From the NCBI GenBank assembly GCA_017506865.1, contig JAFCMP010000536.1, forward strand, positions 434,001 to 498,000: DNA of 64,000 bases, in the 5' to 3' direction. The translations under genes and the position numbers were made by a program. Numbering within the stretch: position 1 is the first letter of the stretch; the number at the start of each line of letters is the position of its first letter. This stretch comes from Tribonema minus. Its lineage: Eukaryota; Sar; Xanthophyceae; Tribonematales; Tribonemataceae. Positions 1 to 64,000 of this stretch are shown here, one piece after another. The notes below the pieces were generated by a model, which worked only from the letters and a program-made list of their open reading frames with translations, was not told the DNA's origin and did not search any database.

Positions 1-1104
1 CAGAGTGCCGACACGTGCATTCACACAAATGATACGACATGGATGTGAATACCGAACGTTGTATCATGATCATAGGAGTTGCTGATGAAGTACAACTGTA
101 TGCTGATATTATTGTTGACAGTTTTTTTGTGCCCTGAGAGCTATCGATACACCCAGAGTACATCCGTGCTACTGCTCTTCTCATGTCCACGTCACCGTTG
201 CACCTCACCGATTGCAGTGTGCTGATATGTGAACAACTGTGTCAAGGACCATATTTTTGCATGTATGCACAGCATTAACTCCCTCAACGCTGACACACAC
301 AGGTGGAAGCGATAGTGAGCATCACTCGAACATACAAGTCCGAGCTACTCTGTGCAGTGCATGTGCGGATTTGTGCAACACAAGTGCAACATGTATGAGC
401 GGTCATACAAAAGCCGTGACTTGTGCAAGCATGCCAGCAGTGTAGTATTTTAATGCGCGTCAAACGCCCTTTAAAACGTCACCACAAGATACTTTGTGAA
501 GTACATGTCGATGATGGTAGCAAGCTCAACATCCACAATCTGGGCCGTTCGCGCCCAAAGCGAGAATTAGTAGAGAATACTTCACTCCATCCTCTATCAA
601 AAGGGTTCACCCCTCAAGCAACAATAACTGGAATACTTTCTATAATTGAGGCACTGACAAAACTATTGCAGAGCTGATGATTACCTTGAAGCTCTGCAAG
701 GTGTTTGAAAAAGAAAAGCAGTCCCAAAAGGTGACAAGGCAGCGGCGGCAGCCACGCTTTACAGTAAACAGAGATGATCAGCGAACAACAACGGTTCCAT
801 GACTATTAAAAACTGTGCCCATGGGGGGAAGTATCACTTGTACCCCTGTATGTGATACTGTACATGGCAGGGGCGCACAGCCTGTTCAAGACACAGCCGA
901 GGGCCCCGTGCACCAACTTCAAGCGCATTCGTGTGCATGCTGCCTGTGAAATTACCCAGCCAGCCACCCGCAAAACAGCCGATGCGTGTGAGGCGAAGGC
1001 GCAGTAGTAGGGCTGGCATAGAGGATAGCCCATCAGGGTGCCGATAGCCCTAGCCCTAACCCCAATCCTAGCCGTGGCTGAGGACTTGAGCAGCGCCGCC
1101 GCGC
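1..1104. other. Left-edge non-coding stretch
   Basis: I see no exon that can be tied to a protein family here. There is a short CCCTAA-like patch around 1045-1075. The stretch lies downstream of the MMAA stop codon on the minus strand and probably holds its 3' untranslated region and spacer. Confidence 0.4.
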
Positions 1105-1835
1105 TACGCCGTTTTTGAGCGGATGCTCAGGAAGAGACGGTCGACGCGCCGCTCGAGCATCACTTGAAGACTTGAGGAGCGCTAATGCATTATGCCTTTT
1201 TTGAGCGGATGCTCAGGACGAAACGGTCGACGAGGCGTTCTGCTGCCATGCGCGGCCCGAGCACGCCCTTGGCCAAATCGCCCTCCATCTTGCTCGCCAA
1301 GGCCTGTGATGAGGGTTGTACGAAAACATATTTGCATATTTGACCACACAAATACCGTGCATTTGAGGCGTATTTGGCAACCAGGAATACGTCGTGAGCA
1401 AACCTCAACGAAGGGCGTATTTGTGAGGCATGTGGCGAGTCTGCTTGATCGCCAAGGCCTGTGATCATCATGATTGAGGGATGCAGGGGGGGTGGTCACA
1501 ACATGAGACTCGTGGCCAATGACTGCAGCAGCGGCGACCACGGTCATTGGTGGAAGGCACTCGCGGCTCACCACACTTGTCACCTAGAGCTCTACGGTCT
1601 TTTGATTCGTTTCCATGAGAGTAGGTCCGGCCCCGCCGAGACGCACTACGATTTCATCTGTGACCGCTCCTGCACCACCTTCGAACGTTATCTTGTGACT
1701 GTTTTGCATCAGGCGCTGTTGTTTCGTCACGCCCTTTTGTATGCCAACAACTCAGTGAGGGATTCACATCGGTGCGCGCAAATCACTTGAGCTTCATCTT
1801 GCTCGCCGAGGCCTGTGGTCGCCATGAGTGACGGT
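1105..1835 (-). repeat. Partial copies of MMAA exon 8 edges
   Basis: The last coding bases of MMAA exon 8 (real copy ends at 1190) recur at about 1108-1158, just past the stop codon. The acceptor plus first bases of the exon (real junction at 1303/1304) recur in short form near 1449-1466 and 1796-1826. The copies are truncated and out of frame, so they are not exons. They flank the real exon on both sides. Confidence 0.7.
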
Positions 1836-4800
1836 AAAGGTTGGACGGATTCGGTTAGGGTTAGGGTTACTCCTCCCCTAACTCTTGGACGCAGGGAGCG
1901 GTTGAGATGTGAGAGTGGGTTTGTAACAACACACTGCACTTAGACTACACTGTGACTGCTCCTACACAATTATAGAGCTCTGGCCAGGGTTGCACCGTCA
2001 CCAGCGCTGTTGCGCTTGTGTTGCCCCCCTCCCCCCTAAAGCCATGGAACGAGTACGGATGCAGATCGAGTGCACGAGGAATCTTGAGTGTGACAGTGAG
2101 TCGGGCGCCAGGCTGCCTTTGGTGTATTGATCCGCTAGCGGCTGCTACTGCTCACCTTCTCAGGCTGCTGTGAGTGAGTAAATATAAGTGAGTCAATGAG
2201 TGAGTGAATGAGTCCGCCCCCCCTGTACATTGCCCCCCAGTGCATCGTCAGGTCAATCACGGCTCAACGCCTCCAAGCACAGCGCATCCGCACCCCACGG
2301 CCATTACACCTCCGCTCTGCCAGCTACATACCCTAAAGCTATATACCTACCAGCAGCGCCGTATCGCTTGCGACCATCAAAAGTGCCTTCGAGTTCAGAG
2401 TTGTCGGCAACTTCGGGAAAAATTGGGGCAAAAAAACAGGAACCAGCAAGGCGCACAGAAAGAGGGGGACGCGAGCATGTGGTAGCCGTTCGCATTCCGC
2501 TAGACCACACAAGGCCAAGCTCTTGTGGACACGGCAACACCAGCCAGGTAGCCAGCACTTTCGCCTGTGCGCTCAACTTTAAAATCAACCCGCACCAGGT
2601 GTTCCCCGTGGGGATGGTTTGATTACCCCCACAACGCACACACGCTCCCTCAAGCTTCTGCTTCTCTGCAGCACCTTGCTCTGTTGCATCCTGTCGACCA
2701 GTCTGAGCCCTTGCTAGTTCCCCATTCAGGGGGGCCGCCATGAACCTGAAGCGTGCCACCGCGTACCTGAACGCCGGAGTCCTCCAAGGCGCGCTCCGCC
2801 AGCTGCCGCTCGAGCTGCTTGAGCATCCAGTAGCGCCCCTGAAGGGTTAGGGTTAAGGTTAGGGTTAGGGCTAGCGTACCTGAACGCCGGGGTCCTCCAA
2901 GGCGCGCTCCGCGAGCTGCCGCTCGAGCTGCTTGAGCATCCAGTAGCGCCCCTGGATGCGGCGCCGGCGGTCGAATTCGCCGTGCTCGTGCAGCGCCGCG
3001 CAGAACTTCTCGACCTGCGGCAGCACACCCAGCGCGATTCACATGAAATTCATGAAGAATTTCATGAATTCATGAATGAAAGGCGCCTACACATGCCGTG
3101 CCCGTGCAGCGCCGTGCAGAACTTCTCGACCTGCGGCAGCGTACCCAGCGCAATTCACATGAAATTCATGCATTCATAAATGAAAGGCGCCGACACATGC
3201 CGTGCTCGCGCAGCGCCGCGCAGAACTTCTCGACCTGTGGCAGCACACCCAGCACAATTCATGAAATTCATGAGTTCATGAATGAAAGGCGCCGACACAT
3301 GCCGTGCTCGCGCAGCGCCGCACAGAACTTTTCGACCTGCGGCAGCACACCCAGCGCAATTCATGAATTAATGAACCCAAGGTGCCGACGCATGGCAGTT
3401 TGCTGAGCGCTGAGCACGGGGCACAGACGCTGCCATGGGGGTGCATGGAAGAGAAATGGCCACGAGCGAGTGGCGCACATGTGGGGTTTAAATTGCAGGG
3501 CCGTTTCTATTGGAACAGGCCTTGACCTGGTCAAGGGCAACACAACACAAGCGCAGTGGCTGTAGAAGCAATGTCCAGGGGCAGCAGCACGGCCTCAAAG
3601 GCAGGTACACAACAGTTGAACTTTGATTCAGGAACAGTTGAACTTTGATGAAAGACATGTGCCCGGGCTCACAGGGTAGGTTTAGGCTTAGATTTAGGCA
3701 TGACAGCTGAGCACAGCGCACGGCAGAGGGGATTGAACGGCTGGCAAAGCCGCATTGTTTGCGTGGCGCATGGCATTAACCATAACCCTAGCTCCAACCT
3801 CTGCAGACGAGCAAAGACACAGCAGACGATGTCGCAGCGGAACACTACACAGCGAAATGCACGTGAAGCAGGTGGTGGTCGCTCAGGCTTGAGACAACAG
3901 CGCAGGCGCAGCCACACAGTAGGGTTAGGGTTACCCTAACCCTAACCCTAACCCTAACCCTAGCCCTAAGCAGCTCAAATGCCGCAAAGGTTCATTTAGC
4001 AGCTGAATGCCACAGAGCATGAGCAGCTCAGCGGCACATGCGATGCAGGCTAACCCAGAATAGTTGCAAGCGCAAGCAGGTTCAGTGCGACGGAGACCTC
4101 ATACTGCAATGCAAAGTAACAGCGTAGAACGAACAAGATTGCAAGCCCTGTTGTTAGCCTGACGCGTACATTAGAGGGAACATGTATGCATGCATCATGA
4201 TGTATGTGTAGGTAGGTAGGTACTGACCTGTTCCCACATCTTGTCAATGCCAAGGCCCTTTCTTGCAGAGCAGAGCAGCACAGGGGGGTGCCAGAAAGGT
4301 AGCTGCAAAGCAAGGAGCGGAGGGGACAGGGCTCGTTGAGCAAGAAGAGGAAAAATGCAAAGCTACTTTTGAGCGAAACACTTCCGTGGGAGGAAGCACT
4401 CTGGTGCTGATACATACTTCAACTATGTGCAGACTACCCTCAGTGTTTGCAATAGTTGTAGCAAGACCTGTACACCAGGAACATGCGCTTCACACATACA
4501 CATGACGCACAGTTGCAGTTGCGCTGTAACTCTTTTGCAGGACTTAAAAAAGTTCGATGATTGAAGAGCGACTAAGGATAGCGAATGCGGAGTCCAACCT
4601 TTCAGAGGAATGGACATCTTGCGTGAAGTCAAAATGACAAACTTTACTGAGAAGCATCCGCCCCTGCACAGTTGAGGTTGTACTTCAATTATTGGGGTAT
4701 CATCCATGCGCATTCAATTCCAAACATGTGCGAGAAAACATACTTCGAAGTATGCTCAACCAAACGCAATCAATATTTTGACATGCGGTGGCTTGACTTT

Positions 4801-7800
4801 GGGTGCATGGACTGCGAAACTTGAGAGCTCAGACAAAGCAAGGTGCAGCAGCATGAAGTTCGAGCAATTAACTGAGCGCATACTTCAAACGTGCTTGCAG
4901 CCTGCCAGCACCTAACCCTAACCCTAACCCTAACCCTAACCCTAACCCTACCCTAAACAAATGATAGACTGGGCTTGGCTACAGCGAATGCCAGCCAAGA
5001 ATACACTTGACCCTGACAACACTTCACACAAATCTTGACAACACAAACAATAGTTTGAAATGCTGAAGGCATCGCACTCACGCACCTTTGGCCGATTGTA
5101 GTGCATGGCGTTAGAGTAGTCGCCAGCCGTCAAGCGAGCGGGGCTGCGCAACATCAAAGAAAGGAAAGCAGGCGGGTCAAAAACAAAAGCATGAAACATT
5201 TCATTGCACCTGTGAATGGCGGCGAATGTCGAGCAAATGAAATTTAACCCTAACCCTAACCCTAACCCGAAGGGAGTCACACCACGTTCCAGGTGGATGC
5301 AACGTGGAGACATTAGGTCATGAGATAATGCATGGGTACACTTGCTCGATCATGAGAATGGCTCTGAGACATCACCAGCAGAACAACAGAACAATGAATC
5401 CAGGCTTGATGCTATACTATATGCGCTTGCGAACAGCATCTTCAGGACACCTCCTCTGTTATACTGTCGTCCACGCGCAGCCGGCGAGCCTTGTGGTGCT
5501 TGTGCCCAACACAATTACGGTGACACAGCACACATTGAGAAGAGAGCTATGCAAGGGGCTTGCAAGCAATCCTGACCCGTATCCAGCAACTTGGGGTTAG
5601 GGCAGGCACACACTTGTAAACCTGCAACAAGCATTACTTCAATTGAAGTTGCATGATTCATTCAAGTTAAATTGAAAAGGCAACTTCAATGTTGATTGAA
5701 ATTGCACATTTGGCTGAAGTTCCACGTACCCCTCCAGCTCCCCGTCGGCCTTATTAACCACCACCAGATCCGCGGCTTCGATGATGCCCTTCTTGCTGCC
5801 CTGCAGATCGTCGCCGCTTGCCGGCGGCAGCAGCAGCGTCAATACGTCCACCTGCGCACAGAACACGCACGCACACACACACCACACACACACAATACAA
5901 AGAGAGTCAGTACACACAAACACAAACATACACACACACACACACACGCACACGCACACGCACACGCACACACACACACAGTGCGAGCAGCAGGCGCATT
6001 GTATTATGAATGGTTGAGCGCAACACACACGCATATGCATGCGCACGCGCACACACACAGAGAGAAAGAGAGAGCAGCAGGCACTTTGCAAAAACTTGAA
6101 CGGAAGGCCAGTGAGCTGTGCTGATGCTCAGCAAAGTGCTGTGCTGTGTCAGCGCTCAGTAGAACGAGACATTCGCCGTTGATTGCTGGCAGAATTGCCA
6201 GCGTCGAATGAAGAGTTCGGCTGCATGAGCAATGCGCGGTTGAACGAGCGCTGTAGACTGGATTTGAAAGCAGTGACAGCTAAGCCTGGTTGCAACCAAA
6301 CCCTAACCGTAACCCCATCGCCAGCGCTCACTGTCTGCTCCAACTCTACTCTGCGGCGCCATTTTCCCCACCATCACAACCCACACCCTAGCCCTGGTTG
6401 CGCACGCAACCCGAAGCCTAGTCGCAACCCTAACCCCAGGGCTCGCCGTCAGCTCCACCTCCACCTCGCTCTGCCCCGTATGCATGGTCATCACAATACA
6501 ACCCTAGTTGTGCACCCCGGACCCCATTACCAACCCTAGTAACAATCATAGCCCCGGTACTCACCGTCTGCTCTGCTTCCACCTTGCTCTGCCCCGTGTC
6601 AACGATCATCACACTGCAACCCTAACCCCATCAACAAGTCTCTTGCCGCAACCCTGCGCACACCATACATACTTCCTTGTGCACATGACGCACTGCACGG
6701 CGCGTGACCCTACCCGCAATCCCCTGCTGCTTACGCGAGAGTGCCATGTGCACACGGCGCCCTGCGCGCCCTCGTGTTGTGCAGATCCGCCAGCAATGCC
6801 GACCCTAGCACCAGCGCTCACCGTCTGCTCCACCTCCACCTCGCTCTGTCCCTTGTCCGCAACCCTAGTTGCGCAACCCTAACCCTCATCACCAACCCTA
6901 GTAACGCCAACCCTAGCCCCAGCCCCAGCGCTCACCGTCTGCTTCACCCCCACCTCGCTCTGCTCCCGTTTCCACGATCATCACACCACAACCCTAGTTA
7001 CGCAACCCTAACCCCGTTGCCAACCCTAGTAACCCTAACCCTAGCTGCTCACCGTCTGCTCCACCTCCACCTCGCTCTGCCCGAGCCCGACCGTCTCCAC
7101 GATGACCACATCGTATCTGGCCGCCTGGCACAGCAGCACGACGCTGTGCGTGTGCGCCGCGATGCCGCCGAGCACGCCGCCGCTGGGGCACGCGCGTACG
7201 AACGCGTTGGGCGTCCTGCTGAGCTCCTGCATGCGCGTCTTGTCCCCCAGGATGGACCCCCCGCTGCGCAGCGACGAGGGGTCGACGGAGATGACCGCCA
7301 CGCGCTTGCCGGCCTGCACGAGCCGGAGGCCGAGGGCCTGGCGCGTGCGCGCGCACGAGCGGCGGAGACGCATGTAGGTAGGTATTGTTTAGTATACTGC
7401 GGGTGAGCGGTGTCGTGTACGCACACGCGGCGGAGAGGCGTGTGAAGAATATGGTGTGCTGATGAGTGCTGTTAATGACCGCCACGCGCTTGCCGGCCTG
7501 CACGAGCCGCAGGCCGAGGGCCTGGCGCGTGCGGTGCGCGGGGGCGGCGGAGGTGTGCATGTATATGTTATGTATTGGTCTGATGGTGTCATGTATGCAC
7601 GCGCGGCGGCGGCGAGGGGTGTGAAGAGAGTGATCTGCTGATGAGTACTGTACTCCAATGTAAGCACACGCTTGCCGCCCTGCACGAGCCTGAGGCCGAG
7701 CGCCTGGCGCGTGCGGTGCGTGGGGGCGGCGCGTGTAGGTAGGTATGTATATTGGTCTGCCATTGAGCGGTGTCATGTGTCATATATGCACAACGGATAA

Positions 7801-9841
7801 GTGTGTAAGGAAAGTGGTGTGCTGATGGGTGCTGTAGAGTGCGCATGCGCTTGCCGGCCTGCACGAGCCGGAGGCCGAGCGCCTGGCGCGTGTGCGACGT
7901 GCGGGCGGCGGAGACGCGGGTAGTTGTGTATGTATTGTGCAGTATACTGCGGGTGAGCGGTGTCGTGTATGCACACGCGGTGGAAAAGCGTGTGAAGGGT
8001 GCGGATGAGTACTGTACTGTAATGTACGCGTGCGCTTGCCGCCCTGCACGAGCCTGAGCTCCAGCGCCTGGCGCGTGCGCAGCGGCAGAAAAGCATGTTA
8101 CGTTTTGATCTACTGGCAAAAACCGCCTTGAGCGCCCGGCGCGTACGCAGCGGCAAAGAAGCATGATTCGTTCTGACATACTGGCAGGAGGCGTCATGCA
8201 TAAGCACTCTCAGCAGTGCTCTCTGCCACGCGGCGAGAAAGACGCAAGTGCAGCCGTGAATGCGGAGTCAAGTTGCGGTCAGCGCGCGTCCACATGACCA
8301 ATTTCAAGACGCTGCATGTGGTGTAGCATGCGCGTGAAAGTGTTTTCAAGACACGCAGCAGGCCCCACCATGAGTGCATAGGGTCCCTACTGCGTTTTTA
8401 TCTGCGCTAAAAGTTGAGTAACTATGGTCCAGCGGCGATACGCTACTCTTGACACCTGGTCAAGAACACTTTACGTGCATGTCAGCGCTTGAAGTTGACG
8501 TATTACCCGTGCCGCATGAAGTGCACCTGGTCAAGAAAACTTCACGTTTATCTAAACGCTTGAAGACTTTGAGTGCCGCAGGACATGCAGTGCACGCTTC
8601 TGTTGAGAGTTTCAAGCATATGTGCAACAATCAAGCGCGTCGCCAAGATGCTCTTATGTGTGGCTCAAGAGATCACACAGACGCAAGATTTGCCAATCGA
8701 AATGTTTCTTATTGAGAAATACATGTATGTTGGAGGAAAGGTACATGATCATAGACTGACGCTTTGCAACATGGACCTTCATCCAAAGCAACCCGGTGCC
8801 TCTACCTCAAATCCAGCTGGCTGTTCCAATGTAGTGGTGCTCACCTCAATGAATGTGGACTTGCCAGCCCCCGGCGGCCCCGCTATGCCCACCCTCACGC
8901 AGTCAACCGCTGCCTCCGCTCGCCGCCGGGCCAAAACCTGTATTGATGTTGAAGTTGAAGTTGATCCCACGCATGACAGATGGCGCTGTCAAGCAGCGCG
9001 AGCTCAAGCGGAATCTGCCCAATGGTGGCGATGATACAGCGCGTAACGTCACCATGACTTATGGCAAGTACTGATGATGGTGCCATTCTTGTGCACTATT
9101 TGTCCAGTATCACGCGCAAATGCCCGTTTTCGAGTACAGATGCAGTGGGTCGCGAAGTCGCGCTGTACGCAAGACTCTGCAGCGCAAGCTTTATGGTGTA
9201 GGTGATGCATTGCATGCACGTATTTCAAAGGAGCATTTGTCACCAAGGCGGCGGTCGTGCACTACAGCAGTAGCACTGCCTGCAAGGCACATGGTACACT
9301 CACACAGCTGCTCCTGCTGCAGCAGTAGCAGTACGTTGATCCCAGTAGCTCTATAGATTTGCCGGATCCTCAGCATCTGCTTGAGAAATCAACAGCTACA
9401 TTGCTCGGATGAAGTGCTGTGCACGGCTGCCCGGTATTGCCGCCTTCTCATGATTAAACAGTAGCACAGTTGTTGATCTTCATTAGCGACTGGAGAGCTC
9501 TATTACAATTCTGGACCAAATCAAGTATAAGCTACCAGCGATGACATATGTATCCTTAGCACTCAACTCACCTTGTCAAGCAACATGTCCGCCTGGTGGT
9601 GATCCTCATGTAGCTGAGATTCCACCAGAGTGATAGCACGCGCCAGCTGCAGCCTGTCCCCATCTAGCACTCCTTTGACCAGCTTTTCCGTCACAGCATG
9701 CAGAGGCTCTGCTGCTGCCTCAGTCACCGTAGACGCCACACGCCGCGAGGTGTGGAATGTAGGTCGCAGGATCACATTGCTGTGACCCAACAAAAGCTTG
9801 GATCCCGCCACACGCGCAGTTCGCATGCAGCACGCATGCAT
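1190..9841 (-). CDS. MMAA: Methylmalonyl-CoA mutase-associated GTPase (MMAA/MeaB/ArgK family), 8 exons
   Basis: G3E-type P-loop GTPase that loads and protects adenosylcobalamin on methylmalonyl-CoA mutase in the mitochondrial propionate pathway. Exons in coding order: 9841-9572, 8937-8845, 7337-7053, 5851-5730, 5143-5086, 4302-4228, 3014-2880, 1303-1190 (stop TAA). Phases agree at all seven junctions and give 383 aa, between bacterial MeaB and animal MMAA in length. Residues 1-38 are basic and Ser/Thr-rich like a mitochondrial presequence. Seen motifs: RAITLVES helix near residues 66-73, P-loop GPPGAGKST at about 110-118, SVDPSS and the [12 protein letters not shown] switch region in exon 3, NKAD at about 250, LLCSAR (G5) in exon 6. 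The C-terminal helical part ([10 protein letters not shown] and [10 protein letters not shown]) matches the family dimerisation arm. Donors and acceptors are GT-AG. Introns are swollen by copies of exon edges. The start at 9841 is the first in-frame ATG; 9826 is an alternative. Family assignment is secure. Confidence 0.93.
2757..2842 (-). repeat. Truncated second copy of MMAA exon 7 with donor site
   Basis: This stretch repeats the 3' half of MMAA exon 7 (real exon 2880-3014), including the donor GTACGC, with only a few substitutions. It lies downstream of the real exon and is separated from it by a telomere-type tract at 2846-2872. It lacks an acceptor, so splicing from exon 7 to exon 8 should ignore it. 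Confidence 0.8.
3096..3352 (-). repeat. Three tandem copies of MMAA exon 7 acceptor edge
   Basis: Copies at about 3096-3147, 3199-3250 and 3301-3352 each contain the acceptor CCGCAG and the first 30-35 bases of exon 7, followed by AT-rich ATGAATTCATGAA-type sequence. The period is about 102 bases. All lie upstream of the real exon in gene sense. Each could act as a decoy 3' splice site. Confidence 0.85.
3918..3966. repeat. Head-to-head telomere-type repeat tract
   Basis: Two TTAGGG units run directly into about five CCCTAA units on the same strand, so the two arrays face each other with no spacer. It lies in MMAA intron 6. Head-to-head arrays are the usual scar of end-to-end telomere joining or of an inverted insertion at a break. 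Confidence 0.85.
4912..4955. repeat. Telomere-type (CCCTAA)n tract
   Basis: About six perfect CCCTAA units inside MMAA intron 5. In gene sense the tract reads TTAGGG. Confidence 0.9.
5244..5270. repeat. Telomere-type (CCCTAA)n tract
   Basis: Four CCCTAA units in MMAA intron 4, about 100 bases upstream of exon 5 in gene sense, reading TTAGGG in that sense. Confidence 0.9.
5869..5990. repeat. CA/CACACG microsatellite
   Basis: Interrupted (CA)n with CACACG variants, directly upstream of MMAA exon 4 in gene sense. A shorter related patch lies at about 6019-6060. Pure slippage-type repeat; the apparent His/Thr reading frames over it are not genes. Confidence 0.9.
6318..6985 (-). repeat. Five decayed copies of MMAA exon 3 donor edge
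   Basis: The last bases of exon 3 plus its donor (real junction 7053/7052) recur near 6328-6350, 6441-6485, 6566-6600, 6818-6852 and 6928-6970. Each copy is joined to CCCTAA-like bases. Spacing is irregular (about 110-250). Decay increases with distance from the real exon. Confidence 0.82.
7338..8150 (-). repeat. Tandem array of MMAA exon 3 acceptor edge, ~180-bp period
   Basis: Copies of the acceptor CGCGCCAG plus the first 35-45 bases of exon 3 occur near 7483-7530, 7669-7716, 7846-7893 and 8033-8080, with a shorter piece at 8123-8147. The real junction is at 7337. Between copies, the intron unit (GGTAGGTA, GCGGGTGAGCGG and similar) is also repeated, so the duplicated unit is intron end plus exon start. 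Several copies keep the reading frame of the exon for 12-17 codons. Confidence 0.9.
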
Positions 9842-11229
9842 TGTCTTCGGCGAGGTGCAAAAACAGAGCTCTATGCGCTGCACCACTGCAAAGATCTCAA
9901 AGTCCGGACCGTTGCCGCTTGAAGTTTCCACTTGAAGTTTTGTGCTGTTCTTGACGGGACTTACAGCGGGGTCATACGTAATACGTTCTTCAATAATGAA
10001 TCACCATTGACATGGGCCAGCTGTATTGGCGTCATGAGTTTGTGTGTGCTTGCAAACATTGCACAGGAGGCGCATAGACCTCACAGACTTCATTGACACA
10101 TCAGCATGACCACCACCATGACGATGCAACGTGGTACACGTTAACAACACACGACCACTGCTCTTGAGCCTTCAAAGGTACACGTCCAAGACGATACTTT
10201 TTGCCAACACGCATAATATTATCTCAGCGTCCAAAGCTGGTGATCAAGGCTGCGGCCATGCACGCTGATTATTGACACCATACAACAAAAGTCATCACGC
10301 GATACAGTCTGTCCATCCTGAAATCTTTGTGCAGGCGCATGCAGGCAGCTGCAGAAGATCCGATGAGAGTTCGCAACCAACCACAGACACGAGCAGCACA
10401 AGCCTCTGCGGCCATGCTCCCCAAGGACAGCCCAGCTCAATGGCATGAATTACGCCAGAATTACACCATATGTCATATGATGAAGCTGCCAGCGTGCAAG
10501 GGCTCTTGCTTGTAGCTCACAACAAAAGTGCAACCAGATCAGTGCAATCAAGTGCGGCAGCTGAACAGGAGTCCAAGTACCAGCGAGACTGAACAAGTCA
10601 CCCAAACTCGTACATTGCTCTGTGCTGTGAACCACTCTGTGACATGGTAATCGGCTACACTCAAAATCATGCACCGCTTGCGCCGCCTGCCACCTGCCAC
10701 GCAGTGCTGGCAGTCGCACTGGCTGCGATGCATTGCTCACCACCACCATCGCGTGAATGAACACTCAACACCCAAAATTGGCGAGACACAGGGCGCTGCG
10801 CTGCTGCATGGCGCAGCCGCCGGTGCTCGGTGCTAGGTTAACCACCATCCTCGCAAACCCTAATTAGACACCGTTCTGTGCTGTGTGATGCTGCGCGGAA
10901 CGGACGCTCGGCGCCTGTTTGCGGCCATGACCCCTCGGCGCTGGCAAGTGCACGGCGCACCCAGCCGAGAGCGCCTGTCCTCCTTGCGACTTTTTCGCTG
11001 TGAACACGTTTGTTACAAGATGCGCGCTGTCGTCCCACCTCGGGTTGCTATGCTGTGCACGCCACGTCGCCTCCGCTGAATTGTGTGGGGCGAAGAACGG
11101 CGCGACTGAGCGTTGCTGCATTGCGCTGAGCGGCTGACGCAGACGGCGGATGGCACCATTCGCTGCCTGCGCCAGGCAATACCCCCACCCCCCCTCTTGC
11201 CAATTTGAAGGCGTACTTCACTTTGTCTC
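9842..11229. other. Spacer between MMAA and DGAT2
   Basis: No exon recognised on either strand. It must include the MMAA promoter and 5' leader (right of 9841, reading leftward) and the DGAT2 3' untranslated region. Confidence 0.45.
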
Positions 11230-14200
11230 TCAACGGATGACCAGCTGCTTGTCGCCCCACCCGTACGCCCCCTTGTGCCTGTCAAACAGCCCCTGCAGCT
11301 CCTCCAGAAAGAGCGCGTGGAACTTGTCAACAGTCTCCGCACTAGGGTTAGGGTCCAGTGGAACCTCAATGGGCGTACCGGTGATGGCAAAGAGGGGCTG
11401 GCGGTAGATGACTGGCAGCCCGAAGCGGCCCCATATCGGCATCACGCCGAAGCCCAGCCTGCGGCTGATGGCGCGCATGCGGTTGCCGCTGTCGTACCAG
11501 CAGTGGAACAGCTGCGTGTTGCCAAAGCAGTAGCAGGGCACCTGGGCGCAGAAGGAAGAGGCAGTAAGGAAGAGGGCACGCATGGCGTAGGGGTTTAATG
11601 TGGTGACCATGGCGGAAAGGCGACAGCGATGATGCAATGGTTGCGTGTTTTGCATCGTCAGGGCAGTTTTGGAGGCACCCAGCGACACGTGTCGCAAGCC
11701 AATGTGCACTTTGGGGAATTCTCCAGCGTGTTTGATCAATCGTGCGTGTTTGATTGACCTTGTTCACTAGTCGACTGTATGGCATGTTGGATCAAACATG
11801 CGCGGTCGATCATCCTCGTTCAATAGTCGACTAAATGGTATGACTGACAAAGTGATGGCGGCCGACGCCCGAATGCTCCCGAAGGCATGTGATGGGAAGT
11901 CATACTTGGCAATCATTGGCAATTCAGGGAGACTGCTTGATGAGTTAGCATAGACCCACTCATCACTGGCGTTAATCGCGCACTTGGGTACGCAGTACAT
12001 CACATCGATGACGTGACAAAAACCAGCACAGCATGGTGCATCAACAGCTGTGTAAAGCGCACCAATGGCAACACAGGCTGCTGTGCAAATGTAGTCAGCA
12101 GCGCGGACCAGTTGTGACCGCGGAGCAATGCCATCGCACGGGGCCGTGGCCGTCTGCTTGACAGAAGCCCTTCTCAACGCATGGCCAGCGCTGCAATGGA
12201 AGACTGACAGAGACCAGCTAGTGGTAACTGCAGTTGCTGGATGATATTTCTGCATGAGTGAACAGCAATCTCACGATCCGTCAACAACGACATCCAATGA
12301 TCCTGATGACCAGCCTTGGTGACCGGCTTGTTCAACAGCAAAAAGCCTGAGCATGGTGCTTGATCTCAATTCACTGCCGCTGTATTGTGTCTGGCTCGCT
12401 CGTACTGCGCCAGCAGGTACATACATGAGTGTTCATCTAGCGCACGCTATTTCAGCAGGTGCAGGTGCGCTGTGGCACACGCATTGCACGGACATCAGAA
12501 CCGCATATCCTGCATACTTCGTAGGTTTTCCACCCCCTTTAAGCAGAAGTACATCAGTAACCATGTTACACGAGCGCTTGGTACATGGGTGCTTACCAGT
12601 GGTGTGCCGCTGCGGAGCGCCAGGCGCACGAACCCTTTTCGCGCGCGCATGAAGATAACCTCTGCACACAGACATCGACGCCATTCGACCAAGAGACAAC
12701 AGGGTAACACCGTGGTAAGTAATCTGGTGCGGTGGTCGTGAGGGGGGGACGTGCGGTGGTGGCGAGGAGGTTCCCCCAGGTCTGTCTACAGGAAGAGTGC
12801 AATCTGAGGTCAAGGGCGTTGACATGAGATATCGCGTCAACAGCGCCAGGGGGGTCCCGGAGCTCTCGCCTCTGTCCAGCGGCACCGTCACTATGTCGTC
12901 GCTGTATCACCACACTCTGACAGCTCACGATCATCCGCGCCATCACGTAATGTCACAAACCTGCACTAAGGTTGAGCTGGTACACTGGGCCATTCAACAG
13001 TGTGAGAACTTCAGTATGTGCAGTATTTCGATTCACAACTTGATGGGAAAATTTCATGTGCCGCCATTGTATCCACTGCTTCACCCCTATCCAGCGGCGC
13101 CATTCACATGCTCGTCGGTTAGGGTTAGGGTTAGGGTTAGACCACTTGACGCGCCGCAAATCACCACATGCCTCATCGTCGGTGATCTGAATGCAACATG
13201 CGTACGATCCTGATGCATCAAGGTCATGCCTGCATCAATGTCCATGGCAGCCCTGGAGGCGTCTCACCATCAGAGTCACCAACATCAAGCCATGGGTGCG
13301 TGCACATCCGTGCCAGCTGTAAACAATGGTAACATGGAGCAAGTCATGGGTGCGCGCATCCCCGTGCTAGTTGTATAGCAATGATTACCTACTTACCATC
13401 GGGGTCATTGACATCAAAAATCTCCGCAACGCCGCCGGGGCTGATCCCAATGCTCCGCCCCCTATCCAGCTGCACCTTCGCCGCGCTCGCCGTCGCGCTG
13501 CCGCAGCCCACCCAGCTCATGATCTGCCTCATCACCGGCAGCCTGAGCGCTGCATCAGCTGTGAGCCCATCCACATCGAACCCCCATATGGCGCGGAAGC
13601 CCAGGAGCAGCAGGAGGTTGGCGATGGGCAGCACCTGGGGGGTGAGGGGGCGGGGGGAGAGGGGGCAGCTTGAGGTGCAGCGCACACGCATGTCTTGTCG
13701 TGTCGTCCGTTGGTGCATGGTGCAGCGATGACAGATGTACAACATGCTTTCAACATGTAGCCACTCTGTACAGTGAAAGGCCACAGAGCACTTTCGGATG
13801 GCTGCAAGAAACCCCAGTTCGTTGCATACGCAAGCTCGTGTCTTGAATGCATCAAGACAAAATGGCACAGCGTTTCCATTAGCTGACGGTCACTTGGAAC
13901 GCTCTTTGAGTGGTGGCGGTGCCGTGTCCCATCACAGCTGACTTGCTGTCAAGTGCCTAGAACACGCGCCACTGTCAACGACAAGCTCTATATCCCATCT
14001 ATCTAGGCAGAAACGCAGCACACAGAGCGCTGCCACAACACTCACCCCATGAGGCGGGCACACCAGTATGTGATGCCTGTTGGGTAGGGGGGCCTCCCAC
14101 GCATACACAAGGCTGCAGTACCGAAACACGATCGGCGTGACGAAGCTGGCAATGAAGCCCGGCCACCGCGTGTGGGGCCACAGCGTCACTGCCGCCATGG

Positions 14201-14848
14201 CGAAAACGTAGGTGGCGATTGCCGCAGTGCCGGAGCGGAAAGCCAAGTAGGCGCCACCGCAGATGATGAAAGGCACCCAGATGAGGCAGCCCGGGAAGAA
14301 GAGAAACGCCAAAACTCCAGCCAGGTCTTGCAGGAATGAAAGTCGCTGGGGCTCTTTGTACGAGGGCGCTGCGCACGGCAAGATGAGTGCGGACGAGGCT
14401 CTCAGGAGGTTGGGGGGAGGGGAGATGTGGGCGACTCTGCCTACTCATTCTTTGGCTATGGGACAGCTGCAAAGTGCACGTTGAGCTGGGTGGCACAACC
14501 ACGATGCTTGAAGTTTACGTGGGTCATCCTCTAATCATCACTGATAGACTAAGGTACTGTAGTCTGCAGGCTCCCCTTTCTTTGCCTCGGCGGGTGACGT
14601 GCCCGCCAGTTTGTTTTTGAGTCGCCGACAAACACGAATTGGGCGAAGCATCGCAAAAGCACTTGAGCAAATTGTAGTGTCGCCGCCTGTAACGTGGAAG
14701 TCTTACCTGTCTTCAGGGGCTGTGCCAGAGCATTCAGGACACCGTTGCGCTCCGCTGTGGCCATATCGTAGGAGCCCGAGGCCACCAGGTCCGTCATGCG
14801 CACCCAGCCCTGAGGCGGCGGCAGCACGGTGTTCTTATCTATCGCCAT
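11230..14848 (-). CDS. DGAT2: Diacylglycerol O-acyltransferase type 2 (DGAT2/MOGAT family), 5 exons
   Basis: ER-membrane enzyme that adds a fatty acyl group to diacylglycerol, the last step of triacylglycerol synthesis. Exons in coding order: 14848-14707, 14368-14046, 13634-13397, 12661-12597, 11541-11230 (stop TGA). Phases agree (1,0,1,0) and give 359 aa, usual for the family. Exon 2 has two hydrophobic segments (around LAFLFFPGCLIWVPF and AAIATYVFAMAAVTLW). Further motifs: ISPGGVAEIF in exon 3, KGFVRLALRSG in exon 4, CYCFGNT, WGRFGLPVIYR and GTPIEVP in exon 5. The position of the catalytic HPHG (EPHS in plants) reads PPHG here, so the first residue of the motif differs. The start is the ATG at 14848; no upstream ATG is in frame in this exon. 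Intron 4 is the longest and contains a local tandem repeat. Confidence 0.93.
11725..11848. repeat. Two-copy ~58-bp tandem repeat in DGAT2 intron 4
   Basis: Two diverged copies, each containing TAGTCGACT and a GTATGGCATG/AAATGGTATG end, lie side by side. They sit beside an open minus-strand frame (12255-11767) that I do not recognise and that lies wholly inside the intron. Confidence 0.6.
13115..13140. repeat. Telomere-type (TTAGGG)n tract
   Basis: Four units in DGAT2 intron 3, C-rich in gene sense. Confidence 0.9.
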
Positions 14849-15914
14849 TATGCCTGCAGGCTTGCCCAGCTGGGGTCCCAACGTTCACGTCACCTGAAAC
14901 TTCAGCTTTGAAGTGTGAAGTGTCAAGTTGAAGTGTGAAGTTCAAGTTTATCGTGACGACGGAGAGCCATCGCCATGCTCACCGCGGCTCACCGTGAACA
15001 TGCTCGGTGGGATCCCTACAAGTGAGCAAGCGTGGCTGAGCGTCTGGCTGATCTGAAGCTGTCTGTAAAAGCGATATTGTTCGCAACAGCCCTCTCTCGA
15101 TCCCCAAACGCCACAAGCTTGCGCGACAATTTGTATGGGCACGATGCTTCTGGTCGTGTGCAACCCTTTTTGCAACATACAGTACCTCCGTTCAAAGATG
15201 GAGGCTGTGCCTGCTATTTCCTGAGACACTTTTGACATGCGACGAATCATGTGACTGCAGCGCTCCCTTGCTGGCGTTACGACCAGCGCCCGCTGCTCTC
15301 TACATCTGCTACCTTTCTCTCGTGGAATGTTGGGTTATCAGGTCTGCAGGTCATCACATGTGCCATGATAGCCTGCAGGCACAGTCTGGAATTGTTTGGG
15401 ATATGCCAGGAAATGAAATTGCGGACACGACTGGTGTCTTTGCAGAAAAAACACAAGACAACACAACCGCGGAAAAGCACATGCTGCCATCATACCAGTG
15501 GTATGACAGGCTCTACCAATGTCACCATTCGGGCACTCCAGAGTCATGTTTTGATGCCACACGCCTATCACGCTGAGCACATCGGAACACAATGCGTTGA
15601 TGTCACAGGGTTACTAGTCACAGCGCCGCTGATGCCCTAGGATGTGGGGAAGTACTGCATAACTCATACGGCGCACAGGACGACAGCTGCATCCGGCAGG
15701 GTAATTGCCCCGACGCCGCAAGTGTTTACCCCGACAGGTGAACACAAGTAAACATCACCTATTTGTTTCTGCTGGCAGTCACTGTACAGCACGCACAAGG
15801 TCAATGTCAGGCTGATGGCACAGCTGGCTGCGTGCATGATACAAAATCATCATGTATGCGGACAGTTACCACATGATAAAGCATCGCACAAATGTTGCCA
15901 TGTAGCATACATGT
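14849..15914. other. Spacer upstream of DGAT2
   Basis: No recognisable coding exon. Repeated AACTTGAAGT/TGAAGTGTGAAG words near 14900-14950 are low-complexity. The DGAT2 promoter should lie at the left end of this stretch. Confidence 0.4.
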
Positions 15915-16689
15915 CACCGCCAAGGGAGCACGAGGGTACTACATGTTGGCTGCACACACGAGCCTGAGCGCTTAGTGCAGGTGCCCCCCCCCGCTGCCAT
16001 CACGCGCGCTGCCCCTGTGCGCGCGCTGCTGCCAGTGCATGCATCACCACGGCGCCGCCAGTGCTCAGCGCACAGCGTAGGTGCCGCCCGCATCCGAGTT
16101 GCCTGCCGCGTGCACCGCCGCTGTCGCCGCCGCTTGCGCGCGCTTGTGATGCCATTACTTGCTGCCATCAGCGCTGACCGTGCACCTCATTGACAAACGC
16201 TGCCGCCGCTGCCGCGAGCGCCGCTGCCAGTGCCTGCTCTGCTGCCAGCAAGTGTGCGCCGCTGCTGCTCATGCTGAGCGTGCAGCGCAGGCGCTGCTAG
16301 AACATCAGGATGCCGCCGCGCCGCCGCCGCCGCCGCTGCCGCTGCCGCCGCTGGCAGTGCTCAGAGCGCAGCCGGCTCTCAAGTGCCATCGCCATTGACT
16401 CAGAGGGTACTACCAGTACGTGCCGCCGGCCCGCCGCATGAGCGCATGTATGGACCGAGGCGCCGCCGCTGCTTGCAGTGCCGCTGCTGCCGCTATGCAA
16501 TTGCTGAAGCAACTTGATGTGATGTGCCGCCGCTGCCGCAGACTCTCGCGTGCGCACCCAGAGGCTCGCCAGCAGAGTCAGTTTGGCAGGTGCGTCCGCG
16601 GCCACATCCGTCGTCAACACACGGAGCTCCTAGTCCACTGGAAGCAGCTGCACATGCCCACTTCGGTGACTGCCGACCACGGTGTCACT

Positions 16690-17301
16690 TGGTAGTCGGT
16701 CCCTGCAGGCAAAGGAGTGGGGTAGCATGCTTGTCACTGCCGGCACCATACCATAATCTCACAGATCACATACAGATACCTGATGGACAGCAAGCAAAGC
16801 AAACTTCAGAACCAAAATTTGTCCCCCATGATGGTGCTGCCAGGTGGTTGGCATACAGCAGTGTAGGTTGAAGCTGCTGGTCCTATTATTCACCCCCCAA
16901 CAGACATGCCCTGGAGTAGTGGGTCTTCAATCAAGACAACACAAAACAACAACTGCTTTAGGAGCTGAACAACTTCACCTGCAATGCGATAACTTCAATT
17001 ACGGTAGCACAACTGGGGGGGGGTCAGATTTTGTTACTCATGGTGCCATTAGTGGCAGCTAGAGGGTTGGCGTACAGTACATGTGTATGTTGACGCTGGG
17101 TGATCAGGTCATAATCCCCCGCCCACAGCCAGATCACTGGGACTCTTGCAGACTGTAATCAAGACGACTGCGTTAGAATTTGGGGGAGACCGTAAATCAC
17201 ATGAAGAACTTCAACTTCAGATTACTCGGCTGGATGGCGCAATTGGCAGCGCGCACGATTCCAAATCGTGCGGTTGTGGGTTCGAGTCCCTCTCCACGGT
17301 C
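16690..17301 (+). repeat. Segmental duplication, copy 1 (ends in broken tRNA-Trp)
   Basis: This segment is repeated at 19216-19834, about 2.53 kb downstream. Long shared words include CATACAGATACCTGATGGAC, ACATGCCCTGGAGTAGTGGG and GTACATGTGTATGTTGACGC. Small indels separate the copies. The module is a spacer followed by a tRNA gene. Confidence 0.9.
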
Positions 17302-17302
17302 A
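17228..17302 (+). pseudogene. tRNA-Trp(CCA) pseudogene, 2-base insertion in acceptor stem
   Basis: The body is the same as the intact copy at 19762 (D arm, anticodon loop TTCCAAA, B box GGTTCGAGTCC). Two extra bases (AC at 17296-17297) interrupt the 3' side of the acceptor stem, so the 7-bp stem cannot form cleanly. No T-run follows, so the Pol III terminator is missing. Probably not functional; it could still be transcribed from its internal promoter. Confidence 0.8.
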
Positions 17303-18759
17303 CCCGGGGCCCGCACAGACGCCTCGCATGCTGCTGGTCAGCTTCAAGTTGACTTGTGGCAGTGTGCTGAGCACTGCCACCGCTGGCACTGCCGCTGCCG
17401 CATGATGCACCCAGTCTGGCTGGTCGCGCCATCACGCGATGCCAGTCCAGTGTTGTGCGCCTTGCCATCGGCGTCTACGCGAATGCAACGCCGCAGCGGC
17501 GCTGCTGGCACTGAAAGCGCGGCAGCTGAACTGCCGCCGCCGCCGCCCCCATGCGCGTCGCCGCCGCCGCTGCAGTTGTGCACGTGCCTCTGAGTGAAAG
17601 CGCCGCGGCTGCAGTGCCGCTGCAAGCGCAGCTGAAGTGTAACGCCGCTGCCATGCCATGCTCCCTTGCTGACGGTCATGCGCGCCGCCCCTCTACAGCC
17701 GCGGTGTTTGTGCTGCTGCCAGTGTATGCATCACCGCCGCCAGTGCTCAGCGCACAGCGCAGGTGCCGCCCGTGGTGCCGCGTGCGCCGCTGCTACCGCT
17801 GTCGCTGTCGCCGCTGCGTGCCCGCGCTGCGGCAGCCCAGCACATTGTCGAGCACCATCGCCGCCGCTGTTGCGGGTGCCACTCTCAGTACACGCCAAAT
17901 ACACGTGTTGCTGCTGCTGCCGCTGCTGCTGCCGCTGCTGCTGCTGCCGGTGCTGAGCGCGCAGCACCAGTGCCATTACTGCTACACCATCATTTTGTCG
18001 CTACACACACACACACCGCGTCCGCCGCCGTCTCATGGGCGCATGCACGGCGGATTTGCCGCCGCTGCTGCTGCCGCCGCTGGCGCGCTCAGAGCGCGGT
18101 TGGCTCTCAAGTGCCATTGCCATTGAATCAGAGGGTACTACATCATGATGCCGCCGGGCCGCCATGTATGGACTGAGGCGCCGCCGCTGCTGCCGCTGCT
18201 GTCACGATGCAGTTGCTGAAGCACGTGAATTGCGGCCGCTGCTGCGCGCGCCCTGAGGCTCGCCAGCAGACTCACTTCTGCGGGCGCATCCGCGGCCACG
18301 ACGTCACCTCGAGGTCCGACAGTCCGCATGCGCACTCAGTCTATTGATACTGGCAGGCGAACGCTAGACTAAGGCCATCATGCATCTAGAAGACCACCAT
18401 GGCATTGTATCCTGAGCTCCCACTGGGCAGTCACGATACGACAAACACACGAATCACATGGCACACCTGCGCGTTGCCGCCGCTGCAGTCGTGCGCGAGT
18501 GAAAGCGCCGCCGCTGCTGCCGCTGCAGCTTGAGGGCGGCTGAAGTGCCGCCGCTGCCATGCGAGGCTCCCCCCGCTGTCGTGCGCGTTACCCCTCTACA
18601 GCAGCTGCTGCACCGTGACGCCGCATCCATCACCGCGGCGCCGCCAGTGCTCAACGCACAGCAGCGCAGGTGCCGCGCGCGCCGGCTGCCGCCAGGTGCA
18701 CGCGCGCTCTCAGGCCGGTGACGCCGCGGCTGCCATCAGCGCGGACCGCGCAGCTCAAG

Positions 18760-18797
<38 letters not shown>

Positions 18798-19215
18798 TCA
18801 CACGACGGCCGTGAGCGCCCGGCTGCCTGCTGCCAGCAAGTGTGCACTGCTGCTGCTTGCGCTGAGCGTGCAGCGCAGGTGCTGCTACGGTTTGCTGCCG
18901 CCGCCGCCGCCGCCGCCGCTGTCGCCGCCGCCGCCGCCGCCGCCGTTGACCGTCAGTCGCTGACAGCGATCAAAGCGCTCAGCTGCTGCGCCTCTCGACC
19001 AAGCGCCTATGCCGTCACGCGCGCATGCCGCCGCGCCGCAAGAGCAGTCACTGTGTATGCATGGACAACGGCGCCGCTGCGGCCGCTGCTGCAGCAGCAG
19101 CCACCATGCGGCTCTGAGTCAACTTGCAGAGCCGCCGTCACGGTTGCCACGAGCTCTCGTCAACACACGGTTGGAGAGTCCAGCAGCTGCACGTGCCCCA
19201 CTGGCAGACCACGGT

Positions 19216-19834
19216 AGTAGCATTCGGTCCCCGCTGGCATGGGAGTGGGGTAGCATGCTCGTCACTGACGTCACCACGCGATAATCACCCAGATCACATA
19301 CAGATACCTGATGGACAGCAAGCAAAGCAAACTTCAGAACCAAAATTCGTCCACCATGGTACTGCCAGATGGTTGTAACTATAGCTTGCAGCAGTGTAGG
19401 TTGAAGCTGCTGGCCATACCCCCCCAACAGACATGCCCTGGAGTAGTGGGTCTTCAATCAAGAAGACAACACAAAAACAACAGTCACTGCTTTAGAAGCT
19501 GAACAACTTCACCTGCAATGCACCAACTTCAATTACGGTAGCACAACTGGGGGGGATCAGATCTTGTTAGTCATGGGTGCTATTAGTGGCAGCTAGAGGG
19601 TTGGCGTACAGTACATGTGTATGTTGACGCTGGGTGATCAAGTCATAACCCCCCGCCCACAGCCAGATCACTGGGACTCTTGCAGACTGTTCTCAAGACG
19701 ACAGCGTTAGAGTTTGGCGGAGACCGTGAATCACATGAAGAATTTCAACTTCAGATTACTCGGCTGGATGGCGCAATTGGCAGCGCGCACGATTCCAAAT
19801 CGTGCGGTTGTGGGTTCGAGTCCCTCTCCGGTCA
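19216..19834 (+). repeat. Segmental duplication, copy 2 (ends in intact tRNA-Trp)
   Basis: Partner of 16690-17301. Same order of words and same distance to the tRNA within a few bases. This copy keeps the intact tRNA and its terminator, so it is the likelier parent, or the one under selection. Confidence 0.9.
19762..19834 (+). tRNA. trnW: tRNA-Trp (anticodon CCA)
   Basis: A 73-base cloverleaf without intron can be folded by eye: acceptor GGCTGGA with TCCGGTC (two G-T wobbles) and discriminator A; D stem GCGC/GCGC; anticodon stem CACGA/TCGTG around loop TTCCAAA, giving anticodon CCA; variable loop of five; T stem GTGGG/CCCTC with one T-T mismatch around TTCGAGT. A box (TGGCGCAATTGG) and B box (GGTTCGAGTCC) fit Pol III promoters, and seven T follow at 19838. 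The T-stem mismatch is the only blemish. Confidence 0.88.
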
Positions 19835-19837
19835 CAG

Positions 19838-19844
19838 TTTTTTT
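19838..19844 (+). terminator. Pol III T-run terminator of tRNA-Trp
   Basis: Seven consecutive T begin four bases after the tRNA 3' end. The broken tRNA copy at 17228 has no such run. Confidence 0.8.
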
Positions 19845-19960
19845 CCACTTTTACGGTGCGCTCAGCAGCTGGTTCATAATTTGGGTACATGTGTGAATAT
19901 GTGAGGACACATTGTGATCTGTGTGTAGTGCCTATGTTCAGAGACGGGTCGTTGACACTG

Positions 19961-20634
19961 CGTTGCGAGCAGCGCTGCCGTTGCAGTGCTTTGCAGATCT
20001 CTGCAGCGTCACCGCGCGCTCACTGCAGTGGCCATGGTGTCAACAGCAGGCAGCGCCGCCGGCGGCGGCGGGTAGCATGGGGGCAGCATCATCATGGTTA
20101 TTTGCATAATATTGTTCTGCCGGCCCGAAGGGGCAGCACCACCCTGATATGGTGACAGTGACCGCGCTGCCTTGGGCGGCCGCTGACCTCGCTGACCTCG
20201 CTGCAGTCATGCCCTCACTGTTCCTGCAATGCCGACCACCGTTACGGTGACGCTGCCCCGCTGACAGATGTTGCTGACCCTCGCTGATCGCGCGCTGTTG
20301 CGAGCAGCGCTGCCGTTGCAGTGCTTTGCAGATCTCTGCAGCGTCACTGCGCGTTCACTGCAGTGGCCATGGTGTCAACAGCAGGCAGCGCCGCCGGCGG
20401 CGGCGGGTAGCATGGGGGCAGCATCATCATGGTTATTTGCATAATATTGTTCTGCCGGCCCTAAGGGGCAGCACCACCCTGATATGGTGACAGTGACCGC
20501 GCTGCCTTGGGCGGCCGCTGACCTCGCTGACCTCGCTGCAGTCATGCCCTCACTGTTCCTGCAATGCCGACCACCGTTACGGTGACGCTGCCCCGCTGAC
20601 AGATGTTGCTGACCCTCGCTGATCGCGCGCTGTT
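19961..20634. repeat. 336-bp direct tandem duplication
   Basis: Units 19961-20296 and 20297-20634 are almost identical and abut without spacer; only scattered substitutions are visible (for example CCCGAAGGGG versus CCCTAAGGGG in a short hairpin). Each unit holds a GCCGGCGGCGGCGGG run and the hairpin CTGCCGG...GGGGCAG. A third, clearly older copy lies at 24225-24425. No gene is evident in the unit. Confidence 0.93.
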
Positions 20635-20668
20635 GGGGATCGTCTCGCGCTGTGGGACCGTCTCGCGC

Positions 20669-20695
20669 TGCAGCCTAACCCTAACCCTAACCCCA
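20669..20695. repeat. Telomere-type (CCCTAA)n tract
   Basis: About four CCCTAA units between the 336-bp duplication and the secreted-protein gene. Confidence 0.85.
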
Positions 20696-21054
20696 CACAC
20701 TTCGGTGTAACCGCCGCCCTGCACATGTTCTGTTGCTCTGTTCGGCCGCGCGTACGATCAGCTTTTAAGGTTGGATGTTGGATTGCAATCCTCAGTTCGC
20801 ATTTACGACGATGCTGGCAGCTCGGTGATCATGATGGGCAATGTCCTGCACATCAGATCCTCGACTGAGTGGAACTGCCTGCCAAGTGGTGAAACTACCG
20901 TATTGTTGAGCCCCCGTCAGATCAGTACAGCCCAAGAACAAGCGCACCGCTGCAGCAGCGCAGCATCACTCCCGTCGCTGGCCAAGCGCGAACAGGAACA
21001 CTGTGCAGCAAGGTCACACCGTCCATCACAGACAAAGTTTCATTTTGACGTACG

Positions 21055-22727
21055 ATGAAGATTATGCTGGGAGTAGCTCTACTATCAGTCCTTGTCACGT
21101 CGGTGACTGTGGTCCAGGAGGGCGCCGGTAAGAGTTGGCGCCAGTGATATGTGGTGCTCGTCATGTTGCATGACAGGTTGTTTATTGTCTCACATGCATC
21201 AAGTGTGGTCATCTGACAACAGAGTGCGCCTTCTTGCACCTGCCGTTGCCAATGCCGCTCACCCGACAGAGCATGCCATGGAAAGCGCGCCCCGACTGCT
21301 TATGGACAGCATACGCCAGCTAGTGGTCGAGAGCGCGGATGGTCGCGGGCGGCTGCATGTTGACGTGGTCACGTCCAACGACGGCAATGTGTTCGATTCA
21401 AAGAGCGAGCACGTCCTGCTGTCATACCAGCTGCCCAGCGGAACAATCAGCTTTGAGGTGGTGAAGGACTCCCTTAGATCCGGGCACCTTGTCATACATA
21501 CAACAAAGCCCGGCGGCCTTATCATAAGCAAAGAGGACAAGCGTCTCTTGAGGCACATGCGGGATGGGATTCACCAAAGGGAGCACAGGCGTCTGCAAAA
21601 CTTGGCTTCCGCCAACAGTGGCAATGCGCGAGCCATGATAGCTGCAGCGATGGCTGACTGGCTCTTACGCGCGCCGGCTGAACACCGCATTACATCACGC
21701 AAGGTTGATATTACCGTCACCAACACAAGCAGCAAGTCAAAGGTACGTGTATACTGCAGCGCATGATGCCATGCGCTGCTTGTGGTGATGTGCACTTGAT
21801 TGAGCTGTGCCTGGCCCAGCTGCTGGGCGTGCCTATGACGCTGAAATTGCTGCAGTTTTGGTTTCGGTGCAATAAATAGCAACCTGAGGGTGAAGGTGGA
21901 GTAGGGGGACGTTTTTTTTTGCGTGGCTTCCCCCAACATTAGTGCACTAACTAATTCACAATCAAGCTATAGTTATAACCTCCAAGTATGCTACTAGTGC
22001 AGGTCCATCAGCAAATTACAAGCACAAAACTGCATAGCGTGATGGTCAGAGACGCCCTCCTTCTACTGCACTTCACAGTACTGACAATCTACCTGGAACA
22101 TTGTGCTGGGTGCCATGTGCTCTGATGCAGAGCGACAACCTCTTGAGGCATGCGCAGGCCACTGAAGATCCTCCTAGAAGCGGTTCTACCACGAACTGGG
22201 AAGAAGACATCGATCCGGTTTCTGGAGAGCCCGTGCACGTGCCTACCACCGACCCTTCATCGAGAACACTTGGAACATGTGGCATATATCATTATGCATC
22301 TTACGACTCCTCTTGTCCCCAACAGACCAGTACTAGAGAAGCTGACGATGGGGTGCGTTGCATGTGCCCATACCAGGGAGGTGGAGTGTGGCTTGCAGAA
22401 TATGAGGGAAGGGGCGTCAATTACCAATGGGAGCGCCCAATTGGCGCCGACAGTGGTAATGACTGCCTTGGCAGGTGTGGTGCTGGATGTGGACCAATAT
22501 CCTATTCTTGCACGACCAAAGCATGCAAACTCCTTGGTATATACTCAAAGCCCAGGTATACGATGAAGCAGCAGGCGTTTTATGACTGTTTTGAGCATGA
22601 TTCTTGCTTGGATCATCTTGGTGGTAGGCCAGTGGGGGGTCAGCGTTACAATAGCAACTGCGGTGTTGAGTTTGACCATGCAGCAGATGACTATGCTGCC
22701 AGTGAAAGCATACTTTGCTGTTGGTGA
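21055..22727 (+). CDS. Predicted secreted Cys-rich protein with phospholipase A2-like C-terminal motif, 3 exons
   Basis: I do not recognise this protein as a whole. Exons 21055-21127, 21270-21742 and 22131-22727 (stop TGA) join in phases 1 and 0 to give 380 aa. Residues 1-20 form a signal peptide (MKIMLGVALLSVLVTSVTVV). Residues 26-182 lack cysteine and end in a basic, helix-like part (EHRRLQNLAS). Residues 183-380 are rich in Cys, Gly and Tyr, with CLGRCGAGCG followed about 40 residues later by FYDCFEHDSC. A CxxHDxC core after a Cys-rich calcium-loop-like segment is the hallmark of secreted phospholipase A2 folds, so a lipase-like or related extracellular domain is possible. That is inference; the N-terminal domain remains unassigned. 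Both introns are short and free of exon-edge copies, unlike most other genes here. Confidence 0.75.
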
Positions 22728-25059
22728 TCATGAGCAACTTCAACATGCTGAGGCATGCCCCCACTTGAAGGACGAACCAGCCGCAGCTCACGATGGCCCG
22801 GGGGCCTCCCTGACTAGCTATAGCTATAGCGGCATGCCAATGTTATGCATCCAATCATAGTCACCGCGGTGCAACCAAGTGCAACGCTTGATGTGTGCTG
22901 CAGTGACTGCAGTGGGGCTGTAGCAGCAAGGGGTTCTTAGATGTGCACATGAGGGTCGTGTGTGCCAGTGGGGGCGGAAGTCCGTGATAGCTCTTAGAAG
23001 CAATTGTGAAATGGCAACCTATGGTGAGTGGTCACAAGCCCAGTGATATCGGAGTGGTGGTCTTCTTCAGAATAATATAAATATTTTTTGTCCTGGTTCA
23101 CGTGGTGGTATGTGCCACCGTGCTCGATTTCGTACCAGTGTGTGTTGTATGTCTGCCTTCACGGTTTCTGTCTACAATGCGCACACGCGGCTGGACAGAT
23201 GTGATCATGCCAGACAACACATCTCGTTAAGTCCGTGAATATATTTTGCAGGTTCTGTACAAGAGCCTTCTCACACAGTACCAAAAGTGTCTATATTGCA
23301 TCATAAGCGTGTTGGAAGGTCAGCGATCCATTCAAGCCAGTTTCAACAACTTGAAGTAGGGCAAGGGCTACATATGTTTCTCAGGCTGGTAGGCCAGCAC
23401 TACTATAGTATTTGAAGAAAGTAGCTGATGGCACTCCGCGATCTGTGAAAGGAACATTTAGCTACTTGCGCATACATGCTATTGTCCTAGCTTTCATAGC
23501 TGTCCAAAACGTGGCCAATTGAGATACGCCCGGCCTCCGCATGCTCTTTCCGCACCAGCTCAGGCTGCAGCTGCTTCCGCAGAGTCTGCGCAGCGCGCGC
23601 CGCTTCGCGACGCTGTCGCCACGACATGCATCGCTCAGCTGCAGCACTGCTGCAGCATGCCACCACATCCGTGTCTCTAGCAGTGCTCCGCCACAAGCTG
23701 TATTGCACCGCTGAGCAATTTGCTGAACAGCGGCTGTTCGCTGCTGCCCCAGACTGAGTGCTCAGCTGCTTGAGATCTCCCCCTCTGCAGACATGTGCAG
23801 CGCCACTCCCAGTGCCTCTACAAAGCAGTGTTGTCGTACGCTGGCAGCTGCTGGTGGCGGTGTTGCCATGAAGCGCATTGCACTGCACTGCTCAGCAGAA
23901 TTCTACCTGCTGCGCAGTGGCGGTCGGTTCATCAACGATGCTCAGCCAACAGCATTGCAGTATACATACCATATGGCGCGGCGGCGCTCAGCCAACAGCC
24001 GCTGCGGTGCCGTCGCTTATTGCATCGCCACCCTGCCACCATGCAGTGCCATACCACGTGTGGCGCTGCTCAACACCGAGTGCTGCTGCCGTGATTACTA
24101 GTACTGGTAGTATGCAGTGCCGCCGTGGCCCCCGGGCCGCTGCAGCATGCCTGAGGCGCCATCATGGAGTATACAATTAAAAGTGCAGTGCACGAACACA
24201 GCGTAACGGTCACCAACGGTTGCGAACAGCGCCGTCGCTGCTTTGCAGATCTCTGCAGCGTCACCGCGCGCTCACTGCAGTGGCCATGACGATGGTGTCA
24301 AAGGGGGCAGCGCCGTCGGCGGCGGGTACGTGGGGGCAGCATCATGATGATAATATGAATAAATATATTATGCTGCCGGCCCTGCAGGGAGGGGCAGCAC
24401 CACCATGATATCACACGGTGACAGATTTCCCAGCAGCCCGCTGCCCCGTGCCGGCCCCCGCAGATCGGATCCTCACTGACAGGCTGCAGCTCCGAGTCAT
24501 GACTCGCTCGGAGGCTCGCTGCCAGCGACCATGCATGCAGTGCTGACGCTGCCCCCGCTGTCGGACCTCAGGCTCAAACGATGATTGCTGCGTCGCCTTG
24601 AGGGGAGGGCTGACCCATCCAGTGAGGCGGCGCTTGTTCAAGAGCGTTGGGTGTCTATGATGATGCAGCAGGAACTTGAAGTGGCTTGAAGCCACTCCGA
24701 GTCAGCCATGATCCCACAAATGCCATTAAGTCGAGACAATTCAAAGTTGAGACTTTGTTTTTAAAAGAGCATTGAGTGTCTACATATGATGTACGATGTC
24801 TACATGCATGATGATGAAGCAGGAACTTGAAGCCACTCCGAGTCAGCCCAACGAAGCCATTGGATCGCGACAATTCAAAAGTTTGGCAGTTACAAGGGAA
24901 TGATCTTCGACGTCGGGCGTCATACCATGAAACCCTAAACCAAGTAGGGCAAGCTATGGTGAATGCGGCGATGGTGTTGGGTGTGTAGGTCTGTAGGTCA
25001 TAACCTACGGTCAATGAAGCAGGAATTGATGTAGGTTTTGTACTACCACCAGTGCCAAA
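22728..25059. other. Spacer with GC-rich and repeated pieces
   Basis: It contains GCN-rich DNA at 23500-24120, a diverged third copy of the 336-bp unit at 24225-24425, and a degenerate direct repeat at 24646-24862 in which GCAGGAACTTGAAG and CCACTCCGAGTCAGCC recur. No recognised protein domain. Confidence 0.5.
23487..23634 (-). CDS. Possible short exon or small protein, unrecognised
   Basis: An open minus-strand frame ends at 23487 with a basic, Gln/Arg/Glu-rich, helix-prone sequence (MSWRQRREAARAAQTLRKQL then a tail ending ISIGHVLDSYES). It does not look like the surrounding triplet repeats. It could be the terminal exon of an unknown gene or chance. No partner exon found. Confidence 0.25.
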
Positions 25060-25324
25060 TCACCAGGCATGCAACACCCAGGACATCGCAGTCAAGCACA
25101 GGCATGGCAGCATTGTGGTTTGATGTGAAGGATACGGGCAATTTGAGAGCGTATGGCACAGGATGCTGCAGTGAGCAGGCCACGGCGGCACAGTGCAGAG
25201 CATCACAAGGCACACATTCATGTATGCAAAAGCATTATGGTGGGGCACAGACTGAACCATCTGTTGCACTGCATTTAACATGGGCAAATGTAAGCATACG
25301 CATACTATGTAGTAGTTGTTCCAA

Positions 25325-26056
25325 ATATGTGAGCTCGGACAGTTCAGGGGGACATTTTCAAGGACCATATGATTCTGAGCGCTGAAGACTGGTGGCATAA
25401 CAGCACTCGATGTGCGCAGTCGGTAGGCTTTGTACGGACCTATGCATTCGCTACAGATGAAAATTGCAGGTTGAACGAAATGAGCATTGCTGTGCATAGC
25501 TTGCTGACACTCGTCATAGGTCTCCTGTGGCCAAGCTCCATGACACACACGGCAAGACTTGACTTGGTAGGAATACAAACGGTTATAGAACTCCTCTGCC
25601 AACCCTAGAACATGAGGACTCTTGAGCGAATCTGCATGCAGTGGCAGCCCATCCGGTGATCCTCCTGTAGCTGGTTGCCCGTGTAGCAATTGTACATGCG
25701 CAATTTGAGGGTCCGCACGTGATAAATCACCAGGACTGAATGCGTCCTTGGGTGAGACATTCACCGATGAATTCATGTCAGTTGTGCGCGTTTGTCCAAA
25801 AAGTAGTGCTCACTCTACGAGAAGCCACTATGGCACCATCTGCAACAAGTCGCTGCTCACGTTGCTGCGGTATCTCTTGCGCACGAGCATCAGACTGCCT
25901 AGCACGACGCGCAGCGAGACGTTGCTCAAGTTGCTCTGGTGTTTCTCGCCTAGACCGCCTAGCACGGTCCAACAGCAGACCGTTGCTCACGATGCGCTGT
26001 TGTTCCTCGCATAGGCCGGGCCGCCTAGCACGGTCCACAGCAACCCTGTTGCTCAC
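25325..26056 (-). pseudogene. Helitron/PIF1-type transposon protein relic (N-terminal part)
   Basis: Read leftward from 26056: three diverged copies of a 25-aa basic repeat with the core RRETPEQLEQRLAARRARQ, then, in another frame from 25776, a Pro/His-rich linker and a zinc-finger-like block CRVCHGAWP...FICSECIGPYKAYRL, and after that, in a third frame from about 25350, a stretch beginning ELSELTYLEQLLHS. This order (ETPEQxExRL repeats, CxxC...CxxC block, then PxELxxLTxxE) is typical of the region before the Helitron-like domain in protist and animal Helitron proteins. The frame breaks (near 25777 and in the 5-G run at 25347-25351) and the absence of the Rep and helicase domains mark it as a dead fragment. 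Confidence 0.6.
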
Positions 26057-26437
26057 GCTGCTCTATCGCAGTGGACACGACTCGCCACTCTTTGCACCTC
26101 TTCGCTTGCGACCTTGCTGCTCTGATGCGACGGCCGATGAAATGCTACTGCTGCACGTTGCGGCTGCTGTTACTGCTGCTGCCCCTGTCGCCGACACTGC
26201 GCCTCGCCTCCTCTGTCGCCGACACGCGCTCGCTCGCTTCTTGGGTTCAAGAGTGGTTTCGGTTTCGAAGTTCAACTTTTGCGCACACACAGACTTGAAC
26301 TTTAAACACGATCCCTTAGTCCCCGCGCACGAAGTAGAAGGCGTGCGCACGGCGCGCGCTCGCTTGCGCTCGCTCGCCGCCGTTGACGTTGACGCCCGCC
26401 GACAACTGTCAAGGTCATCGATCAAAAGCTGAGCCAC

Positions 26438-27303
26438 CAGCCTCCAACTGCCTTCAGGAGACAGTTATACTTACATTGGTACGAGTACGGATGTGTGAAG
26501 GAGCACCATTGACTCACCTGCGCCCAAAGCGAAACAACACCGCCGTGCAGATGAGGAGTAGTAGTAGTGCGAGGATTTGCCGCCGTGTGACTCTTTGATC
26601 GTGGGTAAAGCTTTGATGATGGCGGCAACCAACAGGTGTATCGCAAGCTTTTCACGGACAGCACGACAGACACGCCGCAAACTTCAACCTGTATGTATCG
26701 GACCAATCATGATGGGCTGAAAGATTGAGCTGCGCGGGGCGGTTCAGAAGCTCCGAGGTTCGGAGCCACTGTGCTAGGCGGCCACTAGCCTGCTCGCTGG
26801 CACGGCAAAGCGGAGCGTCAGCGCTCAAATCGAATCTCAACATGAAATGTGCCCCCGCGCGCTCGCCGATTGTGGCGGGCAAAGAGCGATCCAAAACCAG
26901 TCACACGCAGTCAGATACGCTGGTGAACAGCTGCACGCTTCCACACGATAGAAGGTATACGTGAACGAGTACTCGACAATCAAAGCTCACCTCCCACCAA
27001 AGTTGAGGGTTGAGAGTTGAGTTTTTTTTCAACTTTTTTTATTTCGCAACCCACAGCTGAGCGGCAGGCAAAGCACAGCGGACAGCGGCAGATGGAGGTG
27101 CCAGTCCAATAGGGGACTCTGCGAGGGAGACGAGAGAGGAAATGGAGAGGTCAGGCTGACCTCATCGAAGAGTTCTCGCACGTCAACAACAAAGGTGTGC
27201 CACTGCCTGCTGCGGGGGCGCGTTTGAGTGGCGAGCGTGGCCAGGGTGGAGGTGGTAAGGTCGACACAGTGGGAGCCACTGTTGCGGATAGTACACGTCG
27301 ACT
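26438..27303. other. Upstream region of the SET gene
   Basis: No convincing exon. A poly-T/AT patch lies at 27020-27045 and a purine-rich stretch (GAGGGAGACGAGAGAGG) at 27122-27145, about 160 bases before the SET start; both could belong to the promoter or 5' leader. Confidence 0.35.
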
Positions 27304-30300
27304 ATGGACGAAGCTGGTCCACCCTGCAAGAAATCCAAGGCAGACTCGGAGGCAGAGACACGACCTGCGCACGAATTGCAGGAGGGAGATTCTGCAGTGG
27401 ATGCTGAGCCGGACGTGCAGTTGCAGGCGGTGCTAGCGGTGCAGCAGGACCTGACAGAACTCGAGGTGAGCGCTCAGCTTGCCCAGGGCATTTCATTTGC
27501 TGCCCATGTGTGTTGAGACGTTCATCACAGACACCGCTTCGACTGCTCCACCAAAGCCTCATCAAAACAACACCTAGTTCATGCTGGGACGACCCGAACT
27601 ACACCACTGCACCTTGCTCTCTTTGTCGACGATAGTATGCGCAGGTTTGCGAGCGCCATCTCTCTGAGCCACGTTGCTGCGGGCCTCTGAGTTCATATTC
27701 TGCTTTGTGGATCCTCATGTTTTATTTGCAGCATGCTGAGGCTGCAGAGATCATGCAGATCTCGGAGGCCTACCAAAAGAGGAAGCAGCCTTTGTACACT
27801 CAGAGACAGCAGGCCATTGTCGAGGCTGATCCAGGATTTTGGTAAGTAATAATCCGTGAGCTGACGACGTTGTCCTGCGCCTGTACAGGCTGCACCTGGC
27901 CCAGTTCAAATTTCAAATTGGACCTGAAGGACACACTGGTCGAGCGCGACATGGTATATTTTTTGACAAGTCGTGCGTTTAATGCCGTGTCGAATCAGCA
28001 CTAGACTCTCCTTCAACGAAACTCAAGCTTTGTGATGCATTTGGACCTGTTCCAGCCAAGTCTCAGACTTCAAGAAGACTTAAAGACTTAAAGTGAAGAA
28101 TCTGTACCACTGCAGGACCTGTGATGCTGTGAAATTCCCGGACCAGTGCTACAGTAATTATTGCTGTACACGACTAGTCTACTAGGACTATATGGCATCA
28201 TGGCATTATCTGTGAAACACCATGTGTTTTCGGTGGCACTGCAGGTCGGTCATTTTGATAGGTACTTCAACTTGGTGCAAGGCTGTCACGTTGAACCGGC
28301 ATGATGATCTGAATTCATCAGCCTGACTCAGACTCGGAGTCAGAATCTGATTCACAAACTTTGAATCCTATGCAGCTGATTCAGATTTAGTATCTTGACA
28401 AGTTGAACTGTTACGCCTGGCACTCAGCCGGGCTGCAGTGCTCAAGTGCATCTGATTCAGATCCAGTGGCACGAGAACTATCAATCTCAGACTGACGACC
28501 AGCAGCTGCTTGTGTGCGCCCAGGTGTACTGTACTAAGTTAAACGCAACTCGGTACCTGGGAGCACACTTGAAGTCGTTCGATTTCGTGTGGCAGCCACA
28601 GCGAGTGCGGATCTGGTGGTACTGATGTCATGATTACGGCATACGCGCATTTTTTACTGACGGCGTACATCAAATCATTGTTCTGCCATTAAACAACCTC
28701 AGGTGACCTGCTGGCACTGGCAGATTCAAGTTGGTCTCAAAGGCCGCCGCGGCAGAATTTTCAAAGTTGAACTCTGTTCTGATGGCAAATTGCATGAGGT
28801 TTTGCAAATGAACTGTAAATATGCTGTTGCACTTTTGTGATGCAGCACAAAGCTTGACGCCATATTGAATGCTTTGATAATATTTGAACTTGAAGTTGAA
28901 AGCTGAATTTAGACGGCAGACCGTGGGTTACAAATTCAAGTTGAAACAACTCTTGCTTTGCATCAGCACGTCTGCAACCTTCAAGCATCAGCCTCATCAG
29001 ATTCTCAGGCCGCCTGAGAGTCACTCAGAAGTGTTCAACTAAAGTTGCCGTACTACGTGTAATTTGTGACTCAGCCCGCAAGCCGTCTGCTGGTGCCGCA
29101 GGGCCACTGTGCTGCAGGCACACTCCGTGACCAGGCGCTACATTGGAGACTGTGACGGCCCACTGCTGCAATATCTCAAAGAGGTACTGCAACAGCCATC
29201 TGCCACTGCAATTTTCGTTGAACATACTCTTTGTGCATGACTTTTTAAATCATAAGATCGGCAACTTGATTGTGCGTGACTTTTTAAATTATGAGATCGG
29301 CCAACTTGAAGTAGGACTTGGAAAATTTACCATGTAGACTATTATCATCATGTTTGCTTTTAGGCATTTGCTTGTGATGGTGCTTTTTTGTTGTACTCTT
29401 GAAATGATATTTGTTTGTGAACTGTTACGGTAGAGTCGTGGCATCTGGTACCGTGCAACCACAAAAGCTGCTGCAGCTTAAAGTTTTAGTAATCTATCAG
29501 GCTGCCTTCGACTTGGTGGACTGCTTGCCAGTGCACTAGCACTAAGTCTTGCCCAATGGGCCAATTTGCAAATGTAATGCTATGCACTAAATACTAATTT
29601 AGCATCATGCCCATCATTCCTACATTGTACTATAATTATGAATGCGAGTTCAACTTGGTGACACCATACCAGTATATGATCGTGGACACTGTCAGTAGTT
29701 GTAACTGGTTTATCGGCGGTGCAGTTGTGTTACCACATTTTTTGAAGTAATTTGACATCATCAGCTTTGTTGCAGGCTAAAACCCACAGCGCTGTCCCAA
29801 TCTGAAGGCGCACAATGTGACTTGAAGTTAAGAAGCATCAACTTTCAGCCCTAATGCAACTTAATTAGGATGCTCAGGCTTTTGAGCAACATGAGCAACT
29901 TGAACACTTGCTAAATGGTCGCAGATATTGAGAAGAATTCAAATAACTATATGTCCGACTCGGACTTGAAACAATACAATAATTGTACATCGTGTCAACG
30001 ACATGCTGACCTTCTTGATATGCGCTTGTTTGTGCTTCAATCGCTGAACCAGATGCTCAGTCAGTTCCAGAAGCGGTACAGCAAATGTCACAGCTGTGAG
30101 CGCAGAATCAGTAGGCTAGCTGCAGCACCGTGTGACACCACCAATGCCAACTTGAATCACGACCTTCAATGCCAATGGCATGCCGTGCGCGCGATGATCA
30201 TGCAGTTACGCTAGCATGCATGCCCTTCAATTACGTCTGACAGGTGAATGTGGTCACATCAACAATGGCGGACCGCAATGAGGACGTGGCAGACCTTTAC

Positions 30301-32946
30301 ACTGTGTCTTTCACCTTCAGTCCAAACCCATTTCTCAAGGGCACAAAGCTTTGGAGGCGATGCATGTGAGTGCTTGAAGCCAGACAATCTGAAGCCTCAG
30401 GGCCCAGAATTGTCACGACGAAGTCATGGTGTTGTAGAGCAGCAAGGCGTGCATGCGTTGGATGTTCAACAACTTAACTGTGACACGCCGCCTGATGCTT
30501 CACTTGAAGTGTACCTTTGTCATAAGGACAGGGTGGCTAAGTTCAATTTGTGAGCTGCTGCGCGCCTTGAAGCGGATGTGCAACGTCGATGCATCCAATG
30601 TTGCTCTGTCTACGGCAACACCATGGGACGCGCCTCAGGTCCCACTGGGCCATCATTTGCGTCTTCTGTTACCGTGGTTTTCTTCAAGTTTGTGATGTAG
30701 GAAGCATTCGTCTTACTTGACCATGAAGATAGAAATAGAAAATGACCCCGAAACCTGCTCTTCACCCCGCAGCCCCTTTGAGAGATTTTAAGACTTCTGG
30801 AGCCAACGAACGTCACAGTATGAGTGCTGCAGCAGCTGAGCACACAAGTCACTGGAATAGCATGCTCACTCACTTTGTATAGCATGCAGCAGGATCGCCT
30901 GCTTGGGGACAAGGTTAGGGTTCGGTGGAGGGTCAGGGGTATGGTTACAGTCAGGGTTAAGGTGAGGTCTGCCTCTTTTGGCAAAATGTCAGCAGCAGCT
31001 GCCATTAGCGTGGGACTGCCGTTCTTTGTGTGACGCGAGATTCAGGTTGAACTTCAGCACTTGCAGTGTGACAGAAGATCCTGCTCTTACACTTAGTCTA
31101 GCCCCGGGTCAAATGTGACACCGAGTGCACGCCTCCTTAAGACTATCCACTGGAGGACGCCCTATCTGTTGGTTGAACATCCCAATGCATGTCTAACAGG
31201 GTGATTGGCCTGGAGAAGAAGCCAGACCTGCACTTTGAACTGAATGTGTAGTGCAAACGGAGCGCAGAGTGAAAGCAGGCATGAATGATGATGATCACCA
31301 TACACATGCGCAGCCATCTATTGCTTCAGCTTGATGGATATTTACCATCATGACTTGGCACGAGGAGGCTCACAGCTGTCGCACTGCATATATATGGGTT
31401 GTCAGGTAGATGGCGGCGTGGCATATCTCAACTTTGGTACCCCTCAACTTCAAGTTCAAGTTGGCAACCTACTCCAAAGCTGTTTAGAAGTATATCTCAA
31501 CGTAAAATCAGGAAACTGCACAGATCGTTGGTGCGCATTTGCATGCCATCCTCAGGCAACTATTGCTCCACAGCAAGGTCTGCGTATGCTACAGAAAGCT
31601 TACCGGAATGACCAAATTATTTGAAGTATCATGCAAGACATTCATATATGATTGCTAGTGCTCTGCGCTGTCATGACCAAGGGCTGCGGCTGCTTCCTGT
31701 CCCCTTTGATATACACGTGACAGTGTGCAGACGAGCGGCGTTGTCGAGGCAGAAACATCAGGGCTCGATTGGCAGGACTCCCCTGAGGCACAGTCCATTA
31801 TCCCGCGTCTGCTCACCAACCTCAGGTGCGTGTGCGTTGAGCACGCTGCTGCTGCAGCAGCGGCGGTGGCTGCAGTTGCGTCAGCTGCGCCCGCTTATGT
31901 CAGTGACCATCGCCACACGTGTATCTCTATTGGTGTTTGGCGCAACTGGAGTGCGCAGTTTGCCAACCATTTGCCACGTACACGCATGTGGATTCCAAAA
32001 AAGGTGTGATGTCTTCCAGCGGTGCACCCTCAAACCATCTATTGGTGATTCTGTTGTATCTCACCTGTACAGATGCTGATGCCACAGCCTGGCGTTCGCG
32101 TCTTCCATGCATACTTCGTGTGCCACACTCTCCCAAGCCTACGTCTCTGGTGGCATCCACTTCCGCAAGATCTCAACACCTTGCAACACGCACTCCAGTA
32201 GGCCATGCGAAGTCAATTGCACAAAAACACAAACTTGTTGGCCTTGTTTTGTGCATTCGCGATTTGTCGTGCCGCACACAGCAATCATGCGCCACGCTTC
32301 GGCTATCCTCACCTGTGTGCCTAAAGTTGCCCAGCGTCTATTACCACGGTGGCCTCCAAGAGACTCCCACTCAGACGTTCGTCGAACCAAAGTCTGAGGC
32401 AGGGGGGCAACTGCAGATCGGCGCACCCACACGCTCAAGCTCGCCTCGCTGCCCATACGTAATTGCGCTCTCTTGTCAATACGTGTGCCAGGGGGTAATG
32501 CAGCGCTGCCCAGTTCAAACTGCTGTGGCAATCAGTCACGCCCCCTTTTTGCGTGTGCCAGGCGATCAATAATCGCCGATGTATGCAGCGCTGCCCCTTT
32601 CGAAGTGCTGTCGCAATTGTCTGTGTCAACGACCGCTGATGCTCAGCAGTCGGCGCCATGCACCGGAGCGCTGACACCCCCTGCACTGCCCCTTATTTGC
32701 ACGCGCAGGGTGGACGACATGCCGCAGCAGCCATCCCTGTTCTCCGTGTTTGAGAGCGAAGCGCCTGCTGAGGATGACCACCAACTGTGCGAGGCCATCC
32801 GCACCGAGGTGTTTCCGGACCCCGTGCGCCTTTACCTCAACCCCGAGAGCACCGATGACGAAGATGAAGTTCTGGGGGACCTCGGGGAGGAGGAGGACGA
32901 TGGGCAGGGGGACGATGAAGGGGATGGTGGTGATGATCAGGAGTGA
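27304..32946 (+). CDS. SET: SET/TAF-I-like histone chaperone of the NAP family, 6 exons
   Basis: Nuclear acidic histone chaperone. Exons 27304-27465, 27732-27841, 29102-29183, 30244-30365, 31724-31825 and 32709-32946 (stop TGA) join in phases 0,2,0,2,2 and give 271 aa, close to animal and plant SET proteins. Order of features: short acidic/Lys N-terminus with CKKSK; long dimerisation helix (LTELEHAEAAEIMQISEAYQ through the FW of exon 2); FW followed by the AHS loop; YTVSFTFSPNPFLKGTKLWR beta core in exon 4; SGLDWQDSP in exon 5; EAIRTEVFPDPVRLYL in exon 6; then a tail of about 35 residues made mostly of Asp, Glu and Gly. Exon 3 uses the acceptor GCCGCAG at 29101, not the CTGCAG 14 bases later, which would bring in a stop codon. 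Introns reach 1.3 kb but show no clear exon-edge copies. Assignment is strong. Confidence 0.93.
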
Positions 32947-33984
32947 GGGGACGCGCACATGTTGCGACCCCCCCGCGTCCTGCGGTTACGCCGATGATGT
33001 GCGACATTGGTGTTGAGCGCTGCTGCATGCGTCACACGCATGACCATGGGGATTTCCCAGGGAAACAGACGCTGATTTCGCGGAGGGGGCAGGATGGCGT
33101 GAGCAGCACAGTCATCGCATTCGGTGCGCTGTGCGTCATGCGGGTTTAAGGGAGAGTGGGGTGGGTGGGTGGGAGAGGCCATGCGCAAGGCACGACTGTC
33201 AGTTGTGTCGTGTCAGGCTGGTTAGTGGGTATGTAGCAGGCAGTGTGTACGGTTGTCAGATATGGGGCGCGTCGCTTGGGCATCGTGCTCATGCAGCGTG
33301 CCTCATATGGGCTGAGCCCACCTGAGCATCCGCACTCAGTGGCCTACAGAGGGACCAGCAGCGGTTTACCCTGCGCCGGTCGGGGAGGGCGATTAGTATA
33401 TGTGGTTATTTGAGTAGGTACCAGTGGTGCCTGTCATCACATTGCATCCAGCGGTATGTAGTGTGGGCAGAGGCCACCATGACCCTGTGGGGGTCGGTTT
33501 TTTATCACCCTTTGAGGAGCGGGAGATTCAGGGGGGCGGTTTTGGGGGGGGGGGGGGGGTAGAATCGTTGGGCTGTGCTTTTGAGAGCAGCCTTTTCGTT
33601 TCTTGCTATACGTGGCCGCATATGCTACATGATGCCGGTTTCGAAGACCTCGAGGGTTTTAGCAGCCGCCGCCTTGGCTGCAGCAGGCCATTACGCCGCC
33701 AGAGTGGGTTACATGCATCCTATGTTGCTCACCAGCGGGGGGGGGGGGGGAGGGGGGGTATGCGTTGACCCTGCTGTGCTGGCTCTTCATGACTAATGGC
33801 AATCACTGTGTGGCGTATGAAGCTTTTTACCCTTGTTGGCTTCTACTTTCATCTCACAACCTCCATGCCCATGTGGACACTTTGTTTCTTACACATTTCT
33901 CATTTTGACGGCACTTCAACACTTCTCCTACTTCAAGATCAAACTTCAGTCGAAAAGCAAACCTCGCACCAGTTGGCTCGCAAC
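32947..33984. other. Spacer between SET and mS26-like gene
   Basis: No exon recognised. It contains long G runs at 33541-33560 and 33737-33758 that may form G-quadruplexes. The mS26-like promoter must lie in the right-hand part. Confidence 0.45.
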
Positions 33985-36900
33985 ATGTTTGCAGGGGTGA
34001 GGCTCGCGCTGCGACGAACCGCAGCAGCCAGCAGCCAGCAGGTAAGACAATCTCTGCGGGCAGAGCAGCTTTGTGGCTTGGCTTCCGTTCGGTGCTTGGT
34101 CATGTGAAGTTTGCAGCCAACGAAGTCACGCACTCAGGCTGTGTCAATTTCCTTCGCCTGTTAGTGCTGATTGGATTCTGAGGTCCGCAAGTCGCTCGCT
34201 TCGGCGTCTATGGTGATCTACGGACGCTCATTACTAAGGTCGTCACGGTGCTTGCTTTTGCAGCGGCAGCAATTTCTGCCAGCTTGCACACGGCAGCTCA
34301 GCAGCGCGGCGCCAGAACCTTCGGCGGCCTCAGGTGGCCTGCCGCCGCCACCGAGCGTGGTTGGCACAACGAAAGAGGAGCGATTGCGGCTGCGATGGAA
34401 GGCGAGGCTAGCCAGGAGGCAAAAGCGGGAGGCTGAGGGAAAAGTGCGTAACTCTGGTGTGCTGCAAATTTTAATATGTTTTGTACATGCGAGGATTGGT
34501 CGCTCTTTCGAATTGAAGGTCTGCATGGCATATTGCTGCTGCGTCTGTGCTTTGCCACGCATACCGCAGCACATCAGCGATGCTGTCATGCTGCCATCGG
34601 AGCAGTCTGTGTACGCCTTGCACTGTCACGACTTGTACTATCATGATTTGCAAAGATGATGTGTTCCAAACTGCCCTTCAGTATCTTGCGCATGCGGCAA
34701 CTTCAGGCACGGCAAGCCTTCGGTCCTCATGCCGGTACTGGATCTATCCATCCGCGTTTCACGTCGGCTCTGCCCACACGCACACCACACTTCATCTCTC
34801 TCGCTGGTTGCGCATGCTGACGACGGCCTGCTGGTTCATTTGCTGATCACACAGGTCGGCAAGCACAAGAGAAAGTTTGGCGCGCCGTTTTGCGAGCTTG
34901 ACAGCGATTATGTGAAGGCCCGCCGGGTGTATCGCCAGCAGGTGCGTGTGTGTGTGTGTATTTGTGTGCGTGAGTGCGGCGTTGGTAGTTGTAACCTGCG
35001 CAGCTTGCAAGGCACCTCAGTGGCGACAGTCGTTGCGGCCTGCCCCTGCACTGCGGTGTGAGCAGTCTTTACGTTTGTGATACCATGAGAGTCGTGAGTG
35101 ACTTGCCAGATTAAGCCGTGTCTTGACACGGTTGTTGGTATAGGAAGGAACCGCGCAGTCGTCACGAGCAGCAGAGCGCATGTGCAATTCCACTCCAAAG
35201 AGTGAGTTTTCATCAACTGTTATCGTATCAACTGCAGGTGACAGGATGCAAAAAGCAGAACTAGCAGTGCGGGCATGCAACGCCCCCCCCCCTCAAGTGT
35301 TCACAGACTGCCGACGCTTCTACTTCTACTTGATGTTCACGGACTGCCGTCGCTCGGACCGCAGGTGACGGAGCTGCGCAAGCAGTACAAGCAGCAGAGC
35401 GACGAGCGCTTGGCAGCGGAGGAGCAGGCGCGCCGCGCGGCCATGGTGCAGCTGCAGAAGGAGAAGGCGGTGCGCTACGCCCTCAAGCTCGAGCGCTCTG
35501 CCGAGAACAGGGCCAGGCATGAGGTGGGTGGGGGGTGGGTTCTGACCGTGATGTGACTATTATGGGGGGGTGGGGGGGCAGACCATGAGTAGGGATGTAA
35601 GGCATTAAGTCTTGCGGGTTTGGATTGTGGCGCTGTCAAGCTGGAGTGTTCTGCCGAGAACTGGGCCAGGCATGAGGTGGGTGGGGGGTGGGCTGTGACC
35701 ACGATGTGAGTAATGATGGGGAGGGCAAACCATGAGCAAGGATGCTAGGCGTTGTGGCATGGGGGTTTGGATTTTGGCGCTGTGTATTAAGCTGGAGCGC
35801 ACCGTTGAGACAGGGCCAGGCACGAGGTGGGTGGGTGGGTGGGTGGGCGTGCATAGTGTGAATGGTGATTCAAGGGCTTGAATCAAGGCATATGATCATG
35901 ATGCTTGGATTTTGGTGCCCGTCGCACAGGCGATGCAGAGTTATTTGAGCGAGCTCTAATGCCCTTGTGTGGCCTGAACATGTGCTGCTGATCAATGCTC
36001 ATTGAGCGCTGTGCCTGGCGTAGCAGTACCCAGTCCCTTCCACCCCCCCCTGCGGGAGGGGTAATCGCACCACCCCTGCGCACACGTGTCGAGATGCATG
36101 CCATGCGCAAGCCACATGTATGCGCTGTGGCACCGCTTGTGACGCATCATGGCAGTTGCAGAACCGTCGAGCGGGAACGGTGACAGTACATAGCCACCGG
36201 ATACATACATACCCTGACATGCGCAGTAATGCGCTATACACGCGGCCAGCGTGCCGCGCCTTACGACCTCCGCGATGCAAGCGAGGGGTGGCCGCCGTTC
36301 GACCCGGCGCGCGCAACAGCAGCTGCGGCGCGCTACTCCCACTTGAAGTCCAGCCCACGAGCGGCGTCATCCACATGAAGTTGCTGCGCCCCGCTCCTAC
36401 TCGACGTCCAGCCCCACACATCCCGCACCCATCACTCACAACAGAAGTTGAAGTTGTGCTGCGCGTGCGACGCCGCGGCAGGCGGAGGCGGAGAAGGCCC
36501 GCGAGCGCTACCTTGCCGGCTGGGCGGCGGTGGCGCGGCGCGAGGAGGAGCGCGCGGCGAGCGACGCGCGGCGCAACGAGCGCCTCATAGCGGCGTTGGA
36601 GGAGGAGAGCCGCTTCTGGCTGAGCACTCCCGAGAGGGTATGTAGAAGTACATTTTATCGCTTCTCACGCAGGGCGCGAAAAAGCCCAGAATACATACTT
36701 CGAAGTACGTAAAAGCCCAAGGTATGTGCTTCCATGCAGGTTTTGTCACCCAAGAGGGTATGTAGGGAGGGTATCATGCATGAGAGGGCATGTAGGTATG
36801 GCGCCTCATAGCGGCGCTGGAGGAGGAGAGCCCGCTTTTTCTGGCTGAGCATGCCCGAGAAGGTATGTAGGTATTGTCACCCCCAATAGGGTATGTAGGG

Positions 36901-39900
36901 TATTGACATGTGAAGGTATGTTAGGTATACAGGTAGGATGATGCCTGAGAGGGTAGCAGAGTGTCATAGTCTGAGCGGGGATGTAGGTATCGTGCATGTG
37001 CAGGTATGCAAAAGTGCGAAGGTAGCGGCAGGTATGTGGCACTTGTACGTCGCCAATGTTTCAAAATATTCAAAATAGCGATGACGGCACCGGCAACTTG
37101 ATGCAGAATCATACGCTGTGACGACCGCGTCCTGCCTACGTGCAGGAGCAGAGAGTACACGCGAGCTCCGACTGTGGTGCATCTGCATCAGGAGTGCCGC
37201 TGCCGTCTCCTGATACAATGCTGGCGCTGAAGCTCTGCCACCTCACAAAGCAACGTCCGCTTGCGGAACACCTCCCTGAGCAATGCGGATCGTTGCCGCG
37301 ACCTCATCTGCGCCTCTCACACTATTGTGGAGATCCCTAGTCGGTCAGTCAGCATGTATGTACTGTACTGGGTGAATGACTGCAGCTGGTGCTGGCCACA
37401 TATCCATGCAGTGTGCTGGCGTAGCCGCACTGCCAAGGACTTCACATCACATGACACATTCCACATCGACTGTAGCATACCCAGTCTTAGCCTCTCCCGC
37501 GCTGCCGTGCAAACCTCAACTTGTTCCAACTGCAACCGCTGACGCACCTCATCTGCATTGATGATGTCACTGTTGCATTCCCCACCTGCCTTGCAAACCT
37601 CAATAACTCAACTGCAATCGCTGACGCACCCACCCTTGCGTTGACGCTGCAGCGTCACCCGGCCCCAGCCTCCGTTCCCCGCCGCCTCGCGGTGACAAAC
37701 CTTGCATGCATCCGAACCGTACTGCTGACGCACCCCACTCCGCGCTCGCGCGCGCCTCAGATTGAGGAGGGCATCTCGGATGCTCAGTGATCTAGCGAGG
37801 GGGCGCACTCGGCAGCCCGCAAACCTCAATTCACTCCAACCGCAACCGCTGACGCACCCTGCTTCGCGTGTCACGGTGCGCGCCGCAGATCGAGGAGAGC
37901 ATTACGGAGGCGCTGTGGACGGCCGAGGGCGCGCACACGGCAGCTCACAAACCTCAATTAACTCAAACCGCAATTGCTGACGCACCCCGCTTCACGCCCA
38001 CGCCGCAGATCGAGGAGGGCATCACAGACTGTTGTGGTCGAACGAGGGGGTCGCACTTAGCAGCTCGTAAACCTCAATTCACTCAAACCGCAACTGCTGA
38101 CGCACCCCGCTTCGCGCGTCACGATGCGTGCCGCAGATCGACGAGGGCATCACGGACGCGCTGTGGACGGCGGAGGGCGCGCACACGGCAGGGCTCAACG
38201 TGGCGGGCGAGCCCAGCGGCGTCCCGGGGAGCGAGTTCTGGCGCTACACGGCGGACACGGGCATGGACGAAACGATTTGGCGCGAGGCGGAGGACGAGGA
38301 GGACGAGGAGGGGGACAGCGAGGGGGAGGGCAGCGACGACTACTACTTTGAGGGGCGCGATGAGGTGAGGCAGGGGGAGGGGGGGGGTTGGGGTTTGGAT
38401 TAGGGTTAGGGTGAGCGCCAAGTACTTGGGGAGCGACGACGACCTGGGTTGGGGGGCAGATGTAGGGTTGACGGTTGTAGAAGGGTTAGGGTAAGAGCTA
38501 TTTGGGGAGCGGCGACAACCTGGGTCTGAGGGCAGGGCAGAGGTGAATTCTGGGTTGTTGACGTTCAGGGTTAGGGGTGGAATTTGGGGTAGCGCCACTT
38601 TGGAAGCTACAATGTGGGTGTGAGGTGAGGGTTAGGGCCGGGTGTAAGGCTACGGCTGGCGCTAGAACGGGTGCTACAGCAGGCCAGCGCTGACTAATCG
38701 GAGAGTGACGACGAGGTGCGTGTGATTGAGCGCTGCCACTCTACTTCGCGGGCTTGGCTACTGTAGGTATGTACGGTAACGTACTTGCATAGCAAGATCC
38801 TGCACGCGCACTGCTCGTGGCTGCGACGCTCGCAACTCTTACACCCTACGGCCGCGTCAGGGCCTAAGTGTGACAGTGCACGAGGCTCAGTGCATCTGTC
38901 GCAGTCGCTGTCTTCTACATGTATGCTCAGGGTTAGGGTTAGCGTTAATGAAAACGAATCAAAAGATCTAGGGTTAGCGTTAATGTTACCGTAGCCCTAC
39001 CCCATACTACGCCTGACACACAAGAATTGAATGCCAGTTTGCCATAATCGAGCGAGCTCTTCCTGCGCATACAACATCCGAAGAGCGGCCCGCGCATCGG
39101 GAATGACGCACTCGCGCGAATGACTCACTCGCACAAATGACTCACGTGCACGAATGACCTCATGCGCACGAAAGATTTCACTCGCACGAAATGACCTCAC
39201 TTGCGTGAATGACTCGCACACACAAACTTCTCACTCATCCAGCCAACTCACTCGCACGAGTGACTCACTCGCATCGACGGCACATGTGCCCCCGCGCGCT
39301 CTCTCTCCTTACGCAGACCACGGGGCTGAGCGGCAAGGCGTCGCGCTCTGACGACGACGGTGACGCTTTCCTATTTGGCGACGATGATACGTTCGGTGAC
39401 GAAGACGCAGTGCTGGCGGCCATCATGGAGCGGCAGACGATGTCCACGCAGGCGCGGCTCGCAGTGACCAGGGGCTGGCCCGACGGTGAGCAACTTCACC
39501 TTTGAAGTTTCTGGTGAAACGCCGCGCCTTTTGAATTTTGAAATAATTGGCCGTGCCGCCGATGGGTGGGCTTGCCGTATGTACCACGGCTAGGGTTAAG
39601 GAAGCATGGCAAGCTTGGAAACATCTGCAACAAATCACGTGTTTTGCGCCTGGCTGTCAGCGCAGTGAACAAAGCAGACAGCCGCTTTATTCCGGGAATT
39701 TTGTGTAGACAGCAAGGCTCATGGCCTGCCGCGATTTTGTTTGTCTTGCCATACACGGCATACTTCAGCAGATGCATGTCAGTCACTGAAGTTTGTGATC
39801 TACCGTGACATTACCACGGTGATGTCATCACATGCACGCAGTCGCACCTGGCAGTGATCAGGACTCTCACCTGGGCGTGCACGAATTCAACTTCAACTTG

Positions 39901-42008
39901 AACTGTGACATCAGCGTGCTGAGCCCTTGCCTTGCGCTCAGCAGCGCAGATGCTACGCTTACAGTGACCACTCAACTTGATGACATGCGTGCGCAACATA
40001 CGATGAACCACGGCCCAAATTGCAGCCGCCGCCGATGGTATCGCCCATTCAACCCATGTCTAAACTTTCCATACCTGAACTCCATGCTTTCAACCTATGT
40101 AAGCTCATGAAACCGCACAGTGGCCGCAGATGGCATCGCCCATCCATCCCGTATCCTCACGCTCCCCCACCTGCGCTCATGGCACGCCGACACTCGCCTC
40201 GCTCGCTCCTCGCGCCGTCACCACTTCAACTCTCAACTTTAATTTTAAACTTCAACTTATGACGCAGGCCACCTCAACGACACGCGCGACATGGAGACGC
40301 GCCTCGCGGCGCGCGAGGAGCTGCAGGCCAACAGCCTGCGCTACCGCTCGGAGCAACACAGGTTGTCGGACGCGCAGCTAGACGACATGGTCGACGTGGC
40401 GGCGGCCAGGCGCGCGGAGCACTTTGTGGGCGAGGTGCCCTACCAGGGCAAGTTCAGGTGCGCTCGCCGCATCACTGTTGTTTCCAGTAGGGTTGGGGTC
40501 AGGGTTAGGGCCTGGAGGCAGCCGCCGCATTGGTGTGTGTTTGCCTGTTGTTGGTCGGTCGTGAGTGTCAGGTCTGATGCACGGAGGAGTTTGTGGGCGA
40601 GCTGCCCTACTCGCACCAGTACAGATGCGCCAAGTAGGGTTAGGGGAAGGGTCTGGAGGCAGCCGCCGCATTAGTGTTATGTCAAGTAGGGTGAGGGTCA
40701 GGGCGAGGGTCCGGAGGCAGCCGCAGCATTTGCGTCTGTTTGCCTTGTTGTTGAATGTCAGCAATTAGGCAAGGTGCCAGCGATCTGATGCGCGCAGCCG
40801 TTCGTGGGCAAGGTGCCCTACGAGAGCCGGTACAGGTGCGCCAAGTTAGGGTTAGGGTTTAGGGTCTGAAGGCAGCCGCCGCATTAGTGTATGTATGCCT
40901 TCTGTTAGTCAGCTTTGTATGTCAGTTTCGACGCGCGGAGTAGTCGTGGGTGAGCTGCCCCGCACAAACCAGTACATGCGCCCACTTAGAATTAGGGTCT
41001 GGAGACAGCCGCCGCATTAGTGTTATGTTTGCCTTGTTGTTGGTCAGTTATGTATGTCGGCGATCAGGCGAGGTGCCAGCGATCTGATGCGCGGAGCAGG
41101 TCGTGGGCGAGGTGCCCTACGAGAGCCGGTACAGGTGCGTCAAGTTCAAGTGAGGGTCTGAAGGCAGCCGCCGCATTAATGGATGCTGGCTTTGTTGGTC
41201 AGTTGTGTATGTCAGGTCTGATGCACGGAGCAGCTGGTGGGTGAGGTGCCCTACGCAAACCAGTACAGGTGCGTCAAAGCAGGGTTAGGGTTTGGGTCTG
41301 GAGGCAGCGGCCACATTTGTGGATGCTGGCATTGTTGGGCACTTGGGCATGTCAGCGAGCAGGCAAGGTGTCAACGGTCAGATGCGCGCAGCAGTTTGTG
41401 GGCGAGCTGCCCTACACGGACAGTACAGGTGCGCCAAGTAGGGCTAGGGTTAGGGTCTGTTGCAAAAGTGGATGATGGCTCTGTTGAGCGTTGATGTGTG
41501 TCAGCGGTCAGGCGCGCGCCTTATTGGGCGAGCACCCCCACTTCAGCAATTGCAGGTGCGCTAATAAATAGGGTTAGGGTTAGGATTGGGATCGAAGGCA
41601 GCCGTTGAACAGAGTGACTGTTGAATATGTTGGGCCTTTCGCTGCCTTCAACAGCGACGTGCCACCTGTCAAACATACGTGCGGTACGCTCTGGTACTGG
41701 AGTACGCAGCGTTCTGCATCCTGTAATCAAATCCTGTCATTGGAGGGACTGGCGTCAGAGTCGAGCGATGTCACATGTGCGCGTAAACGGATGTGCTCAA
41801 CAATGTACTTCCCGCAGTGTACTCCAGACGTACTCCAGATGTACCACCAGTGTATCCTCACAGCCCCTCACAAAGACGCGTGTCCCTTCCGCTTGCGAAA
41901 AACAGCCCCGACATCGACGAAGACAGGTGGCGGGACGACGGTGACGATGAAGATAATCACGACAATGACTTCACCCCCGACAGTGCGCCAGAAGAGTATG
42001 ACGACTGA
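33985..42008 (+). CDS. Mitochondrial small ribosomal subunit protein mS26-like with acidic C-terminal extension, 9 exons
   Basis: Exons 33985-34041, 34264-34443, 34855-34941, 35365-35523, 36482-36637, 38137-38364, 39317-39485, 40268-40457, 41906-42008 (stop TGA). Phases agree at all eight junctions; 442 aa. Residues 1-35 are Arg/Ser/Ala-rich without acidic residues, a good mitochondrial presequence. Exons 3-5 encode a long charged coiled coil (YVKARRVYRQQ, AENRARHEAEAEKARERYLA, RNERLIAALEEESRFW) ending in LSTPERIDEGITDALW. That pattern, including the W/F...TPExx...xxxAL end, resembles MRPS26/mS26. Residues after about 256 are extra: alternating acidic stretches (EDEEDEEGDSEGEGSDD, FGDDDTFGDEDA, DDGDDEDNHDND) and an Arg-rich helix. 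mS26 is my best inference, not certain; another coiled-coil organelle protein would also fit. Four introns carry arrays of exon-edge copies. Confidence 0.72.
35633..35850 (+). repeat. Two copies of mS26 exon 4 donor edge
   Basis: The end of exon 4 plus donor (real junction 35523/35524) recurs at about 35637-35690 and 35790-35845, each with GAGAACxGGGCCAGGCA-type exon bases and GAGGTGGGTGG donor. Period about 150 bases. The second copy is more decayed. Confidence 0.85.
36796..36960 (+). repeat. Copies of mS26 exon 5 donor edge
   Basis: A copy of the last 60 bases of exon 5 with its GTATGT donor lies at about 36801-36866. Shorter pieces (GAGAGGGTATGTAGG words) recur between 36750 and 36960. 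The real junction is 36637/36638. Confidence 0.82.
37748..38070 (+). repeat. Three copies of mS26 exon 6 acceptor edge
   Basis: The acceptor CCGCAG or CTCAG plus the first 30-65 bases of exon 6 (real junction 38136/38137) recur at about 37755-37795, 37884-37953 and 38004-38065, period about 120-130 bases. The repeated intron piece CTGACGCACCCCGCTTCGCG lies between them. The copy at 37889 stays open for over 20 codons. Confidence 0.88.
38395..38650. repeat. TTAGGG-rich intron repeats after mS26 exon 6
   Basis: Degenerate units combining TTAGGGT, GGGGAGCGACGAC and CCTGGGT recur with a period near 90 bases. The GGGAGCGACGAC word also occurs in exon 6, so part of each unit may derive from the exon. 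Confidence 0.6.
40585..41580 (+). repeat. Seven-copy array of mS26 exon 8 donor edge
   Basis: The last 40 bases of exon 8 plus its GTGCGC donor (real junction 40457/40458) recur near 40589, 40793, 40935, 41090, 41224, 41385 and 41511, with period 125-205 bases. Most copies run on into an (A)GGGTTAGGG tract and a GTCTGGAGGCAGCCGCCGCAT block. The segment before the donor reads as VGE(L/V)PYxxxYR in several copies, with the xxx residues differing between copies. Confidence 0.92.
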
Positions 42009-43806
42009 GAGGGGCTGCCAAGGGGGTACCAAGGAGCGCCTGCTCGGGGCGGGGTGGGGGGGGTTGCGGTGGGGGGGCTACGCAGAGCATTCGCTGGTTG
42101 AAGTGGCACGTCACATGCGAACGAAGGGGCCCCGCTGTATGCAGTGCTGTGCGTTGCGAACCCCCCCCTCTTCAAGGTGGTGTTCAGGTTGAGCACTGGG
42201 GGGGAGGCAAGTCGCTTTCCGGCGTCCTACTGCTTTTTTGCAGTACGTCAGGGTCCACATCTAACCTTCAGCGAATGGAGAATAGGCACATGGGAAGTTG
42301 CGCTTGGTGTATTGGGGGGGGGGGGGAGGGGGGCTAGCAATGCCTAGGTAAATGAGACTTCCAACAGTCTGCCTGATTTCTTTCCTGCTTTGTCTGGAAG
42401 TCATGTGGTGCGACTTACAGTGTTGTGGTGCATGCACTGCCAATGTGACTCTACCATGCCAATCGCGTTTGTGATAATGGTCGTGCTATTCTGGTCGTGA
42501 AGCTGCCCCTAGAGCGTAGTCTGTTTCGCCATGATTTGTGTCAGAGACCTTGCTCGTGGCAAAATTTGTGCTGCGTGCTGCACAACAGAAACACAGGCTA
42601 GCTAGCGGCATATGCGGCCATTGACACTGTAAGGTTGCTGAATGGTGGAGGCTATGATAGACCCCCAGACTGACTCTCGTTGCCATCGCTACAGCTGCTG
42701 GTGAACAGGAGCAGGTTCGGTCTGAAGGGAGAGAAATGGTGGGGTACGCCAATTCACCAAGTGAAACAGAGGCTTATGGCAGGTCAAAAGATGGCAGCGA
42801 CAGTTTATTAAAATATAACTGAACTTTGACGCAGTGCTGCCCCGGTCTATGTGGGGAGGGCGTGTGTTGAGCGTGGAGCACATTGTAGCATACATCCAAT
42901 CCACAGCATGGATTTTGCTTGAGAGCACCTGAGTTCAAAACCGGTACTAGATCGTTGGCGGGGGTGGGTGGGTAGGTGGGCTGAGCGCTGCTGCACCGTG
43001 CTGGCCCCACGAAGGTTAGTGACCTTGAACATGAAGCACATGAATGAAGCACATGAAGCACTTTCAAGCATGTCTAGCATGTGTGCCAAAATTGCCCGAC
43101 TTGAAGATACTCCCAGTGCATAGCACAAGTAGAGACCGCCGCAATGACACTTGACGCTGAAGGCGCCCATAGACGTCAGCCGACAGCGCCGTCGTCAAGG
43201 TACTGCCACCCAGCTTCAGCATGAGGAGCACGCGCGGCAAACCTGCAGCTGCCTTTCCCTACAACACCTTGGGACCTCCACCGTCGTGGCCAGCGACATG
43301 ACATCGGCACCACATCCGCAGCGATCAGCAGCACAGCCGAGGCGCTGTCTGCAAAAGACACGCCGCATGAGCGCCCCCACTGACATCCTGCATCGGGACG
43401 ACGCTGACGTCTCAGCATCCGCATGTGATGTGGATGCGCCGAGCGTGTGCGCCATCGAGCGTTGCGAGCGTCAAAAACCACCGTCCATCATGGAGGCTGC
43501 CGCTGCAATGGCTTGCCAGAGCGAAGCTGTGTGTCGCCTTGTGAGTCAGCAGCGCTCCCATACGCATATGGCATTGTTGCAGGTTTTTTTTTTTGTCGTC
43601 CTGGCGCAGGAGGCGATCCTGGGGAGCGGCTCTGCGTGTCGACCTTAGTTAGAAGAGCAACAACAACGCACCAGCGGTGCTGCCAATCGTTGCAGATGTG
43701 GTGGCCATGTCGCTGCCCAAGACGATGGAGGTTTCGAAGAGCAACCGGTGCTTGTTGCTGACACGTTTCATTGTGGGCCTAGTCCTGCTGCCACTGCTGC
43801 TGTCAT
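42009..43806. other. Convergent spacer, left part
   Basis: Lies downstream of the mS26-like gene. A plus-strand frame at 43151-43648 (165 codons) is open but has no recognisable domain, and a minus-strand frame over the same bases is open too, so I do not call it. A poly-G run lies at 42316-42331. Confidence 0.35.
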
Positions 43807-43839
43807 ATGCTGCTGTGCCCTGAAGCAGCAGCAATAGTA

Positions 43840-44565
43840 AGGCACTGTACTGCTGCGGGAGGTGCAGTGGGCATTGCGCAGACAGCACAAGTAGCAAGCA
43901 TCAGCAACAGTGACACACTGGTCGCTATCTGTAGGGCCCGTTTCATCGGAGCACCGCACCACACCACACCATTGGTATGGCTTTGGGTGCAGCGGTGGCG
44001 CTGCCCAGACAGAGGAGTAATCGCAGCAGCAGAGAAACAGCGAGTCATTAGCAAGCAACAGCAACAGCGACCATGTCCGCTAGTCGCGGGGCCGCTTTAT
44101 CGCAAGCACCGTGTACAATCACATCCTCGGCGTGGTTGTGGGCGCAGCAGTGGGAACTGCGCAGACCGCGAAAGCGCAGATAGAGCACCACGCCCGCAAC
44201 GCCATGCACGGTGTTGTGCAGACTGTGACCTGGCTCATCCCAGGCAGACGCAGCAGCAGCAGCAGCAGGCCGCAGCCCCCACAGGCCCTCAGCAAAGTGA
44301 GCTTCCAAACTGCTGCTGCTGTTGCTGTCCTGGGAGGAGCCGGGTCACAGTCTGCATAACGCCGTGCGTGGCATTGCGGGTGTGTTGCTCTATCTGCGCT
44401 TTCGCTGTCTGCGGAGCTCCCCCCGCTACACCCACCACCACTTCGGCGGTATGGTGCTTGACGGTGCCTGCGACGAAGCGGGCCCCGTGGATGGCGAACA
44501 TGATCGCTGTTGCTGTTCCTTGCTCTCGCTGTTCTCTGCTGCTGCGGTGGCTGCTCTGTCTCGTG
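43840..44565. repeat. Unknown repeat family: two direct partial copies plus a long inverted pair
   Basis: A unit of about 240 bases occurs in plus orientation at 44021-44265 and in minus orientation at 44560-44320, facing each other around a ~55-base loop. Two shorter plus-strand pieces lie at about 43850-43900 and 43908-44030. Units share GCGCAGACxGCGAAAGCGCAG and CAACAGCGAxCATGT. In each arm a frame is open that reads AQTAKAQIEHHARNAMHGVV or close to it, with conservative changes between arms. The family is unknown to me; an inverted-repeat mobile element or an expressed hairpin is possible. Confidence 0.7.
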
Positions 44566-46075
44566 GGTAGTGAGTCCGTCGACAGCCTGCTGTTGCCCGT
44601 GAGCTTGTGCTGTCTATCAACGCCTAGCACCGCCCCACTGTCTGACAAAGGAACGTGTGAGTGTAAGCGGTGCCGGCGATCCGTGAACCCGCAGCTGCTT
44701 TCTCGGCGCGGCTTTCTACTCTCAGTAGCGTGTGTGGGTGTGAGATTTGCAGCCTGCGCCGACCGACTCAATCTGTCCAGCAGAGAGCCAGGCATCTCTC
44801 TGAAGCATCTTGCGACTTTCAGCCTGGATGCAAGGCGAAAAAACTTTCCGTTCTTCAACTCCGTCCTTCAAGTTGAAGTTCTTTACTTGGCCTATTTCTT
44901 TTTAAACAAGAAACTCACACTCTTCAAGCTTTGCGTGAGGTGTGACAGTTATATATGCATACATGTACCTCCAAGGGGCTCATACGCTGTTGCATCTGAT
45001 CGCATGTCACGCACATGCAAGCAACCCAATCGCACATACCCAGTGTCAACAGCAGCAAAGCCTACACACTCCCATCCGAATACTCGAGCGCAAGCATGGT
45101 AGTACATCTGACGACATGCGTTGTTCTGCTACTGACTGATGGACCACAAACCTGGGAGGTCTCACACCGCTGCATGTACAAATGCGGAGGCTGCATGGAG
45201 CACCCATGGATGTATGCTTACAGAGGACTCCAGCACAAGCGCGATGAAATTCAATAGAAACAAATGGTTTTGCTTGTCTTGAGTGCAGGCCTCGCTGTCA
45301 TGGGTCTGCGCACCAATGCAAATGATGCTGGCTGGATGCACAAAGGTTGCAGGTAAATTGCAGCGGTGTGTCTATCAACACAAGTGTGTGTTGCGACACC
45401 CGCAGCGCAAAACAAAGCAAGCTGTGCACGCATTCAACGTACACAAGAACCGTTCATGTAAAGAATCTGTCAACTCACGCGGTAGGAAAACGGCACCATT
45501 CATCAGATCAGTGCACCACCTCGTGTAATGAGCATCATGTGTATTCTATTTAGTCCAGATGTGTGGCGCGCCGCTCTGAGACTCAGCGCCGTTTTACACC
45601 CTACGCCGCTGAGAGTGCAAAGCTGCGCTGCATCCCACACTCACCCCCCGCCTTGCCCCCCTTGCGAACCCCCCAATCCCCTCCTCTCGCGAGGCGCACG
45701 CATGCCTGAGCAAGAAAGTGCACAGCTGCCGCGTTCAAGCATTGACTTAGGGTGTCCCGCGCACTGCTCTACAGACAATCACCCACTACACCAATAACAT
45801 AGCAGTACCCCTGCGAAAGCCTCTTTAGCGCTCCTCCCGTCTCCCCCCCTCTGCCCCCAGAATGTGGTGGGGTGCACGCAGATTCTGACCTTTGCTTGGA
45901 AGGGGGGGGGGGAGAGCCAGTTATAGCAGCGTGCTGTTGAAGTTAGCGGTCTCACGGCTCCCAGTTGAAGACACCAGTAAGACCACTACTGCCCTCTCTG
46001 CCTGAGTGTGAGCCTGTCTACGACTTGTGGCACCCCTTTGCTGAGCAGCTGACACAGTGTCTGAGCGCTGGTTCA
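44566..46075. other. Convergent spacer, right part
   Basis: No exon recognised between the inverted repeat and the LOV gene stop codon at 46076. An open plus-strand frame continues to 45102 but shows no domain. Poly-C at 45845 and a poly-G run at 45901-45912 are present. Confidence 0.35.
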
Positions 46076-49000
46076 CTAGTTGGCCAGCTGCTCAAAGCTG
46101 CGCGCCATGTCTTCACGCTCGCACTCCACCATCATTTCCGCCATGGATTGGCGCGTGTTGGGGAAGGGGAGAATCTCCGCATCTAAGGGGGAAGGAAAGG
46201 GGCAGGGGGGGGGGGGGGCAAACGTGGGGGGAAGGGGGGAGCAGTGAGCTTGTGTGGCGTGATGAAAGCTGCTATTATAGTAGTGCTACTGTGACAAGGT
46301 GGGGCTGTGTCCTTGCTGGACCAAGTCAGCATCAGACATCAACTTCATTGTCGTCACCTCACCAAAGTCGTATATTGATGTAAAACAAAAGTGTACACCG
46401 GTCACACACGTGATGAATTGCAAGAAAGCAACAGCACTGCGAAGGGCAGCCACTCTCGGTTGCAGGTGACCGGCCTCTAGAGGTTGCAGACTTGACCTGC
46501 CGCATCACACTTGAACCGACAACGATGCACGTGATGATATCATGCGATGGACACAGCACTGCAAAGGGCATCGCTGACCTGCTCTGATCGCCTCAGATGC
46601 GCCCACCAGAGTCGTGGTGCGCAAAGTGCCGCCAACGCGCAGTCCTTGCAAGAAGCTAGGTGACCCTGACACTACCCGCGATCGCTAAAACCCAGATTTG
46701 ATGCACGCATGCGGTGCCAGCGCGAATTCTTTAGTTCCTGTCGCTTGCGGTTGCTGCAACTGGCTACATGAAGTTCGGCAATGATTGATGTGAAGTTCAG
46801 CAGTTCAGCGCACCCACAGTCTGTCACATACAAATGCCACGAGCAGCTGTGACGTTGAGTTGTTGGTGCCAGCAAGCACATGCACATAGCTGTAACTTGC
46901 AGCTGCCACTGGCAGTTGACGCTGGCGCGAACCTCGCTGTTGACATTACTTCAACATCGAGCTTCAACTGGTGACTCACCCTCCACCTCCATCTGCACGC
47001 CGATGAAGTACGCCAGTCTGCCATTTGCGTCTCGCAGCGGGCTGATGTTGAACTGGTTGATGAACGTCGTGCCATCCTGTAGGGTTAGGGTTAGGGTTCA
47101 TCACAAAAAGAAGCAGAGACGCCCACATCAGCTGATTATGCTCTCTGGTGTGCGAGATATAGAAAGAGGCTTTCAGCGGAATAAGGCGATGCGATGCAGC
47201 TGACCTCAAACAGTTCCACGGCGCCACTGTGTTGGCGTTGAGTGCTGGCCGCAAATGCTGCCGCGAAACCAGGCGTCGTTAATGAGCAGAGCAACACGGT
47301 GATGATGGCAGCCACGGAAACCCTAACCCTAGCCCTAGCCCTGACGCTCAGTAAAGCAAGCGGGCCTGCGAACCAAGCATCAGATGATATGACAGGATGC
47401 GAGGCACAGTGCAGTTCACAGAGATACGTACGCACCAGCACATGCACTCCCAGACCTTATTGTGCTTCGCCTTAGGGTCAGGTTTAGCTAGGGTTAACCC
47501 CAAATCCCCGAACGTGTACACGTCTGCGCCTTAAGACCCGCTCGCGTACAGCTGTGTGAGGTGACCTGTCTGTGGGCCCGCAAGAGCACTTTTATTGACT
47601 TTGACTAAACACGGCTGGTAGCTCAATCTGCGGTGTGCTGACTCAGGCCAATGGTGAACAGGCACTTCCAGACCTGTTGAGTGTGCTTTGCCTTAGGGTC
47701 AAGGTGGGGTCAGCGTTGACGCAAAGTCCTGCGCATACCGTACGGCTGTCTGAGATAACAGCTGTGTGAGCTTTCAGAGCACTGTTCTTAACCCCGACTA
47801 GGTACGGCTGGTAACTCAATCTACGGTGTGCTGACTCAGGCCGATGGAGAAGATGGCGCCAGCGGATTGGGGTTGGGGTTAGGCGGCAGCAGCCGCAACT
47901 TTGGAAACACTCACTTGTGTAACTTACGATTCGTCCCTCTACCCTAACCCTACGACTCATCATCAGATGCAATCATGTTGCCATACTGTGCGACATCCTA
48001 ACGCGGTACCTGCGTTATCGAGGTGGTTATCTAAAACCAGGACTATCCAACGAGGTATCTATGTAAACAGCAAGAGCTGCAAGGTCAGCGCAAAAGACCA
48101 GAGACCTGCACGTGACCCCCTGTCTTGACCGGCCAGCGCACTGCATGCCTGCACAGGTACGTGTGCATTCCCTGCAGCAAGACATACACTTATAAGTACA
48201 CATATAGGAGAACGCTACGGATAGCTCGTGCTAATCAACATGGAGCCACCGTGTCGCCGCACGGATTGGTTCAAAACCCGTTCATCACCTTCTGCACTAC
48301 ACGCATTCAAGAGCGCTGTCGCAAGCTGCTGAACCTCTGTGTTGGGCTGCCGGCTGGAGCTGGCCTACCGAACACGTGAGACCTGTCCATACTGAACACC
48401 CATGCCTCGAACGCTAAAAAGCTTGCACACAAAAGTCTTTCTTTGACTGGTGATTATGGTGGCACTGTTTGACTCGTGGCCAATGACTGCAGCAGCGGCG
48501 ACCACGGTTATTGGTGGAAGGCACTTGCGGCTAACCACCCCTTGTCACCTAGAGCTCAACGATCTTTTTAATTCGTTTTTCATATTCCCTGCAGGAAGAC
48601 ATACATAAACTTGAAGTTTTAGATGTTTAAGGTACACGTGAGTGCACGGCATGCCTGCACAGGTACGTGTGCATTCCCTGCAGGAAGACATACATTTATA
48701 ATATAGTATATCAAGTACAAGTACACATGAGCGCCATGAGAGGGCACTGACCTTGCGGTAGTTGAGCAGGCACACGCGCGCGTGCTTGCGCTCGTTGATG
48801 GCATTGCGGATCACTGCCACGTCCTCGGGCGACGTGTCGTGACCCTGCAGGAAGCGGCAGTTGATGCCGTTGATCTCATAGCGGCTGCAGGCAGACAGGG
48901 CAGGGGCGCAACGTCAAGCATCAGAAATTGAGTCTAGAAATGCTAGTATCGAGGAGGAAGCAGCAGTTGATGCCGTTGATCTCATACCGGCTGCGCACAA

Positions 49001-52000
49001 AAGATCACACGGGTGCAACATCAAGTACTTGAAGTATCAGAAATCAATTGATCTCGTACTGGCTGCACGCAGATGTGGCATGCGTGCAACGTCACGCATC
49101 AGGAACGTAGATCTCGTGCCGTCTGTAAACAAACATCACACGGGTGCACGTTCAAGTACTTCAAGCATCAGAAATCAAGTCCAGGTCATAATTGTCAAAC
49201 TCTATCAAAATTGGAGTCCTATGCATGCGTGGTGAGTTGAAGCAACAAAACTAACTGTGATGGGTACGGGTGGATTCACGCTTACACATACACATGCGCA
49301 CATAGACACGGTGAACAGCTGATGGTATTGACATGCAGCCATGTACACGCACCACGTCTGTGATCTGCAATGAAAATTTTTGAATTCAAAGAGAGCCATC
49401 ACTTGCCGGCCTCGCTGCAAGTCACTTGCGAATCACAAATTGACGACTCGCTTGTAGCCTGTCATGTCCATAAACGCATCACTGACCAACATACATACGC
49501 TAAAAGCTTGCACACAAAAGTCATTTTGACTGGTGGATACGGTGGTATTGTTTGACTCGTGGCCAATTGCTGCTGCAGCGGCGACCACGGTTACTGGTGG
49601 AAGGCATTTGCGGCTAATTATCCCTTGTCACCTAGAGCTCTACGATCTTTTGATTCGTTTTCATACATACATGACAATCGCTCACTTGTAGCCTGTCATC
49701 TCTATGAATCCGGCGCTGACACAGAGCATGGTGCGGTCATGCATGGCAGGGTGTGTGATGCAGGCCATCTGCATTGGGTACAATTCTTGCTTCAGAGCAT
49801 ACAATGCACGAGACAGTCACGCACTGGTAGCCTCCATTGCTACAAAACCCATTGCTGACAACCACAATGGGGCTGGCGTGCGGGGCAGGGTCCATCACGC
49901 ATAACACTCACATGCGGTATAGATGTACGCAATATACATATGCTAACCCTCTACATAGAACACGCCATAATCACTCACTTGTAGCCCGTCATCTCAATGA
50001 AGCCGTCGCTGACAAAGACAATGGGGTTGTCGTGCATGACGGGGTCCGTGATGCAGAACATCTCGCAGCGCTCCTGGAGCATGTCCACCAGCATCTTGTC
50101 CGTGTCGCACAGCACCTTGTACGGCGTGAACAGCATCCAGTCCTGTGACCCCGTGCCCATCTGCGACGCAAGTAACACGTGCAACCGTTTGGTGACTGCG
50201 CAGCGGAAAAGCAACAAACCAGTGTTGCGGTTTCGGCACAACGACAGACACGCAGGGGCACTCTGGCTTGCAATGACGACAGTCGTGCCGATGTGTCGCA
50301 CAGCACCTCGTGCGGCGTGAACAGCATCCAGTCCTGTGACCCCATGCCCATCTGCGGCAGAACACGCAAGCGGTCGTTCAGCGCAGGTGCTATGAATGAA
50401 CAGGTAACTGTGAAAAAAATTTGCCCTAGCTCTAGATCCTTGCCCTAAGCCTGACCCTGACTCTGACCCTAACTTCAACCCCTACTTCAACCCCACCTTC
50501 TTGCAGTTGTTGGCATTGCGCAGGCGGTACGCGAGGCTGCGCGAGGGCTCCCTGCGGCACGACTGCGCGTGCCCTAACCCTAACCCTAACCCTACTTCCA
50601 GTAACCTTAACCCTAACCCTGGTCACTTCAAAGCCCACCTTCTTGCAGTTGTTGGCGTTGCGCAGGCGGTACCCGAGGCTGCGCGAGGGCTCCTCTTCTC
50701 AGCCCTAAACGTGTCCTGACTCTAACCCTAATCCTAATCTCCCTAACCCTAACCCTAATCTCAACCCCTACAACTTCAAGCCTACCTTCTTGCAGTTGTT
50801 GGCGTTGCGCAGGCGGTACGCGAGGCTGCGCGAGGGCTCCTCGCGGCACGACTGCGCGTCCGGCGAGCGCTGCGGCGCGCACAGCATGAAGCGCGGCGCG
50901 CTCGGGCCGGAGGTGATGACGCGCATGGGCGTGATGAACCACTGCACGCAGATCTCCGACTGGCGGCACAGCGGGGGCGGCGGCAAAGGGAATCAATCAA
51001 TCACATGGTGAGCGCAGACACAGCATCAAGTGTAAATGTCAACAGGTGCGTCGGTGTTGCCATGTTATTGCTGATCGCTGCCGCATGAAAAACCACTGCA
51101 CGCAGATCTCCGATTGAAGGCAGCGGCAACAGCGGCGGCAGGGACGGCAATGTGTTGAGCGACGTGACAGGCGTGAGAGGAGTGTTGATTTGATCTGAGT
51201 GGCTACTGGGCGCTGCTGAGTGATGAACCACTGCACGCAGATCTCCGGCTGAGGGCAGCAGCAACGGCAGCGGCAAGGGCGACAATCACAATTGCGAGCG
51301 CATGCGCAACTTCAAGCGTGGCCACGCACGGGTGCGTTGTCATTGTTGAGCGATTCCTGGAGCGCTGTTGCGTGTTGCGGTCGCAGAGCGCAGATGCAGT
51401 AGTTGTGTGTGCTCAAGCGCTGCTGCAGGGGAAATGACGCAGACCCAGCTTCAAGATGTACACTTCTATATATATACACATGAGGCACAGCACTGAGCAC
51501 TGATGGCTGCCTGCAGCACGGCCCCACGCACCACGCCGTCCGCATTGCACGTTAATGCAGTGGCAACTAAGCAGTAGAATTTTATGAACAGCCTCAGCAA
51601 TATATGGGCTGCGTGCGTGAGAGTCGCTGGTGCATGTGCAGGCTCGCCGCTTCATCCCGGCCGAGCGCATTGCCCATCGCGACCAGTACAAAGTCCTGTC
51701 GCCCTGCTGCACCGTCGTACTTCACTATTACTGGCACGACCTCTAGTACTGTGCGTGCACGCCCACCAAGGTGCACATACTGCAGGCACGACAGGGGTCA
51801 CTCGCGCTCAGAGCACACCAATTCAGAGCGATTCCGTAGCTGTTGAGGTACAACTTCAGATACAGCGCATACTACCCAGAAAGCGTAAACATACCACACT
51901 CACCGCCTCATCCTGGCCCACGGGCTTGCCGATCACGGGTACGAGGGAGTCCTCTGTGCTCTGGAATGCGGCCGTAATGGCATCCTCGTCAGCGCTTGAC

Positions 52001-53816
52001 AGGTGCACCAGCTCCCGCAGCAGCGCCAGCGCCGACTTGCCCTGCGGCACGTCAGTGTTGAAGTACGTATGCTTGAAGTGTCTTTGTGAAGGGAGAGCAC
52101 GCGGTGTTGCGACTGGCACGGCAGCACGTCAGTGTTGGAGTACGCATCTTTAAGGTGTCTTGCAAAGGGAGAGAGCACTTGGTGTTGCGACTGGCACAGC
52201 GGCACGTCAGTGTTGAAGTACGCATCTTTATAGCTGTAACCAAGCTGCACTGCTGGCTGGCGGCAGCGTTCCGTGTCCCCCGCATGTGTCCACCTTACAG
52301 CTAACGCTAACCCTAACCCTAGGTGCAACGCAGCTTGAGCACGCCCACAAGGCTCAGCATCAGGGACACTGATCAATACACGTCACTTACACTGTAGCTG
52401 CGCAAACATGTGGTGTGACACTGCGAGACAAACGTGCGGCTAACCCTAAGCCTATCCCTGATCCTGAGCTCCTTTCTAACAACGTCTGCTAGTTGCCCTT
52501 TTGGCGGCCAGGTCAAGTGTCCTCCCGCTCGCTCGAAGTTGCGACTCAGCCTGCGAACGCTAACAGGGCACACAACAGCCAATTCCGCCAAACTGGCTCG
52601 CTACAATGCTCAGGTTCGATGCTCTGTTGACTGCAACTGGAGCTGTAAGAGACGTCGCCCTACGATCATAGCTTGCCTGGGCCAGAGCATTTGTAGCATG
52701 CGGCGCCACGGGACACGACCATCAGGCGATGGATCAGGCGATGGCAGCGGTGCAGCATGCTTGTGAGAGTGCGTTTAATGTCAACAAAGGCGCCTGGCGA
52801 CTCAACACACAACCTCTTGCACGTCACAGAAGACCTCACCCTGACCCTCTTAAGTTACAGATGTCGCCGCCTGCAAGCACGCAGGCGCTTCGTGTGGGCT
52901 CATTCCGATACATCAAGGCGCACGTTGTGGGACTTGTTGTCAAGAAAGGACTGACCCCGTCCTTCAGCCCATGTACAGCAACTTCACCTTGTCCCAACCT
53001 CACCTGGGCCCTGGATGCTGGCACGCCTGTCCTCCGCTCAAACGCCTCACTCACAAAGCACACTGCCGCTGATCCCGTCTCCACCACCACATACGCCGCG
53101 GTGTGGCAGTTCTGTGCAACAGGGAAGTAGCGAGGGAGGAAGTGGGGGCATGTGTTACGACACCGGCTAGTGGGACAGCTCAACAGTTTCGGTGTGGACG
53201 ATAGCTGGGGGCCAATGACACTGAAGGCAACTGCAAAGTTTTGGTACCAGGCATGTAGGGGTTTCCCTGCTTAACGGTGGCGCGATTCAGCGGGCTCGGC
53301 CGGAGGCAGTCTCTCTGCTGCAATTGGTTGGAATGAAGCAGGCTTGATTATTACGGCTGAGCGAGGACGTTCGAGTCTAAGAGCGATTCCAGTCTGAGAG
53401 CGAAAAGTGAGTGTACTGGTGTGTGTGGGCGCAATGGCACCTGCGGAAAGAGCCCTAGCACATTGATCGCAACCAAAAATCGAGCCTGAGCAGCGGAAAA
53501 AAATCGTTGCGCGACTCCACGACGGCCCAAGATATGGCAGCAGTGGAAAGCAGCTGACGATCAGTGCACGTGACGCTGGCATCTGGCAGATCGTCATTGC
53601 GCTCACCAATCCGTTCATCAGCTCAACATCCTCCGGCCTCAGAGCCTCCCCCTCTGGTCGAAAGACGGGAGAGCCCTTGGCGACAGGGTCAATGCGGGAT
53701 AAGGCATCCGTATTCCGCCTCTTGTGGAATGCAGCTGCTGCAGGTGGCTTTTCCGCTTCCCCCTCGGCCGCCGCAGAGGCAGGCTTAGGCATGAGAGTGC
53801 TTGCCGAGGCACCCAT
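46076..53816 (-). CDS. Twin PAS/LOV blue-light receptor protein, putatively N-myristoylated, 8 exons
   Basis: Exons in coding order: 53816-53607, 53111-53004, 52041-51904, 50959-50786, 50160-49979, 48884-48752, 47076-46980, 46182-46076 (stop TAG). Phases agree at all junctions (0,0,0,0,2,0,1); 382 aa. MGASAST at the start fits an N-myristoylation signal (Gly2, Ser6). Residues 72-190 form a degenerate PAS domain (AYVVVETG, FERRTGV, QWFITPMR) without the flavin-binding motif. Residues 243-347 are a good LOV domain: DNPIVFVSDGFIEMTGY, GINCRFLQG with the photoactive Cys at about 280, LLNYRKDGT, NQFNISPLRD, YFIGVQ. A short acidic helix follows and no kinase or other effector is attached. Size and twin-domain layout resemble plant PAS/LOV (LLP/TLP) proteins, which act by light-dependent partner binding. 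An open minus-strand segment at 51776-51594 is left out because it has no donor and ends in a stop. Confidence 0.88.
47077..47097 (-). promoter_or_regulatory. Splice acceptor made from telomere-type repeat (LOV intron 6)
   Basis: In gene sense the intron ends in CCCTAACCCTAACCCTACAG directly before exon 7 at 47076. The tract supplies a C/T-rich run, two CTAAC words that match the eukaryotic branch-point consensus, and, with one changed unit, the terminal CAG. A splice site apparently built out of telomere repeat. Confidence 0.7.
48950..49135 (-). repeat. Copies of LOV exon 6 acceptor edge
   Basis: Three progressively decayed copies of the start of the exon at 48884-48752, with preceding intron, lie at about 48957-48998, 49045-49075 and 49106-49132. 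They share GATCTCATA/GATCTCGTA plus CGGCTGC. Period about 70-90 bases. Confidence 0.75.
49445..49895 (-). repeat. Copies of LOV exon 5 donor edge
   Basis: The end of the exon at 50160-49979 with its donor recurs in decayed form near 49447-49485, 49680-49765 and 49824-49893. The 49680 copy still shows the TCACTTGTAGCCxGTCAT junction word. Confidence 0.75.
50288..50363 (-). repeat. Well-preserved copy of LOV exon 5 acceptor edge
   Basis: A copy of the acceptor (CGGCAG) and first ~60 bases of the exon starting at 50160. It reads MGMGSQDWMLFTPHEVLCDT against MGTGSQDWMLFTPYKVLCDT in the real exon, so the frame is kept with three amino-acid changes. Confidence 0.88.
50490..50760 (-). repeat. Two copies of LOV exon 4 donor edge with telomere-type tracts
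   Basis: The last 50-70 bases of the exon 50959-50786 recur at about 50499-50568 and 50637-50695, each starting with CTTCTTGCAGTTGTTGGC on the plus strand. Each is followed by CCCTAA-type tracts (50572-50595, 50725-50757) on the intron side. Confidence 0.9.
51095..51262 (-). repeat. Two copies of LOV exon 4 acceptor edge
   Basis: The start of the exon at 50959 and the preceding GCCGC-rich intron end recur at about 51098-51140 and 51226-51265 (word CACTGCACGCAGATCTCCG on the plus strand). Period about 130-145 bases. Confidence 0.85.
51594..51776. other. Segment open and protein-like on both strands
   Basis: Minus strand: after CTGCAG the frame reads RTVLEVVPVIVKYDGAAGRQ and ends with a stop at 51594, with no donor. 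Plus strand: after GTGCAG (51642) a frame reads FIPAERIAHRDQYKVLSPCC and ends with a stop at 51748. Either may be a real terminal or alternative exon; I cannot choose. Confidence 0.3.
52044..52225 (-). repeat. ~75-bp intron repeat next to LOV exon 3 acceptor
   Basis: Three copies of GGCACGTCAGTGTTGxAGTACG with following bases lie at about 52044, 52123 and 52200. The first abuts the exon starting at 52041. The duplicated unit is mostly intron, with only the acceptor border shared. Confidence 0.85.
52304..52321. repeat. Short CCCTAA tract
   Basis: Two to three units in LOV intron 2, G-rich in gene sense. Confidence 0.8.
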
Positions 53817-55413
53817 CGCCCTCGCCTGGAGCTTGCTAAAGCTGTTTCCGCGCTTTACAGCAGCTGCACGCCAGCTCCAAGGGGGGACGTAGTCTCCGTA
53901 ACAAGAAGCGCTCCGCCAGCAGCAAGGTCTAGAGTCTGCTGTGCCCGCTGCGGTGCTGCAACCAAGATACAAAACCTGGTGCAAACGTTAATGTGCTTAT
54001 TTAGACCCAATCTGCTTTGGTTTTTTTTTTTTTTTTTTTTACTCTCATCAGGAATCGGTGGGGGGTCCTCCCCCCCCACCCCCCCACCGGCGCGCACACA
54101 CCACACACGCATGCCCGTGGCCTCAGTACAGGTTGCTACTGTCGTATAGTGTCCCACGAGATCGTCTGCTTCATGCCACCGGCTCGCGCGGTGTACGGCG
54201 GCTGAAAATGCATTTTTGGTGTGGCTGAATGCTTTCTGCAAGATGCAATTGCTCGCGCGTTGCCACACACGCACATATGATTGGCGCACACCATGTCAAA
54301 TGTATCCTATTATAGCCAGTCAACATCACCAGCTGCAACGTGCATGCTCTCGCTGTGTGTTGCAGCTGCTGTACGCTTGTTGTTGAGGGCGCCTGTTGCG
54401 ACAACCTCAAGAAAGCACGACGAAACGATGTCGACACAGCGCGCGTTGCACTCGCAATGAGACGAATTGATGCTATGTATCGTGGACTGTCGGCTGCTAT
54501 CCACGGCGCGCTGGCAAGCACCGTGGCGCAAGCAATAACAGGATTCGGCCTCAGAAAAAAGCGCAGAACTTCAAACGCTGGCTGCTTTTGCTGCTTGCTC
54601 GCGCCATGAAGCTGCCGGTGAGCGTCGGCAGGCTGGGCTACTTACTATACGTTGCTCCGGTGCCTTACGCGGCCTCACTAAGTGTCACTCAGCTGGTATG
54701 CTGCCCTGCGGAGCTCGATTTTTCTATGCGCCAGGTTGTGGCCCTCCTACCAATTCTTGTTGTTGTGTCGCACCTTGTGAAACGCGAGGAAACACGAGGC
54801 ACAAAAATTGGAATTGGTGGGAAAGCCCTACCTTCCCCCCCCTACTTATTGACACCACTGATTCCAGAGAATTTACATTATAATGTCATGTCTTGTTCCT
54901 GATTCATAAGGTTTCGCGCACCGCAATCCTTTGCCATTAGCACTCGTGGCTCGCAGCGCGCCCTGGGTCGCTCGCTATAGTTCTTAAGTCTCTTATTGAG
55001 CCTCATGGAAAGCGATGAGACACATCCACCTCTCACTTCATCAATTGCTGGCGCCATGCGGTGGCATCATGCACTCCGAGCGGTCACCACCTCAGCACAA
55101 CACACAAGGCACCACTACAAGCTTGAAGAACTCACGGCCTCGAAACTTCATGGACACGCAGAACATCCAACGACACCGCGGGGGGGCTAGGTGTCGCTGA
55201 GCATTCCTTCACACCCCGGCGCCATGCGCGCTGGCTTTGCTGACAAGAAATCTGGTGCGCTGCGGCAGTGCCACAGACAGCAAGCCCCCCCCCTTACATA
55301 CATACCCTATCCCCATATCCCTCCCCCTCCCCGCCCACCCCGCGCAGCATGTGTGCCTCGACAAGGCTGTGCCGCACCCCTGCCTTCTGATACATACATA
55401 CCCTACTCCCCCC
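53817..55413. other. Spacer between LOV gene and thioredoxin gene
   Basis: Holds the LOV promoter and leader, a 22-base poly-T at 54019-54040 followed by a C-rich run, and an open plus-strand frame at 54340-54609 with an amphipathic basic part (RRNDVDTARVALAMRRIDAM). I cannot assign the frame to a family and do not call it a gene. Confidence 0.4.
55285..55400 (-). repeat. Partial copy of the thioredoxin gene last-exon end
   Basis: About 90 bases resembling the 3' end of the exon at 55617-55414, up to the purine-rich GGGGGAGG and the GGGTATGTATGTA word, recur just downstream of the stop codon. Decay is moderate. It shows that the edge of a terminal exon can be copied as well. Confidence 0.75.
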
Positions 55414-56987
55414 CTACTCCTCCCCCTCCCCCGCGCCCGCGGCCTGCGGCGTGTGCGCCTTGACGAGGCTCAGCAGCAGGGGCGCGTCCGCGCCGCTGAC
55501 GGTGGCGACGACGGCGCCGCCCTTCACGAGCGCAAAGAAGGGCATGCAGCCGCGCTTCTCCAGCGCCGCCCGCGCGTCCGCGGACAGCAGCTCCCCCACC
55601 TGCGCCTTCAGCTTCCCCTGTAAGGAACAGTGTACGTCAGCGATGCTGGCTCTTCAGTTTTTGCTGTGTTGCATAGGGGCAGTGGCACGTGACGCCACTC
55701 GGCGCAGCGTGGCGTTGCAGCGCTGTGTTGGTGACTTCTCGGGCTGTGGCAACGGTAGATGCTGTGGATGAGAGAGAAGACTGGGCAACGTGACAAGCGC
55801 CGCGGGCTGGCTTCAGCATTACAGGTGTCACAGGGCAACAGCTCCTTCATCGCTGGCATCAAAGTAGAGCAGCTCTCTCGTTGCTGACGTGAAAACTAGG
55901 ATGCCTGCAGCGGGCGGCGCTGCTGCAGTGCGGTACGGTGCTGGTATCATAGCCATTGGATGCTGCACATTTGTAACAGATACATGGCAACCGCAAAGCG
56001 CATGGCTGGTAATAATCCGGTACATGGACTTTCAGTTTGTCAAGCATTGATGATCAAACAGTGACGACGATAGGTGACTGTGCGACACTGCCAAAGTGCA
56101 GCACCGTGGCGGCATTGCTGCCATATTCACCCATGACATGCTCGCAGCAGAAAATGCTGACCGGTGTTGTTACGCGAGCAGAGTAGGGGCAGCTGGCACA
56201 AGCGGCGCTGCATCCGCCAAAGCACGATAGTGAAGGGAACGGCGGAGTCACACAGGGATGCCCTGTCTTGTGTAGCGTGCCTGACAGAAATACCTCAAGC
56301 ACATGGCGCAGCTGCCAGCCCGTGCCTCACAGCAGAAGCACTCACGCCTAGCATAACCTCAACTTTGCACACTGCCACCAACAGCAACGCATGATACGTA
56401 CCATGGATGCGGAGAAGAAGCCGCACCGATTTGCGCAGTCGGTTGTGTCCAGGGCAATGCGGTGCATGGTAGGCTGCAGCGTTTCGCATGGTCCGCACCA
56501 GTCCTGGTGTATGTCGATGACTGGGTCAGGCACAAATACAAGGACGGTGATGTTGGAGGCAAGCCTGCACAATTGCAACAGTGCTCAAGTTGTTGGCAAA
56601 CCCGTTGCCAGCGGGCATACTGCGACAGTGCCGGAGTACTACATGCATTCAAAAAGAAATTTCATGGGTGTGTCATGCACATCGCAGTGCTAGGCATCTC
56701 TGCCTTACAGGGTGCAGTCGTTGAGATCCTGTCCACGTAAGATCCTTTCATAGCCAAGTGCAGCTGCAAGGGATAGATACACTGTGGCACTCGCGACGGC
56801 ATCGACCCACCTGCAGCACAAACCTACAGAACAATGTAAGGCTGGTAGGCGCAGTTGTAGCGAGTTCAAACTGACCTATCAATTTTTCTTTGCTCGAGGC
56901 CAGCACTTTGCTCCAATGCAGATCATCCTCGGCAACAGGACTGATTGCTTTCACCAGCTCCGTGCCATGCTTGTGTTGTGCTGCCAT
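55414..56987 (-). CDS. Thioredoxin-like protein of the axonemal dynein/TXNDC3-TXNDC6 type, 3 exons
   Basis: Exons in coding order 56987-56876, 56520-56402, 55617-55414 (stop TAG), phases 1 and 0, 144 aa. The active site reads DIHQDWCGPCETLQP with both redox cysteines at about 46 and 49. The C-terminal part has the cis-proline region in the form GCMPFFALVKGG and the VSGADAPLLLSLV end. The short charged N-terminus (MAAQHKHGTELV), the CPxF-type strand preceded by Cys, and the ADAPLL end are more like the thioredoxins attached to outer-arm dyneins and TXNDC3/6 than like cytosolic thioredoxin. No NDK domain follows, so it would be a stand-alone light chain. Expected place: flagellar axoneme or cytoplasm. 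Thioredoxin fold is secure; the axonemal role is inferred. Confidence 0.85.
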
Positions 56988-57371
56988 ATCTGTCTGAGCA
57001 CCCTCAAACCCCTGAGCCTTCTCGCGAAGCAGTAACTGGCGTGCTCGGCCGCAAAGAGCGTTTGGCTTCAGCTCTCTAGCAAGGCACACGTACACTTACT
57101 GTCACTCACGCTCTCTCTCAGATCACAGTTACAGATCTGTAACCGCCGCGTGTCATAGACGATGCTCTACTCTGACGAGAGAGAGGGAGTCTAGACGCTA
57201 GACGAGCAAGAGGCTTTTGCTGACGATTGCTACAAAGCGGGGGCTGGCGTAGGTCAATCATTCTGCTTCAGCTTCGACACTGCAGGCTGGTGTAGGAGGC
57301 TGCCCAGCTCTGCAGCAGGACAGGACGGCGATGGCGGGAGGGCGGAGCCGATGAGCTGAGGGCTAGTGTAA
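56988..57371. promoter_or_regulatory. Divergent promoter region, thioredoxin (-) and kinase (+)
   Basis: The two genes start 384 bases apart and point away from each other, so this spacer should hold both promoters. CT-rich bases (CACGCTCTCTCTCAG) and a GAGAGAGAGGGAG patch are visible. No TATA box is convincing. If the kinase has an upstream first exon, the region is part of its intron instead. Confidence 0.4.
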
Positions 57372-60300
57372 ATGCCACCTCCTCTGTGCGCGCTGCCAGG
57401 GAGTCGCTCTAACCTGGACTCAATCTCGGGCACTTGTGGCAGGGACCTGCATGAGGCCGCAAACAACATCCATGCGTCACTCAGGGGCGTGCACAAGGAT
57501 CTGCGCCCAAGCTTGAGGGTCACAGATACTGTCACCATTCGCAGGGATGCTGATGGTGAGTAGACCTCCTGCTTTTGCAGCTAGTTTGTGTGCATGGCGC
57601 TCAGCGGCACACGTTTTGCCTGCTACAGCTGCCACGCGTGCCCAGCTTGGTAAACAGAACGTGAAGAGTAGGCGGGAGGCTCGTCGTCAACTGTACTCAT
57701 TAACGCCAATTGGCGCCTTGATTTAAGCGCCAGCGCTTCACATGCATGCTGCAATAATGCAGCAGCGTGTACTGGCAGTGGCTTCCAGCCTCTTGTCTGT
57801 GTAAGGCTGTTGGCGTGAGGGGAGGCAATATCCACAAGCAAGGAGTCAACATCTGCTACTTGATATACTGCACTGTTCCAAGGTCTCACCGATAGGCTCT
57901 ATCGAATCGGCGTTGCAAAGAATGTGTTAGCTATTTTTCTTATGAGTAGGCTTCGATTTACGACTAATTTTGTACATGCACACGGAGGCCGCGAGTCGAG
58001 AGTCATGTGTACCAGCCCACCGTCAGTCGAGCTGAGGTGATGGGAAGTATAGATCGTGGTTCTCATACGGGAGTGCATTACACACACGCTCAACACACAC
58101 AAACCCCTGCATCACACAAACTTGTGTGCATTTTTACACCCCGCTTCAGATCATGATCCGTAACCTTCAAGGCAGTACTGTCACGGTGACGTGCCGCTGC
58201 CTGCAGGCGCGCTGCAGCGCGTGAACTCTTACGAGGTGCTCAAGGACATTGGGCATGGCACCACGGCGGAGGTCAAGCTGTGCCGGAGGCGGGGGTGCCA
58301 GAGGGGGGAGGGGGGCGAGGAGGAGCCCCTTTACGTGAGTTGCATGAGTATGTAGTAGATCACGAGCACGAGCCCACCCTGCAACTGCAGGCTTGTAGTC
58401 GTGCAGGGCTTTCGTAGGGCGACATTTCAGTGTGTTTAAGACCTTGTATTTGTGAAGCAGCCCCCGGGTGGGCTTGCAGGTGCAGGCTGCTAGTGCAGGG
58501 CTCTCAGAAGGCGACGACTCCATCACCTTTGACGGTCGCTACGTAAGGCTACACTGGCTGTTACGCATAAAGGCGGAGCTCAGTAAGCACGGTCAGATTG
58601 TGAGCTTGCAATCACAGCGGAGACAAGTGCGACAGATTCCTGAGCATCGGGAAGTTCCGTTTGTAGCATCAGTATCGGGCTGCTGCTATAGCTGTTGCGG
58701 CAGCGCTCGGCACCCAGAAGTGTCAGTGCTCAACATGCGGCGCCACGGACGTGGAGCGGTGAGGTGAACCTGCAGTCATAGTGGAGGCGAGCGCCCTCAG
58801 TGCTCAACAGTGGCAGTTTTCAGTTTGGCGCACACGTATTATGACACGTATAGTGCTGATGGTCAGCATGCAGCAGCGCTCAGACTGGTGTAAACACCTC
58901 AATCAGCTGGAGATGGTGCCGCTGTCATGTACTCATGAGTTCAAAACTGTCATGTGCTGTACCTACTTTACGCTGAAGCCTGCCGGCCCAGTTGGATGTC
59001 GGCATCGAGTGCAGCAGCTAACCCCAAACCCAGCCGTACGCGTGCTGATCGTCTTGTGAGAATTGAAACTTTTTCCTTAGTGATAATGTTTACAGTTGCA
59101 AACTGCCTGAGAGATAAGCAGATTGCGCGCTGACATGCATAGGCAATACAGCTGATGTTTGGCATGCCAGTGCACAACATGTACACCAAGTCCGTAGCTT
59201 CTCTACATCTGTACCTACATGAAGAGCCACAACTTCAGAGCAGCAAGTGCTTGAGAGATAAAGCCACTGGGTATTCCTACAGCTACAACTTGCGTGCAAG
59301 GGACCGTGACTGCTGCCAGCGCCAGCCTGAGACATGAGTACTTGCGCACCAACGCCCGAACGCAAACCCAAACCCTAACTCTAGGCGTTCCAGCTGTTGG
59401 AGCGGCGGTGAACCGGGGCGCTCCATCCTTAGCCTTGCAGGGCAGTGCTCAGCAAGCGTTACAGCTCGTGAATTCAAACATCATAATAAGCGCATTGTGG
59501 AACACACTCATGAGGTATGGAGCGCATTCAAAGCCTGGCGTGAATAATGGCGGTAGGGGCTCAAGAGGCAGAGCGGTTGCGTAAGCTGTGCGACTGGCAG
59601 CTGCTGTCGCGTTTATTCACATTACAATAAACACATTGTGAAACGCATTCATGAACTATGGAGCGCATTCAAGAAGCAGCGCGACCTGTGGCCAGCAGGG
59701 GCTCAAGAGGCAGGGTCGTTGCTTGTCAATGCCTGCAGGTGATCAAGCTGTTTGACTGGCAGCTGCTGTCGCGGCGGTGCGACTTTGCGAGCGCGCGACA
59801 CTCCATCCTTGCGGCAGTGCTCAGCAATCGTCATTGAATGGTTGTTCGCATCATAAATCATAAACGCCGCCCGCAGGCGATCAAGCTGTTCGACCGGCAG
59901 CTGCTGTCGCGCCGGCGCGACTTGGCGAGCGGGCGGCGCTCCATCGCGGCGGGCATGGTGGTGCTCAGCAACCATTAACTCACATCATAACTCATGTACG
60001 TTGTTTATTCACATCATGATTGATGAATGTTGCGTGCCAACACCTGCAGGCGATCAAGCTGTTTGACCGGCAGCTGCTGTCGCGGCGGCGCGACTTTGCG
60101 AGCGGGCGGCGCTCCATCGCGGCGGGCATGGTGGTGCTCAGCAAGTGCAGCAACGCCATGGACAACGTGCAGCGCGAGATTGCCATCCTCAAGCAGGTCT
60201 CCCACCCCAACGTCACAAAGGCGAGTACATATCAGCTGCCGCTGGCACGGGCGCGGTGTGCTTGGCGGCGCTCTGCGCTGCGCTGTAGCTAGGGTTAGGG

Positions 60301-63300
60301 TTAGGGTTAAGGTTAGGTGAGGACCACCGCACATCCGACGCGATGTCACATGCTATCTCATGCTACATATCTTTTGGAGTCTCACGTTTCAAGGAGGTGC
60401 GGTGGGTTGGGGCTAGAGCCAAGTAGGGTGAGGGTTCGTCAGGTGACGCCGTGCAGCGAAAGATTGCCATCCTCAAGCAGGTCTCCCACCCAAACATCAC
60501 AAAGGCGAGTACATTCAGCTGCCATTGGCTCGAGCTTGTCCCGGGCGGGCCCCTCTCCTTCCCCCTTTTAGCCCCTGTAGGGGTATGTAGAGGGGGGTGG
60601 CAGGGGACAAGGCTCGAGCACGGTGTGCTGGGCGGCGCTCTGCGCTGCGCGACGTGCTTCGCTGCGCGTCCGTCGCAATGGGCAATGTGCGCGTTGCAAC
60701 CGAGGTCAAGTATTGTCGCATGCGCAATGACAATGTATGCATGCGATCAAGACCAAGATGATCATTTCATCAAGACCACAGCACTGTTTCAAGGGTGAGG
60801 CTTCATCCCAGCTCTGCAAGAGTGCATGTGGCTTGAATGCGTGACAGTGCTCACCCTGCAAACTTTGTGTTGTGACCCCAGGAGATGTGAGTTTCATTCA
60901 TGTCTTCAGCAGTAGTGCGACAGCAATTGGTGACCGTCCCTCGCCCCTCACTGAGGCGCGCATGGTCAAGTGAGATTTTTAGGTGGGGGGGTGGGTTGGG
61001 GGTAGAGCTAAGTAGGGTTAGGGTTAGTCAGGTGAGCTGGCGCGCCCCGTCTGTGGCGCTCCTGTCCGACACTACTCGTGTTCCTACGGCATGAATGGCT
61101 TTGTGGCACGACTGCAGACCGTTCCTTGACCCTCAGAACTTTTCACGGCAGCACTGGGTGGCACGTGTGCAGACCGTTCCTCGATCCTCAGACCATTCCT
61201 CAGCCCCCACACCATCCCTCAGAGCATTCCTCAATCCTCAGACTGTTCCTTCCCTCTACGCACCGCGCCTGCGCAGCTGCTGGAAGTTATCGACGACCCA
61301 GCGGCCGCGCAGCTCTTTGTCATCATGGAGTTCGTTGCTGGGGGCCCCGTAATGGAGTTCAACATGCTGGTAGGTAGGTATGCGGCGCCCCAAACGGGGG
61401 GCCCCCTGGGGGCGGCGACGGCGGGCATGGTGTTCGCGGACGTGATCTCGGGGCTGGCGTACCTGCACAGCAACTGCATCGCGCACAGGGACATCAAGCC
61501 GGAGGTGCGCTGCGCGGTGTGTGCTTGACATACATATTGATGTGTAGGCTGGTGTTGGAGCATATGGCAGTTACATGGCGTACCTGCACAGCAACTGCAT
61601 CGCACACAGGGACATCAAGCCGGAGGTGCGCTGCGCGATGTACTTGATTACATTCCACTTTGCGCGATTTCACGCTGCGCAGTGCTTCGCTTATATATGC
61701 TTCGAGCGCATGGCCACCACTCATGTCCATGTATATAACTGTTTTGGTTGGTGTCGGGGTGTATGGCGTTCACGTGCTCGTAGCTGTTTGCACGCTGAAC
61801 GGCTACGGCAGTACTGACTTGTAAGCGTAGTTGAGCGTTGGAGCATATGGCAGTTACATGCTCATGGCCGTTACGGCAGATACACTTGCTGGTGGGCAGA
61901 CCGCATAACAATCACTTCTAGCAGCACCGTGTGACATGACTGGCGTCCGTCTTCTGTTGTATTGGTCTTCTTGACTCTACATTTGGCCTTGCATTGCAAC
62001 CGGCCTCATAGTGAGCAAAGCTCTCTAGCTTTCATCACTTGACAGTGCAGAGAGGAAATCTGGACTGTGCTGAGAGATCACATGGCGCGACTGTGCGGCA
62101 GTTGCACCTGCTCTAGCGTTATGCTTATGTGAAGTGCACTGCGCACGAGGACAGCAAATTGCATGTGCACTTTCTGATGCGCTGAAAAGGAATGGACTCA
62201 AGGAGAATGTTGGTAGAAAAGTTGGGATATTACGTGCTAGCGCGACCTGGTATCGATAGGGTCAAAATTGGGGTTGGTATGCGTGCGTGCGCACAGCGTT
62301 TCGTCGCAAGCCGCACAGCGTTCGAATGACACCTACGCACCAAGTTGATGATGTGAGTGGATCCATGCACGGCTTCCATGTGGTGCGGAGACTGATGTTT
62401 ACGGTTGGCATTAGAACTAGCTTAGCGGTAGGGTTAGTGTTAAGGTTGGGGTTAGGGTTGGGGTTAGCCTGGAGTCGCAATGTCGCATCATATGCAAACT
62501 GATCTGTAGAGGAATGCCATTGGCTTTCATACAACCTTTCTGCACCTTGTGCCGTCAAAGTATAGGCAATGTGAATTCGCTGGCAGCGGCCACAATTCGT
62601 AAGGCATGCAGCTGGCTCCACATATGCCACGTGTGAGATCGTGCACTCCCACTGCTTGGGATTAGGGTTGAAATTAGAGTGAGGGTTAGTTAGGGTTACG
62701 ATTAGGGTTAGACAATACGTGTGGGATGCAAATGGCACATCAAATACCACGTGTGAGGTCGTGCCTGGGAGGACTGCCAAGACGTCACGCCGCATATACA
62801 CCGCTCTGTTCAGAATTGCCTGTGGCTCATGGCTAGGGGTCTGCTTTCTGGTTATGACACACCCTCAGAATTCAGTTAATGACAACCCCTCAGAATTTGC
62901 GATATGACGACCTCTTTTGACAACTTTTATGTATCTCGTGTGCATGCAGAATGTGCTGGTCGCCGGCGATGGTCGCGCCAAGCTAGGTGACTTCGGCGCC
63001 GCGTACCGCTTCAAGAGCGACACAGACAGGTGCACACACATTGATGCAATGACTACAAGTATCTCATTGTCGTGGGGTGATGCGAGGTCTTTTTGGTTAC
63101 CCTAGCTTTCACCTTGGCCTAATCCTCACCGCTTCCTTCGTGAGCTGCAGGTGCAGTATGCTGCCCCCCTTGTGCTGCAGAGACGTGTTGACCGACCAAG
63201 TGCACACGCCCTATGTATATGCTCATGGTTGTGATTGTCAGCAAGCATTGCTCCAGGCGGTGGAAAGCCACGCAATGCGTCCACCCTCTGCTGAATTGCA

Positions 63301-63879
63301 GCTTCAAGTCACAGCTCACGAAGCTGCATCGAAGTATATTGCGTGGAGGTTCAATGCAAAGCGCAACTGTCGGGTGACCACACCAAATTAGCAAGGCAGG
63401 TTTGCAGAACATCTTAATGATCTGCACAGAGACCTACTTCTGGAAGCCAGATCTTAAGTGCATGCAGGCGGCAGGAGAGTTCTTTGAAGTTGGGGTCAAG
63501 ATGAGGGCTAGGGTTTGTTTTCAGGGCATATAAACACATGCACGAGTGGAACATCATTTCAAGTGGAAGTATACACTTTGAGGGATGCCGGTCATAATGC
63601 AACATCAACTGCGTGTCACACGCGGTTGAAGTACAATCATGTGCCAAGTATATAGACGCAACGCACGCGCGCAACAGCCAGATGCGCGCCCCGCTGCATG
63701 CTCACCGCCGACATCTGCATTCTGCACGTGGCAACCGAATCTACACACACGTCAATTACAGGCGTATAAGCTACTTCAATATGTTGAATGTGTATGTTGC
63801 TGATTTGCGCTCCGCAGACCGGTCGATCTCAGCACGTGCAGCAGGTCCGACACCATGGCACAGCTCAGCTCGCACGAAG
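57372..63879 (+). CDS. CaMKK/GRIK-like Ser/Thr protein kinase, 6 exons seen, continues past the window
   Basis: Exons 57372-57555, 58207-58334, 60050-60220, 61277-61504, 62950-63029 and 63818-63879; phases 1,0,0,0,2,1. About 284 residues are in the window. Motifs: Gly loop GHGTTAEVKL at 77-86, AIK lysine at 107, then a long basic insert (SRRRDFASGRRSI) before the alpha-C QREIAILKQVSHPN. This insert and MEFVAGGPVMEF are marks of the CaMKK and plant GRIK/SnAK group, which activate SNF1/AMPK. Catalytic loop IAHRDIKPENVL (Asp 233), KLGDFGAA (DFG at 251-253). The last exon leads into the activation segment (SDTMAQLSSHE), and the APE region is outside. Two introns appear to use GC donors (AAAG|GCGAGT at 60221 and GAAG|GCAAGT at 63880). 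The first exon may not be the true start. Confidence 0.87.
59735..59972 (+). repeat. Two long copies of kinase exon 3 acceptor edge
   Basis: Copies at about 59734-59830 and 59874-59972 repeat the acceptor and first ~90 bases of the exon at 60050. Both keep the AIKLFD-type frame until the VVLS word and then break off at the same point. Period about 140-170 bases. Weaker traces continue leftward to 59430. Confidence 0.92.
60290..60318. repeat. TTAGGG tract
   Basis: Four near-perfect units 70 bases after the donor of kinase exon 3, in gene sense. Confidence 0.85.
60448..60520 (+). repeat. Copy of kinase exon 3 donor edge
   Basis: About 65 bases with few changes from the end of the exon at 60220, including the same GC-type border AAAGGCGAGTACAT and the following CAGCTGCC intron bases. 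Confidence 0.9.
61572..61640 (+). repeat. Near-identical copy of kinase exon 4 donor edge (HRD catalytic loop)
   Basis: Fifty-odd bases covering AYLHSNCIAHRDIKPE plus the donor GTGCGCTGCGCG recur 119 bases downstream of the real junction (61504/61505) with a single change in the exon part. It is the freshest exon-edge copy in the window. It has no acceptor directly in front. Confidence 0.92.
62420..62710. repeat. Two TTAGGG-like patches in kinase intron 4
   Basis: Degenerate GGGTTAG words at 62426-62467 and 62657-62711, both G-rich in gene sense. The flanking words CATATGCCACGTGTGAG near 62620 and AAATACCACGTGTGAG near 62742 also repeat, so the patch is part of a ~120-bp tandem unit. Confidence 0.7.
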
Positions 63880-64000
63880 GCAAGTGACGGCGCATTCAGT
63901 GGTGCTTACTTGCTGTCGATACATGATGAAATATCTTGCGTTCGGTCTGGACCACGAAGGCATCCAGATAGGTCACCCGCTCTGAGATCAACACATGCAT
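63880..64000 (+). other. Start of kinase intron at window edge
   Basis: Follows the GC-type donor at 63880. No further exon is visible before the window ends. Confidence 0.5.

Follow-up and report, generated by a model that had tools for sequence, protein, structure and literature searches.

In sampled genes of Tribonema minus, introns carry direct copies of the edges of adjoining exons

Background

Introners and introner-like elements are multi-copy families which add intron sequence in many genes. What we describe here in Tribonema minus resembles them in that intron sequence is added in many genes, but each of the three filler sequences tested between copies was found only at its own place in the genome (in a search which skips very common words), so that insertion of mobile elements or introners was rejected as the origin of the fillers. 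The AGGT model (see PMC4974935) shares with our observations a local duplication across an exon-intron boundary, the copy of which inherits the splice signals; there, however, the duplication makes a new intron, while in T. minus copies accumulate within introns already present, and this happens repeatedly, in many of the genes sampled.

A possible enzymatic route is offered by the abstract of PMC8355091, according to which CST-guided Pol alpha-primase fill-in at breaks with 3' overhangs makes small tandem duplications. The likeness lies in short direct duplications obtained by fill-in and joining of ends, but that abstract states no preference for splice junctions, and few T. minus copies lack a filler. 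Repeats in direct orientation have also been described near splice sites, in a comparison of the 5' and 3' borders of introns (4-30 bp, mean 11.4), and read as traces of insertion (PMC11782384); the T. minus copies differ in being longer, in being copies of a single exon edge and in lying inside its intron. An earlier reading of the locus, made from the letters alone (hereafter the sequence-only reading), knew of no described system with this behaviour, and our literature search, covering titles and the beginnings of abstracts, likewise turned up no description of recurrent exon-edge copies in introns. The lengthening of introns without mobile elements is poorly understood, and junction-targeted duplication would let introns grow by a mutational route for which no description is known.

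Sample and methods

The sample is small and drawn from one species: it amounts to 332 kb, or 0.2% of the 158-Mb genome of T. minus (554 contigs). That the genome belongs to this yellow-green alga follows from one of its genes, which matches a T. minus protein at 100% over 1007 residues, a second T. minus protein matching at 87%. The sample is made of the window (the whole 64-kb stretch of DNA analysed here), of two 100-kb stretches taken at round coordinates on large contigs, of nine kinesin genes found via PF00225, and of one further locus (L029). Exons were supplied by a self-trained gene finder and are mostly predictions, except in the kinesin genes and in MMAA; the gene finder recovered 34 of 37 kinesin exon matches and missed the kinase gene of the window. 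Out of 238 predicted exons, 157 were kept after dropping those shorter than 60 bp or with a content score below 10, then 154 after removing three flagged copies. Genes scoring below 40 contribute no exons; L036 and the thioredoxin-like gene therefore stand outside the sample counts, as does the unpredicted kinase gene. Low-complexity repeats and pairs below 38 bits were dropped. The exons of the window were matched to those of the sequence-only reading, which gave no exon coordinates, via gene and order, and many window copies were read by eye, base by base.

A first test of local copies compared 25-bp exon edges with mid-exon windows and with intronic 25-bp windows. A stricter alignment test used as controls the opposite side of the exon, the reverse complement, the intron of another gene and mid-exon sequence. 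Null simulations duplicated uniformly over genes, discarded events changing the mRNA, and included slower change of exons, indels, deletions and filler.

Results

Copies in the window

Compared with itself, the window gives 102 repeat pairs within 3 kb, and several tandem arrays sit at exon edges (Table 1). The sequence-only reading had listed edge copies at exons of MMAA, mS26, LOV, thioredoxin and kinase genes, acceptor copies lying upstream and donor copies downstream, and ranging from almost identical to hardly recognisable. A direct copy is indeed present at all 13 exons (three in MMAA, four in the mS26-like gene, three in LOV, one in the thioredoxin-like gene and two in the kinase gene), every listed copy lies outward of its exon, and local duplication graded in age is supported. 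The same reading held the secreted gene to be free of edge copies, and the self-comparison lists no near pair at 20,636-24,656. Kinase and PAS domains are backed by Pfam, the name LOV being that of the sequence-only reading; the names thioredoxin and mS26 are putative, the exons submitted having given no significant Pfam match. In two of the cases (the last MMAA exon and the exon of the thioredoxin-like gene), the copy seems to lie beyond the end of the CDS instead of at a splice junction.

In MMAA the copies can be set against a protein. The T. minus protein annotated "ArgK protein, partial" (P0003) contains the sequence of each exon once, and relatives from Ectocarpus and Chrysoparadoxa match each exon once, the copies showing up as extra partial matches outward of the exons. 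In the array upstream of exon 7053-7337, such protein-level matches stand at 7471-7524, 7656-7706, 7835-7885 and 8020-8070. Beside this heavily affected gene, we noticed an exon of a diacylglycerol acyltransferase (DAGAT) at 11242-11541 on the minus strand; between 9 and 15 kb of the window there is a single near pair (11726-11842).

Table 1. Exons and copies of exon edges in the window
Feature	Position in window	Strand	Remark
MMAA (annotated ArgK-like GTPase) exon	7053..7337	-	acceptor copied upstream, donor downstream; P0003 matches 7340-7050 at 99%
Acceptor-edge copies upstream of MMAA exon 7053-7337	7475..8080	-	~180-bp array
Donor-edge copies downstream of MMAA exon 7053-7337	6299..6851	-	6299-6476, 6312-6594, 6802-6851
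MMAA exon	2880..3014	-	both edges copied outward
Acceptor-edge copies upstream of MMAA exon 2880-3014	3095..3375	-	three copies, 102-bp period
Donor-edge copy of MMAA exon 2880-3014	2761..2841	-	97.5% identical; behind telomere-like filler 2843-2874
MMAA CDS-end copy past stop codon	1079..1240	-	pair 1079-1154 / 1165-1240, 80%; edge without splice site
Donor-edge copies of mS26-like (putative name) exon 35365-35523	35636..35844	+	
Donor-edge copy of mS26-like exon 36482-36637	36801..36870	+	
Acceptor-edge copies of mS26-like exon 38137-38364	37721..38056	+	
Donor-edge copies of mS26-like exon 40268-40457	40579..41439	+	array
Donor-edge copies of LOV/PAS gene exon 50786-50959	50443..50695	-	two copies
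Acceptor-edge copies of LOV exon 50786-50959	51083..51319	-	51083-51144, 51220-51319
Acceptor-edge copy of LOV exon 49979-50160	50293..50356	-	95%
Donor-edge copy of LOV exon 49979-50160	49676..49770	-	
Acceptor-edge copies of LOV exon 48752-48884	48955..49105	-	48955-48994, 49048-49105
Copy beyond thioredoxin-like exon 55414-55617	55295..55376	-	putative name, no Pfam match
Acceptor-edge copy upstream of protein kinase exon taken as 60047-60223	59718..59827	+	
Donor-edge copy of protein kinase exon taken as 60047-60223	60450..60535	+	
Donor-edge copy of protein kinase exon taken as 61280-61504	61576..61641	+	97%

Excess of copies at exon edges

Over the 332-kb sample, a local copy was found for 56 of 138 acceptor edges and 49 of 141 donor edges, compared with 6 of 125 mid-exon windows and 261 of 1321 intronic 25-bp windows. 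The 33 kinesin exons checked by homology behave in the same way (acceptor 15/30, donor 10/33, mid-exon 1/24). In the stricter test, 81 of 279 edges matched their own intron, against 1 on the opposite side, 2 in the own intron once reverse-complemented, 0 in the intron of another gene and 2 of 99 for mid-exon sequence; at a higher threshold these figures become 73, 1, 0, 0 and 1/99 (own intron, opposite side, reversed, other gene, mid-exon). The comparison of exon edges with mid-exon sequence, to which the sequence-only reading had looked on the scale of the genome, gives in this sample an excess at the edges. Resampling genes places the difference between edge and mid-exon rates at 0.27 (95% CI 0.18-0.36; 22 genes), and genes vary widely, for instance with copies at 0/7, 13/26 or 12/19 edges.

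Local duplicates are densest at the exon edge, with a coverage of 0.43 (acceptor) and 0.35 (donor) over the last 20 bp, against 0.18-0.24 more than 400 bp into the intron; for pairs at least 88% identical the coverage is 0.19/0.16 at acceptor/donor edges against about 0.03 deep in the intron. Families which contain an edge make up 26,192 of the 35,928 bp (73%) of intronic local duplicates, while the intron outside these families is covered to 8% (9,736/119,896 bp). Once exons are masked, the intron near a junction is hardly more duplicated than the deep intron (0.23/0.15 versus 0.21/0.18). Altogether, local duplicates occupy 24% of introns and 15% of the sequence outside predicted gene spans, the latter including undetected genes. 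Among predicted CDS ends, a copy was seen at 1/13 stop edges and 0/16 start edges, at least three of these ends being doubtful (the "first" exons of L035 and L037 start inside the kinesin domain, and the "last" exon of L032 touches the end of the fetched stretch); the two CDS-end cases of the window, in MMAA and in the thioredoxin-like gene, lie outside the 13 stop edges counted. The edge-copy pattern is real and strong, and it is linked to splice junctions in this sample.

Orientation, polarity and intron length

In the two 100-kb stretches, repeats within 1.5 kb cover 16-19% of the sequence and are direct rather than inverted in a ratio of 252:1; near pairs over the whole sample, taken at a looser threshold, are 583 direct and 14 inverted. 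Direct pairs with an acceptor edge have their other member upstream of the exon in 91 cases, downstream in 5 and inside it in 1, while those with a donor edge have it downstream in 88 cases and upstream in 3; three edge pairs are inverted. The outward placement for which the sequence-only reading had formulated a rule is therefore seen across the sample, but a special rule is not needed, because a copy placed inward would change the mRNA, so that geometry and selection would largely suffice.

Introns with edge copies have a median length of 1015 bp and those without 506 bp (Spearman 0.46 between intron length and edge copies, 91 introns). This is consistent with the earlier suggestion that the duplications lengthen introns, and the extra room offered by longer introns could give the same relation. 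None of the 133 copies with a usable neighbour (out of 156) lies within 20 bp of the neighbouring, far exon, so that intron gain by tandem duplication finds no support.

Duplication focused on junctions or survival of copies near exons

The explanation which we favour, and which we hold with middling confidence, is that short direct duplications, arising again and again and concentrated at splice junctions, make T. minus introns grow, selection leaving only the outward copies. Each event would copy a block, usually made of 20-80 bp of exon edge and of a variable length of adjoining intron, and the second copy would settle in the neighbouring intron, usually at a distance of more than 100 bp, the two copies being often separated by unrelated sequence. 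Events altering the mRNA would be purged, so that the surviving copies would be those outward of the exon; these, having no apparent product, would decay neutrally while the exon stays fixed, and arrays of mixed ages would result. The events might consist of break repair, by fill-in of staggered breaks or by a similar duplication route, if transcribed splice junctions are somehow prone to break or to re-prime. More tentatively, and with less conviction, we envisage that the junctions themselves are the targets of the duplicating process, through co-transcriptional breaks or RNA-templated synthesis, spliced genes then steadily making intron from the borders of their exons.

The same pattern might be due to survivorship only, if local duplication were uniform, purifying selection acted on its products and exon-intron pairs decayed more slowly than intron-intron pairs. 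We consider this unlikely, even though the polarity and the mid-exon deficit follow directly from it, the copies look neutral in their frameshifts and splice dinucleotides (see below) and the exon-masked intron profile is nearly flat. When duplication was simulated as uniform, edges came out less covered than the deep intron. Five null settings, including introns evolving twice as fast and nearly frozen exons, gave edge-hit rates of 5-16%, mid-exon rates of 5-14% and edge-family shares of 19-34%, whereas the observed values are 38%, 5% and 73%. The concentration of recent pairs on the edges also speaks against survivorship. Two junction-biased settings overshoot all three observed values (edge-hit 51-54%, mid-exon 31-33%, family share 86-89%), and all simulations rest on the unit, filler, deletion and rate settings which we chose. 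The rarity of copies at predicted CDS ends, several of them doubtful, speaks for a focus on junctions; the exon-masked profile, the two CDS-end cases of the window and the few replacement changes in the youngest pairs (see below) weigh against it. Duplication uniform over noncoding DNA would show no preference for junctions; the preference which we found in its place depends on these simulation settings. The continuing local duplication at splice junctions proposed in the sequence-only reading is thus supported, with an excess at junctions beyond simulated uniform duplication and purifying selection, and it is more likely that the junction preference reflects mutational input rather than survival, a conclusion resting on simulations and mostly predicted exons of one species.

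Structure of the copied blocks

The matched block contains at least 80 bp of exon in 6 of 184 cases and less than 20 bp in 3, and, in exons of any length, copies rarely take in more than the outermost 80 bp. The members of exonic pairs are spaced by less than 100 bp in 6 of 221 cases, versus 34 of 256 for pairs outside edge families. Copies placed head to tail without filler, with a gap of at most 5 bp, account for 3-5% of pairs at 85% identity or more (exonic pairs 3%) and for 15% of exonic pairs at any identity; some arrays are nonetheless head to tail.

The identity of edge copies drops sharply at the junction, from 0.84-0.89 close to the edge to 0.59-0.72 at more than 10 nt into the intron, unrelated background being at 0.53. 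In the 99 exon-copy pairs whose intron part is recognisable, exon and intron parts are identical at 0.88 and 0.76 respectively; in the 38 copy-copy pairs of this kind, at 0.82 and 0.74. Neutral simulations give smaller gaps between the two parts. The array L030:3115-4065 (minus strand) displays the same contrast: two copies are 97-100% like the exon edge and the third 82%, and one copy has an identity of 1.00 over 30 bp of exon but of 0.67 over 30 bp of homologous intron, which neutral decay does not explain. Such a sharp fall, together with two copies out of three nearly intact in their exon part, one of them with a diverged homologous intron part, would be expected if gene conversion kept the exon parts of old arrays alike, the exon held by selection converting its copies while the intron parts become too different to be converted. 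As a general account we find this improbable, since the exon-derived part is less alike between copies (0.80) than between exon and copy (0.88), and differences between copies at codon positions 1 and 2 nearly add up as in independent decay. The faster divergence of the intron part is the main point which the model of junction-focused duplication leaves unexplained, and exon-anchored gene conversion is one candidate for it.

The ends of young blocks lie close to the splice sites. Among the 25 pairs which are at least 92% identical and have a single exonic copy, 15 have a block going no further than 8 nt into the intron, versus 17% expected if the junction were positioned uniformly; the highest of 2000 simulated sets gave 48%, and neutral simulations gave 11/71, 4/48 and 13/63. 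Four of these 15 blocks hold no intron, two of them being entirely exonic, at 47 and 79 nt from the exon edge. Blocks copied from pre-mRNA during break repair in transcribed genes would account for such ends, found with 0-12 nt of intron in 18 of the 25 young blocks, as well as for the near absence of inverted pairs. Tandem duplication gives direct copies too, however, and free RNA templates should allow copies on the other side of the exon, which occur at 1/279 edges, so that we regard this RNA-templated repair as very improbable and keep to junction-focused duplication.

Fate of the copies

Among 75 indels found in copies, 70 shift the frame. Copies differ from one another at codon positions 1 and 2 (0.126, 0.114) about 1.7 times as much as exons differ from their copies (0.076, 0.067); this is close to twofold and therefore fits a decay of each copy on its own, and the excess at position 3 would fit copies being snapshots of an exon still changing silently. 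Splice dinucleotides are kept in 65/79 and 55/77 copies, compared with 246/316 and 234/308 control exonic dinucleotides. The youngest pairs show 16 replacement and 30 silent changes. Replacements are too few here for a neutral copy, for which we would expect a ratio of about 1.43 if the exon changes freely at silent sites (half of the computed 2.86, the halving being an assumption of ours). Overall, coding constraint on the copies is unsupported, the youngest class staying below expectation.

Hardly any credit can be given to the view that the copies are functional as alternative exons, decoy splice sites or regulators: the deficit in the youngest pairs and the prediction by the gene finder of a 72-nt exon, which would keep the frame, at the MMAA copy 2767-2838 are outweighed by frameshifts in nearly all copy indels, by splice dinucleotides lost about as often as their neighbours and by an annotated MMAA protein containing none of the copies. 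Frameshifts and that protein likewise rule against tandem or alternative exons keeping the frame. The copies probably do nothing and decay near-neutrally.

Telomere-like tracts and base composition

Telomeric repeats had been suggested as a driver by MMAA and LOV, in which single telomere-like cases lie at copies (2843-2874 in MMAA, and in LOV introns), yet copy boundaries are not enriched in them: 59 of 2068 boundaries lie within 15 bp of a telomere 11-mer, versus 44 of 1855 random points. In their own right, internal tracts resembling telomeres (TTAGGG) are frequent, with 120 matches of one pattern genome-wide, and predicted introns hold them at 2.4 times the density found elsewhere (0.60 vs 0.25 per kb). 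Their C-strand, with CTAAC and pyrimidines, might serve as branch-point and acceptor signals.

A GC-rich hot zone was also rejected, as the coverage of introns outside edge families remains at 5-12% over GC bins from 0.35 to 0.75, with no clear trend. Outside predicted gene spans, coverage rises from about 5-9% at a GC of 0.35-0.45 to 25% at 0.60-0.65, undetected genes being present there. The stretch L014:2001-10000 (G000:C1:1052001-1060000) consists of 46-72% local duplicates by 2-kb bins and holds no exon of the set used; it is perhaps an undetected intron-rich gene.

Implications and other repeats of the window

Recognisable local duplicates make up about a quarter of the introns examined, and most of this sequence belongs to families with an exon edge. 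T. minus could serve to follow intron growth as it happens, and the link which it suggests between splicing, transcription and DNA breakage can be tested. For gene prediction there is also a warning, since exon-like pieces inside introns may be debris.

Two further repeats of the window deserve mention. A 650-bp direct duplication (87%) occupies 16643-17303 and 19182-19835, and each of its copies ends with a tRNA-Trp (cca), at 17228-17304 and 19762-19835. At 19962-20635 lies a 335-bp tandem pair with 99% identity.
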